From Lentilactobacillus diolivorans DSM 14421 (lineage in GTDB: Bacteria; Bacillota; Bacilli; Lactobacillales; Lactobacillaceae): DNA of 64,000 nt. Positions 1-64,000 of the stretch are shown here, one piece after another. Where the stretch lies: contig NZ_AZEY01000029.1 in assembly GCF_001434255.1 (NCBI RefSeq), forward strand, positions 1-64,000, read 5' to 3'. The position numbers and the translations under genes were made by a program. Numbering within the stretch: position 1 is the stretch's first letter; each line of letters starts with the position of its first letter. The notes under the pieces were generated by a model, which ran no database searches, was not told the origin of the DNA, and worked only from the letters and a program-made list of their open reading frames with translations.

Positions 1-154
1 AAAGTTCTATAAAAGATTTAATTGTTAAGAATATGGCACAACTAGCACAACGCGTTTACCTAAAGTAAATTTAGCTGGTAATAGCTATACATGGAAGAAT
101 CCGTTTATTGGCAAACTGCCACAAGGGGTAGATTACGATCAGACTAAAATTTCT

Positions 155-1693
155 ATGTACCCCAGTGAATTTACTCCTTCTCTTGACCTTGATGGCACTA
201 GTTTTCAAGCATTCTTTTATAATGGTGATGTGCCCCTTTATAGTTCAGGAAATTTTGTTTTTAATAATTTGACTAAACAAGTTATTCCCGGACCAACAAC
301 GGCAACAATTGATGGTCAAGTACAAAGACTTGTACAAAACCCGTATAAATATTACATGAACTTAAACTATAAAGTAGCAAAACAGATGACATTTGTTTTC
401 TTTTTACCATACCAAGACAATGTCCAAACTATAGCCTATAAAATTATTCCGTACGACAGAGCAACAGGCAAGCCAATTCCAAATTACACGCCTGAAGAAA
501 AGTCGGGAATGCCGGGAGATAAAGTGGATGTTCCAACAATTTCTGGATATACACCAGAAACAAATCAGGTCACAATTCCTGCCGCTGGTGGTGATATCAT
601 CGCTTACTATACCAAAACCCCTGCCAGTGAAAGTAAAATTACGGTTCATTATGAAGATGAAGCTGGTCATTCAATTCAGGATGCCACGACGACATCGGGT
701 AAAATAGGTGATCCATATAATGCCAGTCATCCAGCGACGATTACTAAAGACGGCACGGTTTATGAATACGTTGGGGTTAAGGATAATAGAGTATTACCAA
801 CCAAGTATGCTGAAACGGATCAAACGATTACGTACCTTTATAAGAAATCATCAAGTGGTGGTACCGGTGGCGGCGGAACGCCAACCACGCCCATTCAGCC
901 TTCAACGCCAACGACTCCAGCAACACCAATCATCCCTGCAACGCCGATTACACCATCAACACCAGTCACCCCAACTAACCCCGATGAACCGGGTGGCGGT
1001 CTGATTGCGGCAAAAAGTGCGGCCGTTTATTCAGTTAAACCAATCTATCTGTACCAAGGTAAAAACTTCAAGAAGTCACAACGAATTGCGTTCTACACGA
1101 AGAAGCCGCGAATCAATCGGCCAATGTTTGTTGTCACTGGCTATGCCCGTTCCAATACGGGGAAGTTGCGTTATCAGGTTCGTGACGTTAACCATCGCGC
1201 TAAAACAGCGGGTAAACGGGGCTATATTACGGCAAGTACCAAATATGTTTTGCCGGTTTATTACCAGAGTAATCATAAGACGTTAACTGTAATTAACCCG
1301 CGAGGTGTCAATGAATATCGCCAAAAGAACTTGACCGGTAAAGTTAAGAATTATCGGCAAGGGACAGTCTTGAAAGTTAAAGGATTCGTCCGTCATAACT
1401 TAACAACCCGATATCAATTGAGCAATGGCCACTACATTACCGGGAACCGTAAGTTAGTGATTTCCGGTCAGTACAAGCAACCTAAACGAGTTATTGTTAA
1501 GCATCGGATTAACCGCTATCAAACTGCCAACTTGACGAAACGTAATGGATCTTATAAACGCGGTCAACGGATGACAATCAAGCATTACACGTTTAGTCAC
1601 GCGACTAACAAACAGAAACGTGGCACGATGAGATTTGCTGTCAAAGGTGGCTACATCACCGCCAATCAAAAATTTGTCCGAGTTAATCGATAA
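155..1693 (+). CDS. MucBP/DUF5776 cell-surface protein, 3' part of a larger gene
   Basis: Extracellular adhesin-type protein. Residues about 93-153 and 161-230 are two MucBP-like modules, which in lactobacilli bind mucin or other glycans. A Gly-rich stretch and a Pro/Thr linker (about 233-280, repeated TPxTP) follow, then three DUF5776-type repeats (about 291-370, 374-437, 443-510) rich in Lys/Arg/Tyr and thought to hold proteins at the cell wall. There is no LPXTG motif. The ATG at 155 has no convincing ribosome binding site and no signal peptide follows it. The same frame stays open and protein-like back to position 29, just after a TAA at 26-28, so 155 is probably internal and the gene is broken or frameshifted at the left edge. 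Domain calls are from residue pattern only. Confidence 0.8.
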   Translation: MYPSEFTPSLDLDGTSFQAFFYNGDVPLYSSGNFVFNNLTKQVIPGPTTATIDGQVQRLVQNPYKYYMNLNYKVAKQMTFVFFLPYQDNVQTIAYKIIPYDRATGKPIPNYTPEEKSGMPGDKVDVPTISGYTPETNQVTIPAAGGDIIAYYTKTPASESKITVHYEDEAGHSIQDATTTSGKIGDPYNASHPATITKDGTVYEYVGVKDNRVLPTKYAETDQTITYLYKKSSSGGTGGGGTPTTPIQPSTPTTPATPIIPATPITPSTPVTPTNPDEPGGGLIAAKSAAVYSVKPIYLYQGKNFKKSQRIAFYTKKPRINRPMFVVTGYARSNTGKLRYQVRDVNHRAKTAGKRGYITASTKYVLPVYYQSNHKTLTVINPRGVNEYRQKNLTGKVKNYRQGTVLKVKGFVRHNLTTRYQLSNGHYITGNRKLVISGQYKQPKRVIVKHRINRYQTANLTKRNGSYKRGQRMTIKHYTFSHATNKQKRGTMRFAVKGGYITANQKFVRVNR

Positions 1694-1770
1694 CCTAAGG
1701 CTTTGAAATCGATAATTTTGCCTTAGCGATAGTTTTTTTGAAAACTGTTGGATTTATCATGATGAACTGA

Positions 1771-1826
1771 AAGATGAGGAGATATCAGGCAATTGAATTT
1801 TGCCTGATATCTCCTCATCTTTTTTT
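1771..1826. terminator. Strong intrinsic terminator between convergent genes
   Basis: Perfect 22-bp inverted repeat (1771-1792 with 1800-1821), a 7-nt loop and a run of seven T on the + strand. It ends the surface-protein gene and lies between two convergent genes, so it may also limit read-through from the other side. Confidence 0.9.
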
Positions 1827-1892
1827 ACATAATTATTATCATGGTAAAAATAAATTTTTAAAATGATTTTGTCACATTACTTCACCAATATT

Positions 1893-3368
1893 TCACCCTT
1901 TATTAATATGAATATGCAGTTCCTTGAATATTTCGGAAGTCGACTGAGTTATTAACTTGGCATTGAGCTGCTTGAATTTATTTTGAGAAAAGTTGGCTTT
2001 CTGTTGATCACTTGCAGTTAAGTAATTTTGCAACGCGGTGGTACTTGCCAGTTGTTCGGCAACCTGATCACTTTGGTTTAGAGCCCTTTGCATATGGCTT
2101 TCTACGGCTTCTTGAATTGGTTTAATATACTGGGTTGTAAAACTTGTTGGATAAGGTTGAACCAAGGTGCTGGTTAACTTGTAGGTCCAGAATGCTGAAT
2201 TCGGGTCGTAATGGTCTGTGCCAATCTGGTAGCTTTGCGGTGTCGCGTTGATGTTTGTGTAAAACGGGACATAAACACTAGTATCCGGAGAGGCCATTGC
2301 CAACCATTGAATGCCGGCAATGGTTTTAGGAACTGTTTTTCTGATTTGAAGTATATGCGATTCATCATTCATTGGCATGTTAATTGGGCGGTATTTACCA
2401 ACCCAGCGGCCCTTAGAATCATATTTTGTGCCACTAAAATGGCTGGATAAAACATCACTGACCTTATTAATTGTCACTTTTTTATCAGGTTTCATCAGGA
2501 GTGGAAGATGTCTTGATTGAATATTTTGTTTTCTACTTGGGGTTAAGAGTCGTTGACCATCCCAGATTCGTGGCGTATTATCTGTCGCGTCCTGTTTATT
2601 GTTGGTTCCAAATGCCCGAGCAAAATTGGCTTCACGCATTTTATACCCAGATAAGTGATGTCTTTTTATAAAAGTGATAAGCCCCTTTGAGATGAGACAC
2701 TTTTTCGAATTATTCAAGACTAACTTACCAATGCTCAGTTGGTTGGGGATGATTGCATAATAGTTAGCCGGAATTTGGATAGCGGCCCATTGATGTCCAG
2801 CACCGATTTCCATATACCAAATTTCATTTTTATCCGAAAAAACAATCCCGTCTGATTCGGCAGCACCAAATTTGCTAATCATCTTACCTAATCTTTGAAC
2901 ACCTTGGCGGGCAGAATGGATAAATGGTAGGGTGACATCTAGCATGGCATCCTCACTAATTCCCTTCTTGATAAATGGATCGGCTTGGGTTGCCCGCTTG
3001 TTTGAGTTGGTGGATTCCGTTGCACTCATCGCAACATTTGATTCATTGATACCGTCTTCACCGTATGTGCCATGTTTCGAGGTCCAGTCAGGAGTTGCAG
3101 TATATCTCTGCTGCTTTGGGGATAATGTTATTGTGAAACCATTTCCCTTTGAAAGATAGTGGGTTGGCCCTTGACTGGTCTGATTATGAACCACAAAGTG
3201 TTTGGCCCAATTTGTTGCATTGTCTTCATTTCGAGCGATAATCGTTGAACCGTCTTTTGTGGCATGATTGCCGATCACCAGTGTTGTGCAGGCTGAAGCT
3301 TGAGTTGCTCCGGCGAAAATCACAATGATCGCTAAACCAGCTAGAACGACTTTTTGATATAATTTCAT
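1893..3368 (-). CDS. Secreted C69-family dipeptidase (PepD-like)
   Basis: Peptidase family C69 (N-terminal-nucleophile hydrolase) cleaving dipeptides. The mature part opens with CTTLVIG and the conserved IARNED segment, in which Cys27 is the expected nucleophile. Residues 1-26 form a signal peptide (KLYQK, hydrophobic core, ASA), so signal peptidase cleavage after Ala26 would directly expose Cys27. The 491-residue length fits the family. The start is fixed by TAAGGAG six bases before the ATG. It lies 11 bp after the transporter gene on the same strand, so the two probably share a transcript, perhaps under the divergent TetR gene. An alternative reading of ASAC as a lipobox is less likely because the -3 residue is Ala. 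Confidence 0.87.
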   Translation of the reverse strand: MKLYQKVVLAGLAIIVIFAGATQASACTTLVIGNHATKDGSTIIARNEDNATNWAKHFVVHNQTSQGPTHYLSKGNGFTITLSPKQQRYTATPDWTSKHGTYGEDGINESNVAMSATESTNSNKRATQADPFIKKGISEDAMLDVTLPFIHSARQGVQRLGKMISKFGAAESDGIVFSDKNEIWYMEIGAGHQWAAIQIPANYYAIIPNQLSIGKLVLNNSKKCLISKGLITFIKRHHLSGYKMREANFARAFGTNNKQDATDNTPRIWDGQRLLTPSRKQNIQSRHLPLLMKPDKKVTINKVSDVLSSHFSGTKYDSKGRWVGKYRPINMPMNDESHILQIRKTVPKTIAGIQWLAMASPDTSVYVPFYTNINATPQSYQIGTDHYDPNSAFWTYKLTSTLVQPYPTSFTTQYIKPIQEAVESHMQRALNQSDQVAEQLASTTALQNYLTASDQQKANFSQNKFKQLNAKLITQSTSEIFKELHIHINKG

Positions 3369-3379
3369 ATTTATTCTCC

Positions 3380-4312
3380 TTATTTTCCAACGTCGATTGA
3401 CCGAGATTGGTCGTCGATCACAAAGTTAACGTCAACTAATTTAAAAATTGAAATTAATCTTTCCTTGATTGTCCGGATTGATTTGTACAACCCAAACACT
3501 GAAAAGCTTTCTTTGGGAACACAATAAATATCAACTTGAAGATGCATGCCTTTCTTAAATGCCAAAATATTGTTAAATTTCCAGCCATCAGGGATGTTGT
3601 CTGTCACAATCTTTTTGATTTGGTGCTGGATGGCATTAGATGAAATTGTGCCGTCTAATATTTCCCTAATGGCCTGTTTCATGTAACCAATTGGTTGATT
3701 AATAAACAGAATAACCAAGGTAACGGTAATAAAGAAATCGCCAGTGTATAAGAGAAAGGAGAGTGGTGAGCGCGCTGAAATAAACATTAAGCCAATTGCG
3801 ACGACACCGATTCCAGCAGACAGGGCAACATCAATAAAACTATTCTTTGATTCGACTGATAATAATTCGCTGGTGCCATTTGTATTGGCATTTCCATGGC
3901 GATAGACTTTTAAGAGACAAAAACCCAGGATGACCATTGCAATCGAGTAGGCTAAAACGGGGACAGCACTGATTCTGGTTCCTTCACCTGTGGCAAAATA
4001 ATGGTAGGCCCTAAGACTGACGTTCCATGTTGTAAGTCCCATTAATGTGATCACCAGTATTGATTTTAAGAAGATATAAATTGGCTCTAGATTAAACAAT
4101 CCTTTGGGAAACCCTCTGATTTTGTTCTGACTGACTTTGGAAATCGTGATGGCAATGATGCCGGAAATAACTTCGATTAAAACAAATGAGGCATCTAAAA
4201 ACAGTGCTTGGAGGTGAGTCACCGAAAAGATGGCTAGCCCGGTAATACTCATCAGTAAATTAATGATTATTCCGATAGTTAAAGTTCGCTGCTCGGTATT
4301 TTTGACTTTCAT
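3380..4312 (-). CDS. Cation diffusion facilitator (CDF) family transporter
   Basis: Membrane protein of about 310 residues with the CDF layout: six likely transmembrane segments, the FPKGLFNLEP signature after helix 2-3, and a cytoplasmic C-terminal domain. CDF proteins export divalent metals by proton antiport. The start at 4312 is preferred over the longer frame to 4387 because AAAGGAGG lies 9 bases before it. The usual metal-site pairs look incomplete: helix 2 reads LDASFV, with Val where the second Asp is expected, and helix 5 reads NSFID, with Asn instead of His. Substrate is therefore uncertain. It is divergent from a TetR gene and probably controlled by it. Confidence 0.8.
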   Translation of the reverse strand: MKVKNTEQRTLTIGIIINLLMSITGLAIFSVTHLQALFLDASFVLIEVISGIIAITISKVSQNKIRGFPKGLFNLEPIYIFLKSILVITLMGLTTWNVSLRAYHYFATGEGTRISAVPVLAYSIAMVILGFCLLKVYRHGNANTNGTSELLSVESKNSFIDVALSAGIGVVAIGLMFISARSPLSFLLYTGDFFITVTLVILFINQPIGYMKQAIREILDGTISSNAIQHQIKKIVTDNIPDGWKFNNILAFKKGMHLQVDIYCVPKESFSVFGLYKSIRTIKERLISIFKLVDVNFVIDDQSRSIDVGK

Positions 4313-4395
4313 GTTGGGTGTGCCTCCTTTGAAAGTACCACTTGTTATTTTTGAAAAGAATTGGCATACTGATCTAATAATAGACATCTGTTTAT

Positions 4396-4415
4396 TAATG
4401 AATATGTGTTCATTA
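4396..4415. promoter_or_regulatory. Probable TetR operator (7-bp arms, 6-bp centre)
   Basis: Perfect inverted repeat TAATGAA-N6-TTCATTA in the divergent region between the CDF and TetR genes. A further half-site-like ATTCATTT follows at 4423-4430. Position and symmetry suit an operator for the adjacent TetR protein; binding is inferred. Confidence 0.6.
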
Positions 4416-4505
4416 TAAAGAAATTCATTTTTGTGAGAAGATCAGTTTGATACAGACTGTCTGGTAATGGACATAATCAACAGAATTGACCATTAGGAGG
4501 AAATC

Positions 4506-5042
4506 ATGGGACTTGATAGACGTCAAAGAAAAACCCAACAGGCCATTGAGCGCGAATTCATTCGTTTGCTTCAGGCCAAGCCGTTAAATAAGATATCAGT
4601 TGCAGAAATCGTGAGTGGAGCTGATATTTCGAGAAGTACCTTTTATCTGCACTACACTGATATTTATGAGTTGTATGATCAAATCAACAATGGTTTTTTA
4701 GACGGATTGGTTAGCAGTTTTGAAGCTTACTATCCTGCTGTCACTGAGAGTTATTTTGGACTTGCCCAACGATTAATCGATTATATTGTAAAGAATAAGA
4801 AACTATCAAAAATCTTTATTAACGAAAATAATGTGTCACTGATTGATAAGCTCTCTAAGATATTTATTGACAAAGTCTTGGCATTTGAAAAAATTGATTC
4901 TAATAACTATGAGGAATATTATCTGGTTGTCTGGTCAGTTAGAGGAATGATTGGTGCGATTATTAATTGGATTAATGAAGGAATGGATCCCGCAGAAGGA
5001 ATATTCGTTGACGTTATGAGAAAAATTCTGGATAGACTTTAG
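4506..5042 (+). CDS. TetR/AcrR family transcriptional regulator
   Basis: 178-residue regulator. Residues about 8-55 form the TetR helix-turn-helix (KISVAEIVSGADISRSTFYL); the rest is a helical ligand-binding and dimer domain of the kind common in lactobacilli. GGAGG lies five bases before the ATG. It is transcribed away from the CDF/C69 pair, with a palindrome in the shared upstream region, so it most likely represses itself and that pair. The inducer is not evident. A hairpin overlaps its stop codon (5024-5057) but lacks a T-run on this strand. Confidence 0.85.
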   Translation: MGLDRRQRKTQQAIEREFIRLLQAKPLNKISVAEIVSGADISRSTFYLHYTDIYELYDQINNGFLDGLVSSFEAYYPAVTESYFGLAQRLIDYIVKNKKLSKIFINENNVSLIDKLSKIFIDKVLAFEKIDSNNYEEYYLVVWSVRGMIGAIINWINEGMDPAEGIFVDVMRKILDRL

Positions 5043-5057
5043 GAGCTATCCAGAATT

Positions 5058-5427
5058 AAGCAGAATGTGGATCGTTAGTGATAAGTAAAGACAATCAAAT
5101 TGCTGATCAAAAGTTTGTGAAAGTTAATTAATAGTTTCTCATTTTTAAAAAATATCAAATATTGTCCATATTTTTTAAAAATGTATAAAATGTAATTAGA
5201 CTGGTCGAAGGATAACAATAAGATTTTTAAAGTGATTAGTTGCCGGAGACTTGTGGTGACTAGGCACGATAAACCTGATGACACATGAGTTTGCCTAGAA
5301 TTTTCACCTAAATCTATTAATATTTTTTGCCGTTATTCTGAATTTTTGCATAATTTTCCATAAGAAATGTGTTAAAATACTAAGCAATTAGTGTGATTGA
5401 CATGTGAAATGTAAACAGGAGGATTCT
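5058..5427. other. AT-rich intergenic region with a 16-bp-arm palindrome
   Basis: No credible gene. An AT-only-type inverted repeat has arms at 5140-5155 and 5168-5183 (CATTTTTAAAAAATAT and its complement). It may end the tetR transcript or be bent DNA. TAAAAT around 5375-5380 with an upstream TG is a possible extended -10 for the next gene. Confidence 0.5.
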
Positions 5428-6102
5428 ATGCAAAAGTTTATACCTCGTTTTCAATGTAAAAATTTAATTGAGCAGTCATTTGATTTAGCCAGTGAGCATC
5501 ATTTTAACGCTAATTTAGTTGATGCTTATTCTCGTAATCAAATGAAGTTGCAGGCGATTGATGATTTTGCAATGATTGGTGTCGGCTTCCAAATGGTGAA
5601 CCTGCCGAATAGCGTTGCAGCAATCGGCGAAGGCGCTTTTGCACGCAATCATCTCAATCGGTTTGATGCTCCTGCGCACTTACAGCGGATTGATAATCGG
5701 GCCTTTTGGTATAACCACATTCGCACAATCGATTTTAATTCAGGCATGCAAGTTGCTGACAATGCTTTTGATCATCAAGAAATTGCTTATTCAGATTTTG
5801 ATTTGTATGGCAGGCTGCATCCTTTCAAACCAGATGAACTGATTAGTATCTATGTCGATCATAAGTTGCTGGGTCCGGATGATGTTCGGGCAGAAATTGA
5901 CTCGTCAATGATTGATTTTGATTGTATTCAATCGGGCCGCCGGGGTGTGCCATCGTTTCGTGTTGTCGATGATGGGCGATTAATTAAACCAATTCGCGGC
6001 GTTAATATGGGCGATTCTGGCTTCTTGAAGATTGCTGGTTATTTTAATCTAAAAATATTACCATTGGATCTAACCATTCACCATGTCTATTTGAGTGTTT
6101 AG
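5428..6102 (+). CDS. Leucine-rich-repeat (BspA/LRR_5-type) protein, paralogue 1
   Basis: 224-residue protein of unknown function. Residues about 40-125 contain three LRR_5-like repeats (pattern LPNSVAAIGEGAFARN, then IDNRAFWYN), a fold used for protein-protein contact. The C-terminal half (SIYVDHKLL, GVPSFRVVDDGRLIKPI, GYFNLKILPL) is not a family I can name. There is no signal peptide or membrane segment, unlike most BspA-like proteins, so a cytoplasmic location is likely. The start is set by AGGAGG at 5417-5422, six bases before the ATG; an upstream in-frame start at 5404 lacks a site. The next gene is a clear duplicate. Confidence 0.78.
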   Translation: MQKFIPRFQCKNLIEQSFDLASEHHFNANLVDAYSRNQMKLQAIDDFAMIGVGFQMVNLPNSVAAIGEGAFARNHLNRFDAPAHLQRIDNRAFWYNHIRTIDFNSGMQVADNAFDHQEIAYSDFDLYGRLHPFKPDELISIYVDHKLLGPDDVRAEIDSSMIDFDCIQSGRRGVPSFRVVDDGRLIKPIRGVNMGDSGFLKIAGYFNLKILPLDLTIHHVYLSV

Positions 6103-6124
6103 TGAAAATTTGGGATGATATGGA

Positions 6125-6164
6125 AAAGAAAGTCACGTGAAGGATACCGTGGCTTTCTTTTTTT
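6125..6164 (+). terminator. Intrinsic terminator
   Basis: Stem AAAGAAAGTCACG (6125-6137) pairs with CGTGGCTTTCTTT (6148-6160) with one G-U pair, followed by T residues. It separates the two LRR paralogues, so they are transcribed separately. Confidence 0.85.
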
Positions 6165-6344
6165 GTGGATTTCTGAATAATTGTGAGGGGGATATCGATG
6201 GCCTGTATTTGACTATCAAGAAGCCTAAATTGAAGATCATTGTTTAGATGATATTGGAGCCCACTTTATATGATTAACTAGGTAAACTATGTTAAACTGT
6301 TAAACAGCTGATCTGTCGTGCCGAATAGAAACTGGAGGACGACT

Positions 6345-7028
6345 ATGGAACAATTTGTACCTCGTTTTCAATATAAGAACTTAAGTAATCACCGGTTAAA
6401 GTTAACCAATGTCGACGATTTTTATGGTAATTCGCTGGAAGTTCATACGCCAAAGGGACTTCATTTAGCGGAAATTGGTGATTTTGCTCTAACCGGGCTT
6501 GGTTTTCAAAGCGTTAACCTGCCGGATACAGTGACAACGATTGGGGAAGCGGCTTTTGCTCGAAATAATCTGGCTGCTTTCCGATCACCGAAAAAACTTG
6601 TTAGGATTGATAATCGAGCTTTTTGGTATAATCATTTACGGTCGATTGAGTTTCCCCAAGACGTGAAAATTGCGGGCAATTCATTTGATTATCAAGAAAT
6701 TTGGTATTCTGATTTTAAAACACCACATCAGCTTCAATCTTTTAAACCAACCGAAATGATCACGATTTATGTGGCTGGAAGGCAATTAACCGCTGATGAT
6801 GTTCGCGCAGAATTGGATCCAACGATGGTTGACTTTGAGAAAATTGAGGCTGGTCAACGAGGCGTTCCGTCATTTGAAATTGTGGATGGTGGGCGATTGA
6901 TTAAGCCGATTGCCGGTGTTGATATCAATGATGGCGGCTTCTTAAAAATCGGTGGTTACTTTAACTTAAAGGTGTTGCCGTTGAATTTTACTATCCGACA
7001 TATTTATTTAAACTTCGAAGCAGAGTAA
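6345..7028 (+). CDS. Leucine-rich-repeat (BspA/LRR_5-type) protein, paralogue 2
   Basis: 227-residue duplicate of the preceding LRR gene, alignable from end to end: MEQFVPRFQYKNL against MQKFIPRFQCKNL, IDNRAFWYNH identical, RGVPSF and GYFNLKVLPL conserved. The LRR-like repeats lie about residues 45-125 and the same unnamed C-terminal region follows. No signal peptide or anchor is present. GGAGG about eight bases before the ATG at 6345 decides the start. It has its own upstream region after the terminator. Function is unknown; a role in binding a partner protein is only inferred from the fold. Confidence 0.78.
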   Translation: MEQFVPRFQYKNLSNHRLKLTNVDDFYGNSLEVHTPKGLHLAEIGDFALTGLGFQSVNLPDTVTTIGEAAFARNNLAAFRSPKKLVRIDNRAFWYNHLRSIEFPQDVKIAGNSFDYQEIWYSDFKTPHQLQSFKPTEMITIYVAGRQLTADDVRAELDPTMVDFEKIEAGQRGVPSFEIVDGGRLIKPIAGVDINDGGFLKIGGYFNLKVLPLNFTIRHIYLNFEAE

Positions 7029-7129
7029 TCTCAGTCCCTTAACCCCACTAAAAAGGGTCGTGGGAAGGGAATTTGTTATATTTAAGGATTGAATGGCTTT
7101 CTGACAGCCATTATTTTTATGAGAATTAT

Positions 7130-7143
7130 TGAAAGCGGTTGCA
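7130..7143 (+). promoter_or_regulatory. CcpA cre site
   Basis: TGAAAGCGGTTGCA matches the consensus TGWAANCGNTNNCA at every position. It overlaps the -35 box of the promoter for the 32-residue protein, the classical position for carbon catabolite repression. Confidence 0.75.
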
Positions 7144-7167
7144 AATTAAATGATGCCGTTTTATAAT
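7139..7167 (+). promoter_or_regulatory. Sigma-A promoter of the microprotein gene
   Basis: TTGCAA (7139-7144), a 17-bp spacer and a perfect TATAAT (7162-7167). The start codon is about 50 bp downstream. Confidence 0.8.
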
Positions 7168-7217
7168 GAGGGCATTAAATTACATGTGAAAAAGTTATCG
7201 AAATGGAGGCAGTCACT

Positions 7218-7316
7218 ATGGTAGAAAAAGATAGTCAGAAAGTCGAAAAGATGTTGGTTGTACTGGCAGTGGGTCTATTTTTCATCGTTGGTATTGCTGC
7301 AAGTTTTGTCCTTTAA
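7218..7316 (+). CDS. 32-residue single-span membrane microprotein
   Basis: Short open frame coding MVEKDSQKVEKM, then a hydrophobic segment of about 20 residues (LVVLAVGLFFIVGIAASFVL) that runs to the stop. Charged N-terminus plus one helix suggests an N-in membrane peptide. Support for expression is unusually good for its size: GGAGG eight bases before the ATG, and a near-consensus promoter with a perfect cre site upstream. No family recognised. It could be a regulator of a membrane complex or a toxin-like peptide; neither can be shown here. Confidence 0.65.
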   Translation: MVEKDSQKVEKMLVVLAVGLFFIVGIAASFVL

Positions 7317-7399
7317 AATAAAAAGTACCTACTTTCTATCAGATTATTGGCTGCCTTTAAATCAAAATTTCTATTATAATAGAACCGTTAAAAACAGAA

Positions 7400-7490
7400 A
7401 GGCTGGGACAAAAGTAATTTATCCCAGCCTCTGTTCGTGTAAACACGATTGTTACCGAGCGAAAACGCGGGACAAAAGGCAACTGCCGGC
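7400..7490. repeat. Intergenic repeat family 2, copy 1
   Basis: A 9-bp-stem hairpin (AGGCTGGGA at 7400-7408 with its complement at 7422-7430) precedes a block starting AAACACGATTGTTA (7441). Both parts recur at 55925-56012, with the block GCGGGACAAAxGGCAACT shared. The hairpin may end the microprotein transcript, though no T-run follows it. Confidence 0.65.
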
Positions 7491-7567
7491 CATGTCACCG
7501 AATTATCCAACGGTTCATACTCGGAATATCTCATTGAACTTTTTACTTAGTAAAAAACGTGGACCAA

Positions 7568-7665
7568 CAAGCAAGCACCGGCATAAAAGTCCCCTAACTT
7601 AATATTCCAAAATCGGGAATATCGAATTAGGGGACTTATATGTTGGGGCCTAACCGCTTGCTGAC
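7568..7665 (-). repeat. Long-hairpin repeat family 1, copy A
   Basis: Read on the minus strand it starts AGCAAGCGGTTAGGCCCC and then ATATAAG, matching the left arm of the copies at 11.8, 38.5 and 42.8 kb. The inner stem (7588-7608 with 7615-7637) is almost fully paired. It lies about 20 bp after the stop of the EutP-like gene, in that gene's orientation, and a T-run follows in that direction near 7555. Confidence 0.75.
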
Positions 7666-7685
7666 CCCCGTTGTTCTTGCTGGCG

Positions 7686-8114
7686 CTACTTTGCGAAGTA
7701 ATCGTTAAGCATTGGGATTGCTTCTCCAGTTAATGCTGAGACTTTAAAAATTTGTTGAATGCCGGCTTCACGTAATTGTCCGACCGCGTAGTCAATTTCT
7801 GCGGGAGTGGCAATATCGATCTTGTTAATAATCCCAATTGCTTGGGGTTGAAACATCGTGACAAAGCCAGGCGGAAAGATTGGTCGGTTATCAGTGGCAC
7901 TTTGAATGACTGCAATTATTTTGGCGTTCACCGACGTGGTAATTAACGGCGTGTAAAAATGTCGATTTTCAGTGTACTCTCCCGGAGTATCAATCATGTC
8001 GTCGCAGAATTCGATGGACTGAGTTTCACTAGACTGAATCTTTTGATGATGTAATCGCTGAATGAGGGTTGTCTTGCCAGAATTGTGGGCACCGACAAAC
8101 ATTGCTTTTCGCAT
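7686..8114 (-). CDS. EutP/PduV-family small GTPase, orphan
   Basis: 142-residue P-loop GTPase: Walker A GAHNSGKTT (residues about 8-16), switch-2 like DTPGEY, and the guanine-specific NKID motif. The DTPGEY motif is the hallmark of EutP/PduV proteins, normally found in ethanolamine or propanediol microcompartment operons. No other eut or pdu gene is present in this window, so its role is open. The start at 8114 is chosen because GGAG lies seven bases upstream, making the longer frame to 8141 unnecessary. It is monocistronic, followed by hairpin repeat copy A. Confidence 0.8.
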   Translation of the reverse strand: MRKAMFVGAHNSGKTTLIQRLHHQKIQSSETQSIEFCDDMIDTPGEYTENRHFYTPLITTSVNAKIIAVIQSATDNRPIFPPGFVTMFQPQAIGIINKIDIATPAEIDYAVGQLREAGIQQIFKVSALTGEAIPMLNDYFAK

Positions 8115-8313
8115 AACATCGCTCCTATTTATTATTCGCACGATCAGATACTTAACGCCTATTATTTTAACATGATTGGGTTAGCTGATAGTGAGAAATT
8201 TCGAAGAATCAATCGCGGCTTTGCAAAAAATCAGATAAAAATATGCAAATGATTAGTCGCCCCATGACAGATTGTGTCACAATGCAAGTAGGGGACTGAT
8301 GTCGTTGGACAAA

Positions 8314-8353
8314 AAATAACAACCACGGTCATCCGACAGCGTGGTTGTTATTT
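8314..8353 (-). terminator. Terminator of the tRNA-like gene
   Basis: 14-bp stem (8314-8327 with 8340-8353, AAATAACAACCACG and its complement), followed on the minus strand by six T. It lies 16 bp after the 3' end of the tRNA-like sequence. Confidence 0.85.
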
Positions 8354-8369
8354 AGTCATTATGGATTTA

Positions 8370-8442
8370 TGGGTGGCAAAGGAATTGAACCTTGTCTCCG
8401 GAATGATTATTCCGTTGCTCTACCAACTAAGCTAACTTCCCA
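8370..8442 (-). tRNA. Degenerate tRNA-like sequence (probable pseudo-tRNA)
   Basis: On the minus strand 73 bases carry recognisable tRNA parts: a D-arm close to TAGCTTAGTTGGTAGAGC, a T-arm GGTTCAATTCC, and an anticodon stem CGGAA/TTCCG. Defects suggest it is not a normal acceptor: the acceptor stem has internal mismatches (GGGAAGT against GCCACCC), the anticodon loop is six instead of seven bases, and no CCA is encoded. An amino acid identity cannot be assigned. A real terminator follows, so it may still be transcribed. It is either a decayed tRNA gene or a tRNA-mimic RNA. Confidence 0.6.
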
Positions 8443-8763
8443 AAATCATTTAGTGGTTATAAGATAACATAACTAAAATGACGCTTCAACGATATATTTG
8501 TTACAAATGTTGTAATAAATACATTGTGAATTAATCATTAAGAGATATCAGCGGTTATTGGGATAAGTAATTGAAACTTTTTTTGAAACTGAATTTAATT
8601 AGATTGCTTATCTTTCAGTAAAGAAAGCGGTTAATGAATAGTGAGATGATTATGGCAACCAAGTTAGAATTGAACTGATTTTTATTTTACTTCGTGATAT
8701 TGATATCAAAATGATATATAATAAAGTTATATTGTGGTATGCAACTTTGGAATTTGAGAGGAA
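8443..8763. other. Intergenic region with the apbE promoter
   Basis: No gene seen. A perfect small inverted repeat TTACAA-ATG-TTGTAA lies at 8501-8515. Near the downstream gene GTGATA (8694-8699), a 17-bp spacer and TATAAT (8717-8722) form a plausible promoter with a 10-bp palindrome TTGATATCAA (8700-8709) in the spacer, a candidate operator. Confidence 0.45.
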
Positions 8764-9708
8764 ATGGGGTTGTCAATGACAGTTAAAAGTCGAACCGCCC
8801 ATTTGATGGGTACTGTGATTAAAGTTCAAATTGAACATGATGATCCCGAACCAATCCTTGATGAAGTGGTTCGGCGATTAAAATCTTACGAACAACGGTT
8901 TAGTGCTAATGATCGTCGTTCAGAATTAATGCAAATTTCTCAAAAAGCTGGATTCGAGCCTGTCAAAGTTGATCCAGAACTATATCAGCTAATTAAAATT
9001 GGAAAACAGATCAGTGTTTATCAAAATGATAATTTGAACATTGCTATCGGGCCACTGGTGAGAACTTGGCGAATTGGGTTCAATGATGCGCGGGTCCCGA
9101 CCAAGTCAGAAATAAATTCCGCACTTGCTAAAACCAACCCAAACGATATTGAATTGGATGATACGCACCAGACAGTTTTTCTGCGGCGATTAGGGATGGC
9201 GATTGATTTAGGATCGCTCGCAAAGGGCTACTTTGCTGATTTGATTGCGGCTTATTTAAAGCAGCAGGACGTTGCCTCGGGATTAATTAATTTAGGTGGT
9301 AATGTTGTTGTCTTTGGCCCAAATTTTAAAACAACCTCTGGAAATTGGCGAATTGGGATTCAGGCACCTGGACAGCCCCGTGGCACCCATCGGTTGATCT
9401 TGAATCTGCAGGATAAATCGATTGTGACATCCGGAATTTACGAACGACATTTAGAACAAGCTGGTCATGACTACCATCATATTCTTGATCGACGGACCGG
9501 ATACCCGGTGAAAACAGATCTTGCCAGTCTGACCATTATTTCGGATCGTTCGATAGATGGTGAAATCTGGACCGGGCGACTGTTTGGTCTATCTCAGAAT
9601 GTGATCATCGCAAAGCTGGCAGTCATGGATGGGATTGATGGTGTCTTAATTAATAAGGATGGCAGTGTCATTTCTACGCTGCCAAAGCAAGCAACAGTTA
9701 TTTTATAA
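8764..9708 (+). CDS. apbE: FAD:protein FMN transferase (ApbE)
   Basis: ApbE moves FMN from FAD onto a Ser/Thr of target proteins, with Mg2+. Typical pieces are visible: the HLMGT start, a middle segment AIDLGSLAKGYFAD, LINLGGNVVVFG, and near the C-terminus SIVTSGIYERH followed by HHILDRRTGYPV, the family's substrate/metal region. At 314 residues without signal peptide or lipobox it is probably cytoplasmic. The start is ambiguous: GAGAGG (8756-8761) sits too close to ATG 8764, and TTG 8770 or ATG 8776 are alternatives. Two FMN reductases follow within 50-60 bp, so a shared flavin role is likely. Confidence 0.88.
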   Translation: MGLSMTVKSRTAHLMGTVIKVQIEHDDPEPILDEVVRRLKSYEQRFSANDRRSELMQISQKAGFEPVKVDPELYQLIKIGKQISVYQNDNLNIAIGPLVRTWRIGFNDARVPTKSEINSALAKTNPNDIELDDTHQTVFLRRLGMAIDLGSLAKGYFADLIAAYLKQQDVASGLINLGGNVVVFGPNFKTTSGNWRIGIQAPGQPRGTHRLILNLQDKSIVTSGIYERHLEQAGHDYHHILDRRTGYPVKTDLASLTIISDRSIDGEIWTGRLFGLSQNVIIAKLAVMDGIDGVLINKDGSVISTLPKQATVIL

Positions 9709-9769
9709 ACTAGATCAGAGTCGTGAATTGCGGCTGAAAATGTGATATTAAAATGGGGGATGACGATAA

Positions 9770-10387
9770 ATGAATAAATATATTGGAATTGTTGGAACAA
9801 ATACACAGCGATCGACCAACCGTCAACTATTACAGTTTATGGAACGCCATTATCAGGACCAGGCTGAAATTGAATTAGTCGAAGTGGCTGGTTTACCGAT
9901 GTTTAACAAGCCCGCCGATCGAGTGATTCCAGATCGGGCAGCTGAGATTGGTAAGAAAATTGATGAAAGCGATGGTGTGATTATTAGTACACCGGAATAT
10001 GATCATGCGGTTCCGGCTGTTTTAATGAATGCCTTAGAGTGGTTATCATATGGGATTCATCCGTTCTTAGATAAACCGGTCATGATTATCGGGGCATCAT
10101 TTGGGTCACTTGGGACATCCCGGGCGCAGGCTCATTTGCGGCAGATGCTTGATGCACCTGAACTTGGTGCTCGAATTATGCCAAGTTCAGAATATTTGCT
10201 TGGCCACGTTTTGGAAGCCTTTGATAAGGATGGCAATTTGAATGATCAGGGTCGAATTGACCGGCTTGATGCTTTATTTGCCGACTTTGAAGAGTTTGTC
10301 AAAATTTCCAAGGAACTTTGGCACACGACTGAATACGATAAGCAAGAAATCTCTAAGCTGGATAAAACTGACTTTGGTTCAAATTAG
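9770..10387 (+). CDS. NAD(P)H-dependent FMN reductase (flavodoxin fold)
   Basis: 205-residue flavodoxin-fold oxidoreductase. The N-terminal IVGTNTQRSTN is the FMN phosphate loop, and STPEYDHAVPAVLMNALEWLS is the conserved FMN/substrate segment of the FMN_red family, followed by KPVMIIGASFG. Such enzymes reduce FMN, quinones or azo compounds with NAD(P)H. No signal or membrane segment. A GGGGGA site precedes the ATG. It lies between apbE and a longer paralogue in what looks like one operon. Confidence 0.87.
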   Translation: MNKYIGIVGTNTQRSTNRQLLQFMERHYQDQAEIELVEVAGLPMFNKPADRVIPDRAAEIGKKIDESDGVIISTPEYDHAVPAVLMNALEWLSYGIHPFLDKPVMIIGASFGSLGTSRAQAHLRQMLDAPELGARIMPSSEYLLGHVLEAFDKDGNLNDQGRIDRLDALFADFEEFVKISKELWHTTEYDKQEISKLDKTDFGSN

Positions 10388-10434
10388 CCAAGTCGGTTTA
10401 ACTGTGAATTAAGGAAACATAAAGGAGACGCAAA

Positions 10435-11790
10435 ATGATGAAATTAGTTGGAATTGCCGGAACTGTTGAGGACAAGTCATACAACCGGATGCTGCTTGAA
10501 TTTATTGCAAACCATTTCAGTGGGCTAGTGGATATTGAAATTCTAAGTATTGACGATTTACCAATGTTTGATCAAGATAACGATGTTACAAACAGTGGCG
10601 CAGTTCAGTATCTGAATCGGAAAATCAGCAACGCTGACGGTGTGATCATCGCTACTCCGGAACATAATCATACAATTACGGCTGCGTTAAAGAGTGCTCT
10701 GGAATGGTTATCATTTAAGGTTCATCCGTTTTCAGACAAACCAGTCATGATTGTTGGTGCGTCCTATTATGAGCAGGGATCTTCACGGGCACAATTGAAT
10801 TTACGTCAGATATTGGAAGCTCCCGGGGTTAACGCAATTGTTTTCCCAGGAAATGAATTTTTACTGGCCAATGTGAAGGAAGCCTTTGATGACGATGGTA
10901 ATTTGAAAGACGAAAAGACGGTTGCTTTCCTGCAATCCAATTTGCAAAAATTCAAGAAGTTCGTCAAAGTGATTAATTCGATGAACAAAGCAGCTGGTGG
11001 GACTGATGAAGCAGCTCAGGCTGAAGATTTGGATGCGACTGGTAAGATTTCGACCACGGTTGAAGGCGTTGATATGACTGCCGATGACTGGGTTGAACAA
11101 GCTGCTAAAAAAGTCAACGCTGTTGATGGTAAGACATACGTTAAGTTAGATCGCGGTCTTTTGACAGTTGATCAATTAAACTATTTCTTAAATTCGATGC
11201 CAATTGAGTTGACTTATGCTGATAGTAATAATCAATTTATTTATTACAACAAGATGGGTGGCAAAATGTTGGCACCACGGACACCGGGCCAAGTTGGCGA
11301 TCCATTGTCAAAAGTTCATCCCAAGCGAGCTATTCGTGGCGTCAAGAGCGTTATTCACGCATTACGAACGGGTAAAACGGATATGGTTAGTATGCCGGTT
11401 CCTGGTAATGGTCCTGACAAATATATCATGCATTATTATAAGGCAATGCATGATGAAAAGGGCGAGTACGTGGGAATCAATGAGTTTGTCTTGGATTTGA
11501 TTCCAATTATTAAGTGGTACTTGAAGAAGACCGGTCAGAAATTGACGGCGGATCCAAACAACAAGGTCGATGCGGACGCGAGTGCTTCGACCAAGGATGA
11601 TTCATCAACGGATGCGGATGCCAGCGCGTCAGTGGATGATGATGCCGCTGATACCAGTGCTAATGTCGATACGGATGCAAGTGCATCAGTCGACGAGAAC
11701 GACGAATCAACCACAACCAATGATTCAAAAGGTAAGGATGATGGTGGTTCGGATGCAACGGCAAGCGCGTCGGTGGAGGACTGGGACTAG
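10435..11790 (+). CDS. FMN reductase fused to a PAS-like domain with an acidic DASAS-repeat tail
   Basis: Three parts. Residues 1 to about 180 are an FMN_red flavodoxin domain paralogous to the preceding protein (STPEYDHAVP here reads ATPEHNHTIT). Residues about 235-370 resemble a PAS-like/DUF438 C-terminal sensor module (YADSNNQFIYYNK, then HPKRAI and HYYKAM). From about 375 the tail is acidic and repetitive, with DASAS or DATASAS four times, ending VEDWD. AGGAG lies about eight bases before the start. The adjacency to apbE raises the possibility that the protein or its tail is flavinylated; GGSDATAS is only a loose match to the known motif. It is followed by hairpin repeat copy B. Confidence 0.82.
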   Translation: MMKLVGIAGTVEDKSYNRMLLEFIANHFSGLVDIEILSIDDLPMFDQDNDVTNSGAVQYLNRKISNADGVIIATPEHNHTITAALKSALEWLSFKVHPFSDKPVMIVGASYYEQGSSRAQLNLRQILEAPGVNAIVFPGNEFLLANVKEAFDDDGNLKDEKTVAFLQSNLQKFKKFVKVINSMNKAAGGTDEAAQAEDLDATGKISTTVEGVDMTADDWVEQAAKKVNAVDGKTYVKLDRGLLTVDQLNYFLNSMPIELTYADSNNQFIYYNKMGGKMLAPRTPGQVGDPLSKVHPKRAIRGVKSVIHALRTGKTDMVSMPVPGNGPDKYIMHYYKAMHDEKGEYVGINEFVLDLIPIIKWYLKKTGQKLTADPNNKVDADASASTKDDSSTDADASASVDDDAADTSANVDTDASASVDENDESTTTNDSKGKDDGGSDATASASVEDWD

Positions 11791-11794
11791 AACC

Positions 11795-11912
11795 AGAGTG
11801 TGAAAAGTCGCGGTTAGCTTCCAGAATATAACCCCTCTAAGCCAATATTCCTGATTCTGGAATATTGGCTTAGAGGGGTTATATGGCCGGAAGCTGCGAC
11901 TTTTCACACGTT
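11795..11912 (+). repeat. Long-hairpin repeat family 1, copy B
   Basis: Begins AGAGTGTGAAAAGTCGCGG five bases after the stop codon; the far arm ends CGACTTTTCACACG. Left and right arms pair over most of the length. The inner stem 11825-11851 pairs with 11859-11884. Outer arms are shared with copies A, C and D while the inner stem differs. Confidence 0.85.
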
Positions 11913-12150
11913 TCAGCCAAGTAAAATTGGAGACTAACCAAAAGACAAGTCGGGGTTTATATGGCCGGGATCTGCTTGGCTTTGCACGTTTCGGCCAAGT
12001 AAAATTGGAGATGAACCAAAAGAATAGTGAGGGGTTATATGGCCGGGATCTGCGACTTTTCACACGTTTCAGCCAAGTAAAATTGGTGATTAACTGACCT
12101 ACTTTGCCTTATATGGCCGGGATCCACTACGCTCTCAAAATATCACATCA
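11881..12150 (+). repeat. Tandem array of about 78-bp units
   Basis: Units beginning ATATGGCCGG start at 11881, 11959, 12037 and 12111 (periods 78, 78 and 74). Each contains CACGTTTCxGCCAAGTAAAA and ATTGGxGAxxAAC; the last is partial. The units repeat the right arm of hairpin copy B, so the array probably grew by duplication of that arm. Confidence 0.85.
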
Positions 12151-12181
12151 AAGTTGTCCCATTCCAATCAAAATAGGTAGT

Positions 12182-12230
12182 AAAAGCATGAAACGGCCCG
12201 CCAACCAGCGGCCGCTTCATGCTTTTATTA
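12182..12230 (+). terminator. Intrinsic terminator
   Basis: Stem AAAAGCATGAA-x-CGGCC (12182-12198) pairs with GGCCG-x-TTCATGCTTTT (12210-12226), then TATTA. It closes the flavin module and repeat array. Confidence 0.8.
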
Positions 12231-12304
12231 TGCTATCGGATTTGGTGATATACTAAATGTAGAATTAAAAAAAGGGCTTTTAGTAATCTGATTTCATTCC
12301 GATA

Positions 12305-12333
12305 TTGACATTGGTAAAACCTTAACGGATAAT
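12305..12333 (+). promoter_or_regulatory. Sigma-A promoter of the two-gene unknown unit
   Basis: TTGACA (12305-12310), a 17-bp spacer and GATAAT (12328-12333): consensus -35 and one mismatch in -10. Confidence 0.75.
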
Positions 12334-12371
12334 AAAATAATCACTATTTGGATGAAAGGGTTGTTTATTTG

Positions 12372-12953
12372 ATGTTAAATTGGATTGAGCTTGCGGATGA
12401 CATTATTCACGCAGGTGTTGTGCCGGGTCCACCACATCATTGGTACCAAAATTCGGTCTGGGTGGGAACAAAAGAAATGATTTCACTACTAACGTTACTA
12501 GGGGTATTGATTGCCATTGCAACGTTTTATCGAAATTCCAGAGTTAGAAAATTTGATATTACGCTTCAAGCAATTGATTTTTACAATCATGAAATCCGGG
12601 ATGCAATTAACGATTTTTCGGATTCGTTCAATGAATCTTTGGTTGATAATAAATTTCAAGGGAAAGATATTAATACAGCGATGATAATTGTTGCTAAGAA
12701 TTTGGATATTCGAAAAGTAATCCATTTATTAGATGAGTTGGGATTCTATTTTACTAATCGAAATATTAACTCTTTTCAGGTTAAAGCGGTCATCAGTTCA
12801 GAACTGATAGCCTTTTTGAGAGATAGGAAATATCGTAAGTTGATTAATCATTTTGTTAGTCAGTCTAATTTAATTGGTATCCAAAATTTGTATGAGAATA
12901 TCGGATTAGAAAATGGAAGTGATCAAAATGGCTCAAAAGATACCCACATATGA
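12372..12953 (+). CDS. Single-span membrane protein of unknown function
   Basis: About 193 residues. After a short N-terminal part with GPPHHWYQN comes one transmembrane helix (MISLLTLLGVLIAIATFY), then a soluble helical domain with no motif I recognise (ITLQAIDFYNHEIRDAINDF, HLLDELGFYFTNR). The layout resembles DUF4760-type proteins, but the match is only by architecture. The frame is open to a TTG at 12348; ATG 12372 or TTG 12369 fit better, 8-11 bases after AAAGGG. It overlaps the next gene by 26 bp, implying translational coupling. Confidence 0.65.
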   Translation: MLNWIELADDIIHAGVVPGPPHHWYQNSVWVGTKEMISLLTLLGVLIAIATFYRNSRVRKFDITLQAIDFYNHEIRDAINDFSDSFNESLVDNKFQGKDINTAMIIVAKNLDIRKVIHLLDELGFYFTNRNINSFQVKAVISSELIAFLRDRKYRKLINHFVSQSNLIGIQNLYENIGLENGSDQNGSKDTHI

Positions 12954-13218
12954 AAATCCAAAGGTAATTAAAGCAAAGAAAGAGGCACAGAAAGTTATTC
13001 AAGAGATTGATGATGGCAAGATAACGAGGGAAAAGGCTGAACTTGATGCTGTAAATAGCGTTTTAGAGGAATTGGGTCAACCTAAAGTCACCAACTTGAG
13101 TGACAAAAAATCAGTTGGATGGCGTAAACGTTCAAAAAGGATTCAAAGAAAGATTGCAATTCAGGATTTTTTAAATGTAATCACCTTTGGCCTTTACCAA
13201 GGTAAAGGTCCATACTGA
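12928..13218 (+). CDS. Small basic protein of unknown function
   Basis: 96 residues, Lys/Arg-rich, no signal or membrane helix. The N-terminal half is probably a charged helix pair (KVIKAKKEAQKVIQEIDDGK); the C-terminal part is strongly basic (WRKRSKRIQRK) and ends FGLYQGKGPY. Nucleic-acid or membrane-surface binding would be plausible but is not shown. It starts inside the preceding membrane-protein gene; ATG 12928 has GGAAGTG upstream, and ATG 12913 is an alternative. A terminator follows, closing a two-gene unit. Confidence 0.6.
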   Translation: MAQKIPTYENPKVIKAKKEAQKVIQEIDDGKITREKAELDAVNSVLEELGQPKVTNLSDKKSVGWRKRSKRIQRKIAIQDFLNVITFGLYQGKGPY

Positions 13219-13265
13219 ACTTAAAAGTTCGTGACTATTTTTGGAAAAGATTTGTTGATAAAATA

Positions 13266-13313
13266 AAGAAACGTTGGTGACAGTGAAAATATACTGTCTC
13301 CAGCGTTTCCTTT
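13266..13313. terminator. Intrinsic terminator, near-symmetrical
   Basis: GAAACGxxGGxGACAGT (from 13268) pairs with ACTGTCxCCxxCGTTTC (to 13309), loop of about eight, then CTTT. A-rich sequence on the left lets it work on both strands. Confidence 0.8.
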
Positions 13314-13540
13314 GATACACCAACCATGTTGATTTATTAGCAACGCAATCTGTTCAGGGCGACTTTCAAGTCAACATCATTAAAACAATCGTTAACATGT
13401 CTCAAAAGGGATAAACTGGCAAGAATAATCATTTGCAACTAACGGCTGATTTTTGCGATGAAGTAATCGTATAATGAAACTAATCATGCTTGGATTATCT
13501 GGAATTTGAAGATAGGCCATCATTAAATTGGAGGCTTTTT
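13314..13540 (+). promoter_or_regulatory. pepX upstream region
   Basis: No gene. A perfect TATAAT lies at 13470-13475 with no good -35 box at the usual distance. GGAGG about seven bases before ATG 13541 is the pepX ribosome binding site. Confidence 0.5.
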
Positions 13541-15949
13541 ATGAAAATCAATCAATTTGGTTACGTGCCAACTCAACACCAACAAATCATTGATGAGTTG
13601 CGTGATATTCGGTTTTTAGATTTGGAGAACATTAAAATAAAATCACCATTACACTTATTTCGAAGTTTGTTGCTTAAATCCTTTTCTGTTCATCAGGGTG
13701 AAACGACTCGAATCGCAAAAATTGCCAGTATGATGGCAACCGAGACAGTTGATGCTGACAGTTATACTAACGGTTCGGGGACTTTGAGTAAGTCGGCCTT
13801 TTATAATGTTGGTCTGCAACTATTAGGCTTCACGGTTGATCTGGATTTTTCACTGACCAACCCATTAAAGATGATGACCGAAGTTGGCCTGCCAATCGCC
13901 GAGGTGACTGACCCGCTGACCCGCGATGATGTAATCGATGCCTGGTACCGATTGTTGAATACCCGGACCAAATTTGGTCAATTGTTGATTGATAAACTTG
14001 CTGGGGAGGGGTATTATCACCAATTTTTAGCTGATGAGACCTTTAAACGGCCATTAATCTTTAATGGCAAAGCGCAAGCTGTTTTTGACACGGATCATCT
14101 GGTTCGTGAAGTTGTTTACGTTGAGTCACCATTAGATATTGATCACGATGGTCGGCGAGATCTTTTGAAAGTGAAACTGATTCGACCGGCTGAAACTGAT
14201 CGTGGCTTGACCGTCCCAGTTGTCTACACCGCTAATCCATATGGCGAGGGGACGAATGACAAGTGGTCTGAAAGTTGGTCACACGATAATAATCGACCGT
14301 TAAAACGTAAACAACCAAACAATTTTACATATAGAGATGTTCAAGATACATATGATCATTCAAAAGTGCCGGTGCCAAGAACGATCAACGGTCATACAAA
14401 ACAGGCCGAGGAAACATTTACGATGACTTGGATCTATTCTTTAAATGATTACTTTTTGGCTCGCGGATTCGCCGTTGTCTATTCGGCCGGGATTGGCACC
14501 AAAGATTCAGATGGTTTCCGAACGACCGGGACGAGGGATGAAACGATCAGTGCCATTTCCGTTATTGAATGGTTACATGGTGATCGGACCGCCTTTACCA
14601 ATCGGGTTGATCAAATTGCAATTTCGGCCTGGTGGGCAACCGGCAACGTCGGAATGACCGGTCGCTCATATCTTGGGACGTTATCGATCGCCTCGGAATT
14701 AACCGGGGTTGGCGGACTTAAAACGGCCGTTGTTGAAGCGGGCATTTCTAATTATTATGACTATTATCGGGAGAATGGCTTAATGGTGTCCCCGGATGGC
14801 GACGATGCTGACGTCTTAGCGGAGTTTACGTTTAGCCGCCAGCAATCCGCGGCCGATTATGCCCAAATCAAGGAGCCGTGGCTTGCCCACCTGAAACAGA
14901 TCAAGCGGGATCAGGATCATGATAGTGGCAGTTATAATCGTTTTGGGGATGCCCGAAATTTATTGAAAGAAAATCACGCGAAGGCCGATATTCTATTGGT
15001 TCACGGATTGAATGACGGGAACGTTAAACCAGCTCAAGTTTGGAATCTACGCAAGGCGTTAAAATCGAAATCCTTAACCCAAAAGTTAATTTTGCATCAA
15101 GGGCAACATGAGTATTTAAACAATTTCCGGTCATTTGATTTTACCGATATTGTCAATTTATGGCTGACCAATAAGCTGCTGAATGTGGCCAATCAAGCCA
15201 ACCAAGTGTTACCCAACGTGATTGTGCAGGATAATGCTCACGCTGAAACTTGGCATGGCTATCAGGACTGGGGTGGCCAGGAGGCTAGTATCCAAATTTA
15301 TCAGTTGGGTGACGATCAGATGATCAATCCAGGGGGTCACACATCGTTTTCGGATCATTTAGATAAGTCGCAGTTCGAGACCTATACGAAAGATATTAAT
15401 AAGTGGCGCGATGATCTCTATTCACGGGATGGCTCGCCAATGGACGGTCACTGCATCCGGATATTGACACCACCGCTGGTAAACGATCTGGTTATCAACG
15501 GTCGGCCGTCGTTGGCATTAACTGTCAAGAGCAGTCAAATGGTTGGAATGATCAGCGTGGCGTTGATGGATTATGGTAAAGCGAATCGATTGACCGCTGA
15601 TCCACAAGTGCTGGCATCCCAGCAAATTCTAACCGGCTATCATTGGCGAAAAGATGATTTAAAAGAATTTCTGCCAAAGAAAAAGGCGAATGATGTTAAA
15701 CGGGTGGTTCAGGGACATATCAACATGCAAAACCGGGAAAATGCCTACAAAGTTGATGACCTAGAACCCAATACTGAGTATCAGTTAAACTTGGTTTTGC
15801 AGCCAACATTTTGGCGCTTCTTAAAGGGGCATCAAATTGGAATTGTGATTTATGCCACTGATATGGCCTATACTGTTCGGGGAAATCAGGATATTCGATA
15901 TCAGGTAAATTTGGCGTCTTCAACGTTAAGATTACCAGAGCTAAAATAG
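13541..15949 (+). CDS. pepX: Xaa-Pro dipeptidyl-peptidase PepX
   Basis: Serine peptidase family S15 (EC 3.4.14.11), releasing X-Pro dipeptides from peptide N-termini; part of intracellular casein- and peptide-breakdown in lactic acid bacteria. The 802 residues match the family's length. The nucleophile motif GRSYLG places Ser376, LNDGN gives Asp492 and GQHEY gives His523, with spacings like other PepX proteins. An N-terminal helical dimerisation domain precedes the alpha/beta-hydrolase core, and a C-terminal jelly-roll ends the protein. No signal peptide, so cytoplasmic. The start is set by GGAGG before 13541; the frame extends to a TTG at 13490 without a site. Confidence 0.96.
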   Translation: MKINQFGYVPTQHQQIIDELRDIRFLDLENIKIKSPLHLFRSLLLKSFSVHQGETTRIAKIASMMATETVDADSYTNGSGTLSKSAFYNVGLQLLGFTVDLDFSLTNPLKMMTEVGLPIAEVTDPLTRDDVIDAWYRLLNTRTKFGQLLIDKLAGEGYYHQFLADETFKRPLIFNGKAQAVFDTDHLVREVVYVESPLDIDHDGRRDLLKVKLIRPAETDRGLTVPVVYTANPYGEGTNDKWSESWSHDNNRPLKRKQPNNFTYRDVQDTYDHSKVPVPRTINGHTKQAEETFTMTWIYSLNDYFLARGFAVVYSAGIGTKDSDGFRTTGTRDETISAISVIEWLHGDRTAFTNRVDQIAISAWWATGNVGMTGRSYLGTLSIASELTGVGGLKTAVVEAGISNYYDYYRENGLMVSPDGDDADVLAEFTFSRQQSAADYAQIKEPWLAHLKQIKRDQDHDSGSYNRFGDARNLLKENHAKADILLVHGLNDGNVKPAQVWNLRKALKSKSLTQKLILHQGQHEYLNNFRSFDFTDIVNLWLTNKLLNVANQANQVLPNVIVQDNAHAETWHGYQDWGGQEASIQIYQLGDDQMINPGGHTSFSDHLDKSQFETYTKDINKWRDDLYSRDGSPMDGHCIRILTPPLVNDLVINGRPSLALTVKSSQMVGMISVALMDYGKANRLTADPQVLASQQILTGYHWRKDDLKEFLPKKKANDVKRVVQGHINMQNRENAYKVDDLEPNTEYQLNLVLQPTFWRFLKGHQIGIVIYATDMAYTVRGNQDIRYQVNLASSTLRLPELK

Positions 15950-16115
15950 TATCAATAATAGCTATACGGCAAGGGTATTCCAGTACGACTGGTTGGTACT
16001 GGTACCAGAACCTTTTACTTGAACGTGGCACCGACAGGGTGATCTTTAGGTCATGATATAATAAAACCTAACCGTAAGCGATTTTGCATTTACAGAATGG
16101 AGGATTGGTTTAGCA

Positions 16116-16724
16116 ATGGCATCCCAAGAAGAACGCATGTTGGCCGGCAAATTATACAATGTTTATGACAAGGATCTGGCCAAAAAATATGAACGAAAAG
16201 ATAATCTGCTTCACCGAATTAATTTCCCACAAGAAGGGGTGGATCCACAAGCTGAGTTAAAACGGCTGATCGGGAAAATGGGTAAAAATTCTTATATTGA
16301 ACCGCCATTTTTCTGTGACTTCGGTGAAAATATTACGGTTGGTGATGATTTTTATTGTAATACCAACGCTATTTTTCTCGATTCCGGTAAAATCACCATC
16401 GGCAGTCGAGTATTAATTGGGCCTCGGGTGAGCTTATTTGCGGCTGGCCATCCAATCGACGCGGATGTTCGAAATAAATGGCTGGGATTTGGTAAACCGG
16501 TTACCATTGGTGATGATGTCTGGATTGGTGGCAGTACAGTTGTTAATCCAGGGGTTACGATCGGCAGTAATGTGGTGATTGGGTCAGGCTCAGTTGTGAC
16601 TCACGATATTCCTGACAATGTGGTAGCAGTCGGCAATCCGTGTCATGTCCTTAGGAAGATTACTGAAGATGATAAGCAGGAATGGCAGGCACAATATCGG
16701 GACTATCAGGCAGATCAATCATAG
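16116..16724 (+). CDS. Maltose/galactoside-type O-acetyltransferase (hexapeptide family)
   Basis: 202-residue left-handed beta-helix acyltransferase of the LacA/Maa group, moving acetyl from acetyl-CoA to a sugar hydroxyl. The N-terminal maltose acetyltransferase helix (MLAGKLYNVYDKDLA), hexapeptide repeats (about residues 75-185), the catalytic-His loop AAGHPID and the end segment AVGNPCHVLR are all present. Cytoplasmic, typically a trimer. GGAGG lies 12 bases before the ATG, longer than usual. It stands alone between pepX and a secreted protein gene. Confidence 0.88.
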   Translation: MASQEERMLAGKLYNVYDKDLAKKYERKDNLLHRINFPQEGVDPQAELKRLIGKMGKNSYIEPPFFCDFGENITVGDDFYCNTNAIFLDSGKITIGSRVLIGPRVSLFAAGHPIDADVRNKWLGFGKPVTIGDDVWIGGSTVVNPGVTIGSNVVIGSGSVVTHDIPDNVVAVGNPCHVLRKITEDDKQEWQAQYRDYQADQS

Positions 16725-16876
16725 ACGGTTAGTTAGTATAAATGGTTTCACAAAAAAGTATTCCCAGATCATCATAATCGAGATATAATAATATTCGTGC
16801 TGTAATTAAGGAAAGTATGGCGGCTGCTAAAGTCGTTGGCTACTTTCCTATTAATTTGTTTATGAAATGAGGGGTT

Positions 16877-17620
16877 ATGATGAAGAAGGTTTCAAAATTG
16901 ATTGTGAGTGGGCTTGTCGCAGTGACATTTGGGGGTGCTGTGCTAAGCAGCAATGCAAGTGATGTCTCAGCTAAAGTCAGGTCAGCAAAGGTTCTTGGTT
17001 ATAACGGCTTATCAAAGACTGCTTACAATGTTAATGGTGGTTATTTGTACAGTAATGCCAAGTTAACTAAGAAAGTCCATAATGCTAAAAGTTTTTTGAA
17101 CACAACTTTTTATGCGACCAAATCAGCAACTGTCAAACGCACTAATGGTAGCCGAGCAACGTATTATTATATTGCTAACGGTTCAAAATCGGTTAGAGGC
17201 TGGATTTGGCAGGGAAACTTGAGCAAAGCAAAATCGTATGCCAAACAAAAGGCTGACATTAAAGCGATGATGGCAATTGTGCGAACAATGAATCCAAGTT
17301 CACAAGATGATATTTTGGCTGATTTTAAGGACATGTCACCCAAGGAAGCCTATAGTGCTGGAGAGTACCAAAGCAACGATCTATCTGCTGTCGTTGGTGA
17401 TATCGGTCAAGCTGCATGGCAGGATGACGCAGCCCCTAGTGATATTCAGGCAGTTGGCCAGGCTTATAATTTGTTTAACGGCCGATTTAGCTCAATGACA
17501 AATTCAAAATTAGCAACGTTATATGATCGTTTCAAACAAGCGCAAGATACAGACGGTGCGCCAGATGCTGCCCATAATTTAGCTGATACATTGGCTGACG
17601 CGGTGGCGACCTTACAATAA
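16877..17620 (+). CDS. Secreted surface protein of unknown function
   Basis: 247 residues. Residues 1-33 form a signal peptide (MMKKVSK, hydrophobic core, cleavage near VSA-KV). Residues about 35-115 look like a small SH3/SLAP-like wall-binding domain seen in lactobacilli (GYLYSNAKLTKKV, ATYYYIANGSKSVRGWIW). The rest is an Ala/Asp-rich helical region with no known motif. There is no LPXTG or membrane anchor, so attachment would be non-covalent. GAGGGG lies just before the ATG pair. An inverted repeat in its leader (16810-16848, GGAAAGTA arms) is unexplained. Confidence 0.72.
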   Translation: MMKKVSKLIVSGLVAVTFGGAVLSSNASDVSAKVRSAKVLGYNGLSKTAYNVNGGYLYSNAKLTKKVHNAKSFLNTTFYATKSATVKRTNGSRATYYYIANGSKSVRGWIWQGNLSKAKSYAKQKADIKAMMAIVRTMNPSSQDDILADFKDMSPKEAYSAGEYQSNDLSAVVGDIGQAAWQDDAAPSDIQAVGQAYNLFNGRFSSMTNSKLATLYDRFKQAQDTDGAPDAAHNLADTLADAVATLQ

Positions 17621-17627
17621 TAAAAAG

Positions 17628-17678
17628 GATCTCCAAAATTTCGTCCTTCGTGGATGTGAAATTTGGGAGATCTTTTTT
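17628..17678 (+). terminator. Intrinsic terminator
   Basis: GGATCTCCAAAATTTC (from 17628) pairs with GAAATTTGGGAGATC, followed by seven T. Confidence 0.88.
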
Positions 17679-17740
17679 TATGATGGTTATCTGGAACATC
17701 ATTCTTTGGATAAAAGTCAAGTTGTCTATCATTATTTAAA

Positions 17741-17793
17741 AAAACGACTGTTAATTTTCCCATGTTAGTTGAGAAAATTCAGCAGTCGTTTTT
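17741..17793 (-). terminator. Intrinsic terminator of the SDR gene
   Basis: Stem AAAACGACTGxxAATTTTC (17741-17759) pairs with GAAAATTxxGCAGTCGTTTT (17772-17791). A T7 tract follows on the minus strand. Confidence 0.82.
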
Positions 17794-17847
17794 CTGCTAA
17801 TTCGAAATTGATTTGGCAAGGATAGCATGTAGATCAGTTTGTCTGAA

Positions 17848-18837
17848 TTAGTGGCTGATCCGCTCCGCCTCCACACACTTCTGTAAGGTTTGTCGAATAC
17901 TTTTAACAACATCATGGTCCTTAATGCCTAAGACATCCTTTGTGTCATTGGGATCAAGATACAGATCTTCCGTTTGCATTTCCGCGCTAATTACCATGTG
18001 AATGCCGTGTTCCTTTCCCTCGGCTTCAGCTTGTTGATCAAGTTGCTCATAAGTGGGTTTCATTTGTTCGAATGGGACAACCGGTACCTGTGTTTTGTCG
18101 GTTTGACCGAGTGCCTCGACGATCATTTGATAAAATTCCTGATATTTCATATTTTTGGCGCTAATTGCGTAAGTCCCACGATGCTTGCCATGAGCCATTG
18201 CACCGACCGCTGCCTCGGCCACTTGTTCAACGGTTACCATGGCAGTACCGCCGCGCAGGGCAGGGAAGACCGGTTGATTACGAGCTTGGTCAACAAACAT
18301 TTTCCATAATGGCATTCTACCGGGCATTGTCCCAAAAATATAAGGTAAGCGCAATGATGAAACTTTCATTGAACCCTCGCCCTCTGCGAATGCGATTTGT
18401 TCCTGCAATAATCTTGTGTTGGGATAAGCTTGATCTCTTAAATGATATTGGGGAAGTCGTTCAGCAAATTCAGCGAAGTATGAGCCAAAGACAACAAAGT
18501 TTTTAACCCCGGCTTGTTTTGCCAATCGGGCAAGTCGTTGAGTGGGTAGGACGTTAGCTTCATAATAAAATTTCATGGCTGGTTTAGCGGGTACGACCCG
18601 TTCGTCTTTGCCGGCCGCATAAATAAACCCATCACAATCTGAAAGCAACGTGATAATGTCTGGATCACTCATTTGGTTGATATCACCCAGCTGAACGTCA
18701 ACTTCGTGAGGTAAAAGATTATCTGCCGGCATTGGTGGTAATGCCACCGTTTTTACCTGATATCCTTGCGATAATAGTTCCTTAATCGTGTAATAGCCCA
18801 AAAATCCAGTGCCACCTAGAACAAATACTTTTGTCAT
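17848..18837 (-). CDS. NAD-dependent epimerase/dehydratase family protein (atypical extended SDR)
   Basis: 329 residues with a Rossmann N-terminus GGTGFLGYYT and the extended-SDR layout, ending in a variable substrate domain. The usual YxxxK active pair reads YPNTR here, so Lys is replaced and catalysis may differ; it could be a redox sensor like NmrA proteins or act through other residues. Substrate unknown. AAGGAGG lies eight bases before the ATG. It is divergent from the AraC gene, so that regulator may control it. Confidence 0.8.
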   Translation of the reverse strand: MTKVFVLGGTGFLGYYTIKELLSQGYQVKTVALPPMPADNLLPHEVDVQLGDINQMSDPDIITLLSDCDGFIYAAGKDERVVPAKPAMKFYYEANVLPTQRLARLAKQAGVKNFVVFGSYFAEFAERLPQYHLRDQAYPNTRLLQEQIAFAEGEGSMKVSSLRLPYIFGTMPGRMPLWKMFVDQARNQPVFPALRGGTAMVTVEQVAEAAVGAMAHGKHRGTYAISAKNMKYQEFYQMIVEALGQTDKTQVPVVPFEQMKPTYEQLDQQAEAEGKEHGIHMVISAEMQTEDLYLDPNDTKDVLGIKDHDVVKSIRQTLQKCVEAERISH

Positions 18838-18945
18838 AATAACAGCCTCCTTGTTTGTATCTTCACAAATAAGTATAATAGAGACAAACTTAAAACAATC
18901 ATCAAAAATCGTTTAAATACTAACTTTTGCGAAGAGGTGGCATGC

Positions 18946-20121
18946 ATGGTTAACCATTTTCCATATATCAGCTCAGATTATTTATCCGAGGCCTTCAAAC
19001 CAGCGGAACTGGCAATTCGTCAGATCACGATGGCGCAATCAGAACGGGCACACTATCGAAATGAAATTGAATTTATTTTGATCATTAAGGGTCAAGCAAG
19101 CATTGAGATTAATCAATTACAATTTGACCTGCAACCGGGCAATCTTATCCAATTAATGCCATATCACGTTCATCGATTCATCATTGAACAAGGCCAATCT
19201 CTGGCAATCATTCAGATTCGCTTTTCAATTGGACTATTATTATTAACATCAACTAATCGGCAAACCTATTTAAAATCGATCAAAGAGTTGGATACCAACG
19301 TGCCAATCATTAAATTACCTCACCATGCATTTAGCCAATTGCGAGTGCTTTGCCAGGAAGTCATTTACGAGAAACAGGAAGCGGCTGCTACCAATTTTGA
19401 AGCGTTGCACATTTCTCTGATTTCATTTATCAGTTATTTATACATGAAATATCAAAAGCAATCTCAAGTGATGCAGTTAAATCCGGCTTGGCGGGTCCTT
19501 CAATATGTTCAGGTCCATCATCAGGAAAATTTGACGCCAATTAACGTTGCCCAACGGCTTGGTTTGGCGGCTGCTGAAGTGAAATCGTTAATCCGCCAAT
19601 TAACCGGTCAATCCTTTAATCAAATTCTCAACCAGGTGCGAATTCGGAATGCCACGGCGCTACTGCAGTTTGAAGAATTATCGGCAAATCAGATTGGCAC
19701 CATTTGTGGCTATCAAACCCAGGCAAATTTCTATAAGCAGTTTAAATTAATTCATGACATGTCACCGGAAATCTACCGGGAAACCAACTTGGCAGTTAAC
19801 CAAGCGTCCGGCTCAATCGACGCCTGGTCAATTATTATGGTCATTTTAGAAAACTGTACTCAGGCATTCTCTTTAAATCAGCTGACAACAATGACGCATC
19901 TTTCGAGTAGTAAGATTGAGTCATTGCTTAAAAACAGTGTTCTGATGACATTTAAACAATTACTAAATCGCTTTAGGGTTCAAATCGGCCACAATTTGTT
20001 AATGGCGCTTGATTTATCAGTGGCGGAAGTTGCGGGCAAAACAGGTTTCACAGATAGCAGTGCGTTTATTCGAAATTATCGAAAGGTTTATGGGGATACA
20101 CCGGGGAAACAAGTGGTTTAA
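18946..20121 (+). CDS. AraC-family regulator with two DNA-binding modules
   Basis: 391 residues. The N-terminal part is a cupin-like ligand domain (about 30-100: IEFILIIKGQASIEI, LQPGNLIQLMPYHVHRF). A first AraC helix-turn-helix pair covers about 185-280 (NVAQRLGLAAAEVKSLI, ending FKLIHDMSPEIYR). A second, more diverged module covers about 295-391 (TTMTHLSSSKIESLL, ending YRKVYGDTPGKQVV). Most AraC proteins have only one. ATG 18946 follows GAGGTGG; a GTG at 18937 is in frame. The MFS gene follows after 15 bp, and the SDR gene is divergent. Confidence 0.85.
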   Translation: MVNHFPYISSDYLSEAFKPAELAIRQITMAQSERAHYRNEIEFILIIKGQASIEINQLQFDLQPGNLIQLMPYHVHRFIIEQGQSLAIIQIRFSIGLLLLTSTNRQTYLKSIKELDTNVPIIKLPHHAFSQLRVLCQEVIYEKQEAAATNFEALHISLISFISYLYMKYQKQSQVMQLNPAWRVLQYVQVHHQENLTPINVAQRLGLAAAEVKSLIRQLTGQSFNQILNQVRIRNATALLQFEELSANQIGTICGYQTQANFYKQFKLIHDMSPEIYRETNLAVNQASGSIDAWSIIMVILENCTQAFSLNQLTTMTHLSSSKIESLLKNSVLMTFKQLLNRFRVQIGHNLLMALDLSVAEVAGKTGFTDSSAFIRNYRKVYGDTPGKQVV

Positions 20122-20136
20122 AAAGGGGACGAGTGA

Positions 20137-21360
20137 ATGCAAAAGCAAAATGATCAACAGAGGCGATTGCCACGCCGGGGGAAACCATTAATTCCCAAAA
20201 TGGTTGTTCTATTAATGGTTATGTACATTGTCGATGTTAGTCTTGGGTTGCCGGACTCTTTATTGGGATCGGGCTGGCCGAAAATGCATCTGGATTTAAA
20301 TGTCCCGTTGTCCTATGCGGGATTTGTTACGATGATCATTGCACTGAATACGATTTTTTCAAGCTTAAGTTCTAACATGGTGACCACCAAATTTGGGGCT
20401 GGGGTTGTCACTCTGGTGAGTATTTTACTGACTACGGTGGGAATGCTGGGATTTTCGATATCAAGCCAGTTCTGGATGCTTTGCTTATGGGCGATTCCAT
20501 ATGGGCTCGGAGCTGGGGCCATTGATGCCGCAACCAATAATTTTGTGGCGTTAAATTATGATTCACGTCAATTGAACTGGCTGAACAGTTTTTATAGCGT
20601 TGGGACAATTATCAGTCCCTATATTATGGGCTCCTGTCTAAGTACCAGTGCTGGGTGGCACTTGGGTTACATTATTGCCGGCTCAATCCAAATGACGATT
20701 GCATTGATTGTATTTGCAAGTTTACCCTTATGGAAAAATACTCGGCAAGTCAAACCGATTAATCACCAAACAAAACGACGACTGACTAATTGGCAAATGA
20801 TGAAAATCCCGGGGATGAGAACGGCACTGATCACGTTTTTTGCCTATTCAACGGTTGAACAAACGGCGGGGCTATGGGCAAGTACATATATGGTGAGAGT
20901 CCACGGCATTTCGTTGGCAACTGCCGCAAAATTTGGGTCGTTATTTTATATTGGCATTACCCTTGGTCGATTTTTCGCGGGTGTGATTTCAGATCGAATT
21001 GGTGACCAGTGGCTGGTTCGAACCGGCTGTATTGTGATCTTTATTGGAATCGCTATGATTTCGTTGCCAATTTCAAATGACCATTTCGCCATCATTGGCC
21101 TGATTACGATTGGGTTAGGCTGTGCGCCAATTTGGCCGGCAATCTTACACGCAACGCCAATCAATTTTGGTGCCGATAAATCGCAGATCGTGATTGGCAT
21201 TCAAATGGCTGCTGCCTACACTGGGACAACAACGATGCCACCATTATTTGGCTGGTTGGCCAGCCACTTTGGGATGAAACTATTTCCGGTCTTCTTGTTG
21301 GGGTTTGCTGTTGCGGTGTTGATTGCTAGTGAACGGCTGGCACGTGTGGCGGGTAGTTAA
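20137..21360 (+). CDS. MFS transporter
   Basis: 407-residue major facilitator with 12 likely membrane helices and a basic N-terminal tail (QRRLPRRGK). LPDSLLGSGWP in helix 1 and GxGAGAIDAATNNFVA in helix 4 are typical of the FucP-like/YfkF-like branch handling sugars or drugs; substrate is not evident. It is co-transcribed with the preceding AraC gene. Confidence 0.84.
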   Translation: MQKQNDQQRRLPRRGKPLIPKMVVLLMVMYIVDVSLGLPDSLLGSGWPKMHLDLNVPLSYAGFVTMIIALNTIFSSLSSNMVTTKFGAGVVTLVSILLTTVGMLGFSISSQFWMLCLWAIPYGLGAGAIDAATNNFVALNYDSRQLNWLNSFYSVGTIISPYIMGSCLSTSAGWHLGYIIAGSIQMTIALIVFASLPLWKNTRQVKPINHQTKRRLTNWQMMKIPGMRTALITFFAYSTVEQTAGLWASTYMVRVHGISLATAAKFGSLFYIGITLGRFFAGVISDRIGDQWLVRTGCIVIFIGIAMISLPISNDHFAIIGLITIGLGCAPIWPAILHATPINFGADKSQIVIGIQMAAAYTGTTTMPPLFGWLASHFGMKLFPVFLLGFAVAVLIASERLARVAGS

Positions 21361-21428
21361 AGTAAAAAATTCATAAAGAGGGATTACATGAGAACCAATG
21401 TTATTAAGGTTGGAACAAATATGTACAA

Positions 21429-21457
21429 TTGTGATTTTTTGAACAAAAGGGTATAAT
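21429..21457 (+). promoter_or_regulatory. Promoter of the 63-residue protein gene
   Basis: TTGTGA (21429-21434), a 17-bp spacer and TATAAT (21452-21457). The leader to ATG 21526 is about 60 nt. Confidence 0.7.
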
Positions 21458-21525
21458 AAAGATACGAATAAAGGGGATTAGTATAACACGTTAGAGGGCT
21501 TCATCTATTTGGGGGATTGATTTCC

Positions 21526-21717
21526 ATGAAAATTAATAAGTTTTTAAAAGTATTGTGTAATAAATTACTTGTGTCACAGGTGATTGGAAATAGTCATTTT
21601 TTCATAGGGATGGATAAAAATAATCAATCAATAATTCGAGATATTGACGCACTCGTTAAGGTTCAACAAACAGGGGATTTTCAAGCTGCTGAAGCCAACT
21701 CTCTTAAGAATAAATGA
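21526..21717 (+). CDS. Small protein of unknown function
   Basis: 63 residues, basic and hydrophobic at the N-terminus (MKINKFLKVLCNKLLVSQVIG), polar and Glu/Asn-rich at the end. No family recognised. The N-terminal part could be an amphipathic or membrane-seeking helix. GGGGG ten bases before the ATG and a consensus-like promoter support expression. A strong terminator follows about 50 bp after the stop. Confidence 0.5.
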   Translation: MKINKFLKVLCNKLLVSQVIGNSHFFIGMDKNNQSIIRDIDALVKVQQTGDFQAAEANSLKNK

Positions 21718-21764
21718 CAGTACACAGTACTAAGTACAGTAACAAATACCCATCATGTAATTAT

Positions 21765-21824
21765 AAAAGCAATATAGCAAGAATGCGCTTCTGCATTACT
21801 TGTTATATTGCTTTTAGATTTTAT
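21765..21824 (+). terminator. Intrinsic terminator between convergent genes
   Basis: AAAAGCAATATA (21765-21776) pairs with TATATTGCTTTT (21804-21815), with an inner AATGC/GCATT hairpin, then AGATTTT. Confidence 0.82.
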
Positions 21825-22762
21825 TATTTAGAAAAAGATTTTAATGAATCAATTATCTGCTGTGCAAATAGTTCTCTTTCAATATCAAATAAGACAAATG
21901 CATTTTTATTTTTTTTAGTTAAATCATAATAGTCAATGATTGTTTCGCCAGTCGTGAACTCACCCTTTGTTTCAATATCAACGTGGCATTCTTTTCCTGA
22001 AAAAATACTTGGATTCATTAACCAGGAGATACAACATGGATCATAGATTGGAATACCCTTGAACGGCCGTGTTCCCTGATCAAATTGAATGCCATAGTTA
22101 TTTAATAGATCCACAACTGCACGTGAGACTTTATTTTTTATTTTAGACATTTTTTTCATATCCTCATCCAATAGTTGAGCTTTAAATGCAACATTAAGTG
22201 GAAAAAGGACAATTTTTATGCCTGATTCAATTACAATTTTTGCTGACTCGGGATCTTCAAGCATGTTAAATTCTGTCGTGGGCATTTTATTTCCAACACC
22301 CATACCACCACCTAAAATAACAATTTCTTTAATTTTATATTTCAGTTCAGTGTGTAATGAAAGGAAAAATGCAATATTTGTACAAGGCCCGGTGACGACA
22401 ATTGTTACGGGGTCTTTTGATGTTTTTACTTTAGTAGCCAAAAGATCGATCGCCGATCCACTATATACAGGGAAATCAGGTTCTGGAAGATCAGCACCGT
22501 CTAAACCAGTTAGTCCGTGCATTGCGACATCAGTTTCAAGTTTTCGTAGTAAAGGTTTCTTTAAACCAGGGGCTACAGGGATTTCTGTTTGCCCCAGTAA
22601 TGTCAAAATACGCATAGCGTTGTTTAGTGTTTTAGCGGGCATTTGATTCCCAGCGGATGTTGTTACTCCCATTAAGTCAATATTACTTGCTGCAACTGCT
22701 AGGATGAGAGCAATTGCATCATCATGACCAGGATCGCAGTCTAAGATAATCGGTGTTTTCAT
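21824..22762 (-). CDS. Inosine-uridine preferring nucleoside hydrolase family protein
   Basis: 312-residue member of the IUNH family, which splits ribonucleosides into base and ribose. The Ca2+-binding N-terminus DCDPGHDDA (Asp8, 10, 14, 15) and the EFNMLEDPESA segment are intact. The late motif normally reading HDPxx is YDPCC, so the proton-donating His is replaced by Tyr, and substrate preference or activity may differ. No signal peptide. GAGGAG precedes the start. It sits at the 3' side of the inositol-type leftward unit but is separated by a terminator and has its own upstream region. Confidence 0.87.
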   Translation of the reverse strand: MKTPIILDCDPGHDDAIALILAVAASNIDLMGVTTSAGNQMPAKTLNNAMRILTLLGQTEIPVAPGLKKPLLRKLETDVAMHGLTGLDGADLPEPDFPVYSGSAIDLLATKVKTSKDPVTIVVTGPCTNIAFFLSLHTELKYKIKEIVILGGGMGVGNKMPTTEFNMLEDPESAKIVIESGIKIVLFPLNVAFKAQLLDEDMKKMSKIKNKVSRAVVDLLNNYGIQFDQGTRPFKGIPIYDPCCISWLMNPSIFSGKECHVDIETKGEFTTGETIIDYYDLTKKNKNAFVLFDIERELFAQQIIDSLKSFSK

Positions 22763-22787
22763 AGAAATACTCCTCGTGTTATATATT

Positions 22788-22808
22788 TAATTGATTACAA
22801 TTCAATTA
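22788..22808. promoter_or_regulatory. Inverted repeat in the nucleoside hydrolase leader
   Basis: TAATTGA-N7-TCAATTA, between a minus-strand TATAAT (near 22812-22818) and the ribosome binding site. Candidate operator downstream of the promoter. Confidence 0.45.
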
Positions 22809-22827
22809 GTATTATATCGCCAAAAGC

Positions 22828-22892
22828 AAAAAGTTCTTTTTGTTTGTCTTTAACATTATGAAATGCTTAGACATATACAAAAAGAACCTTTT
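22828..22892 (-). terminator. Intrinsic terminator of the leftward inositol unit
   Basis: AAAAAGTTCTTTTTGT (22828-22843) pairs with ACAAAAAGAACCTTTT (22877-22892), with an inner GTCT/AGAC stem. On the minus strand it ends in T-rich sequence. Confidence 0.8.
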
Positions 22893-22933
22893 ATTTAGCA
22901 AGCTCAAATTATTAAATTATTAGCCATGTGGTA

Positions 22934-24361
22934 TTAAATTTTTGAGCTACCTGTATATGATTTGTCATATTTTGCACGGAAGAACGTTTCTACATCTTCC
23001 AGCTCAACACCTTTTGTTTCAGGAACTCGAGCATGAACAAAGAAGATTCCTAGAATACAACAAGCTGCAAAAATATAGAATGAATTTGCCAATCCTAATC
23101 CTGCAAGCATAACAGGGAAGAAGAGACCAACCAAGAAATTAGCAAACCAGAGAACAAAGATTGTTATACCTGTTCCTAATCCACGATATTTTGATGGGAA
23201 AATCTCAGAGTTAATCAACCATGTAACAGGTCCCAATGAACCTTGGAAGAACAAAATATAAACAAGGACTAGAATCATAACGGCTGTACCTGTCCATCCT
23301 GCACCACCGCCAAAAGTACTAATTAATCCAACGGCAATTAGGCAGGTAGCACACACAACTAGGCCGCTGTACTCTAATTTTTTACGTCCTAATCTATCGA
23401 CGGTGTACATACCAATAATAGCGCCAATACAAGAAAATAAACCGTTAGCAACGTTGGAAATCAAAGCTGCTCTTTCTCCAAATCCACTTGCTTGTAAAAT
23501 TTTGGTTCCATAATACATAATTGAGTTAATACCTGCAAATTGTTGAATGACTCCAAGTGTTGCGCCTGTTATTACAATTTGAAGGACCCAGGGTTGTTTT
23601 AAATCTTGCCAAGATGATTGTTTTTTTGAACCTTCCTGATCTTTTTTTACAGAGGCTTCAATTTCTTTAATTTCAGAATTGGCTTGAGCTTCACTTCGTA
23701 TTTTTTTCAAAGAAACAAGAGCTTCACCAAATTTTCCTCTAGATGCTAACCAACGAGGAGTTTCAGGAACAAAATACATACCTAACCATAAAATAATACC
23801 AGGAATTGTTGCAACGCCTAACATAACACGCCAGATTGCAGCATTTGAACCGAATTGGCTACCTAACCAGGCATTGACACCAAATGATAGGAATTGCCCA
23901 AATACGATCATTAACTGATTCATTGAAACCATCTGACCACGCATTTCAGACGGAGCGATTTCTGCAAGAAACACAGGGACATTAGCTGATGCAGAACCGA
24001 CTGCTAATCCGAGAATAAAACGAAATCCAAGAAGCATTAAAGCATTTGCCGAAAATGCACATCCAGCAGCTCCAAATGTAAAAATCAATCCTAAAAACAG
24101 TAATATCTTTTTACGACCAATTTTATCACTTAGCGGGCCTCCAAATACTGCTCCAAAAGCAGCACCTAAAGTTAATCCGCTCGAAACGACGCCTTGATTA
24201 AAGGGTGAAAGTGATAGCTGGCTCTTTAGAGACATAAATGATAATGATCCATTAACTACGGCAGTGTTATAACCGAAAAGCAATGAACCCATACATGTGA
24301 TTATTGTAATAGTACGCATAAATCCTCTGCGCGTATCTTTATTACTTAAAGTTTTGTCCAT
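22934..24361 (-). CDS. Sugar-porter MFS transporter, inositol type (IolT-like)
   Basis: 475-residue 12-helix transporter of the sugar-porter family, which imports sugars or inositols with protons. Family marks: GYNTAVVNG in helix 1, DKIGRKK in loop 2-3, VPETPRW after helix 6, QQFAGINSIMYYG in helix 7 and PETKGVELED after helix 12. It is the last gene of the leftward unit, 35 bp after the IolG gene. Inositol as substrate is inferred from the neighbours. A second porter of the same family lies in the divergent unit. Confidence 0.87.
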   Translation of the reverse strand: MDKTLSNKDTRRGFMRTITIITCMGSLLFGYNTAVVNGSLSFMSLKSQLSLSPFNQGVVSSGLTLGAAFGAVFGGPLSDKIGRKKILLFLGLIFTFGAAGCAFSANALMLLGFRFILGLAVGSASANVPVFLAEIAPSEMRGQMVSMNQLMIVFGQFLSFGVNAWLGSQFGSNAAIWRVMLGVATIPGIILWLGMYFVPETPRWLASRGKFGEALVSLKKIRSEAQANSEIKEIEASVKKDQEGSKKQSSWQDLKQPWVLQIVITGATLGVIQQFAGINSIMYYGTKILQASGFGERAALISNVANGLFSCIGAIIGMYTVDRLGRKKLEYSGLVVCATCLIAVGLISTFGGGAGWTGTAVMILVLVYILFFQGSLGPVTWLINSEIFPSKYRGLGTGITIFVLWFANFLVGLFFPVMLAGLGLANSFYIFAACCILGIFFVHARVPETKGVELEDVETFFRAKYDKSYTGSSKI

Positions 24362-24396
24362 GGGTTATACCCACCTTTCATTAATTAAACTGAAAA

Positions 24397-25425
24397 TTAC
24401 TTTTCGGTATAGAAGTCAGGTGTTTTAGGAAAATCTAATTCTTCGACCTTACCATTATCAGCTAAGGATTTCAGAGCAGCGTCGGCTGTAACAGCGGCAA
24501 TATACCCATCCCATGCTGAAGGACCGACTGGTGATTTCTTAACTGAAACGTGGTTCATAAAATCGCGGAATTCAATATCGTAGGCACTCTCAAATCTTGC
24601 TTTCCAATCAGTTAGAATTGCCGTACTATATTCAGCATCCTTTCTAACTGCAACTTGTGGGACAGTTGGTAATTCTAATACACCTTTTTCCCCAATAACA
24701 TCACATTTTATATCATATCCGTATTGGCAACGAACAAACACTTGCAAGTAAATATTAATTCCAGATGTTGTTTCCATCATTACAATCATTGGGTCCTGAA
24801 TTTGGTCGTTTTGAACAGCTCGAGTCTTCTTAACGGGGAGAACACGGATATTTTTATAATCCTCTCCTAACAACCAGTGGTCTAGGTCAATTTCGTGAAT
24901 AGCTGTTTCGATAATTGAACGTGAAGAATCGTATTCTTCAGGTTGGGTTTGGTTATAATGTCTTTCATCCATCATTAATGGCTTTCCAATGACATCGTTA
25001 TCAATCATCTGTTTCATTTGGACATATTCGGGTGCATAGTGACGCATGAATCCAACTTGTAACATTCGATGACCGTACTTTTCCTCTTCTTTGATAATTT
25101 CCATGCAGTCTTTAGCGTCCAGAGCAAGCGGCTTTTCGCAAAATGTAAACTTTCCTGCTTGCAAGGCTGCCATGACGATCTCATGATGGGCCTCGTTACT
25201 TGCTGTACATACAACAACATCGACATTTGGATCGTCGACAAGGTCGTGATAGTCATGGTAATCTTTGGCCTTTAGTCCTTGACGATCTAATTCCTTCTGC
25301 GCTTTTCCTGGAATAATATCACAAACCGCTGTCACATCGACGTTTGCAATGGTTTTAGTTAGACGATGTAAATGATCTGATCCAATAAATCCAATCCCCA
25401 CGATACCTACTTTTGTATTAGCCAT
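24397..25425 (-). CDS. iolG: Inositol 2-dehydrogenase (IolG type)
   Basis: 342-residue Gfo/Idh/MocA enzyme oxidising myo-inositol to 2-keto-myo-inositol with NAD+. Rossmann GIVGIGFIGSDH, the catalytic CEKPLA Lys, and HEIDLDHWLL with the Asp/His pair of IolG are all present. GPSAWDGYIAAVTADA and the end EFPxTPDFY-type tail agree with Bacillus IolG as I remember it. Of the five dehydrogenases here it is the closest to classical IolG. GGGAGAAG precedes the start, and it lies 26 bp after iolE. Confidence 0.85.
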   Translation of the reverse strand: MANTKVGIVGIGFIGSDHLHRLTKTIANVDVTAVCDIIPGKAQKELDRQGLKAKDYHDYHDLVDDPNVDVVVCTASNEAHHEIVMAALQAGKFTFCEKPLALDAKDCMEIIKEEEKYGHRMLQVGFMRHYAPEYVQMKQMIDNDVIGKPLMMDERHYNQTQPEEYDSSRSIIETAIHEIDLDHWLLGEDYKNIRVLPVKKTRAVQNDQIQDPMIVMMETTSGINIYLQVFVRCQYGYDIKCDVIGEKGVLELPTVPQVAVRKDAEYSTAILTDWKARFESAYDIEFRDFMNHVSVKKSPVGPSAWDGYIAAVTADAALKSLADNGKVEELDFPKTPDFYTEK

Positions 25426-25451
25426 AATAAATCTTCTCCCTTCGATTCTTT

Positions 25452-26363
25452 TTATTGTTGATAAGGTGCAAGTAATTCATTCTTTATATATTTATGTGCA
25501 ATTTGAGCCATTTCTAATGGGTTAGCCTTATCCGGATCCTGCTCAGCTTCTACAATTACCCAACCTTTATAATCATGATCAACTAATTCTTTCATGACCG
25601 GTTTGAAGTCAAGATCTCCATCCCCGGGAACTGTAAACATACCATTTAGAAATGCTTGTTGGAAAGTCAAGCCACGTTTGCGAGAATCATCTTCCTGTTT
25701 CTTTCGTACGTCTTTAAAATGAACGTGCACAACTCTGTCGATGTGATCTTTTAGCAAAGACATGTAATCGCCATCGGAGACGTAAATATGGCCTGTGTCG
25801 TATAACAAACCGACAAGTTTTGGATCTGTATGTTCCATTAAACGGTCTGTTTCGGCTTTTGTTTGAATTCCAGTTCCCATATGGTGGTGATAGGCCACTT
25901 TGATACCATATTTATGTGCAATTTCACCATATTTATTTAGTCCTTCACAAACTTTATCCCATTCTTCGTCAGTGAAATGAGGTTTATCCGTGAATATATC
26001 TGCACTGTCAGAACGTTGGATTGTATATGTCTGCTCGGACACAACAGCAATAGGCGCATGAACAGCGGAAAGATATTGACAGTGTTTTTCAAAAGCTTCG
26101 CAAGCCTTTGAAATGCCATCTCTAATGATGAAACTACTGAACCATTGGCCAGCGATTTGCAAGTTACGTAGTCCAAGTTCGTAGTTTAATTGTTTAGGTC
26201 CTGGGAAAAAGCCACCGACCTCTGTTCCTTGAAATCCCGCTAAAGCGGCATCACTTAATAATTGTTGCAAATTATTATCTTTTCCAATAGAAGGGATGTC
26301 ATCGTTTCTCCATCCAATTGGGGCAATCCCCCATTTAATATCTTTATTAACATCGTATGCCAT
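25452..26363 (-). CDS. iolE: myo-Inosose-2 dehydratase IolE
   Basis: 303-residue TIM-barrel enzyme (xylose isomerase-like/AP endonuclease 2 fold, EC 4.2.1.44) that dehydrates 2-keto-myo-inositol to a cyclohexanedione. [64 protein letters not shown] and [10 protein letters not shown] follow the IolE pattern throughout, and the length fits. It is flanked by two dehydrogenase genes in one leftward operon (gaps 26-29 bp). The next pathway enzyme, IolD, is not encoded in this window. Confidence 0.9.
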
Positions 26364-26392
26364 AATTAAAACCCCCTAGTTTTGATGATCAA

Positions 26393-27418
26393 TCAATATG
26401 AATAAATATCTCTTACTTCTACAGTGGTTCCGGTGTTGTATGACTTTTTGGCAGCTTCAGCCAATCTAATAGCTTTAATACCATCTGTAAAAGTACAAAC
26501 CACTTTGTGTTTACCTTGAACAGCGCCAAAGAATGAACGCAATTCATTGAAATATGCTTCATTATATCTTTGCAGGAAAAAGTATTCCGGATTATCCCTG
26601 GTTGTACCATTGCTGGATGCATATGTGAGCTCAGACTCGGGAACATTTCCCGCGAGGGCTACACCGTTTGATCCAAACAATTCAATTCGTTGATCGTAAC
26701 CATAAACGGCTTGACGTGAATTATCAATTACGCCTAACATTCCGTTACTAAATTTCAGATTGATGATAGCTGTGTCAATATCATTGTATTTTGATATTTT
26801 ATCGTCAATTAATATATTTCCACTCACAAAAACAGATTTAACTTCATTGCCACTTATGAATCGAGCCATATCAAAGTCGTGAATTGTCATATCCATGAAT
26901 ATTCCACCAGAATGAGCAACATAATCATAAGACGGTGGCTCTGGATCACGGGATGTGATTTTTAGAATTTGTGGACGACCAATTTTTCCTTCATTTCTAC
27001 AATCAACAATACGCATAAAACTTTTATCAAAACGTCTATTGAATCCAACTTGAAATTTGACAGCCTGATCGGTAACTGTTTTAAAGGCATCGATGATATC
27101 TTTATTGTTAAACCCCACAGGTTTCTCACAAAAAATATCTTTACCGGCTAAGGCTGCATCTTTAATCATTTGTGGATGTAAATCTGTTGGAACACAAATC
27201 AAGACTGCTTTGATGTTTGGATCCGACAAAACTTCTTGATAGTTCGTAGTAAAGTTTGAAACATCTGGATATTTTTCTTTCCAACTATCGTCAAAACGAA
27301 TATCACAAATTGTTTTTAACTGAACATCAGACATTCTTCGCAGATTCTTATAATGAACATTACCAATTCTCCCTGCACCAATTAATCCAATAACAAGTTT
27401 TTTATTGTGAAAATCCAT
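26393..27418 (-). CDS. Gfo/Idh/MocA oxidoreductase, inositol 2-dehydrogenase family
   Basis: 341-residue NAD(P)-dependent dehydrogenase. LIGAGRIGNVHYKNL binds the cofactor, CEKPVGF holds the catalytic Lys, and TSRDPEPPSYDYV plus TIHDFDMARF mark the branch of inositol dehydrogenases found in rhizobia and lactobacilli. Compared with IolG, the second active-site His position reads Arg. It is the first gene of the leftward unit, with AAAGGAGG before the start. Substrate among inositol isomers is not determinable from sequence. Confidence 0.83.
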   Translation of the reverse strand: MDFHNKKLVIGLIGAGRIGNVHYKNLRRMSDVQLKTICDIRFDDSWKEKYPDVSNFTTNYQEVLSDPNIKAVLICVPTDLHPQMIKDAALAGKDIFCEKPVGFNNKDIIDAFKTVTDQAVKFQVGFNRRFDKSFMRIVDCRNEGKIGRPQILKITSRDPEPPSYDYVAHSGGIFMDMTIHDFDMARFISGNEVKSVFVSGNILIDDKISKYNDIDTAIINLKFSNGMLGVIDNSRQAVYGYDQRIELFGSNGVALAGNVPESELTYASSNGTTRDNPEYFFLQRYNEAYFNELRSFFGAVQGKHKVVCTFTDGIKAIRLAEAAKKSYNTGTTVEVRDIYSY

Positions 27419-27750
27419 ACATTAGATCCTCCTTTCTTCTTAGAGCTTATTTGGATGGAGACGAAATTAATTAGTGAGCAATCAAAAGTGAAAAACGGAT
27501 TTTTGATTTGAAATAGTTGTCATTTAGTTATCGTCTTCACAAATGCATGATAACAGCCGTAACGAGGTTTGTAAAGAGAAAACTTGTTTTTTATTTTTAA
27601 AATGAAATCGCTTTCTACCTTTGATTTGACTTTCACATGCAGTTGTGAAATAATCGCATCGTAGAGTTAGCCTATCTCTAAAACTACATTTTTGTTATTT
27701 TATTTATGGATACATGTGCGGATGATCACTTTTGAAAGGGGAAGCTTATT
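27419..27750. promoter_or_regulatory. Divergent control region of the inositol cluster
   Basis: No gene. A cre-like TGAAATCGCTTTCT lies at 27603-27616 (last base off consensus). The rightward promoter is TTGACT (27626-27631), 17 bp, AATAAT (27649-27654). The leftward promoter is not obvious. No regulator gene is present in the cluster. Confidence 0.6.
27631..27650. promoter_or_regulatory. Palindromic operator inside the promoter spacer
   Basis: Perfect inverted repeat TTTCACA-N6-TGTGAAA lying between the -35 and -10 boxes of the rightward promoter, where a bound repressor would exclude polymerase. The cognate protein is unknown. Confidence 0.62.
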
Positions 27751-28773
27751 ATGAAGAATATTGATGCTGGAATAATTGGTCTTGGACGTTTAGGGTCGGT
27801 TCATGCAAAACATTTAATTGAGAAAATTCAGGGGGTTAATTTAATCTCAGCGTGTGCGTTAGACGATGAACAGCTTAAATGGGCTCACGATTCCTTGGGA
27901 ATTCCAGGTATCTATAAAGATTACAGAAAAATGATAGATACAGAAGATCTAGATGCTATTTTTATTGTTGCCCCAACAGGGTTTCATCCAGAGATGACTG
28001 AATATGCACTTAACGCTGGATTGCATGTTTTTTGTGAGAAACCTTTAGGTCTCGACATGACAGAAGTTAATGGTATGACGCAAGCAATTAAAAATCATCC
28101 TAAACAGATATTTCAGACTGGATTTATGCGACGATTTGATGCTTCATACCAGTACGCTAAACGCATGGTAGATAATGGAGAAATCGGGAAAATCATTTAT
28201 ATGCGTGGCTACGGCATTGATCCAATTTCAGGAATGGCAAGCTTTACTAAATTTGCAAGTGAAGCTGATAGTGGTGGAATATTTGTTGATATGAATATTC
28301 ATGATGTGGACTTAATTAGATGGTTTACAGGGCACGAACCCATCAAAACATGGGCGTTGGGCAGTAATATTGCTGCACCCGAATTAAAAAAGATTGGAGA
28401 ATATGAGACGGGTGTTGCCCAATTGCAGCTCGACAATGGAGTAATAGCAACCTTGCTTGGCGGCAGACACGCGGCACATGGCAATCAGGTTGAATTGGAA
28501 ATCATGGGTTCAAATGGCTGGATTCGGGTTGGTGAAATTCCTGAGAAAAATTTGGTTACTGTTTTTAACGAACATGGTGTCGTTCGTCCGGCAATGCAAA
28601 GCTTTTCCGAAAGATTTAATACAGCATTTACTGTTGAGCTACAAGACTTTATTAACAATATTCAAAATGGAACACAACCCGAAGCAACAGTCAACGATGG
28701 AATTAGAGCATTAACAATTGCAAAAGCTTGTCAACAATCTGCTGACTCAGGTGAAATTGTTGATATTCCTTAA
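27751..28773 (+). CDS. Gfo/Idh/MocA oxidoreductase
   Basis: 340-residue dehydrogenase, first gene of the rightward unit. GIIGLGRLGSVHAKHL binds NAD(P), CEKPLGLD carries the catalytic Lys, and MNIHDVDLIRWF is the active-site helix. The segment RGYGIDPISGMASF replaces the TSRDP stretch of its neighbours, and it is the most divergent of the five. This resembles the IolX/IolW-type scyllo-inositol dehydrogenases, but substrate is an inference. AAAGGGG precedes the ATG. Confidence 0.82.
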   Translation: MKNIDAGIIGLGRLGSVHAKHLIEKIQGVNLISACALDDEQLKWAHDSLGIPGIYKDYRKMIDTEDLDAIFIVAPTGFHPEMTEYALNAGLHVFCEKPLGLDMTEVNGMTQAIKNHPKQIFQTGFMRRFDASYQYAKRMVDNGEIGKIIYMRGYGIDPISGMASFTKFASEADSGGIFVDMNIHDVDLIRWFTGHEPIKTWALGSNIAAPELKKIGEYETGVAQLQLDNGVIATLLGGRHAAHGNQVELEIMGSNGWIRVGEIPEKNLVTVFNEHGVVRPAMQSFSERFNTAFTVELQDFINNIQNGTQPEATVNDGIRALTIAKACQQSADSGEIVDIP

Positions 28774-28847
28774 TAAGTTTTAAATTATTAAAGATTGAAA
28801 AAGGATTTGAATCATAGCTGAATATAGGGAAGAAAGAGGACAATGTG

Positions 28848-30257
28848 ATGAATAATTCAAACGACAAAAGTCCATCATCCTATAATTCTTCGGCGGTAGG
28901 CAATTTAAAAAAAATTGCACTGCTTTCGACTTTTGGGGGACTTTTATTTGGTATTGATACAGGTGTAATTAATGGTGCGTTAACCTTTATGGCATCACCA
29001 AACGAATTAAATCTGACCTCAACTGATGAAGGCTTAGTGACTAGTGGGATTACATTAGGTGCTGCATTTGGAGCAATTTCCGCTGGAAGATTGTCAGATC
29101 ACTATGGACGTCGGAGAGTTTTACGATATTTGTCGATTATTTTTATTGTTTTTACAACTGCTTGTGCGCTTGCTCCCAATGCTGTGACGATGATACTTTT
29201 TCGCTTTTGCTTGGGCCTTGCTGTGGGGGGAGCGTCGGTTATAGTTCCAACATTTTTATCTGAATTGTCAACACCATCTACTCGAGGAAGACTAGTTACA
29301 CAAAATGAACTGATGATAACTGGTGGACAATTAACCGCATTTACAGTCAATGCTGTATTAGGAGTCATGCTAGGAGATAATCCACACATTTGGCGTTGGA
29401 TGATTGCATTCGGTATAATTCCTTCTATTTGTTTATTGGTTGCAATGTTTATTGTCCCTGAATCACCACGATGGTTAATTATGAAGGGGAATACACAAAG
29501 AGCCTCCACTACTTTACGAAAAATTAGATCGACTGGTGACGAAGTAATCAAAGAAATTAGTCAAATCAAGATGGTGATTAAAGAAGAAAAACAAACAAAA
29601 CAGGCGAAATTTCGTGATTTGAAAACACCATGGATTCGTAAATTAGTTTTAATTGGTACTGGTATTGGAATTATGCAACAAGTTATAGGCATTAACATTA
29701 TGATGTATTATGGCACAACTATTTTAGTGCAGTCTGGATTCGGCCATCAGGCTGCCTTAGTTGCAAACATTTTTAATGGATTAGTTTCAACTATTGCAAC
29801 GTATATTGGGATGACGTTAATGAACCGTGTGAACAGACGGAAAATGTTGCTTGTTGGTATCACCGGAACGGGATCTGCGCTACTAGCAATTGCGGTTATT
29901 TCTAGGATGTTTGCAAACTCAGCGATTTTGCCATTTTTGGTTATTATTACGACGATGATCTTTCTTGGATTTTTTCAAGGATGTATTTCTCCAACGACAT
30001 GGTTATTAATGTCGGAGATCTTTCCACAAAACATTCGAGGACTAGGAATGGGGATTTCAACTTTCTTCCTCTGGATGGGTAACTTTGTAGTTGGATTTAT
30101 TTTTCCAATTTTATTATCTAAAATTGGACTTTCGGCAACGTTTATAGTTTTCGTTTTGTGTAATATAGTTTCGTTTTGGTTTGCGTGGAAATTTGCACCT
30201 GAGACGAGAGGAAAATCTTTGGAGCAAATTCAGATGGAATTTAAATATGATAAATAA
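28848..30257 (+). CDS. Sugar-porter MFS transporter, second copy (IolT-like)
   Basis: 469-residue 12-helix porter of the same family as the leftward one: GIDTGVINGAL in helix 1, DHYGRRRVL, VPESPRWLI, QQVIGINIMMYYG and APETRGKSLEQ. Start 28848 follows AAAGAGGA by seven bases; the GTG at 28845 is adjacent. It lies between dehydrogenase genes in one rightward transcript. Two porters in one locus may handle different inositol isomers, or one may export an oxidised product. Confidence 0.86.
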   Translation: MNNSNDKSPSSYNSSAVGNLKKIALLSTFGGLLFGIDTGVINGALTFMASPNELNLTSTDEGLVTSGITLGAAFGAISAGRLSDHYGRRRVLRYLSIIFIVFTTACALAPNAVTMILFRFCLGLAVGGASVIVPTFLSELSTPSTRGRLVTQNELMITGGQLTAFTVNAVLGVMLGDNPHIWRWMIAFGIIPSICLLVAMFIVPESPRWLIMKGNTQRASTTLRKIRSTGDEVIKEISQIKMVIKEEKQTKQAKFRDLKTPWIRKLVLIGTGIGIMQQVIGINIMMYYGTTILVQSGFGHQAALVANIFNGLVSTIATYIGMTLMNRVNRRKMLLVGITGTGSALLAIAVISRMFANSAILPFLVIITTMIFLGFFQGCISPTTWLLMSEIFPQNIRGLGMGISTFFLWMGNFVVGFIFPILLSKIGLSATFIVFVLCNIVSFWFAWKFAPETRGKSLEQIQMEFKYDK

Positions 30258-30286
30258 CTATATAAAATAAAAGGGGATTTTTAATT

Positions 30287-31309
30287 ATGGAAACAATTAA
30301 AGCTGGAGTAATTGGTTTAGGAAGAGCTGGGCAGATGCATTTGCACAATTTGATGACAATTCCAGAAATTGATATTCTTCAAGTGGCTGATGTGTTTATT
30401 GATAAATTTTCTGACAAAATTAGTGATTTAGGATTTACTAACCAGACATCAGATTACCATGATATATTAAACAATCCTGAAATAAATACGGTTTTTGTTT
30501 TTACTTCAACTGATACCCATGAGCAGATTGTAACTGATGCAGCAAATGCTGGGAAAAATATTTTTTGTGAAAAGCCTCTTAGTATGGATACTAATGAGGA
30601 AGCAAGTGCTAATGTTTTAAAAGCTGTTAAGGAAAACCACGTAAAGTTACAAATTGGATTTAACCGTAGAATGGACCCTCAATTTCATAATATCTATGAG
30701 CAGGTACGTTCTGGTAAAATTGGAACCCCCCAAGTTGTAAAAGTAACGTCTAGAGATCCTGATTTATTACCTCATGATTTAATTCAACGAATTGGCGGTC
30801 TTCTATTTGATTTTACAATGCATGATTTTGACATTGCACGATATATGATGGGCTCAAATATTACAGAAGTATATGCTAAAGGAGGAACGTTAATTGACCC
30901 AACATTGAAAGAAATAAATGATATTGATACATTAGCTTTAGTCGTTCAATTTGAAAATGGTGCTTATGGTTTAATTGATAATAGTCGAAAAGCGGTCTAT
31001 GGATATGATCAACGAGTTGAAGTATTTGGGTCTGCAGGAATGTTAAAAGCTGAAAATGTTTCTAATTCAACTGTTGAACTATATACAAAGGATAATGAAA
31101 CGAAGAAAAATCCATTACCTATTTTTACACAACGATACAAGGAAGCATACACAATTGAAATGAAAGCATTTGTTCAATCATTGCTGAATGGGGCACCACT
31201 GGTTGCGACAGGTGAAGATGTAATTATGGCACAGCGAGCAGCAATTGCAGCTCAAAAGTCGATAAAATCTGGCAAGCCAGTTAAAGTTGACCCGGTATTT
31301 AAATTATAA
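30287..31309 (+). CDS. Gfo/Idh/MocA oxidoreductase, tandem paralogue 1
   Basis: 340-residue dehydrogenase: GVIGLGRAGQMHLHNL, CEKPLSM, TSRDPDLLPHDLIQRIGG and TMHDFDIARYMMGSNITEVYAKGGT. From that last stretch onward it is nearly identical in pattern to the next gene, so the pair arose by duplication. AAAGGGG lies upstream of the ATG. Acts in the cytoplasm on a polyol or inositol; exact substrate unknown. Confidence 0.83.
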   Translation: METIKAGVIGLGRAGQMHLHNLMTIPEIDILQVADVFIDKFSDKISDLGFTNQTSDYHDILNNPEINTVFVFTSTDTHEQIVTDAANAGKNIFCEKPLSMDTNEEASANVLKAVKENHVKLQIGFNRRMDPQFHNIYEQVRSGKIGTPQVVKVTSRDPDLLPHDLIQRIGGLLFDFTMHDFDIARYMMGSNITEVYAKGGTLIDPTLKEINDIDTLALVVQFENGAYGLIDNSRKAVYGYDQRVEVFGSAGMLKAENVSNSTVELYTKDNETKKNPLPIFTQRYKEAYTIEMKAFVQSLLNGAPLVATGEDVIMAQRAAIAAQKSIKSGKPVKVDPVFKL

Positions 31310-31359
31310 TTATTGATGTAATAAAATTACTAATAAATTGATAAAGGAGAATATGTAAA

Positions 31360-32385
31360 ATGGCAATGGATAAGATTAATGTTGGTTTAATTGGTGTGGG
31401 TAGACAAGGAACAAATCATTATAATAATTTATTATCGATGCCAAATGTTAATTTGGAATATATCTGTGATTTAAAAGTCGATGAAAGTTGGAAAAAGAAA
31501 TTTCAAAATATTCCTCATGTGGTAAAAGATTATCATGAGGTTTTGAACGATCCTAGCATTCAAGCGGTTATGGTTGTGACATCGACCGACTCACATGCAC
31601 AAATTGTTCTTGATGCTGCAAAAGCACATAAAAATATTTTTTGTGAGAAACCCTTTAGTATGAATACACCTGAAGATAAAATTCGTGATATTTTACATGT
31701 TGTAAAAGATAACGGTGTAAAATTACAAATGGGGTTTAATCGACGAATGGATCCACAATTCCAAGAAGTTTATCAAGGGGTACGTGCTGGTCAAATCGGT
31801 GACCCTCAGATTGTAAAAACAACGTCTCGAGATCCATTCGTCTTAGATAAAGAATTAATTAAGCGGATTGGTGGACTGCCATGGGATTTTACAATTCATG
31901 ATTTGGATTTGGCTCGATATATGATGGGATCAAACATTACAGAAGTGTATGCAAAAGGTGGAACTTTAATTGATCCTACTCTAAAAGAAATTGGTGATGT
32001 CGATACGATTGCGCTCGTATTAGAATTTGAAAATGGTGCATTTGGACTTATTGATAATTCTAGGCAAGCCGTGTATGGGTACGATAATCGTGTGGAGGTC
32101 TTTGGATCAAAAGGAATGCTTAAAGCAGAAAATGTGTCAGGATCAACGGTTGAATTATATACTAAGGAAAATGAAACTCAAAAAAATCCATTACCAATAT
32201 TTACTCAACGTTATCACCAAGCATATGTAGATGAAGTTAATAGCTTCTTTAAATCAATTATTGAAAATAAGCCAGTAGTTGCTGATGGTGTTGACGCAAT
32301 TATGGCTCAACGTGCTGTTATTGCGGTTGATGAATCGATCAAGACTGGAAAGCCTATCAAAGTTGACCCACATTTTACATTGTAA
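31360..32385 (+). CDS. Gfo/Idh/MocA oxidoreductase, tandem paralogue 2
   Basis: 341 residues, partner of the preceding duplicate: GLIGVGRQGTNHYNNL, CEKPFSM, TSRDPFVLDKELIKRIGG, TIHDLDLARYMMG, and shared ends FTQRY and KxDPxF. Differences cluster in the N-terminal half and the loop after TSRDP, the likely substrate side. Last gene of the rightward unit, followed by a terminator. AAAGGAG lies 12 bases before the ATG. Confidence 0.83.
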   Translation: MAMDKINVGLIGVGRQGTNHYNNLLSMPNVNLEYICDLKVDESWKKKFQNIPHVVKDYHEVLNDPSIQAVMVVTSTDSHAQIVLDAAKAHKNIFCEKPFSMNTPEDKIRDILHVVKDNGVKLQMGFNRRMDPQFQEVYQGVRAGQIGDPQIVKTTSRDPFVLDKELIKRIGGLPWDFTIHDLDLARYMMGSNITEVYAKGGTLIDPTLKEIGDVDTIALVLEFENGAFGLIDNSRQAVYGYDNRVEVFGSKGMLKAENVSGSTVELYTKENETQKNPLPIFTQRYHQAYVDEVNSFFKSIIENKPVVADGVDAIMAQRAVIAVDESIKTGKPIKVDPHFTL

Positions 32386-32420
32386 CTATTTATGATAATG
32401 GGAAAAATAGTAGCATGAAA

Positions 32421-32462
32421 AAAAGGAACACTCAGGATGAAATTTCTGGGTGTTCCCTTTTC
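32421..32462. terminator. Intrinsic terminator between convergent genes
   Basis: GGAACACTCAG (32425-32435) pairs with CTGGGTGTTCC (32446-32456) with one G-U pair, flanked by A-rich sequence on the left and TTTTC on the right; can serve both directions. Confidence 0.83.
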
Positions 32463-32496
32463 AACTTTAAGGGTATTATCGTTTGAAAATATTGAT

Positions 32497-33447
32497 TTAT
32501 GAATTCAGTGATACTACAACTTTTCCGTTATGTTTGCCAGTTGCGACATAGTCTTGACCCATACGAACGTTTTCGAGTGTAAAATCTAACGTTTTATCAA
32601 TACGGGTGTGTAATTGATTATTTCTAATCATTAATGTAATTGCAGCAAATGCGTCACTATCATAATATTTTTTCTCCGGAACGTATTCTTTCAAAATAAT
32701 ATTTTTAGGAATTTTAGTCAGAGTTGGAACGTGAGTTAATGTAACAAAAGTACCGCCATCGTGGACTAAATTTACACCGGTCACTGCGCCTTTACCAAAA
32801 TTAGATGCATCAATAACTATATCCATTTGACTAGTTAGCGGATGCATTACTTTTGGACTAGATATTTCATCAATCGAGATGAACTCATTGGCACCAATCG
32901 ATAACACATATGCTTTTGTGTCTTGTCTATCGATTGCTACAACATCTAGGCCATAAGCCTTTGCCATCTGAACAACCATAGATCCAACACCACCTGAAGC
33001 TCCAAAGACAGCAATTTTTTGGCCAGAACGAGCCTGGGCAGAATGAATTAAGACGTTGTAGGCAGTAATACCAGATAACGGTAACCCTGCAGCTTCGTGA
33101 AGACTATACTGACTTGGACGAAGGCCAATATGATCACTCGAAACACGAAAGTATTCAGCATAGGTACCATAACCGGCATGAGCAATTATTTCATCACCAA
33201 CGTGAAAGTTATTAACGTTGGTGCCAACTTTAACAATTGAGCCTACTGCATCTGTTCCCAGTATCATCGGAAACAATAGAATCACCGAGTTCTTAAATTG
33301 TCCTTCTCTAATAGCAACGTCAAGTGGATTAATAGCAAATGCTTCAGTTTTGACTAACACTTCATTTGTAGCGATTTGTGGGATGTCAGTGTTGAGTTCT
33401 TGTAGCATTTTTGAATCACCGTATTGATTAATTCCGATTGCTTTCAC
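32497..33447 (-). CDS. Zinc-independent medium-chain dehydrogenase (quinone oxidoreductase-like)
   Basis: 316-residue NADP-type oxidoreductase of the MDR superfamily. INPLDVAIREG and LGTDAVGSIVKVG are the N-terminal GroES-like domain, GASGGVGSMVVQMAK is the cofactor loop, and the zinc ligands are absent as in quinone/enone reductases. The start is a GTG at 33447, nine bases after GGAGG; longer frames lack a site. Divergent from the AEC permease with only 60 bp between. Substrate unknown. Confidence 0.83.
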   Translation of the reverse strand: MKAIGINQYGDSKMLQELNTDIPQIATNEVLVKTEAFAINPLDVAIREGQFKNSVILLFPMILGTDAVGSIVKVGTNVNNFHVGDEIIAHAGYGTYAEYFRVSSDHIGLRPSQYSLHEAAGLPLSGITAYNVLIHSAQARSGQKIAVFGASGGVGSMVVQMAKAYGLDVVAIDRQDTKAYVLSIGANEFISIDEISSPKVMHPLTSQMDIVIDASNFGKGAVTGVNLVHDGGTFVTLTHVPTLTKIPKNIILKEYVPEKKYYDSDAFAAITLMIRNNQLHTRIDKTLDFTLENVRMGQDYVATGKHNGKVVVSLNS

Positions 33448-33507
33448 AATAAGTTTCCTCCTTAATTTGCTAAGGCACATTTTATAAATATGAAAAGAGG
33501 TTATACC

Positions 33508-34494
33508 ATGCTCTCAGTCTTTTTAGTTTCAATCCGTAGTGTGCTTATTATTATAACTATAATTGTAATCGGTTTCATTTTAGAAAAAATAAATATGTTT
33601 AATGCAAGCTTTTCTGGTAACATATCAAAACTAATTATTAATATTGCCCTGCCACTATCAATATTTTTGTCCACCCAAAAGTATATAACACACGATAACA
33701 TTGTTATTCTTTCATATGGAACTGGATTAATAATGATTGCAATATTGATTTGCTTTTTATTATCAGCTATAGTTTCTAAATTATTAAATTTACCTCCCCA
33801 AAGAACTGCTTTGTTTATTAATGGATTTGTCAACTCAAATACATTATTTGTTGGATTACCTCTAAACATAGCCTTATTTGGTAATTCAAGTTTACCATAC
33901 TTTTTAGCATATTTTATTGCTAACACAATAGCAACATGGGGAATTGGAGTTAAAATCATTAATAATTCTTCTTTAAGTAAAAGCGTTTCAAATAATGAAG
34001 GAGATTCTAAATCTAACCGGTTTCTAAAAATTTTGACTCCTCCCATGTGGGGATTCATGCTGGGATTAATATTCTTCTTATTTAATTTATCATTGCCAGA
34101 TTTTTTGACAACATCATTTGGCTACCTATCAAATCTGGTTACGCCACTCTCTCTTTTGTTTTTGGGCTTGGTTCTTGGGAATACTAAATTGAGTAAGTTA
34201 AAGCTTGAAAGTGTCGACCTGTTTGCACAACTTGGGAAGTTTGTTATTTCCCCATTAATTATGTTTTTGATAATCTTTATAAGTCAAAAACTCGGGTTCT
34301 TTTATCTGAACACAACCTTTAAAGAGACACTAATCATTCAATCTGCCACGCCAATGCTGACATTATTGCCGATGCTAGCAGAACAAGCCAAATTAGATGT
34401 TTCATTTTCTACACGAATTTTAACAGAAAGTATTCTAATCTTTCCAGTAATAGTTGTGTTACTTATGACTTGCTTTGAGGTAATACCATTTTAA
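33508..34494 (+). CDS. AEC (auxin efflux carrier) family permease
   Basis: 328-residue membrane protein with about ten hydrophobic segments in two halves. NTLFVGLPLNIALFG and the C-terminal SATPMLTLLPMLAEQ are AEC family marks. In lactobacilli such carriers move malate or other organic acids. ATG 33508 follows AGAGG by eight bases. The gene is strikingly AT-rich: 11 of 60 bases are G or C at 33541-33600. Confidence 0.83.
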   Translation: MLSVFLVSIRSVLIIITIIVIGFILEKINMFNASFSGNISKLIINIALPLSIFLSTQKYITHDNIVILSYGTGLIMIAILICFLLSAIVSKLLNLPPQRTALFINGFVNSNTLFVGLPLNIALFGNSSLPYFLAYFIANTIATWGIGVKIINNSSLSKSVSNNEGDSKSNRFLKILTPPMWGFMLGLIFFLFNLSLPDFLTTSFGYLSNLVTPLSLLFLGLVLGNTKLSKLKLESVDLFAQLGKFVISPLIMFLIIFISQKLGFFYLNTTFKETLIIQSATPMLTLLPMLAEQAKLDVSFSTRILTESILIFPVIVVLLMTCFEVIPF

Positions 34495-34620
34495 TAGTGC
34501 TTCTATACACAATGTCTAAAAAATATCATTTAAATTCCCTTGTTATTTCAATAAAATACTGTTATGCCAGGTGCTTACCGGATGGAAATATTGTGATTAA
34601 AATAATTAGCCCCAAACCCA

Positions 34621-34650
34621 TTGCATTTTGTAAACGATTTCATTTATAAT
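34621..34650 (+). promoter_or_regulatory. Promoter of the GPH symporter gene
   Basis: TTGCAT (34621-34626), 18-bp spacer, TATAAT (34645-34650). Confidence 0.72.
34629..34642 (+). promoter_or_regulatory. CcpA cre site
   Basis: TGTAAACGATTTCA matches TGWAANCGNTNNCA at every position and lies in the spacer of the symporter promoter, so glucose should repress transcription. Confidence 0.75.
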
Positions 34651-34670
34651 GGTCACAGTTTTAAAAACAT

Positions 34671-34696
34671 GTTTTGCAAAACGGATTTATAAAATG
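34671..34696. promoter_or_regulatory. Putative ROK-repressor operator, symporter side
   Basis: GTTTTGCAAAAC (perfect 12-bp palindrome), two bases, then ATTTATAAAATG. The same 26-bp arrangement recurs at 37612-37637 before the dehydrogenase gene. It begins about 21 bases after the -10 box, as at the other site. Confidence 0.72.
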
Positions 34697-34733
34697 CAAT
34701 TGTTAAATTAGATAAATGAACGGGGTGTAGATT

Positions 34734-36215
34734 TTGAAGCAATATTTATCATATGCGTTTGGAACCTTTGGTCACGATGCATTTTACAATACATTGAGTA
34801 TTTATTTTATGATGTTTATTACCAGTCAATTATTTACAAATTCCAGTGATGCCGGTATGGTCAGCATTGTCACGACAATTATCGTCTGTATTCGAGTTGG
34901 GGAAATTATGTTTGATCCAATGATTGGGGCTGCTGTTGATAATACCAAGACCCGTTGGGGGAAATTTCGACCTTGGATTATGATCGGTTCTGTCGTTGCG
35001 TCGATTGGGCTTGTCTTCTTGTTTTCAGATTTCTTTGGATTAAGTTACAGCAATCCATTAATTTACTTGATTCTCCTTGGGGTTACGTTTGTTGTGATTG
35101 ATGTCTTTTATTCATTTAGTGATATCGCAATTTGGTCAATGCTACCAGCCTTGAGTATCGATAATAAAGTTCGGACACGCTATGGTACCGCTGCCCGAAT
35201 TGGATCAACGCTTGGCGCTCAAGTGGTTATTATCATTATCACACCAGCCATTATGCTGTTCTCACACTTGTTTTCCAAAGTGCCGTTTGGCCAGCAAACT
35301 CACGCGGGTTGGTTAGGGTATGTTGTCATCGTTGCACTATTATGTTCGGGCGGTGCGTTAATTACCTGTTTAACGATTAAAGAAAAAGATAGTTTGATTC
35401 GAAGCAATGTGAAGCATACTAAATTTACGGATGTCTTTAAGGTGATTGGTAAAAACAAAGTGTTGTTATGGATTGCCTTATCCTATTTCTTATTCGCTTT
35501 TAGTTACGTTGTGACTAATTCACTGTTGATGTATTACTTCAGGTATCGACTTGGCAACGCTGCTGCCTATACTTGGGTCGGTGTTATCACTTGTGTCTTG
35601 GGAGTAGTTTCAGTTGCGTTGTTCCCAGCTCTTGATGCTTGGATTCATCGAAAAGCTATCTATGTCGGCGGAATTGCGTTCATGCTAATTGGCTACATTA
35701 TCTTTTTGTTCGCCGGTTCAAGCTTACCATTGGTATTACTTGCAGTTGCCTTTTATTTCTTCCCATACCCACTGATTTTCTTGGCCACTTTGATGGTTAT
35801 TACTGACAGTGTTGAGTATGGTCAATTAGTGAGTGGCGTGCGAAACGAATCAGTTACGTTGTCTGTTCGACCGTTAATTGATAAATTGGCGGGAGCGGCT
35901 TCTAACGGAATTGTCGGAATTGTTGCGGTTGCCGCGGGGATGACTGGGAATGCCAACCCATCTGACATTACTGCCCATGGTGTCTTTCAGTTTAATATGT
36001 TTATGTTCTATATTCCAATTGCTTTACTGATTATTGCGGCTTTGATTTTCTTTGCTAAAGTTAACTTATCAGAAGCGCAACATGCCGAAATCGTTAAAAC
36101 GTTAAATGCCAGATTGGAAAAAGAACAGCAGGTTAGTTCTTTAAAAGATGGGGTGCAGACTCCTGTTAGTCATCGCGATCTTGGAACCTCTCCAACCAGC
36201 AATTCACAGATTTAA
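34734..36215 (+). CDS. GPH-family (glycoside-pentoside-hexuronide) symporter
   Basis: 493-residue, 12-helix cation symporter. FDPMIGAAVDNTKTRWGKFRPW is shortened here to its core: the DP and the RWGKFRPW motif after helix 2 mark the GPH family, which imports pentoses, pentitols or glycosides. The start is TTG 34734, preceded by GGGGTG; no ATG fits. With a polyol-type dehydrogenase and an FGGY kinase sharing the same operator and cre control, its substrate is probably a pentitol or pentose. Confidence 0.85.
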   Translation: MKQYLSYAFGTFGHDAFYNTLSIYFMMFITSQLFTNSSDAGMVSIVTTIIVCIRVGEIMFDPMIGAAVDNTKTRWGKFRPWIMIGSVVASIGLVFLFSDFFGLSYSNPLIYLILLGVTFVVIDVFYSFSDIAIWSMLPALSIDNKVRTRYGTAARIGSTLGAQVVIIIITPAIMLFSHLFSKVPFGQQTHAGWLGYVVIVALLCSGGALITCLTIKEKDSLIRSNVKHTKFTDVFKVIGKNKVLLWIALSYFLFAFSYVVTNSLLMYYFRYRLGNAAAYTWVGVITCVLGVVSVALFPALDAWIHRKAIYVGGIAFMLIGYIIFLFAGSSLPLVLLAVAFYFFPYPLIFLATLMVITDSVEYGQLVSGVRNESVTLSVRPLIDKLAGAASNGIVGIVAVAAGMTGNANPSDITAHGVFQFNMFMFYIPIALLIIAALIFFAKVNLSEAQHAEIVKTLNARLEKEQQVSSLKDGVQTPVSHRDLGTSPTSNSQI

Positions 36216-36266
36216 CTTAATTTAAATTGTAAGCGTTTAATAATGATGTAGATTCTGAAAATAAAC

Positions 36267-36310
36267 AAACGACCCAGATATTCTTCTTTTGAATATCTGG
36301 GCCGTTTATT
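36267..36310. terminator. Bidirectional intrinsic terminator
   Basis: AAACxxCCCAGATATTC (36267-36283) pairs with GAATATCTGGGxxGTTT (36291-36307), with T-rich flanks on both strands, between the convergent symporter and ROK genes. Confidence 0.85.
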
Positions 36311-36328
36311 TATTTTGAACCTTAATGA

Positions 36329-37438
36329 TTAGACACTTTCCACAAATGATTCAATCCTCGGAATTGCTGCGCCAATCGCAACTGGTCGAGCGGTGACCAT
36401 TCCCAGGCTCAAGTAAGAATGATCCTCTGGAAAGGCAGTAATGTTTCGAATCCGTTGGTCAAGGTCCTTGATGACTGAACTGTCTAAGTAACGAATTAAT
36501 TCTCCGGCGATGACTAATCGATTGTCCAAAAACATATGAAGATTATTGATTGCCTCGGCCAGAAAATTCAAATAGATGTGCCAGCGATGCTGCGTTTCTT
36601 CGTCACCAGCTTTTAAGCTCGCCATAAAATCTTCAATCGATTCATCTTCATTTAGCAACGAACTCATTGAACAGTAGGTCTCGATGCAACCATGACGGCC
36701 ACAGTAACACTTTCGGTCGCTCTGCGTATTTAAGGTAATGTGTTCCATTGTCCCGCTGCGACCATTTTCCCCTGAATAGATTCGATTATTAATTACAATG
36801 GCGGTCCCCAGATGCTCGCCAATAGAAAGATAAGTGGTGTCCTGGTGGCTATTCGTTAGGAACTGTTCAGCTGCCGCAACACAGTCGGCATCATGGTAAA
36901 AAGAAACCGGATATGGCAGATACTTGCCTAATGACTCGGTGGTTAGACCGGTAGATTCCAAAATCTTACCCCAAAGGACAGTTTGACCATCATGGGAAAC
37001 AAGTCCTTGAACACCCATTCCAATTCCCAGAATATGTTTATCAGCTAATTTATTTTTGTCAGTAAACGAGTTGATCCAGGTCGCGAGTTTCTTAAAGTAG
37101 GCGTCATCATTTGAATATGAAAGTTTTTCAGTTGCCGTCGCCGTTTCCTTGCCGTTTAAGTCTAACGCTGAGATGGTGACGTGTTCTTTAAAAATTTCAA
37201 TGCCAAGTGACACATGAGTATTGGCAGAAACGGAATAGGCTTTTGCGCGCCGGCCCACCTGCGATTCAAATTTGCCACCAATTCGAATGAGCTTGTTTTT
37301 CTTTAATTCAGTTAAATTTGAACTGACGGTTGGTAAACTAAGATTTAATTCCAGTGCGATTTCCTGTTTTGAAATTTTCTCGCGTTGGTAAATTAAATTG
37401 AAAATCCGTGAATAATTATCGTTACTATTCCTATCCAT
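36329..37438 (-). CDS. ROK-family transcriptional repressor (XylR/NagC type)
   Basis: 369-residue regulator. Residues about 10-65 form a winged helix-turn-helix (KQEIALELNLSLPTVSSNL). A ROK sugar-binding domain follows: GIGMGVQGLV, the sugar-binding FYHDADCVAAAE, LGTAIVINNRIYSG, and the zinc motif CYCGRHGCIETYCS. Start 37438 is preferred (ATG after GGTGG); 37450 is an alternative. Divergent from the dehydrogenase gene. The shared palindromes GTTTTGCAAAAC before both transport and dehydrogenase genes are the natural candidates for its sites. Confidence 0.87.
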   Translation of the reverse strand: MDRNSNDNYSRIFNLIYQREKISKQEIALELNLSLPTVSSNLTELKKNKLIRIGGKFESQVGRRAKAYSVSANTHVSLGIEIFKEHVTISALDLNGKETATATEKLSYSNDDAYFKKLATWINSFTDKNKLADKHILGIGMGVQGLVSHDGQTVLWGKILESTGLTTESLGKYLPYPVSFYHDADCVAAAEQFLTNSHQDTTYLSIGEHLGTAIVINNRIYSGENGRSGTMEHITLNTQSDRKCYCGRHGCIETYCSMSSLLNEDESIEDFMASLKAGDEETQHRWHIYLNFLAEAINNLHMFLDNRLVIAGELIRYLDSSVIKDLDQRIRNITAFPEDHSYLSLGMVTARPVAIGAAIPRIESFVESV

Positions 37439-37543
37439 AATGCCACCCATAACCCCTCTATTAAATGTTTGTCTAGTACAAAAATAGCATGTCACAAAAG
37501 AAAAAGCAATTTTGTAAATTAGGGTTAAAAATCATTTTAGAAA

Positions 37544-37561
37544 ATAGTTTTATAAAACTAT
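37544..37561. promoter_or_regulatory. 18-bp perfect palindrome, second ROK-type operator
   Basis: ATAGTTTTATAAAACTAT is a perfect palindrome directly upstream of the -35 box of the dehydrogenase promoter. Its GTTTTxxAAAAC core matches the operators at 34671 and 37612. Between the divergent genes it could also control the repressor itself. Confidence 0.7.
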
Positions 37562-37589
37562 TGACAGCGCTATCATTTTGTTTTAGTAT
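37561..37589 (+). promoter_or_regulatory. Promoter of the SDR dehydrogenase gene with overlapping cre
   Basis: TTGACA (37561-37566), 17-bp spacer, TAGTAT (37584-37589). The cre-like TGACAGCGCTATCA (37562-37575) overlaps the -35 box and fits the looser consensus TGWNANCGNTNNCA. Confidence 0.72.
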
Positions 37590-37611
37590 TTATGTTGCAT
37601 TAAGATAAATC

Positions 37612-37637
37612 GTTTTGCAAAACTAATTTATAAAATG
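37612..37637. promoter_or_regulatory. Putative ROK-repressor operator, dehydrogenase side
   Basis: GTTTTGCAAAAC, two bases, then ATTTATAAAATG, identical in arrangement to 34671-34696 and starting 22 bases after the -10 box. Confidence 0.72.
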
Positions 37638-37688
37638 TGTCTAAGATTTACAATATGCAACTATTTCAACACACTAGGAGGCACCAAC

Positions 37689-38465
37689 ATGGGTATTTTA
37701 GATAGAATGTCCCTCAAAGGAAAAAGCATTTATGTTACCGGCGGCGCGCAAGGATTAGGCAAAGCAATGGCAACAGGTTTGGCGGAAGCCGGCGCCGATG
37801 TCGCAATTGTCGATATCAACGAAGACAAGGCTAAAGCAACTGCTAAAGAGATTGCCGATGCAACTGGTCAAAAGGCAATTGCCATTAAAACTGACGTGAC
37901 TGATCCTGATCAAGTTCAACACATGGTTGACACCGTTGTTTCAGAGCTTGGTGGTTTGGACGCTGCGTTTAACAATGCCGGCATGTGCTTGAACATTCCT
38001 GCTGAAGACATGTCATATGAAGATTGGTTAAAAGTCGTTAACTTGAACTTGAATTCAGTATTCCTTTGTTCACAAGCAGCTGGTCGTTACATGATCAAAC
38101 AAGGCAAGGGCTCAATTGTCAACACTGCTTCGATGTCGGCTCACATTGTTAACCGACCACAACCACAATGTTCATACAATGCAACTAAGAATGGTGTCAT
38201 TCAACTTTCAAAATCATTAGCCATTGAATGGGCTAAAAAGGGTGTCCGGGTTAACACAATCAGCCCAGGTTACATGGGAACTGATTTGACACTTAGCTCA
38301 CCAGACTTGAAGCCATTAATTAAGACATGGAATGACTGGGCACCACTTGGTCGTTTAGGCCGTCCTGATGAATTGCAAGGAATGGCAGTATACTTGGCCG
38401 GTGATACCAGCAGCTTCTCAACGGGTGATGATTACTTGGTTGATGGTGCGTTTACGGCGTGGTAA
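37689..38465 (+). CDS. SDR-family polyol/sugar dehydrogenase
   Basis: 258-residue classical short-chain dehydrogenase: cofactor motif TGGAQGLGKAMA, DVTDPDQV, NNAG, catalytic Ser in NTASMSAH and YNATK (Tyr/Lys), then SPGYMGTDL. Members of this group oxidise D-arabitol, sorbitol or xylitol. With an FGGY kinase downstream and a GPH symporter sharing operator and cre, oxidation of a pentitol to a pentulose is a sensible role, but substrate is inferred. Start 37689 follows AGGAGG by eight bases. Hairpin repeat copy C begins six bases after the stop. Confidence 0.87.
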   Translation: MGILDRMSLKGKSIYVTGGAQGLGKAMATGLAEAGADVAIVDINEDKAKATAKEIADATGQKAIAIKTDVTDPDQVQHMVDTVVSELGGLDAAFNNAGMCLNIPAEDMSYEDWLKVVNLNLNSVFLCSQAAGRYMIKQGKGSIVNTASMSAHIVNRPQPQCSYNATKNGVIQLSKSLAIEWAKKGVRVNTISPGYMGTDLTLSSPDLKPLIKTWNDWAPLGRLGRPDELQGMAVYLAGDTSSFSTGDDYLVDGAFTAW

Positions 38466-38470
38466 AAACC

Positions 38471-38590
38471 AGAGTGTGAAACCAAGCGCTTAGCTCCCAG
38501 AATATAAGGGTCCCGAATCAAATATTCTGGGTTTGAATATTTGATTCGGGACCCTTATATTCTGGGAGCTAAGCGTTTGGTTTCACACGT
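38471..38590 (+). repeat. Long-hairpin repeat family 1, copy C
   Basis: The most perfect copy: nearly 60 bases pair with the next 60 around a 7-base loop. It runs from AGAGTGTGAAACCAAGCGC to GTTTGGTTTCACACG; the inner stem is 38503-38527 with 38535-38559. A TTTT follows. It may attenuate transcription between the dehydrogenase and kinase genes. Confidence 0.85.
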
Positions 38591-38836
38591 TTTAGCTCAT
38601 GACCATACTATATCGAGAAATGGAACTAGCCGCTCTCACTGTAATTTTCAGCTGAGCAAGTCACTAAATTATGAACCAAACACAAACTGAACGTGCGTGA
38701 ACCATTGATCTTTTACTGAAGTCTTCTCGATGGTCGCTACACAGTTTTGAACTGGTTATTCGAAGGGCTGTCGTTAGCTTTTATGTCTAATGAGGTTTTA
38801 AGACAGCCATACTCTAGGAAGAAGAAGGAATATATC
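38591..38836. other. Gap between repeat copy C and the kinase gene
   Basis: I see no gene and no clear promoter here. AAGGA at 38828-38833 is the kinase ribosome binding site. Confidence 0.4.
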
Positions 38837-40402
38837 ATGAAATATCTTATTGGTACCGACATTGGTACATCGGGGACAAAAAGTATTTTGATGGACACGG
38901 ATGGTCATTTAATTGCCCAAGATTTGGAAGAATATGATGTGTTAACGCCTCATCCACTTTGGGCTGAACAATGGCCAAACGTTTGGGTTGATGCGGTAAA
39001 AACATCAATTCGTAAAACAGTTGAAATTGCCGGCGTCGATCCAAAGCACATTGTTGGCATTGGAATTAGTGGCTTATATGGCGGTTCTGGTGTGCCATTG
39101 GATGAAAATATGGAACCGGTTCGACCAGATTTGATTTGGATGGATCGACGAGCTCAAGAAGAAACAGAATGGGTCAAGGAACATGTTGACGGCAAACGCC
39201 TTACCGAAATTACCGGTAACGACGTGGTCGATCCTTATTATGGTTATACGAAGATTCTTTGGATTAAGAATCATGAGCCTGAAAACTGGCGTAAAATTCG
39301 GATGTTCCTACCACCAAGCAACTATGCCATTTATCAACTAACCGGCAAGGTCTCAATTGATCATTCTGCTGCGGGTAACTTAGGCGGATTATACGATGTC
39401 AATACAAATACCTGGTCAAAAGAAATGCTGGATGCAATGGGGATTCCCGAATCAATGATGCCAGAACCATTGGTTGATTCAACCACCATTGTTGGTGGCT
39501 TGACCAATGACGCGGCAGCTGAACTTGGCTTGGCTGCTGGAACACCAATTATTTCCGGTGGGGTTGATGTGGGTGCTGCCAACGTTGGTATGGGTGTTTT
39601 CAAGCCTGGTAAGTACGTTGCCGCAATTGGTTCATCAATGAATGCCGCTTTGGTGAGCGAAGAACCCATTAAGGGACAAGGACTCATCGTTTGGCCATAT
39701 CCTTACAACTCTGAGCATTTAGTTTATAATTTCTCTGGTTCTGCAACTGCCGGCGCAATTACCAAATGGTTCCGTGATAATATTGGCGACTTGGAAGTTC
39801 ACAATCAACACAACGGTGGAGATAACGCATACGTGGCGTTGAATAAGGAATCCAAGAATATTGGTCCAGGTAGTGAAGGTTTGGTGGTTCTACCATATTT
39901 CATGGGTGAACGGGCACCAATTTGGAACTCGGATGCTAAAGGGTTAATCTTTGGTCTCTCGCTGGTTCACACTAAAGCACACCTATATCACGCTTTTCAA
40001 GAGGCAGTTTGTTATGCTTTACGTCATAGTATCGAAAGCACTGGTCGCAATCTTGGTGAGTACATTGTGATTGCCGGTGGGGTAACCAATTCACCTGATT
40101 GGGTTCAAATGTTTGCCGATGTCACTGGGTACGCAGTTCGAACACCAATTGAAGATGCTGAGGCCAACCTTGGCGATGTTATGTTAGCTGGTATTGGTAC
40201 GGGGACTCTGACGGTGGAAGATGTGCAAAAGTGGCAAGTCTTAGGGAACCCAGTTAAGCCTGATCCCGTTCGTCACGATATTTATAACAAATACTATCAG
40301 CTTTATCGCAAGTTATACCAAGACCTTGAAGGCGATATGCACGAATTAAGCGAAGTAGAGAAAGCTTCCGAAAAAATGTTAGGAAGTACAGTTGAAGCAT
40401 AG
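38837..40402 (+). CDS. FGGY-family carbohydrate kinase (xylulokinase-like)
   Basis: 521-residue sugar kinase. The first phosphate-binding loop GTDIGTSGTKSIL, the substrate region SGLYGG and PDLIWMDRRA, the second ATP loop GSSMNAAL, and VIAGGVTNSPDWVQMFADV near the C-terminus mark the FGGY family. The likely reaction is phosphorylation of a pentulose such as D-xylulose, feeding the phosphoketolase pathway. Start 38837 is set by AAGGA; the frame is open to 38747. The hairpin repeat separates it from the dehydrogenase. Confidence 0.85.
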   Translation: MKYLIGTDIGTSGTKSILMDTDGHLIAQDLEEYDVLTPHPLWAEQWPNVWVDAVKTSIRKTVEIAGVDPKHIVGIGISGLYGGSGVPLDENMEPVRPDLIWMDRRAQEETEWVKEHVDGKRLTEITGNDVVDPYYGYTKILWIKNHEPENWRKIRMFLPPSNYAIYQLTGKVSIDHSAAGNLGGLYDVNTNTWSKEMLDAMGIPESMMPEPLVDSTTIVGGLTNDAAAELGLAAGTPIISGGVDVGAANVGMGVFKPGKYVAAIGSSMNAALVSEEPIKGQGLIVWPYPYNSEHLVYNFSGSATAGAITKWFRDNIGDLEVHNQHNGGDNAYVALNKESKNIGPGSEGLVVLPYFMGERAPIWNSDAKGLIFGLSLVHTKAHLYHAFQEAVCYALRHSIESTGRNLGEYIVIAGGVTNSPDWVQMFADVTGYAVRTPIEDAEANLGDVMLAGIGTGTLTVEDVQKWQVLGNPVKPDPVRHDIYNKYYQLYRKLYQDLEGDMHELSEVEKASEKMLGSTVEA

Positions 40403-40500
40403 TTAGAAATTGATTACAAAGGTTTAAGATAATCACTAAATTTTATGTCACAAAAGGGATCGCTTCTAAAAATAAATAAAATAAAATTCTGCTCGAATTA

Positions 40501-40550
40501 AACCGACCAACCATTAGATTTCCTAGTCTAGTGGTTGGTCGGTTATTTTT
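40501..40550 (+). terminator. Intrinsic terminator
   Basis: AACCGACCAACCA (40501-40513) pairs with TGGTTGGTCGGTT (40532-40544), then ATTTTT. Ends the kinase transcript. Confidence 0.88.
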
Positions 40551-40861
40551 GTAAGCATATTAATAAGTTAGTGTACTTTTGGGCGCTTGAATTTATATCC
40601 AGCTAACTTGCTTTTTGATTGTAAGTCTCTCCATTTTTTCTGTTCAACGCCGTCTCCCTTTTGGAAAATAGTTATCTGAGCTATTTTTTAAGGATTGCCA
40701 ATGATTATTATCGTCAGCGAGGCGAACGAGATTTTTAGCAGTATTTCAGAGAACAGAGATTAAAGTAACCGGGGAATCTCTATCGATTTTTAATACCTGT
40801 TGACATTTTACTTGGATGTGCGTTATTGTAATAACATTAAGAATTTATGAGAACAAAATGT
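40551..40861. other. Intergenic stretch with the T-box promoter
   Basis: No gene seen. TTGACA at 40800-40805 is a good -35; the matching -10 is weak (TTATTG at 40823-40828). The leader RNA begins shortly after. Confidence 0.45.
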
Positions 40862-41160
40862 AACGACGAAGAAAGTAGTCAATTTCAATTTTGGTCAGCG
40901 AACCCGGTCTAGTGAAAGCGGGGGCAAAATGCGATTGGTGAAAATCACTTTTGAGCTGTGGGCTGAATATAGTAGGCAACCACCGGTACGCAACCGTTAG
41001 AAATGCGGCAAATCGCAATTTGGCGTCTCACTTTGATCCTAGCTTAGTGAGTAACGTTCTAGGACAAGTTGCCGTTTGTGTGAGGCTTTTTTAGCAAACA
41101 AAGGTGGTACAGTGCGAGAGTGCCCTTTCAGAATTAATTTTCTGGAAGGGCGCTCTTTTT
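40862..41160 (+). ncRNA. T-box leader of the oppA-type gene
   Basis: tRNA-sensing leader that ends in an antiterminator/terminator switch. The T-box sequence AAAGGTGGTACAGTGCG lies at 41099-41115, and the terminator GCGAGAGTGCCCTTTC (from 41114) pairs with GGAAGGGCGCTC before five T. Upstream, a Stem I-like part spans about 40865-40980 with the apical CCCGGTCTAGTGAAAGCGGG. The specifier codon cannot be fixed; the region CTTTTGAGCTG is the candidate loop. Uncharged cognate tRNA should allow expression of the downstream binding protein. Confidence 0.82.
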
Positions 41161-41213
41161 GTCGATACAGATTAATTTCTCATTAAATTCTCAAAAAGCT
41201 AGGAGGATGAATC

Positions 41214-42812
41214 ATGAAACATAAACTATTAACTTTAGCAATGACAATTTTAATGGCTGGATCTTTGGCAGCCTGTGGCAAGAGTGCCGCGCATTCAGGC
41301 AAAACTTTAAATGTGACGCTGCCAGATGAACCAGCAACCGTTGATCCCAATACGGCATATGATACCAATAGTGCCAGCCTGATCACTCAGACGATGGAAG
41401 GGCTGTACAAGTATGATAAAAACAACCGGATTGTTGCCGGGGTTGCGACAAAAGTTGTTAAACCAACGAATAATGGTAAAACGTATCGGTTCCAGTTACG
41501 CAAAAATGCCAAATGGAGTAATGGGCAACCCGTTACGGCAAATGATTTTGTGACGTCATTTCGGCGAACTGTAAATCCAAAGACGAAGGCACAATTTGCC
41601 AGTGTTTATGATTGCTTCAAGAACTTTGATGCCGTTCAAGCTGGCAAAATGTCACCAGATAAATTAGGTGTTAAAGCTTTGAATTCACGGACATTACAAA
41701 TTCAATTGACCCGGGCGGTGCCGTATTTCAATGACTTGGTAACTAACAAATATTTACCAATTAATTCAAAATCAGTTAGTAAGTATGGTAAGCAATTTGG
41801 AACCAGTTCAACTAAGTCGGTTTATGACGGCCCGTATAAGCTGGTCGGCTGGTCTGGCAGCAATTCATCTTGGCATTATGTCAAAAATCCTTATTATTGG
41901 AATGCACACAATGTGAAAATTCCTAAAGTGAACGTGACGGTTACTAAAGAGCAGAATACAGCCGTTAACCTGTTTAAATCCGGAAAAATTCAAGTCACTT
42001 CGGTAACCGGCCAGTATGTGCGTGAGAATAAAAATGATCCGGAAATGCATACACATTTAACCGGACGTGAAAACTATCTTTACTTCAATAATAAAAAGCC
42101 ACAAACTGACTCTGAAAATTTGCGGCAAGCAATTTCAGCGGTTATTAATCGCAAGGAATTAGTTAATAATGTTCTCCAAGACGGTTCGAAGCAAATGCTA
42201 AGCGCGGTTCCGGAAGGTGATCAAAAGGATCCGGCAAATGGTAAAGACATGGCTAAAGAAGTGGGGAACTTGTTACCTCAAAATGTCGCCAAGGCTAAGC
42301 AATATTGGAATGCTTATTTGAAAGAAGTCGGTAAGAAGCAGGTAACTCTTAACCTATTGACTGATGATACGGATCAGGATAAGCATACGGGTGAATATAT
42401 CCAATCGGTTGCTCAAAAGAACTTGAAGGGCTTAAAGGTTACGATGACTTCGATTCCGCATGCGCAACATGTGTCACGGGATTTTGCCGGTAATTTTGAA
42501 ATGAATTTAACTGGCTGGTCGACCAACTGGTTGGATGCTTCGGACTTCTTAGGATTGGGAACGTCAACGAATCAAGTTAACTTTACGCATTTGAAGAATG
42601 CAAAATTTGACAGTCTGATGAATCAGTCAAATCATCTGAGTGGCCAAGCCAGATACAATAAGTTGGTCCAAGCGGATAAGTACTTCACTGCATTTAAGGG
42701 GTATGTCCCGTTGTATCAACCGGCTCAAGCAAATTTAATCAGTAAGCATGTGGGTGGATTGAAGTATTCGTTGTTGAATGACGCGCAGTATCAGTATGCG
42801 TATTGGAAATAA
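41214..42812 (+). CDS. Peptide ABC transporter substrate-binding lipoprotein (OppA family)
   Basis: 532-residue SBP_bac_5 protein catching oligopeptides outside the membrane. A lipoprotein signal ends in LAAC with Cys21 as the lipid site. PDEPATVDPNTAYD, EGLYKYD, KNAKWSNGQPVTANDF and FRRTVNP are OppA marks. AGGAGG precedes the ATG. No permease or ATPase gene is adjacent, so it must use a transporter encoded elsewhere. Its own T-box ties expression to shortage of one amino acid. Repeat copy D follows two bases after the stop. Confidence 0.92.
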   Translation: MKHKLLTLAMTILMAGSLAACGKSAAHSGKTLNVTLPDEPATVDPNTAYDTNSASLITQTMEGLYKYDKNNRIVAGVATKVVKPTNNGKTYRFQLRKNAKWSNGQPVTANDFVTSFRRTVNPKTKAQFASVYDCFKNFDAVQAGKMSPDKLGVKALNSRTLQIQLTRAVPYFNDLVTNKYLPINSKSVSKYGKQFGTSSTKSVYDGPYKLVGWSGSNSSWHYVKNPYYWNAHNVKIPKVNVTVTKEQNTAVNLFKSGKIQVTSVTGQYVRENKNDPEMHTHLTGRENYLYFNNKKPQTDSENLRQAISAVINRKELVNNVLQDGSKQMLSAVPEGDQKDPANGKDMAKEVGNLLPQNVAKAKQYWNAYLKEVGKKQVTLNLLTDDTDQDKHTGEYIQSVAQKNLKGLKVTMTSIPHAQHVSRDFAGNFEMNLTGWSTNWLDASDFLGLGTSTNQVNFTHLKNAKFDSLMNQSNHLSGQARYNKLVQADKYFTAFKGYVPLYQPAQANLISKHVGGLKYSLLNDAQYQYAYWK

Positions 42813-42813
42813 C

Positions 42814-43115
42814 AGAGTGTGACAAAAAGCGGTTAGATCCCAGAATATAAGTCACTTAAGCTTAATATTCCGGGCCTGAATATTAAGCTTAAGTGGCTTA
42901 TATGGCCGGGATCTGCTTTTTGTCACACATTTCAACCAGGTAGCCAGTCCAAATCGAATATTCTGGTTTTGAATATTTGATTTAGTGACTTATATGGCCG
43001 GAAGCTGCTTGCTGTCACATGTTTCAACCAAGTACCCAGCTCAAAACAAATATTCCGTTCCTAAATATTGAGTCTAAGTGATTTGTATGCCCAGAATCTG
43101 CTATTGATCACAATC
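42814..43115 (+). repeat. Long-hairpin repeat family 1, copy D, with tandem half-units
   Basis: AGAGTGTGACAAAAAGCGG starts two bases after the stop codon; the far arm ends CTTTTTGTCACACA near 42928. Inner stem 42846-42870 pairs with 42878-42900. Two degenerate further units follow, each ending in TATATGGCCGGAAGCTGC-like sequence (about 42991 and 43085), a period of roughly 91 bp. Confidence 0.82.
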
Positions 43116-43165
43116 AAAAATTTAACAAATTAAAACATAGTTGCAAAATAACTGGAGGAAACAAC

Positions 43166-44350
43166 ATGACAAAAACATTATTCCATAATTTCACATTATT
43201 TGATGGTAAAAGCACAGAGAACGAATCAGACGCTTGGTTTGTTGTCGAAGATGGTAAATTAGTTGATCGTGGCACCGGCCATACACCATCTGGAACAGAC
43301 GAAGAAGTTAATTTAAAGGGACAATTTGTAATGCCAGGCTTCCTTAATGTTCATTCGCATTTAACTTCCAGACCGGATACATTTGATGGTGGCTTTGGCA
43401 TGTCTGAGACAGAATCAGCCGTGTTGGCCCAACAGCATTTACGACAATTACTCAAATCTGGTGTGACTTATGTCCGTGAATGTGGCGATTCCTATGATGT
43501 TGATATTAAATTAAAGAAAATGATGAAAAATGGCTTGCTAAAGCACGTTCCAGAATTGCAACCTTCTGGTAGAGCAATGTCAATGACGGGGGGCCATGGC
43601 GATGCACCCCACGCGGCTTACTTAACGGATTCTCCTGATGAAATGCGCAAAGCAGTTCGAACGGCTTTAAAAAACGGCGCTCGGGTGATTAAAATGATGG
43701 CGACTGGTGGTGTTATGACGCCCGGTGATTTTATGGCGGATCCACAGCTCTCAGTTGAAGAAATGCGAACGGGAGTTGTTGAAGCCCATCACAAAGGCAT
43801 TCGTGCATCAGCTCATGCAGAAGGGAATCCTGGTATCCAAAACGCGCTTGATGCTGGCATGGATTCAATTGAACATGGATTCTATGTCACTGAAAAAGAG
43901 TGCCAGCAAATGGTTAAGAATGGCACCTTCCTAACACCAACGTTGATTGCGGAAATGAATATCCCCAAGTATGGTCATGGTGTTTTGCCGGAATGGGAGA
44001 TCAAAAAATGTGAAGACGCGTTGGATGATACATACCGGAACTTCAAGCGGGCCTTTAAGTTGGGAGTTAAATTTACTTGTGGAACTGATGCTGGAACACC
44101 ATTCAATGGATTTGATAAGACACCTGAGGAGTTTGAATATCTTACAAAGGTGGGAATGACGCCTGCTGAGGCTTATCAATGTTCTTCACTAAATTCTGCG
44201 ACATTATGTGATGTGGCTGAAGATCATGGTACCTTGGAAGTCGGCAAAGTTGCTGATTTTCAAGTGCTTAAAGCTGATCCATTACAAGATGTGACGGTAG
44301 TTCAGCAAGTTGATAAACAAGTCTATCTGAAGGGAAAACGAGAATTTTAA
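43166..44350 (+). CDS. Amidohydrolase family protein
   Basis: 394-residue metal-dependent hydrolase (amidohydrolase superfamily, the group including imidazolonepropionase and Xaa-Pro/prolidase-like enzymes). NVHSHL places the metal ligands His63 and His65, KMMATGG is the lysine region, then HAEG, IEHG and CGTDAGTP supply the other His and Asp ligands. No signal peptide. GGAGG precedes the ATG. Substrate cannot be named. It stands between the peptide-binding protein and the methionine operon, so a role on a peptide or amide is possible. Confidence 0.85.
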   Translation: MTKTLFHNFTLFDGKSTENESDAWFVVEDGKLVDRGTGHTPSGTDEEVNLKGQFVMPGFLNVHSHLTSRPDTFDGGFGMSETESAVLAQQHLRQLLKSGVTYVRECGDSYDVDIKLKKMMKNGLLKHVPELQPSGRAMSMTGGHGDAPHAAYLTDSPDEMRKAVRTALKNGARVIKMMATGGVMTPGDFMADPQLSVEEMRTGVVEAHHKGIRASAHAEGNPGIQNALDAGMDSIEHGFYVTEKECQQMVKNGTFLTPTLIAEMNIPKYGHGVLPEWEIKKCEDALDDTYRNFKRAFKLGVKFTCGTDAGTPFNGFDKTPEEFEYLTKVGMTPAEAYQCSSLNSATLCDVAEDHGTLEVGKVADFQVLKADPLQDVTVVQQVDKQVYLKGKREF

Positions 44351-44902
44351 AAATCGTTTGCCAGATCATATTACTGAGAAAACCGTTACGATTTGATTGA
44401 TTATTAGAAAAAAACTTATCTTTTCTTGAAATATTCATTTAACGTGGTATGATTTACTATAAATTGAATCGTTCCGTTATGTAAAGAAGAGAAGAGTAGC
44501 AGTGATCATTCCTTATAGAGAGCCGGGTTGATGGAAACCGGCAGGAGAGATTACGGTGAAGATGAGCTCTGAACATTGACGCGTGTTCACGCACAAGTTA
44601 CGGCAGGATCCGTTACCATCCCAGACATTAATCAGTGTCGTTGAGGTAATTCATGTAAGTGGATTACGAATTTGGGTGGTAACGCGAAGCTTTCGTCCCT
44701 TAGCTACAGTTTATTTGGTAGCGGGGAAGGAAGCTTTTTTATTTTCCGAATGTTCAAATTACTTCATTATCATAACGGACATTATTCTAGAGGGGGTACG
44801 GTAATTTCATCATAACTGGATCATTTGAGTGAGATCAGATATTGAATCATGTTTGCAATTATTTCTAATTATTTATTTAAAAGATGAAGGGAAGTTCGTA
44901 AA
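44351..44902 (+). promoter_or_regulatory. metQNI promoter and leader region
   Basis: Promoter TTGAAA (44426-44431), 16-bp spacer, TATGAT (44448-44453), followed by the T-box RNA (44485-44740) and about 160 untranslated bases without other features before the metQ-like gene. Confidence 0.65.
44485..44740 (+). ncRNA. Methionine T-box leader
   Basis: Canonical T-box: AG-bulge region TAGAGAGCCGGGTTGATGG (44515-44533), a specifier loop with ATG at 44552-44554 in GTGAAGATGAGC, the T-box GAATTTGGGTGGTAACGCG (44668-44686), and a terminator AAGCTTTCxTCCC pairing with GGGAxxGAAGCTT before six T (to 44738). The ATG specifier and downstream metQNI agree on tRNA-Met sensing: methionine starvation turns uptake on. 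Confidence 0.92.
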
Positions 44903-45748
44903 ATGAAGAGAAGTACAAAATGGATCATTGGAATCGTTGTTGTTTTAGTCATTGTGGTTGCTGGATATTTTAGTTTTGGCGGAAACAAGAAATCAACGAG
45001 TAGTCAAACGGTGACTGTCGGAATTATGTCAGGAACCAGCAAAGATGACAAGATTTGGAATGCGGTTGCTAAGATTGCTAAAGATAAATACAAAGTGAAT
45101 GTTAAATACAAGAAATTTACTGATTACACCCAGCCTAACAAAGCTGTTGCCAATGGTGATGTTGATATCGATGCCTTTCAACATTACGATTTCTTAGCTG
45201 ATTGGAATAAGAGCAACAAGGGAAGCATTGTGCCAATTGGTAAAACATTTATCACGCCAATCCGGGTATATTCCAAGAAGGTTAAGAGTTTGAATGATCT
45301 TAAGACTGGTGCAACAATTGCCGTACCAAACGATGCGACTAATGAATCACGAGCATTATTTGTTTTGAAGAACGCTGGGTTGATTACCTTTAAACCGGGT
45401 ACAACACAGGCAACGCTTAGTGCCATTGCCAAGAACCCTAAGAAGATCAAGATTAAGGAATTGGATGCCAGTCAAACTGCTCGAGCACTTTCAGATGTTG
45501 ACGCTGCGGTCATCAACACGAACTTTGCGCAAACTGCCGGGTTGAACTACAAGTCAGCTATTTACGTTGAACCAATTAACAAGGATTCTGAGAAGTGGAT
45601 CAACATTGTTGCCGCTGAAAAGAAAGACAAGAATAAGAAAGCTTATAAAGACTACGTTAAAGCCTTCCAGACCAAGAAGATTAAGAACTTGATCAATAAA
45701 GAATATGGTCAAGCTGAAATTGCCGCTTGGGATCTTAAAATCAAGTAG
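44903..45748 (+). CDS. metQ: Methionine ABC transporter substrate-binding protein (MetQ/NlpA)
   Basis: 281-residue NlpA-family protein: TVTVGIMSGTSKDDKIW, DAFQHYDFLADWN, the conserved IPNDATNESRAL-type segment (VPNDATNESRAL) and AVINTNFAQTAGL. It binds methionine outside the membrane for MetNI. Unlike most MetQ proteins there is no lipobox Cys; residues about 8-25 form an uncleaved-looking membrane anchor. First gene of the operon behind the Met T-box, with metN following after 33 bp. Confidence 0.88.
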   Translation: MKRSTKWIIGIVVVLVIVVAGYFSFGGNKKSTSSQTVTVGIMSGTSKDDKIWNAVAKIAKDKYKVNVKYKKFTDYTQPNKAVANGDVDIDAFQHYDFLADWNKSNKGSIVPIGKTFITPIRVYSKKVKSLNDLKTGATIAVPNDATNESRALFVLKNAGLITFKPGTTQATLSAIAKNPKKIKIKELDASQTARALSDVDAAVINTNFAQTAGLNYKSAIYVEPINKDSEKWINIVAAEKKDKNKKAYKDYVKAFQTKKIKNLINKEYGQAEIAAWDLKIK

Positions 45749-45781
45749 GCCGAAAATGATCAAGAATAATGAGGTGTTATG

Positions 45782-46861
45782 ATGGCTGACAGTGTCATTG
45801 ACTTAGAGAATATTAATGTCTTTTTTGAACAAGAAGGACAAACAATTAAAGCGGTTAATGATGTGACAATCCACGTTAACAAAGGTGATATCTATGGGGT
45901 TGTCGGTTATTCCGGTGCTGGGAAATCGACATTGGTCCGCGTCATTAACTTGCTGCAAAAACCAACAGCCGGCAAAGTTGTTGTGAATGGGGAAACGTTG
46001 TTTGAAAAAGACGATCAAACAAATGCTAAAATCGTCGATACTAAGCAACTGCGAACAAAGCGACGCCAAATTGGCATGATCTTTCAACATTTCAATTTAT
46101 TGGAAGAACGGACCGTGATTCAAAATATTGAATTTGCGTTAAAACATAGTGACCAAAAGGAAAAAGAAATTGTGGCCCGGGCTCAGAAACTGCTTGATTT
46201 GGTTGGCTTGGGAGATCGTGGTAAAGCTTTTCCCGCTCAGCTCTCTGGTGGTCAACAGCAACGGGTTGCAATTGCCAGAGCTTTGGCAAATGATCCGGAA
46301 ATCTTGATTTCTGACGAGGCCACTTCTGCTTTGGATCCTAAAAACACGATTCAAATTTTGGACTTACTAAAGCGAGTCAACGAAGAATTGGGCCTAACCG
46401 TGGTTCTGATTACACATGAAATGGATGCGGTTAAGCGAATTGCCAATAAAGTGGCCGTGATGAGTGACGGTAAAATTATTGAACGTGGCAGCATTGTTGA
46501 TGTCTTTACCAATCCGCAATATCCATTGACTAAGGAATTAATTGGGACGGCCGGTGAGTCGGAAAAGGCGCGCAAGATTTTGGCAACGCATCCTGTTCAA
46601 TCGGCAGACGATCAATGGGAGTTATTGCATTTAACTTACACTGGCCCATCTGTTATTGACCCGGTTGTGACCGAGTTATATCAAAAATTCGATGTTGAAG
46701 TCAGCATTATTTTCGGTAACGTGGATGAGCTGCAGGGTGTTCCGGTTGGGACATTGTTTGTCACGATGACTGGTGCTGCGGCCAACCGCCAAAAAGCGAT
46801 TCAGTATTTACATGATCAAAAGATTGGTGTTTCAAAGATTGAAAAGGAGGCGGCTAAATAA
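45782..46861 (+). CDS. metN: Methionine ABC transporter ATP-binding protein MetN
   Basis: About 359 residues. Walker A GYSGAGKST, signature LSGGQQQR, Walker B ILISDEATSALDP and the H-loop LITHEMD define the ATPase. The C-terminal about 90 residues form the NIL domain that binds methionine and slows transport when the pool is full. GAGGTG fits ATG 45782 better than the adjacent ATG 45779. The stop overlaps the metI start by one base (TAATG). Confidence 0.95.
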   Translation: MADSVIDLENINVFFEQEGQTIKAVNDVTIHVNKGDIYGVVGYSGAGKSTLVRVINLLQKPTAGKVVVNGETLFEKDDQTNAKIVDTKQLRTKRRQIGMIFQHFNLLEERTVIQNIEFALKHSDQKEKEIVARAQKLLDLVGLGDRGKAFPAQLSGGQQQRVAIARALANDPEILISDEATSALDPKNTIQILDLLKRVNEELGLTVVLITHEMDAVKRIANKVAVMSDGKIIERGSIVDVFTNPQYPLTKELIGTAGESEKARKILATHPVQSADDQWELLHLTYTGPSVIDPVVTELYQKFDVEVSIIFGNVDELQGVPVGTLFVTMTGAAANRQKAIQYLHDQKIGVSKIEKEAAK

Positions 46862-47559
46862 TGGCATGGTTTGCAAAGTACTTTCCTAATGTTGTCACCC
46901 TTGGTTGGGGCGGCGATGATGGCTGGTTGACAGCAATTGGCCAGACCATTTACATGACTTTTTGGTCCGCTTTGTTTGGTGGCATTCTTGGATTGATCTT
47001 TGGAATTGGACTGGTATTGTTCGATAAGGGCGGGATCAAAGAAAACCGGGTCTGGTTTAATATCTTTGATAAAGTGGTCTCGTTTTTCCGAGCCATTCCA
47101 TTTATCATCTTATTGGCCTTTATTGCACCGGTAACCCAACAAATTGTTGGCACTCAGATTGGAACTACCGCTGCGCTTGTACCGTTGTCACTGGGGATGT
47201 TTCCGTTTTATGCCCGTCAAATTCAAGTTGCCTTGGAAAGTGTTGATCACGGGAAGATTGAAGCTGCCCAATCAGTCGGCGCAACCTTTTCAGATTTAAT
47301 TTTTGATGTTTATTTACAAGAAGCCCGTTCTGAAATTGCCAGGGTCACGACAGTCACCTTAATCAGTTTAATTGGATTGACTGCCATGGCGGGCGCAATT
47401 GGTGCCGGTGGTCTTGGAAATACAGCGATTGCATATGGCTATAATCGATTTGATAATGATGTGACATTGGTGGCCACGTTCCTGGTCTTAATCTTCGTGT
47501 TAGTTATCCAGTTGGTTGGTGACTTTTTGGCAAAACATTTAGATCATAAGAGTGTTTGA
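46861..47559 (+). CDS. metI: Methionine ABC transporter permease MetI
   Basis: 232-residue inner-membrane permease with five likely helices. FRAIPFIILLAFIAP and the EAA-type loop EAAQSVGATFSDLIFDVYL contact MetN, followed by GAIGAGGLGNTAIAYGYNRF. Translation is coupled to metN by the TAATG overlap. Confidence 0.95.
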   Translation: MAWFAKYFPNVVTLGWGGDDGWLTAIGQTIYMTFWSALFGGILGLIFGIGLVLFDKGGIKENRVWFNIFDKVVSFFRAIPFIILLAFIAPVTQQIVGTQIGTTAALVPLSLGMFPFYARQIQVALESVDHGKIEAAQSVGATFSDLIFDVYLQEARSEIARVTTVTLISLIGLTAMAGAIGAGGLGNTAIAYGYNRFDNDVTLVATFLVLIFVLVIQLVGDFLAKHLDHKSV

Positions 47560-47630
47560 CAATCATTAATTAATTGAAGCTTTGTTTGGTAATCATGGTT
47601 ATTATTGTGTAGGAAGGTCCGTTATCTAGA

Positions 47631-48776
47631 ATGCAAAAAGATGAACAGTTACAAATTCTCAAAGATTTAATTCAAATTCAAACGCCGAATGGCAATGAAT
47701 TGGCGGTTTCGGAATACATCGGCAAATTATTTGATCGGTACCATGTCCCTTATAAAATTGATCGCTTTGATGATAATCGTGCCAATCTGGTTGCTGAAAT
47801 TGGTGAAGGAAAAACTGACCAAGTATTGGCCTTTGAAGGTCACCAAGATACGGTTGCCGTTTCTGATCCTGATAAATGGGAGCATCAGCCATTTGAGCCA
47901 TTTATCACTGACGGTAAGCTTTATGGTCGTGGTTCCGCTGATATGAAGAGTGGCTTGGCTGCCGAAGTCATTTCATTGATTGAATTGGTGGCGGATAAGG
48001 TACCGATTAAAGGGAAAATTCGCTTAATTGCCACGGCTGGTGAGGAATACGGAACTCCTGGCGCCAACCGTTTGGCAGCCAACGGGATTGCCAAAGATGT
48101 TTCGGCAATGGTCGTTGGTGAGCCCACCAGTGGCCAAGTGGTCTACGCACATTCCGGTAGTTTGAATTATCAAATCAAGAGTTATGGCAAAGCTGTTCAC
48201 AGTTCCATTCCGGAAAAAGGAATCAATGCGATTGTTGGCTTATCAAAATATATTGATGCTGAAGCTGGTTTATTTGATCAGGCGCCTAAGGATCCTTTCT
48301 TAGGAACAGTCAAGCACAGTGTGACGTTAATTAAGGGCGGCGAGCAGGTTAACATTATTCCTGACTACGCGGAATTGGCTGGTAATATTCGACCAACCTT
48401 GAGCTTTGACAATGATCATGTGATTCAGACAATTAAAACTGCAATTGATAAAATTAACAACGAGACTGATTATCATCTGGAATTCTCATTGATTCATAAT
48501 TTCCATCCAGTCGAGACGGATCCTAAGAATCAGTTTGTTCAATTGGCCGAAAATGTCGCAAGTGACAAGTATCAGGATCGCAACGTTAAGTTAACTACCA
48601 TTAATGGTGCCACGGACGCCAGTGTCTTCATTAAAAACAATCCCGATATGGCGGTGGTAGTTCTTGGCCCCGATGCTTGGAAGGTGGCTCACCAGACCAA
48701 TGAGTATACGACTTTGGATAGCTTTTATGAGACGATTCAGGTTTACCAAGCGATTGCCAAGCGGTATTTTGGCTGA
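47631..48776 (+). CDS. M20-family peptidase/deacylase (ArgE/DapE type)
   Basis: 381-residue zinc hydrolase. GHQDTVAV gives the first metal His/Asp, GRGSADMKSG the bridging Asp, AGEEYGT the catalytic Glu pair, and a lid domain sits at about 175-290. It resembles ArgE/DapE deacylases; as the last gene of the metQNI unit it may release methionine or another amino acid from an acylated or peptide form. The best Shine-Dalgarno (AGGAAGG) lies about 13 bases upstream, rather far. A strong terminator follows. Confidence 0.87.
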   Translation: MQKDEQLQILKDLIQIQTPNGNELAVSEYIGKLFDRYHVPYKIDRFDDNRANLVAEIGEGKTDQVLAFEGHQDTVAVSDPDKWEHQPFEPFITDGKLYGRGSADMKSGLAAEVISLIELVADKVPIKGKIRLIATAGEEYGTPGANRLAANGIAKDVSAMVVGEPTSGQVVYAHSGSLNYQIKSYGKAVHSSIPEKGINAIVGLSKYIDAEAGLFDQAPKDPFLGTVKHSVTLIKGGEQVNIIPDYAELAGNIRPTLSFDNDHVIQTIKTAIDKINNETDYHLEFSLIHNFHPVETDPKNQFVQLAENVASDKYQDRNVKLTTINGATDASVFIKNNPDMAVVVLGPDAWKVAHQTNEYTTLDSFYETIQVYQAIAKRYFG

Positions 48777-48828
48777 TCACTTGGCGGGTCATTATGCGGG
48801 AATTGCGTTAAAATCGTAAGAACTAAAG

Positions 48829-48878
48829 CAGCCGCTAACTTTGTTGAAATTGAAAACAAAGTTAGCGGCTGTTTTTTT
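48829..48878. terminator. Strong intrinsic terminator
   Basis: Perfect 17-bp stem CAGCCGCTAACTTTGTT (48829-48845) with its complement (48855-48871), then seven T. Lies between convergent genes. Confidence 0.92.
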
Positions 48879-48901
48879 ATGTGGCTTTTCTGCTGACATT
48901 G

Positions 48902-49954
48902 TTATTTGGTTAAATCGACACGCCAATCATTCTTGTTGTACAAGCGAGGGATCCTTTTGAAAATCAGATAAGTGATAATCGAATATCCGATTGGTAAAAT
49001 AAAATAAATCAGTGCTAAAACGGTCACATTTAACCAAGTTGATCCGTTCATGTATGTAAATGAATTAATCGGGCCAACTGGCTGACCAAATCCGGCAAAA
49101 GCCGGCCCGGCCTTGATACCGATAAATGAATCGGTTAATCCGGTTAAAGCACCGACGACGGCAATCGGCAACAGCATCCGGGGATGTTTAACAAAGTTGG
49201 CGAGCATCATTTTGACCGAACCCCAGAACATTGCGAAGGAAACACCTTTCCCATTCATTTGATACGTGGCCACGGCAACCATCATAAAGCACGCCGTTAC
49301 GCCAACTGAGGCGGCCCCACCAGCAATGCCATCGATCCCGATAGCATAAGCAAGGCCAACTGTTGATAGTGGTGTTGCAATAATAACGGCGAAAGACATT
49401 GCAATTAAAGTGCATAATAGGATTGGCTGAAGGGTGGTAAACAGGTTCAAAATGTGACCAACCCCCATTGAGATCATATGGACATATTTGTAAGACCATA
49501 TGCCAAAACTGCCAACAATAGAGCCACATAGAATTGGTTCCCAAATAATCGAGAAGCTGCCGACATGATTTCTAATTAAAAAGATTAGGACAATCGCAAC
49601 TGCAATGATGATAATCGTATTGATTAAGTCGCCCATGCCAACTAAGGTCCAAGTGCCGTTTGAATACTTCACAGCACCACTTCCAGCCATTGCAGCTAAA
49701 GAAACACTGGCCTTTTCGATCATTGTAAAACCAAATTGATCAGCTGCCAAGATGGCTGCAGCAACCGGGACGATGTAGATTCCCATACTTGTTGCAGTGC
49801 TTACAGTTGCCCAAAAACTGTTGCTTTTAGCTAATCCGCTGATAAAGGGCGCAATAATTGCCCCTGGGGTAACAGCAACGACAATTGCCATTGCCACACC
49901 AGATAAAAGCATATTCCAAAATTCACCAAATTTATATTTTCTCAATTCCTGCAT
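48902..49954 (-). CDS. PTS EIIC-type membrane protein (PTS_EIIC_2 family), orphan
   Basis: 350-residue membrane protein with about nine or ten hydrophobic helices. VTPGAIIAPFISGL near the N-terminus, ATPLSTVGLAYAIGIDGIAGGAASVG in shortened form, and GIKAGPAFAGFG are typical of the PF13303-like EIIC proteins. No EIIA, EIIB or catabolic gene lies nearby, so a phosphotransfer role is unproven; some members are simple permeases. Start 49954 follows GAGGAG by seven bases, rather than the longer frame to 50014. Confidence 0.78.
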   Translation of the reverse strand: MQELRKYKFGEFWNMLLSGVAMAIVVAVTPGAIIAPFISGLAKSNSFWATVSTATSMGIYIVPVAAAILAADQFGFTMIEKASVSLAAMAGSGAVKYSNGTWTLVGMGDLINTIIIIAVAIVLIFLIRNHVGSFSIIWEPILCGSIVGSFGIWSYKYVHMISMGVGHILNLFTTLQPILLCTLIAMSFAVIIATPLSTVGLAYAIGIDGIAGGAASVGVTACFMMVAVATYQMNGKGVSFAMFWGSVKMMLANFVKHPRMLLPIAVVGALTGLTDSFIGIKAGPAFAGFGQPVGPINSFTYMNGSTWLNVTVLALIYFILPIGYSIITYLIFKRIPRLYNKNDWRVDLTK

Positions 49955-50085
49955 CGTGTTTCTCCTCGTATTATGTCCAATTAGTGGTGGTAAACTGGTA
50001 TTTTGTTCATGCAAATATTATCGATCATAATGAATAATTATTCAATACTTATCCGGATAGAAAACCAATTATTAGAACCTGGATT

Positions 50086-50108
50086 ACCAATTAGAATTAT
50101 CAATTGGT
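50086..50108. promoter_or_regulatory. Inverted repeat in a divergent intergenic region
   Basis: ACCAATT-N9-AATTGGT between the EIIC gene and the small 87-residue gene; a possible operator with no assigned protein. Confidence 0.35.
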
Positions 50109-50216
50109 CGGCTTAATAATTTGTAAGCTGATTTATTGTGAAACGCCTCAATTAAATTTATAATTTGAGTATTATAACTTGTTTCCTTGGTTAATGAATG
50201 GAAGGTGGCATGTTGA

Positions 50217-50480
50217 ATGGCAATTTTTAACAATAATAAAGTCCAGGGACTCCTAATAGACCGGGGCCTAAAGGATTTAGATGATCAGACGGTTGAGCAT
50301 GTTGAAGCAATCCTTAGCGAACTGGATGAAAATAAATTACTCAATAAGAGTAATACCGGCAACTTTACTGATCGTTCGAATCAAGAGAAGGTCGGTTTTT
50401 TAAGAGCACTTGTTGAACAGAATTGGATTATTATTTCTCAGAATCAACGAATCTTGGATGAAATGAAAAAACACCACTAG
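50217..50480 (+). CDS. Small protein of unknown function
   Basis: 87 residues, mixed charge, mostly helical (GLKDLDDQTVEHVEAILSEL; FLRALVEQNWIIISQNQRIL). No signal or membrane segment and no family I can name. GAAGGTGG eight bases before the ATG and single-gene spacing support expression. It could be a small helical regulator or immunity-type protein; nothing in the surroundings decides. Confidence 0.6.
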   Translation: MAIFNNNKVQGLLIDRGLKDLDDQTVEHVEAILSELDENKLLNKSNTGNFTDRSNQEKVGFLRALVEQNWIIISQNQRILDEMKKHH

Positions 50481-50742
50481 TTAGCAAGGTGGACTGTGAC
50501 AAATAAGCTTTTGTTTCGGTCCTTTTTTTGTGGTCGCAATGATGTGTGGCAGGAGATTGGGGGGATTGCGATCATGCTTATGTTTACAAAAAAAGACTCA
50601 TCCAGTAGTTATTGAAACGACATTTTAATCGAATAAGTTAGTAAAAAGTGCCAATATCAGTAAGTGGCAAATTAAGCATTTCAATATTATAATAATAATT
50701 ATGAATCCGCTTACGGTGTCGAATCAAACATGAAGGACGTTT

Positions 50743-51606
50743 ATGATGAAAAATTATCTACCAGTAATTAATACTCATTTCACATTGTTTGGCGGTCATG
50801 TGGAAACTGTCAGACCAGGGTGGAAGTGGAAGCCTGAAGAGCATCCAGCATTTGAACTGATGTATGTTATCCGTGGTAGTCAACGAACGATAACTGAAAC
50901 CGGGGAGATGATTCTTAACACGGGTGAGTTTACCATTATTCCTGTTGAGACGCGCCATACTAATTATGCTGTTGGAAATGAAAAAATGACCTATTTTTGT
51001 ATGCATTTTGACCTAGATGATCCGACACTTAAATATTTATTAATTCGAAGCTATGCGGATCGAATTATTACATCACGAGATGCAGAATATCAGGACTTGA
51101 AGGATCAAGTTGAAGTTGTCATGCAACTATTTAAGTCAAAGTACGATTTAGAGGATCAATTGGATATTCAGATCGATGTGCTAAAAATTATTAAAATACT
51201 TGTTAAGGTTTTGAAACGTGATCACCATCTACAGGACTATCAAAATGATATTAATCAATTTATGCTATGTCAAAAAATTGCGAGTGACTTAAAGCATCGT
51301 TTAGATTATGAAATTTATCATGCGAGTGACCCAAAGTCAGTATCAATTTCAAAGGTCGTGAAGTCTCATCACGTTAGTCAAAGTTATGTTCTTAAACTTT
51401 TTAATCGGTATTATGGCGAATCACCGCAGGAATACTTAATTGACCTTAAATTATCATCTGCAAAGGGATTGTTGCTGCAACCAAGGGTTCAAATTAATGA
51501 GGTTGCCGATAAATTAGCATATTCCGCACCAAGTCACTTTTCGCGGGAATTCAAGAAACATTTTAATATAACACCGCGTCAATATATTCAGGATGTTAGC
51601 AAATAA
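50743..51606 (+). CDS. AraC-family transcriptional regulator
   Basis: 287 residues: an N-terminal cupin sensor (HPAFELMYVIRGSQRTI, GEFTIIPVETRHTNY) and a C-terminal AraC pair of helix-turn-helices (VVKSHHVSQSYVLKLFNRYY, EVADKLAYSAPSHFSREFKK). Probably activates the following MFS-GH5-GH43 unit in response to an imported oligosaccharide or its product. AAGGACG precedes the paired ATGs at 50743 and 50746. Confidence 0.87.
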   Translation: MMKNYLPVINTHFTLFGGHVETVRPGWKWKPEEHPAFELMYVIRGSQRTITETGEMILNTGEFTIIPVETRHTNYAVGNEKMTYFCMHFDLDDPTLKYLLIRSYADRIITSRDAEYQDLKDQVEVVMQLFKSKYDLEDQLDIQIDVLKIIKILVKVLKRDHHLQDYQNDINQFMLCQKIASDLKHRLDYEIYHASDPKSVSISKVVKSHHVSQSYVLKLFNRYYGESPQEYLIDLKLSSAKGLLLQPRVQINEVADKLAYSAPSHFSREFKKHFNITPRQYIQDVSK

Positions 51607-51617
51607 CTGTACGAATT

Positions 51618-51650
51618 AGGGATAGTTCTAAACGAATTATCCTCTTTTTT
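51618..51650 (+). terminator. Weak intrinsic terminator
   Basis: GGATA (51620-51624) pairs with TATCC (51638-51642), then CTTTTTT. The stem is short but the T-run is good. Confidence 0.55.
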
Positions 51651-51679
51651 ATTCTCAAAAATAGAATAGAATTTATAAA

Positions 51680-51693
51680 TGTAAGCGTTATCT
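51680..51693 (+). promoter_or_regulatory. cre-like site upstream of the MFS-GH5-GH43 unit
   Basis: TGTAAGCGTTATCT differs from the cre consensus only in the final base. Position about 145 bp before the first gene suits catabolite repression. Confidence 0.55.
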
Positions 51694-51836
51694 TCGCTTG
51701 ACGATAAGTCTGGATAATTGCTTTACCATGCAGGATCGGTTTGCCCAAACTTATTTTGCAACAAATAAAATTGGTTACTTCTATTTATTCTCGAGAAAAA
51801 ATAGTGGTGGGTTCCTAAATTGATGGAGGTCATTTT

Positions 51837-53078
51837 ATGATTGATGAAGTAGAAATTAAGGCTAATAAGTCGAAGATGCCGTTGAAATTAAGCTTGGGTC
51901 TTCTCATTGGTTGTGCAGGTTGGATGGGTCCTTATATTGGGTTGGCAGTAACGCTGTTGCCGGCCAAAATTGGTCAGTTGGCGCCCAGCAGCAAGGTGTC
52001 ATTAGTTGCTACGTTTTCGGCTGTCGCGATGGTTGTTGCAACTATTGCAAATATTGTGAATGGTGCGCTATCTGATCGAACCCGCTCTAGGTTTGGAAAG
52101 CGAACACCATGGATTGTTGGTGGGTCGCTAATATCCGCGGGGTTATTTTATACCATATCTGTGGCACCAAACATCCCAGTTCTACTAACGCTTTGGGCAC
52201 TATATCAGGTTTCCTTGAATGCGGTTGTGGCACCATTAGTTGCGATCATTGCCGATAAAGTTAATCCTAAATTCCGGGGAACGGTTTCATCATTCTATGG
52301 TGTTGGTGCGGCAATGGGAAATTATGGATCGGGAGTTATTGCTGCAAGGTTTCTTGGCGGCATTCAAATTGGAATTTGGGTGTTTGCACTCATTGGGATT
52401 GTCTTTGCAATTATTTCCGTTATTTTAATCAAAGAACCTTCCAATAAGGATGAGCCTCGTGAAACGCTTCATGGTAAAGAATTATTGCAGGCTTTTATTT
52501 TTCCGATCCATGATGCTCGTGATTTTTACTTAGCCTTGGTTGGTAAATTATTGATGGTAACTGGTCAATATGTGATTGTTGGCTATCAGCTTTATATTTT
52601 TACAGATTATATGAAATTGAATCAATCAGAGACGGCCAATAGTATCTCCGCAGTTTCGATGATTTTGATGGTAACGGGGATTGCCTTTGCGGCATTTGCG
52701 GGTCCGTTGGTTGACAAAATTGGTCGGCTCAAATTGCCGGTTGCATTAACCACAGTCATGCTCGGAGTGGGGGCGTTCTTCCCATTCTTCGAAGCCAAGC
52801 CTTGGACAATGATTGTATATGCTGTAATCGCGGGAATTGGCATGGGGGCTTATAACTCCGTCGATCAGGCACTTAATGTGGCGGTGCTGCCTGATCCGAA
52901 AACAGCAGCTAAAGATTTAGGCGTTATTAATTTGGCGAATACATTAGGCCAAGTTGCCGGGCCAATTATTTCTGGCATTATCATCTCGATGGTCGGCTAT
53001 CACATGATTTTCCCAGTCGAGACTATTATTTGTGTCATTGGCGGTGGTTTGATCATGATGATTAAACGGGTTAAATAA
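51837..53078 (+). CDS. MFS transporter, probable oligosaccharide importer
   Basis: 413 residues, 12 likely helices. NGALSDRTRSRFGKRTPW after helix 2 is close to the GPH/SLC45-type loop of sugar transporters, and VDKIGRLKLP marks the second half. GGAGG precedes the ATG. It shares a transcript with a GH5 (17 bp on) and a GH43 gene, both cytoplasmic, so its substrate is probably a short beta-glucan or xylan fragment. Confidence 0.83.
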   Translation: MIDEVEIKANKSKMPLKLSLGLLIGCAGWMGPYIGLAVTLLPAKIGQLAPSSKVSLVATFSAVAMVVATIANIVNGALSDRTRSRFGKRTPWIVGGSLISAGLFYTISVAPNIPVLLTLWALYQVSLNAVVAPLVAIIADKVNPKFRGTVSSFYGVGAAMGNYGSGVIAARFLGGIQIGIWVFALIGIVFAIISVILIKEPSNKDEPRETLHGKELLQAFIFPIHDARDFYLALVGKLLMVTGQYVIVGYQLYIFTDYMKLNQSETANSISAVSMILMVTGIAFAAFAGPLVDKIGRLKLPVALTTVMLGVGAFFPFFEAKPWTMIVYAVIAGIGMGAYNSVDQALNVAVLPDPKTAAKDLGVINLANTLGQVAGPIISGIIISMVGYHMIFPVETIICVIGGGLIMMIKRVK

Positions 53079-53095
53079 AAGAAAGGACAATTGAT

Positions 53096-54265
53096 ATGAA
53101 AATAAAAGGTGTTAATTTAGGCGGTTGGTTAGTGCTTGAGAAGTGGATGGCACCTCAGGTCTTTCGGGGGACTCAAGCAGATGACGAATATTATCTTGCT
53201 CAGGATTTACCCAATGATATTTATCAGGATCGAATTGCAGGACACCGATTAGAATTCATTTCCGAACGTGACTTTGTTGAAATTGCGGCTCGCGGATTTA
53301 ATATGGTTCGAATCCCGGTCCCATACTTTATTTTTGGTGACCGGCCACCATTTATTGGCTGTATTGATGAGCTTGACCGGGCATTTACTTGGGCGGAGCA
53401 TTACGACCTTAAAATATTGATCGATTTGCACACGGTTCCAGATAGCCAAAATGGTTTTGACAATGGTGGGATTAGTGGTGTTTGTAAATGGGCACAGGAA
53501 CCTGAAGAAATTGACTTTGCATTGACGGTTTTAGAAAGGCTAAGTCAACGTTACGGGCAACGATCCGGATTGTTTGGCATTGAGGTACTGAATGAACCGA
53601 TTGGTAAAAAAATGTGGAAAACTATGGATGTGCCTGACCGATATCCGGCACGAGATCCACAAAAGGCAGCAGGGAGTCAACCCATTTCTCTTTCATTTTT
53701 ATCTGATTTTTATCTGAAGGCCTATCAGAGGATTTCAATAAATTTAGCAGCAGATAAGATCGTTGTTTTTCATGATGGTTTTGAATTAAATGCTTGGGAA
53801 GACTTTTTCAAACAGCATCGTTTTAACAATGTGATGTTAGACACGCATCAATATCTGATGACCGCAGAAGCAGATGGGATTACCCAAACTGTTGATTCAT
53901 ATATTGCTTATATTCAGAAGTTGAAATCACAAATTACCGAAGTTCAAAAGTACGTCCCGGTTTTTGTTGGTGAATGGACATTATTTAATTCATATGCAGT
54001 TGGGACAGACACCCAGGGTGGTCGAAATGCGTTACAAGTTGATTTTAATCATTCTCACAAACTGACGGCATCTGAATTGCGGGAAGTGTATCAAACATTA
54101 TGGCAAACTCAAACGGAAGCTTGGGATGAAGGTGTCGGGTATTTTTACTGGACCTATAAGTTGCTCATTGACACAGTTAACGATTCCGGTTGGTATGGCT
54201 GGGATAGTTGGGATGTGAGCCGGGCCTTCAATAAAGGCTGGATTACAAAAAATAAGGAGATTTGA
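53096..54265 (+). CDS. Glycoside hydrolase family 5 (beta-glucanase/beta-glucosidase type)
   Basis: 389 residues. GVNLGGWLVLEKWMAP at the N-terminus is typical of the exo-beta-1,3-glucanase-like GH5 branch. Acid/base Glu167 lies in EVLNEP and nucleophile Glu293 in VGEW; ARGFNMVRIPVP and DLHTVPDSQNGFDN complete the active site. No signal peptide, so it acts on imported sugars. AAAGGA lies seven bases before the ATG. Exact linkage specificity is not determinable. Confidence 0.87.
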   Translation: MKIKGVNLGGWLVLEKWMAPQVFRGTQADDEYYLAQDLPNDIYQDRIAGHRLEFISERDFVEIAARGFNMVRIPVPYFIFGDRPPFIGCIDELDRAFTWAEHYDLKILIDLHTVPDSQNGFDNGGISGVCKWAQEPEEIDFALTVLERLSQRYGQRSGLFGIEVLNEPIGKKMWKTMDVPDRYPARDPQKAAGSQPISLSFLSDFYLKAYQRISINLAADKIVVFHDGFELNAWEDFFKQHRFNNVMLDTHQYLMTAEADGITQTVDSYIAYIQKLKSQITEVQKYVPVFVGEWTLFNSYAVGTDTQGGRNALQVDFNHSHKLTASELREVYQTLWQTQTEAWDEGVGYFYWTYKLLIDTVNDSGWYGWDSWDVSRAFNKGWITKNKEI

Positions 54266-54266
54266 A

Positions 54267-55910
54267 ATGGCATACGAAATTAAAAATCCAATTATTCCGG
54301 GATTTACGCCAGACCCATCTATTTTAAGAGTGGGCGATGACTACTATATTGCAACATCCACTTTTCACTGGAATCCCGGCATTCAAATTTTTCATTCAAA
54401 AGATTTAGACAATTGGCATTTATTGACACATGTTTTAGATAAAAATGCTGGAATTGATTTGAGGGGGACAGACACACCGGCTGGGATTTGGGCACCCCAC
54501 CTTTCCTTTGATAACAAGACCGGATTATATTGGATTGCACTGAGCAAAATGAATAATATGAATGGCCGAATGTTTGATGCAGATAATTATGCGATGTCTG
54601 CCAAGACGATTATGGGACCTTGGTCAAAACCAATTTATCTCAATTCGATTGGGTTTGATCCATCATTATTTCACGACGACGATGGTAAGCATTATGTTGT
54701 GACGCTTGAATGGGAAACTCGTGAAGGATTTGAACATCCTGGTGCAATTGTACTGGATGAATTTGATCCACAAAAAGGCCAGCTGGTTGGTGAAAGCATC
54801 AGAATTAGTCGTGGCGGAACCGATCGTGGTTGCTTAGAGGCACCCCATTTGTATAAACATAAAGGCTGGTATTATCTGATGACAGCTGAAGGGGGAACCG
54901 GCTATGGACATGGGGTTGTTCTACAGCGTTCGAAAAATATTGCGGGTCCATATGAGTCTGATCCTAAAAATCCAATTGTAACGTCAACCCCATATTACTT
55001 TTATAGGCGCGGAGACCCTGATGCAACCCGGCCGGATCTGTATAATCCGGATGCACCCTTACAAAAGGCCGGGCATGGTTCGTTAGTTGACACGCCAAAT
55101 GGTGAATGGTATTTAGCTCACCTATGCGCCCGACCATTGCCAGGCACGCTTGATTGTACCTTGGGAAGGGAAACGGCCATTCAGAAGATGAGTTGGACCG
55201 ACGAAGGTTGGTTACGAATGGCAGACGGTACAACTTTGGCAAAGAAAACAACTCCAGGGATTACGGGAGTTCATCCAGAAAGTATCAATGATGTTGGGAT
55301 GCGGGATGACTTTGATCAAGAAACGGTTGATCAGCATTTACTCACACCGTATTGTGTTCAGGATGAAAGTTGGATGAGTTTATCTGATCGAAAGGGATGG
55401 CTACGACTCCACGGCCGCCAATCTTTCTACTCCAAACGAGATGTTTCAATCTTGGCGGCCAGAGTAGATGGCTTCCGAGTAACAGCTGAAACAAAGCTGT
55501 CTTTTCATCCAAAGCATTATTCGGATTCTGCAGGATTAATTCTCTACTATGATAATAGTAATTGGATTTTTGCGAGGATGACTTATGACGAGCTTGGAAA
55601 GCAACCCGTTATTGATATTGTTCAAGCAGTTAAAGGTGCTAAAAAAGAGTTAATGAAAGTTAAAATTCCGGTAAATGATGGGCAAGTATCATTTAGAGCA
55701 ACTGTTAGTTATGATAATGTGCAGTTTTATTATCAAGTTGATGATTCGGACAGTTGGACGACTCTCGGCCCTCAGCTAGAGATTAAGTATTTATCGGATG
55801 AAGAGCTTGACGGCTTTACTGGTCTAATGGCGGGTATCGGGACTTGGGACGCTAACCGACGGACATCTTACGCTGATTTTGACTATTTTAGTTTAGACCA
55901 CAATGAATAA
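54267..55910 (+). CDS. GH43 beta-xylosidase/alpha-arabinofuranosidase
   Basis: 547 residues: a five-bladed beta-propeller catalytic domain (1 to about 320) and a C-terminal beta-sandwich (about 345-545) as in GH43_11-type enzymes. Catalytic base Asp16 (TPDPS), pKa-tuning Asp131 (GFDPSLFH) and acid Glu191 (CLEAPHLY) are all present. No signal peptide. It starts one base after the GH5 stop, with AAGGAG seven bases upstream inside that gene. Probably removes xylose or arabinose from imported oligosaccharides. Confidence 0.9.
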   Translation: MAYEIKNPIIPGFTPDPSILRVGDDYYIATSTFHWNPGIQIFHSKDLDNWHLLTHVLDKNAGIDLRGTDTPAGIWAPHLSFDNKTGLYWIALSKMNNMNGRMFDADNYAMSAKTIMGPWSKPIYLNSIGFDPSLFHDDDGKHYVVTLEWETREGFEHPGAIVLDEFDPQKGQLVGESIRISRGGTDRGCLEAPHLYKHKGWYYLMTAEGGTGYGHGVVLQRSKNIAGPYESDPKNPIVTSTPYYFYRRGDPDATRPDLYNPDAPLQKAGHGSLVDTPNGEWYLAHLCARPLPGTLDCTLGRETAIQKMSWTDEGWLRMADGTTLAKKTTPGITGVHPESINDVGMRDDFDQETVDQHLLTPYCVQDESWMSLSDRKGWLRLHGRQSFYSKRDVSILAARVDGFRVTAETKLSFHPKHYSDSAGLILYYDNSNWIFARMTYDELGKQPVIDIVQAVKGAKKELMKVKIPVNDGQVSFRATVSYDNVQFYYQVDDSDSWTTLGPQLEIKYLSDEELDGFTGLMAGIGTWDANRRTSYADFDYFSLDHNE

Positions 55911-55924
55911 AGATTGGCAGGCAG

Positions 55925-56012
55925 GAAGCTGGGAAATTAATCATTTCGCCCAGTTTCTTTTTAGCATAAACACGATTGTTATCGAGCAAAAATGCGGGAC
56001 AAACGGCAACTT
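55925..56012 (+). repeat. Intergenic repeat family 2, copy 2, with terminator hairpin
   Basis: GAAGCTGGG pairs with CGCCCAGTTT, followed by TTTCTTTTT (55925-55962), a usable terminator for the GH43 unit. The block ATAAACACGATTGTTATCG (from 55966) and GCGGGACAAACGGCAACT matches 7440-7484. Confidence 0.7.
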
Positions 56013-56112
56013 ATGATCACACGACCAAATCATCTTCATATTTAGGATTGAAATATCGAGATAATTTAGTTGTGCCTGAGAAAGTGTCTTTGTCCCAATT
56101 TTTGCAATAAGT

Positions 56113-57282
56113 CTAGGCTTTTAAAAAGTTTTGAAGGTGCCAGTTGTTGGCCAGGTTTGGATGACGCCGGACTTCTCCAGGTGAATGGGCCACAATTTTA
56201 GAAAAGACGCGGGTGAAATAAGGCTGATCACTAAAGTTCAAATTAGTCGCAATTTCAGTAATGGATTGGTCAGTTGTGGTCAGCATTTGAATGGCGTGTT
56301 GGATTCTGACCAGTGTTCGGAAGTTAATAATGGAAACGCCGACTTCCTTATTGAATAATGAAGCAAGATATCTTAGGGATAATTGAACTGATGCCGCATA
56401 GTCACTGATCGTTTTAAGACTAATCGGATCATTTAGAATCGTTTCATAGATCTGTCTAACGGGGTGTGATAAATCGCTGACATATAGGTGATTAACGGTT
56501 TCGGCCAGTTCAATGACACAATTGAAAATATAATGAATGACAGCTTCGGTTGAAGTCAGTTGATCCAACTTTCTGACATATTGGTCGTTCAAAGAATAGC
56601 CCTGATCAGGGTCAACGCCACCACGAATGGCTGATCGAATAAAGACAGAAATGCCAATGATTCCCCAATTTTTAATGCTTCGCAAATCGCCTTCATCTGA
56701 TAATTTGCCGATCCTTCCTGAGCGAATGAGACTGGTTAAATATTTTGGAACTTCGCGAACCGAACCTGTCTCAATTGCTAAGCTAATTGCCCGCTCAAAA
56801 TCATAACTGACATGAGTACCGTGTTCAAAGCTTTTTACTGCCAAGATTTCAAAATCATTGATTGGGCATTTAAGCCGACTATCGAATATTTGTTTTAAAT
56901 CAAAATTATCAGGCGTATCAGTGAGATTACCTAATAGTGTCACTAAATATTTTAGACGGTCATATGAAATATTAATTGTCGCTCGATTTTGTGATAGGGC
57001 AATTAAATAATGGCCAGCAAATGATTGGTCACTTAGGTTGATCCCAAATGGGCCAACAATCCAAAAATCTGGAGTGCCCGGTACAACAATTGAATACATT
57101 CGGGGACTATGTTCAATTAACATCACTTTGATCACTTTTTTGGGAACAATTTGGCAAATATCCTGATAAAGTTTGCTTGAGAGATGACCAATTTGTTGAG
57201 TTGGACATCTTGTTAAGTCGTTAGCGTTAAATCTAGCTGCTGGAAAGCCGGTTGCTTCTAAAAATAATGTCATTGAATCCAA
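56113..57282 (-). CDS. AraC-family transcriptional regulator
   Basis: About 389 residues. A long N-terminal region without a clear cupin (TRCPTQQIGHLSSKLYQDI) precedes a C-terminal AraC DNA-binding domain of about 100 residues (TISDYAASVQLSLRYLASLF, ITEIATNLNFSDQPYFTRVF, HSPGEVRR), as in YesN-like regulators. TTG 57282 has AAAGGTG six bases upstream; ATG 57273 is an alternative. It is divergent from the GH120 gene and probably controls it. Confidence 0.83.
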   Translation of the reverse strand: MDSMTLFLEATGFPAARFNANDLTRCPTQQIGHLSSKLYQDICQIVPKKVIKVMLIEHSPRMYSIVVPGTPDFWIVGPFGINLSDQSFAGHYLIALSQNRATINISYDRLKYLVTLLGNLTDTPDNFDLKQIFDSRLKCPINDFEILAVKSFEHGTHVSYDFERAISLAIETGSVREVPKYLTSLIRSGRIGKLSDEGDLRSIKNWGIIGISVFIRSAIRGGVDPDQGYSLNDQYVRKLDQLTSTEAVIHYIFNCVIELAETVNHLYVSDLSHPVRQIYETILNDPISLKTISDYAASVQLSLRYLASLFNKEVGVSIINFRTLVRIQHAIQMLTTTDQSITEIATNLNFSDQPYFTRVFSKIVAHSPGEVRRHPNLANNWHLQNFLKA

Positions 57283-57685
57283 TATTGTCACCTTTTTTCT
57301 TAGTCGTGCAGAAAAGTCCAAAAATTTGTTGGTTAGTTCAATCTTTAAACTATCCGTGCTTATATAATAACATTGTAGTCTAAATAAAGCGCTTACATTA
57401 AAGGTAATTAATCTGCTGCTTAATATTGCGCGATAAGTTGATGCATTTATTAGTAAATTGATAAGCTGATAAGGTGTCTGGGAAGTGTTGAAATGATTTA
57501 ATCTAAGCTAATCATCAAACCGACCAGCATTCACGTTGATAGTAATTACAGCTGAAGCTTGAAATATGATTGAATCGCGAAAATGATGTGGGCGATTCAC
57601 GTGAGTACCAGCCATTTTGGGAGGTGGTTTGCCAGGTTCCTGCAAATTTAATGTCATATATTGTGAAATTAGAGGAGATGTTATT
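57283..57685. promoter_or_regulatory. Divergent control region of AraC and GH120
   Basis: No gene. A cre-like GTAAGCGCTTT core (minus strand, about 57380-57397) deviates at the outer bases. A perfect inverted repeat TGAATCGC (57571-57578) / GCGATTCA (57592-57599) is a candidate AraC site or leader hairpin. GAGGAG (57672-57677) is the ribosome binding site of the GH120 gene. Confidence 0.5.
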
Positions 57686-59689
57686 GTGAAAATTTACGTT
57701 GATGGAAATGCAAAATTTGATGGTAATGGCACGAAAGATCGACCCTATAAATTAATTAATGAAGCGGCAAAGGTTGCAATGCCGGGGGATGAAGTCCTCG
57801 TTTTTCCAGGTACTTATCATGAGAACGTTAATCCGGTTCATGCTGGGACAAAAGATGCACGAATTGTCTATCGAAGTGTTGAACCACTAAAAGCAGTTAT
57901 TACTGGAGCTGAGCAAGTTAAAGCATGGGAAAAATATCAAGGCAATGTATGGGTTGCCAGGATTAAAAATGGCGTTTTTGGTTCATATAATCCGTATACA
58001 ACGTATGTCGTTGGCGATTGGTATTTTGGCCCAGTCAATAAGCATACAGGTGCTGTTTACATGAATGATCTTCAATTCTACGAAACAGTGTCTATCGATG
58101 AGTGTCTTAAAGGTGATGTTTATCCAAGATCATGGGATCAGGCAAACTCAGTATATAAATGGTACACCGAACAGGACAAGGACAACAACGAGACCGTTAT
58201 TTATGCTAACTTCCAAGGCAAAGATCCTAATGAGCAAGACGTTGATATCAATGTTCGCCGCGAAGTGTTCTGGCCACAGGAAACGGGAATTAACTATATT
58301 ACCGTTAGTGGCTTTAATTTAAATAAAGCCGCAACGACTTGGGCACCACCGGCTGCCTATCAGGATGGCCTTATTGGACCGCATTGGTCGAAAGGGTGGA
58401 TTATCGAAGATTGTGATATTAGCCATAGTCGTTGCGCGGGAATCTCATTAGGTAAGTATAAAGATCCTGATAATGATCATTACTTTACTTATAAACATGT
58501 TAAAAGTCCGACTCAAATGGAACGTGACGCGGTCTGTCGGGGTCAGTATCATGGCTGGTTAAAAGAGAAAATTGGTCATCATATTGTCCGTCGTTGCAAC
58601 ATCCACAACTGTGAACAGGATGGCATTGTTGGTCGCCAAGGCTGTGTGTTTAGTTTAATTGAAGATAATCACATCCATCATATTAATAATATGCAAGAAT
58701 TAGCTGGTGCAGAAATTGCAGGAATTAAACTGCATGCCCCAATTGATGTGATTATTCGTCGGAACCATTTTGATCACACGACCATGGGGCTTTGGTGTGA
58801 TTGGGAAGCCCAGGGAACGCGGATTACCCAAAATTTATTTGATCATAATTATGCGCCAGAGGGCACAGCACCACGGTTAGATGGTGCAATGCCGAGCCAA
58901 GATATTTGGGTTGAGGTTAGTCATGGCCCAACAACAATTGATAATAATTTATTATTATCTAAATCATCGTTGAAGATTCCAACCGAGGGTCTTGCTGTCA
59001 TTCACAATTTAATTTTGGGATCATTTACGTACGTAGGAACCGGTACTGATTATCCTGGAAATGGCGCGCCACAACCTCGATTCACGCCATATCATATCCC
59101 CCACCGTACTGAAGTAGCCGGATTCATGACTATTTTGCATGGAGACGATCGCTTCTATAACAACATTTTTCTCCAGAACTGGCCGGCTAAAGATCCAGAA
59201 CCTGAGGATAATGAAGAAGTTGGGACAGCTGTTTTTGATGACTATCCGACTTATGATGAGTGGTATCAGCCGTTTAAACCATTAGAGGGCAAGGCTGCCA
59301 AGGAAAATGACATGGAGAATTTGATGGCCGCGCAATTTAGTCATTTACCGGTCTGGTCCAGCGGTAACGTCTACCTTAATGGTGCGAAAGCTTGGAAAAA
59401 AGAGACCCATGACTTAGTTAACGATCGCGATCAAATCGATTTTAAATTGGTAAATGAAAATGGAAAATTGTCAATTAAAACCAACTTATATGATTTTATT
59501 GGTGACTTTAGCGACAGCATTATCAACACGGATGTTTTAGGCAAAGCCTTTGAGCCAGAGCAGCGCTTTGAAACCCCAGATGGTGATGACATTGAATTCA
59601 GTGAAGATTATTTTGGTAACCATCGCGGCGTTTCAACAATTCCCGGACCTTTCGTATCTGGGGAAGATGCGATGACGACCTTGTGGTAA
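57686..59689 (+). CDS. GH120-type beta-xylosidase (right-handed beta-helix)
   Basis: 667 residues. IYVDGNAKFDGNGTKDRPY and PGDEVLVFPGTYHENV open a parallel beta-helix; repeated turns (IIEDCDISHSRCAGISLG, IVRRCNIHNCEQDGIVG, VIIRRNHFDHTTMGLW) continue to about residue 460. The order and length fit GH120, which includes XylC of Thermoanaerobacterium saccharolyticum and XylB of Bifidobacterium adolescentis. No signal peptide. The start is GTG 57686, eight bases after GAGGAG. Probably releases xylose from xylo-oligosaccharides in the cytoplasm. Confidence 0.87.
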   Translation: MKIYVDGNAKFDGNGTKDRPYKLINEAAKVAMPGDEVLVFPGTYHENVNPVHAGTKDARIVYRSVEPLKAVITGAEQVKAWEKYQGNVWVARIKNGVFGSYNPYTTYVVGDWYFGPVNKHTGAVYMNDLQFYETVSIDECLKGDVYPRSWDQANSVYKWYTEQDKDNNETVIYANFQGKDPNEQDVDINVRREVFWPQETGINYITVSGFNLNKAATTWAPPAAYQDGLIGPHWSKGWIIEDCDISHSRCAGISLGKYKDPDNDHYFTYKHVKSPTQMERDAVCRGQYHGWLKEKIGHHIVRRCNIHNCEQDGIVGRQGCVFSLIEDNHIHHINNMQELAGAEIAGIKLHAPIDVIIRRNHFDHTTMGLWCDWEAQGTRITQNLFDHNYAPEGTAPRLDGAMPSQDIWVEVSHGPTTIDNNLLLSKSSLKIPTEGLAVIHNLILGSFTYVGTGTDYPGNGAPQPRFTPYHIPHRTEVAGFMTILHGDDRFYNNIFLQNWPAKDPEPEDNEEVGTAVFDDYPTYDEWYQPFKPLEGKAAKENDMENLMAAQFSHLPVWSSGNVYLNGAKAWKKETHDLVNDRDQIDFKLVNENGKLSIKTNLYDFIGDFSDSIINTDVLGKAFEPEQRFETPDGDDIEFSEDYFGNHRGVSTIPGPFVSGEDAMTTLW

Positions 59690-59770
59690 AAGTTGCTTTT
59701 AAAACATATTATTTAGTGATTTGCACTGTTCACTTTTCTAGTGAATAATTATCTTAACTTTATAAAAGTA

Positions 59771-59824
59771 TATTCAAAAAGGAGCATCTCACGGTCTATC
59801 CGGTGAGATGCTCCTTTTTGAATA
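59771..59824. terminator. Bidirectional intrinsic terminator
   Basis: About 22 paired bases: TATTCAAAAAGGAGCATCTC arm (from 59771) with its complement to 59824, flanked by A5 and T5. Lies between convergent GH120 and GH43 genes. Confidence 0.92.
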
Positions 59825-59847
59825 ACCTATCTTGTTATCTTAAATCA

Positions 59848-61473
59848 TCATTTGTCATTCAATTCCTTATAATCAAAATAATCAAACGTTGCTATTTCAT
59901 CGTAACCTGAATAATCAACTGCTGCTAGTCCCACAAATGCGCCGGTGAAGAAACCGCCATAAGTTTGGAGAACGTAATCGTCCGAGAGAACGGCTGCATC
60001 CAGCGTAACCGGAACTTCAAGCCAAGTTTCACCGTCAAATGAGTATTCATAGCTGTAGGTTTGTTTACGAACCTTGGTCTTAAACCAAACATATTCAACC
60101 CCATCAGGAATTTTGATTGCATCATCCTTTAGATACGACGTGTAGTTGCCACGGTTATTTTCAGCGACCTCGATGACCCGGCCTTTATTTTCATCAAGCG
60201 TAATGAAGATCCATGACCAATGTTTATCATTGTAGAAGTTCGTTAACCCGGCCATCTGCTGATAACTGAATGGGTCAAATTTGACTTTTGTTTCGGCATC
60301 AAAGTTAAAGGCTTGCCAACGACTGGCAATCATTGAAACATCGAAGTTGCTTGCGAGTGAGTAATGACCCACTAATTTTAGTTCGCCGTTACCAAATGAT
60401 CCCATATGGTCGGTAAATGGCACGCGCAGTGTATTCCAATCGTAGTCAAGGGATGGGTTATCAAATTCATCGTGACGGGAATGGCTTAGTGGCGCATCCG
60501 TTTCAATCGCATCTTTTGGTGCCTCAACGGCAACCTGTCCGCCATGACCACCAACGACTCTTGGCCAACCCTGATCGTCCCATTCAACTTTTTGAATGGA
60601 TGTTTCACGACCAAGCGTACTCCAACCACGGGGATCGTAAGCAGATTCGTTTTTATGATTCCAAGGTCGGGCACTTAATGATGCATAGTACCATTCGCCA
60701 CCTGGTGTATTGACTAAAGCACCATGACCCTGTTTCTGGATGTAGAAATCCGGGGTGTCAAAATTAGTAATAAATGGATCGCCCGGTTCAGTTTCAAACG
60801 AATTAGCATCCAGTGTCTTGGAACGTGCGACCACTTCTTGGTGGGTAAAGACAGTACCACCTTGAGCTGCAAACAAGTAGTAATAACCATTAATTTGATA
60901 AAGATGTGGGCCTTCAACCAGCTTAACATCAGTTCCCTGGTAAAGCGTCTTGGCTGTTTTAGGCATTAATTTCATGGTATCGGTATTTAATTCAGTACAT
61001 GTAATGCCGTCAAATGGGTGATGGTATTCTCGATGATCCCAAGTTTGCTGAACCAGATATTTACGACCGTTGTTATCATGGAAAAGAGAAGCGTCAAAGC
61101 CGACGCCATTTAATTTGATTGGGTCACTCCATGGACCAGTGATATCCGTGGCGGTTGTTAAATAATTAGTCATGTCCTTAAAGGCACCTTCTGTTACTTT
61201 AACATCAGTGAAGACTAACCAGAATTTGCCGTCAGCGTATGATAAGTCCGGCGCCCAAATCCCACCGGAAGCGGGATTGCCCTTCATATTCAGTAAGGTA
61301 GTCGTTGAAAGTGGGGATGGTAATAGTTTCCAATGAACCATGTCTTTTGATTCGTGGAGTCTGACGCCTGGGAACCATTCAAAAGTTGAATTAGCGATAT
61401 AGTAAGTGTCATCAACTCTGATAATGCTTGGATCAGCGTTAAAACCAGGTAGTGCGGGATTTTGAATTTTCAT
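59848..61473 (-). CDS. xynB: GH43 beta-xylosidase (XynB type)
   Basis: 541 residues, GH43 propeller plus C-terminal beta-sandwich. Base Asp14 (NADPS), Asp127 (GFDASLFH) and acid Glu187 (LVEGPHLY) match the positions known in Selenomonas-type beta-xylosidases. No signal peptide. AGGAGG lies 12 bases before the ATG. It follows the GPH symporter gene by 58 bp on the same strand, forming the classical lactobacillus xyloside transporter and beta-xylosidase pair. Confidence 0.92.
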   Translation of the reverse strand: MKIQNPALPGFNADPSIIRVDDTYYIANSTFEWFPGVRLHESKDMVHWKLLPSPLSTTTLLNMKGNPASGGIWAPDLSYADGKFWLVFTDVKVTEGAFKDMTNYLTTATDITGPWSDPIKLNGVGFDASLFHDNNGRKYLVQQTWDHREYHHPFDGITCTELNTDTMKLMPKTAKTLYQGTDVKLVEGPHLYQINGYYYLFAAQGGTVFTHQEVVARSKTLDANSFETEPGDPFITNFDTPDFYIQKQGHGALVNTPGGEWYYASLSARPWNHKNESAYDPRGWSTLGRETSIQKVEWDDQGWPRVVGGHGGQVAVEAPKDAIETDAPLSHSRHDEFDNPSLDYDWNTLRVPFTDHMGSFGNGELKLVGHYSLASNFDVSMIASRWQAFNFDAETKVKFDPFSYQQMAGLTNFYNDKHWSWIFITLDENKGRVIEVAENNRGNYTSYLKDDAIKIPDGVEYVWFKTKVRKQTYSYEYSFDGETWLEVPVTLDAAVLSDDYVLQTYGGFFTGAFVGLAAVDYSGYDEIATFDYFDYKELNDK

Positions 61474-61531
61474 GAGATTATGTTCCTCCTATATTTAAAT
61501 GGATTTAGAATCAAAGCACAATGTTACGTAT

Positions 61532-63010
61532 TTATAGTTTGCCTTCAGATTTTCGTTCATCGATTTCAAGGTTAATTCGATCAACATCTTTATCACTCAA
61601 TGGGTAACGACTCATAATCCACATTGCGACGAATGCCAAAACAATTGGGATCCAGATCATTGACCATTGAATTCCCAGTAAGGCGGATGGGCTTTGTGTG
61701 GCTTTGGAACCATCAAACTTGAAGAATGCGTTGACGTATCCAGGAATGATTCCACCAAGTGCTAATCCAATCTTGAAGAATAAGCCCATGATTGCGTTAA
61801 TAATTCCGGCAACCCGTTTTTTAGACTGATGTTCACCATAAGAAACAACTTCTGGAACCAATGACCACATGTAGCCAGTTGCTGAGGTAATTCCCCATTG
61901 CATTAGGAAACGGCCAACGTAACCGAGCAATGGTGAGTCTTTAAATGCTGGCATTTGCCAAACAAATAGCACCAGTTGACCAATCACGAAGAGAATCAAG
62001 AAGACATAGAAGAATTGTTTCTTACCAATTTTCTTTCGAATGATTGGCCACAGAAATACCAAGAAAATTCCTGGAATTGAACCAATCAGGTTAATGGAAG
62101 CCATCCATTCCGGGTGACCAACGTTGTATTGCATGTAGAACGGCCAAACGGTATTGCCAAAGAACATAAACGTGAACCCGATCAGGAAGAACATGCCAAG
62201 GACTTGAAGCGGCTTGTTACGTTTGATTTCGGCAAATAAATCTGAATATTTAACGGAAGCCGTTTCTTCTTTAGTGGGTAAAACCCGTTCTTTAACACCA
62301 AAGTAGGTAACCATCAATAAAATAAAGCCGATAATCATGTAAATCGACATGACTAAGAAGTAGGCACCACCGGCATGAGGAGATGTATAGTCACCTAAAT
62401 TTAGTTTTAGACCAAACAACCCAACGTCCTTCATTTGTTTATCAGGAGAAGCAAGTTGAACAAATAAGGGTAGGAATGTATAAACCATTAAGTTACCAAT
62501 ATTTGCTTCAGTCATTCGAACCGTTGTTAAAGTAGAAACCTCATCGTTATCGCGGGTTAAGGAAGCGTTCAAGGCCCCATATGGAATGTTCACAAATGAG
62601 TAAATTAACGCAGTTGCCAAGTATGAAATAAACGCATAGATGACATTTCCCCGAACGGCTTCCATTGGGAAGAAGAGTAAGGCCGCACAGACGGTTAACG
62701 GAATTCCGAAGTAAAGTAAGAATGGTCGGTATTTTCCTCGTTTTAAATTACTTTTATCAACGACCGCACCAACCCATGGATCCCAAAAAACATTCACCCA
62801 ACGAACAACTAAGAAGATTGTTGCTCCAACTGCTGCTGAAATACCAAATACAGTTGTTAAATAAAATAATAGCATTGAGCCAACTGTACCAAAAATCAGG
62901 TTTTGAGCCAGATCACCGGCGCCATAGCTGATTCGTTCGCCCCAAGAGAGTTTTGCGAACTCTTTTTCGGCAACGTGTTTGGTACCGGCGTCTTTCACAT
63001 TATCTGCCAT
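61532..63010 (-). CDS. GPH-family xyloside/xylo-oligosaccharide symporter
   Basis: 492 residues, 12 helices. GAGDLAQNLIFG in helix 1, FWDPWVGAVVD and KRGKYRPFLL after helix 2 are GPH marks. First gene of the unit with the GH43 beta-xylosidase, so it probably imports xylobiose or related beta-xylosides (XynC/XynP type). AAGGGG lies nine bases before the ATG, and a cre site about 70 bp upstream indicates catabolite repression. Confidence 0.88.
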   Translation of the reverse strand: MADNVKDAGTKHVAEKEFAKLSWGERISYGAGDLAQNLIFGTVGSMLLFYLTTVFGISAAVGATIFLVVRWVNVFWDPWVGAVVDKSNLKRGKYRPFLLYFGIPLTVCAALLFFPMEAVRGNVIYAFISYLATALIYSFVNIPYGALNASLTRDNDEVSTLTTVRMTEANIGNLMVYTFLPLFVQLASPDKQMKDVGLFGLKLNLGDYTSPHAGGAYFLVMSIYMIIGFILLMVTYFGVKERVLPTKEETASVKYSDLFAEIKRNKPLQVLGMFFLIGFTFMFFGNTVWPFYMQYNVGHPEWMASINLIGSIPGIFLVFLWPIIRKKIGKKQFFYVFLILFVIGQLVLFVWQMPAFKDSPLLGYVGRFLMQWGITSATGYMWSLVPEVVSYGEHQSKKRVAGIINAIMGLFFKIGLALGGIIPGYVNAFFKFDGSKATQSPSALLGIQWSMIWIPIVLAFVAMWIMSRYPLSDKDVDRINLEIDERKSEGKL

Positions 63011-63078
63011 TTTCTGTACCCCTTTTTTATTAGTTTTGCTAACGCTGATTCATCCCCAACGCTAACTACAACTCGTAT

Positions 63079-63092
63079 TGTATCCGCTTACA
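63079..63092 (-). promoter_or_regulatory. CcpA cre site
   Basis: On the minus strand TGTAAGCGGATACA fits the looser consensus TGNNARCGNWWWCA fully, and the strict form with one mismatch. It lies upstream of the xyloside symporter gene. Confidence 0.65.
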
Positions 63093-63213
63093 ATACGGCG
63101 GATTAACTTCGTTGTTAACTAGTTTTTGTCAAATCGTGATCTTGAACTGACAGAGGATCCAGATAATTTTATTGGTGAACTAACTTTTTAGAACAATCTT
63201 TCCCGTTCTTTTG

Positions 63214-63276
63214 CATAAAAAAAGAGACAAATTCAATTCCACCTGTTTCAACAGATTAAATTGGATTTGTCTCTTT
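63214..63276 (-). terminator. Intrinsic terminator of the AraC gene
   Basis: AAAGAGACAAAT (63221-63232) pairs with ATTTGTCTCTTT (63265-63276), with further inner pairing; a T7 tract follows on the minus strand. Confidence 0.85.
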
Positions 63277-63296
63277 CTGACGTATAGTTTAATTGT

Positions 63297-64000
63297 TTAT
63301 TCAAAGTAGCCGCTTTGAGAAACTGATCGGACGGTTCGTTTGTGGCTAATTTGTTTCCGATAAGCACTTGGCGTGGTCCCAGACCATTTCTTGAACTGCT
63401 TACTAAAATTGGAAATGGTACTTGAGCCTAGCATGAAGGCAACATCCTCAACGGAATATTCAGCGTATCCGAGTAATAATTTTGCCTTTCTAAACTTTTT
63501 TTCCTCGATAAAGTGGAGTGGGGTAACGCCATACACTTTACGAAAAGTGCGATGCCCGTAACCGTTACTGATCGCCATTTGTTTGCAGATTGTATTAAAC
63601 GAAAGGGGTGTATTTTCAATATTTTCGACGCCCTCTTCGATTAAAGTGGCCATTTTTCGGGCAGCCTTTGCTTCTCGTTCAGTGAAATGCGGATGTTTCG
63701 TATTATCAAAATCGACAACTTGCTCAGTTAAGTCATACAAATAGGTGAGGAGGGCAATTTGAATCTTTAAATTAGTTTGTTCCGTGCTCAAACTAACATT
63801 CTTACTAAATTTAATAATATCAAGGGCAACCTGCTTCGACAATTTTGCGATCGGTTGTTCTGAAGGAATGACAGTATTGGCAAGATTAGTAATGATCGCT
63901 GACTTTAGCTTCAAACTTTCAAAATTAAAATGGAAACAAATGTAAGTGAGCTCTTTATCTTTATTAGCATTGCGATTGGTATGCAAAGACCCGGGTGAGA
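63297..64000 (-). CDS. AraC-family regulator, 5' end beyond the window
   Basis: Partial gene: the frame stays open to the right edge, where it reads SPGSLHTNRNANKDK, the late part of a cupin sensor. The C-terminal DNA-binding domain is complete (TICKQMAISNGYGHRTFRKVYG, EDVAFMLGSSTISNFSKQFKKW, TTPSAYRKQ). The TTG at 63986 is therefore internal, not a start. It lies beside the xyloside symporter/GH43 unit in the same orientation and is the likely activator of it. Confidence 0.85.
   Translation of the reverse strand, partial: SPGSLHTNRNANKDKELTYICFHFNFESLKLKSAIITNLANTVIPSEQPIAKLSKQVALDIIKFSKNVSLSTEQTNLKIQIALLTYLYDLTEQVVDFDNTKHPHFTEREAKAARKMATLIEEGVENIENTPLSFNTICKQMAISNGYGHRTFRKVYGVTPLHFIEEKKFRKAKLLLGYAEYSVEDVAFMLGSSTISNFSKQFKKWSGTTPSAYRKQISHKRTVRSVSQSGYFE

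Follow-up and report, generated by a model that had tools for sequence, protein, structure and literature searches.

Four copies of a long hairpin lie in the window, the 64,000-nucleotide stretch that opens contig NZ_AZEY01000029.1 of Lentilactobacillus diolivorans DSM 14421. Here they are called c1 to c4. The copies, their scores under a covariance model of the hairpin, the genes upstream of them (codon-score open reading frames made within the analysis) and the associated structures are as follows.

7398 to 7432, minus strand: terminator-like hairpin 3' of c1, a motif seen again behind other copies
7552 to 7674, minus strand: hairpin copy c1, 96.4 bits, outer end partly degraded
7686 to 8141, minus strand: gene upstream of c1, PduV-EutP family
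10435 to 11790, plus strand: gene upstream of c2, with FMN reductase and PAS domains
11793 to 11916, plus strand: hairpin copy c2, 131.9 bits
11917 to 12150, plus strand: three extra 3' half-units of c2, with TATATGGCCGG at 11958, 12036 and 12110
37635 to 38465, plus strand: gene upstream of c3, short-chain dehydrogenase family
38469 to 38595, plus strand: hairpin copy c3, 101.4 bits, a near-perfect palindrome
41214 to 42812, plus strand: gene upstream of c4, solute-binding protein family 5
42812 to 42935, plus strand: hairpin copy c4, 126.2 bits; the flanking genes are 15 nt apart in genomes G005 and G009
42957 to 43112, plus strand: two extra 3' half-units of c4

An earlier note on this DNA had described four hairpins with common outer arms, each lying 2 to 20 bases after a stop codon and pointing the same way as the gene before it. 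All four are present and strongly paired, and each folds as a single long hairpin (-62, -86, -104 and -68 kcal/mol for c1 to c4). Every copy is sense to its upstream gene, at a distance from the stop codon of about 13 to 14 nt for c1, 4 nt for c2, 5 nt for c3 and 1 nt for c4. The outer arms are shared less completely than proposed: at 7568 the degraded outer end of c1 reads ACAACGGGGG where the other copies have AGAGTG. Nor do all four keep to one plan, as c3 (38471) is a 98% palindrome with 54-nt arms, in which the 3' arm reads as the 5' arm reverse-complemented and the usual asymmetric loops are lost.

The unit of the family is a hairpin of about 110 nt with fixed asymmetric features and a conserved tail. 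It runs from AGAGTG through a variable paired outer stem, a 4-nt bulge, a 7-bp stem, an internal loop and a variable inner stem to CACGTTT. The 5' bulge (GGTT) and the internal loop (AGA/GGCC) are both fixed, and GTG and CAC at the two ends pair with each other. After 69 of 94 copies come extra 3' halves in tandem, varying in number from one to five; where fabI loci match at 99.6-99.8% identity in their upstream flanks, two extra half-units are present in one case and none in the other.

Searching for the arms across Lactobacillaceae and building a covariance model, as the earlier note had advised, revealed a high-copy family. The model gave 145 rows in the L. diolivorans genome, corresponding to 144 distinct places, and blastn gave 98 pieces. 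Matches were found in 22 of 60 genomes and, in a larger sample, in 96 of 301, this genome included in both counts and the membership of the sampled genomes in Lactobacillaceae being inferred from named carriers. A true copy scores about 40-90 bits even on its reverse strand, so weak hits in distant genomes may represent long hairpins unrelated to the family. One two-contig genome, G006, has 78 distinct hits, 30 of them at 95 bits or more, and near-identical hairpins with 2-6 differences occur at different loci. Full or partial copies are also carried by 36 plasmid records from seven genera; on two plasmids, the match begins with the base that directly follows the annotated stop of a fabI or symporter gene. 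Phage records searched with one 122-nt query gave no match. The four hairpins are members of a large, dispersed hairpin-repeat family of lactic acid bacteria, which is apparently undescribed so far. The earlier note knew no named element with this plan, and no Rfam family matched the window at its gathering score; the segment 42780-43140 drew just miRNA and snoRNA models, all under the gathering score. A literature search that covered few subscription papers found no name for the hairpin family.

The position just past a stop codon, which the earlier note had seen in each of its copies, is strong across the family, not universal. Fifty-six of 96 copies in the L. diolivorans genome adjoin a stop codon in sense, in a set picked by score and by retrieval rather than randomly. 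This set is what remains of the 145 rows after removal of the four weakest (50-59 bits), one palindromic twin, 41 unretrieved copies and three window copies; it holds one window copy, and the missing three are in the 105-row alignment set described below. An open reading frame of at least 100 codons ended within -8 to +24 of the element in 56% of the 96 copies, compared with 2.1% of 3000 random positions. The upstream gene is sense in 71 copies, none of which is located 6 to 27 nt past the stop, and the nearest upstream gene is on the opposite strand in the other 25. Random orientation elsewhere, which the note had named as evidence against its structural claim, is thus half borne out: orientation is biased yet not fixed. 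A similar test in relatives found 27 of 53 copies sense and stop-adjacent, with a less clean gap: four copies lie at -6 to -8, and in two the longest upstream open reading frame ended at -9 or -10. A frame-independent DNA preference for stop-like trinucleotides is unsupported in the opposite-strand class (12 of 25, compared with 39% in the control); the 13 of 15 seen among sense, non-adjacent copies are perhaps due to short open reading frames.

The compensatory change proposed from the four copies is real. Among 42 copies from the genome, 97.8% of cells are paired, compared with 82.4% after shuffling and 33-47% after sliding, and both sides have changed in 33 of 46 pairs, a value reached in none of 500 shuffles. 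Selection on structure, one of two causes suggested in the note, is visible as a strand-biased mismatch pattern. Over all cells, G-T mismatches outnumber A-C by 143 to 23. Mismatch types found in at least three copies stand at 18:1 (G-T:A-C) in L. diolivorans and 9:0 in relatives (27:1 in total), whereas singletons stand at 13:15 and 15:13 (28:28 in total); the pooled contrast (Fisher p = 8e-6) comes from alignments fitted to the model, in which the types of the two sets may share ancestry. The excess is no lower in copies with an opposite-strand upstream gene (39:2), and rare mismatches of stop-adjacent copies show none (7:13). In our reading, the sense-strand fold is selected while the repeat spreads, and copies then decay neutrally in place. 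Purifying selection in place, with recent mutations still unremoved, could also produce the contrast. The note's other cause, gene-conversion-like renewal of one arm from the other, is visible as well: one arm has been overwritten by the reverse complement of the other, normally unpaired loops included, in at least five of 105 copies, among them the one at 38471. These 105 rows are the best 150 of 208 hits, aligned, minus 45 that overlapped a better row; a class is assigned to 95 of the 105, and a second subfamily accounts for a few.

Relatives supply sites at which the hairpin is lacking. The c4 site is without it in G005, G009, G003 and G014, the c3 site in G023, and the sites of six further L. 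diolivorans copies also in G023. The stop position is unchanged in the counterpart at seven of nine compared sites, which include a chromosomal fabI homologue. Three hairpin-free sites are in likely operons, with intergenic gaps of 9, 15 and 18 nt in the relatives. No empty site was found within the species, nor in the same plasmid among the records listed (40 of 77 and 40 of 372).

These sites bear on the idea that the hairpin is a host-selected RNA element of the 3' UTR, which would protect 3' ends, be cut by RNase III or separate a gene from the next one, and whose copies would persist through benefit to the host gene. The sense, stop-adjacent position in both samples, the empty interval past the stop, the stem covariation and the overall G-T excess would all be expected of such an element. 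Its absence from several sites in relatives, including the three in likely operons, speaks against it, as do the opposite-strand copies with their undiminished G-T excess, the stop-adjacent rare mismatches without one and the less clean gap in relatives. We regard this explanation as rather unlikely.

A classical MITE, moved by a DDE transposase through terminal inverted repeats, would account for the paired GTG...CAC ends and the dispersed, intergenic, high-copy distribution, and of the three operon sites, c4 and C20:50969 are flanked by 6-7-nt repeats. The flanks in general do not exceed shuffled ones in target-site duplication, with 5.97 compared with 5.79 in 90 copies and 78 compared with 82 in 19 copies near the next gene, the right end being often uncertain in both sets. 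There is also no fixed target dinucleotide, as the stop-to-element distance varies by several nt, and we judge a MITE of this kind very unlikely. The left flank is not a copy of the tail (3.95, compared with 3.79 shuffled and a shuffled maximum of 4.05).

Less probable still is that ordinary intrinsic terminators have multiplied. Copies do lie past stop codons and have a long stem, the inner stem is picked up by a pattern scan on both strands in c3 and on the reverse strand in c2 and c4, and a separate terminator-like hairpin stands further downstream of some copies; but within the 8 nt that follow the closing CAC, a run of five T occurs in one of 96 copies and five T in total in four (most have three or four), and three copies lie between the genes so closely spaced in relatives.

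The earlier note held that a transposase link would make the family a MITE; this was tested for Y1 transposase and reverse transcriptase only, and both were rejected as general mobilisers, neither being consistently present in 24 genomes of the genus. Reverse transcriptase was found in eight of the 24, with none in L. diolivorans or G006. A REP-like element moved by a RAYT or IS200/IS605-type Y1 transposase that recognises a single-stranded hairpin is the least probable alternative: the strand-specific fold, the conserved bulge and three Y1 matches in the L. diolivorans genome would suit it, but Y1 occurs in just seven of the 24 and is absent from G006, G014, G018, G004, G022, G009 and G003, each with at least 33 hits. 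Y1 as a general mobiliser is largely refuted, and it is possible that the enzyme has since been lost from carriers.

Judging from the sequence comparisons, these hairpins are probably a new mobile family, non-autonomous and resident on both chromosomes and plasmids of Lactobacillaceae. The folded sense strand, as single-stranded DNA or RNA, would be what the spreading machinery recognises, because G-T outnumbers A-C only among changes common to several copies. Template switching between the arms may renew the stems, so that stem sequence would drift while pairing stays. Insertion or retention would favour the site directly past an in-frame stop codon, and the 3' UTR would then have the copy as its first structure. 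A more specific version, in which the mobile hairpin, using its folded sense strand, would reach natural stop codons through coupling to translation termination or mRNA 3' ends, with neither Y1 transposase nor reverse transcriptase, seems to us distinctly unlikely.

Several known systems resemble this family in part. Integron attC sites are hairpins with conserved ends and a variable paired stem that lie past a gene's stop codon and are recognised as single-stranded DNA. The new family is like them in its ends, stem and position, whereas its examined neighbours resemble ordinary chromosomal genes. REP/BIME elements, associated with RAYT transposases, are high-copy extragenic bulged hairpins that occur as singles and clusters. 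The lactic acid bacterial repeat is likewise extragenic, bulged and abundant, but most of its carriers have no detected Y1 transposase, its hairpin is longer and its arrays repeat one arm only. YPAL palindromes of enterobacteria are dispersed hairpin repeats of transcribed intergenic regions. ERIC sequences are likewise dispersed hairpin repeats in such regions of enterobacteria, and the direction in which they lie is described as decisive for how they affect mRNA (excerpts of PMC2229807). In plan, the new family differs from ERIC and YPAL: its hosts are another group of bacteria, it matches no Rfam family, its asymmetric loops are fixed, its 3' half-units stand in tandem and its position at the stop codon is sharp. 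RUP and Correia/NEMIS are likewise small non-autonomous repeats, and NEMIS RNA stem-loops were proposed as RNase III targets (same excerpts of PMC2229807). Unlike these, the new family showed no general target duplication where its right end was often uncertain, has strand-biased covariation and yielded no partner insertion sequence in searches for Y1 transposase and reverse transcriptase. Template switching, by which a stem is made or repaired through copying of one arm, gives hairpins multi-base compensatory changes (excerpts of PMC8794818). That study deals with RNA gene histories, whereas here the overwritten arms and loops belong to a dispersed repeat.

The family poses a puzzle: by what route does a small repeat end up marking the ends of genes? 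If it truly locates in-frame stops, either the repeat has an indirect way of reading translation, or 3' UTR structure is under far sharper selection than has been assumed. More than 100 paired stems in one genome form a natural set for separating compensatory change from template switching, and both from strand-specific selection, and they warn that covariation by itself is no proof of host RNA function. With one copy behind fabI on plasmids, the repeats may alter gene expression in food and brewing bacteria.

The four long hairpins described in the earlier note are present where it placed them, with folding energies of -62 to -104 kcal/mol. Each follows a gene of the same direction, identified here by its Pfam match, and the approximate distance from stop codon to element is given for each copy.

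7552-7674, minus strand: first copy, about 13-14 nt after a gene for a PduV-EutP-type protein
11793-11916, plus strand: second copy, 4 nt after a gene for an FMN reductase/PAS protein
38469-38595, plus strand: third copy, 5 nt after a gene for a short-chain dehydrogenase
42812-42935, plus strand: fourth copy, 1 nt after a gene for a family-5 solute-binding protein

Elsewhere in the window, a long hairpin at 36226-36345, shortly 3' of a sugar-transporter gene (stop at 36215), scored 43 bits with the family's covariance model and probably represents an unrelated terminator, not a member, and Rfam identified a T-box leader at 44475-44703 (94.6 bits against a gathering score of 93).

The element opens with AGAGTG and a 14-bp outer stem, followed by a 4-nt 5' bulge, GGTT (variants GATT, GTTT, GCTT), a 7-bp stem, AGATCCC/GGGATCT, and an internal loop, AGA/GGCC. 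The inner stem, which begins ATATAAG and spans about 25 bp, then leads to a loop of about 7 nt, and the element ends in CACGTTT plus a conserved tail. Among 42 copies, 97.8% of cells were paired, double changes occurred in 33 of 46 pairs, and the covariation score was 0.454 versus 0.151 in shuffles; the inner stem took 89 different sequences among 105 aligned copies. One to five extra tandem 3' units, consisting of loop, 3' arm and tail and recognized by a 12-mer with up to three mismatches, follow 69 of the 94 copies for which 300 nt or more of sequence lay downstream, mostly at a spacing of 84-95 nt. These units act as a variable-number repeat. At the fabI locus, the flanks in L. diolivorans, S. 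malefermentans, L. yonginensis and Loigolactobacillus backii are 99.6-99.8% identical upstream and 98.7-99.2% identical downstream, and two extra units are found in L. diolivorans and none in the other three. A terminator-like palindrome, GAGACTGGGACAAAA...TTTTGTCCCAGCCTC, recurs after the diverged last unit in several copies (window 7398-7432, stretches L054 and L114, and others). The genome also holds a second hairpin subfamily (GGTTAACTTCC ... GGATAATTCGG ... GGAAGTTGCC) with a weaker model match of 69-106 bits, found at L052:1807-1928, L037:911-1036, L124:834-949 and L129:2521-2642.

In the L. diolivorans assembly (3.26 Mb, 109 contigs), blastn found 98 pieces of the family. The covariance model, built on the 42 copies, gave at least 145 rows, or 144 distinct places once one palindromic twin was removed; the four weakest rows (50-59 bits) may be unrelated, and further copies may exist, since scoring covered 150 of 1834 first-look candidates. 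The model matched 22 of 60 genomes (own included; E up to 0.001), two with one weak match each. In a survey that scored 11 candidates per genome, it matched 96 of 301 genomes of the bacterial family (own included; E up to 1e-9), spread over 20 of 40 genera; the weakest of these matches may come from unrelated hairpins, given that true copies read on the reverse strand reach about 40-90 bits through structure alone. The relative G006 (2 contigs) gave 90 rows, 78 after removal of 12 reverse-strand twins. Exact-pattern matches named Levilactobacillus yonginensis, Secundilactobacillus malefermentans and S. similis as carriers. Among plasmids, 36 records from 7 genera matched (E up to 0.001), two covering over 80% of the query, and in two plasmids inspected the match begins on the base that immediately follows the annotated stop of a fabI or nucleobase symporter gene; one search of phage records gave no match. 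Plasmids of Pediococcus damnosus (L200) and Levilactobacillus brevis (L201) carry a hairpin cut short within the inner stem, the former with an annotated ISL3 transposase gene just downstream and the latter with an IS1165-like (ISL3) DNA match from about the break point.

Gene neighbors of 96 own copies were classified using codon-score ORFs. The nearest upstream gene is sense in 71 and on the opposite strand in 25, of which 19 also have an opposite-strand gene downstream. Among the 71, the stop lies at -5 to +2 of AGAGTG in 46, inside the element (+4 to +25) in 10, at -28 or further in 15, and at -27 to -6 in none. An ORF no shorter than 100 codons ends at -8 to +24 in 56% of the 96 copies, compared with 2.1% of 3000 random positions, and by the same measure 27 of 53 copies in relatives (16 of 33 in G006) are stop-adjacent. 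The gap is less clean in relatives, with four of the 27 at -6 to -8 and two copies whose longest upstream ORF ends at -9 or -10. The placement that the earlier note proposed, just after a stop codon and in the direction of that gene, is thus a strong tendency but no law, given the 25 copies behind opposite-strand genes. In the sense, non-adjacent class, a stop-like trinucleotide ends within 5 nt 5' of AGAGTG in 13 of 15 copies with no long ORF called (control windows, 39%), perhaps marking short or decayed genes.

Hairpin-free sites were found in relatives. Where L. diolivorans has 353 nt at the fourth window copy, a spacer of 15 nt that includes a ribosome site separates the stop codon from the next start codon in G005 and G009; this hairpin is also absent from G003 and G014. 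The third copy is absent from G023, a genome in which the covariance model found nothing, and G012, a different species (L148; G012:C190:14360-14510), carries immediately behind the shared stop a hairpin whose ends are the same but whose core differs, and which has an extra 3' unit. This other core was matched in 10 of 24 genus genomes but not in L. diolivorans. G023 has hairpin-free counterparts for six further own copies, and its chromosomal fabI homologue was compared with one plasmid-type own copy. The stop position is the same at seven of these nine sites; of the two exceptions, C20:13560 (contig and position in the own genome) has a protein that is longer by two codons in L. diolivorans, and C100:6678 has a different gene end, with the stop inside the element. 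The fourth-copy site, C20:50969 and C100:21850 look like operons, with spacers in the relative of 15, 9 and 18 nt, respectively. Two of the three have repeats of 6-7 nt in their flanks, but sets of 90 and 19 copies showed no excess of such repeats over shuffled flanks.

If mutation met no strand-specific constraint, G-T and A-C mismatches within the stems should be about equal. The 105 own copies contain 143 G-T and 23 A-C cells. Because copies share ancestry, mismatch types were counted instead: G-T to A-C was 18:1 for types in three or more copies, 7:2 in two and 13:15 in one, and 9:0, 7:0 and 15:13, respectively, among 53 copies of relatives (Fisher, three or more versus one: p = 0.0006 own, 0.015 relatives, 8e-6 pooled). 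We interpret the bias of shared types as the product of selection acting on the sense strand in its folded form during spread of the family, resident copies being under little selection. The contrast between shared and single mismatches could alternatively stem from purifying selection that acts in place but with delay. A pure host 3' UTR role is spoken against by the G-T bias in the opposite-strand class (39:2 cells) and by rare mismatches of stop-adjacent copies without a G-T excess (7:13), although those of the two other classes lean to G-T (6:1 and 8:2), so that per-class numbers are small and mixed.

In at least 5 of the 105 copies, a conserved, normally unpaired feature has given way to the reverse complement of the opposite arm.

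38469-38595, plus strand, the near-perfect palindrome of the window: whole 3' arm overwritten
C72:23917: 5' bulge lost
C8:67634, C17:63420 and the second hairpin in L118: 3' internal loop rewritten

Pairing selection alone is not expected to alter otherwise conserved loops; template switching, a mechanism treated in PMC8794818, would overwrite them. Close copy pairs differ mainly by single changes and distant pairs by more double changes, which fits point mutation followed by selection or rewriting.

An intrinsic terminator is unlikely, as a five-T run follows the stem in only 1 of 96 copies; a terminator pattern scan flags the inner stem on both strands of the third window copy and on the reverse strand of the second and fourth. 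A Y1 transposase was rejected as a general mobilizer, being carried by 7 of the 24 genus genomes and absent from G006, and no reverse transcriptase was found in the own genome or G006. No Rfam family matched, and a literature search aimed at the family found no paper on it. By plan the family resembles small bacterial palindromic mobile repeats, with no membership claimable; YPAL, REP/RAYT and attC are analogous systems. ERIC elements are reportedly co-transcribed and affect mRNA depending on orientation (PMC2229807), and a stem-loop survey mentions L. johnsonii (PMC2267715). The hairpin repeat family is real and large, apparently unnamed, and probably mobile and non-autonomous. Its most surprising property is how sharply it favors the positions immediately following natural stop codons.
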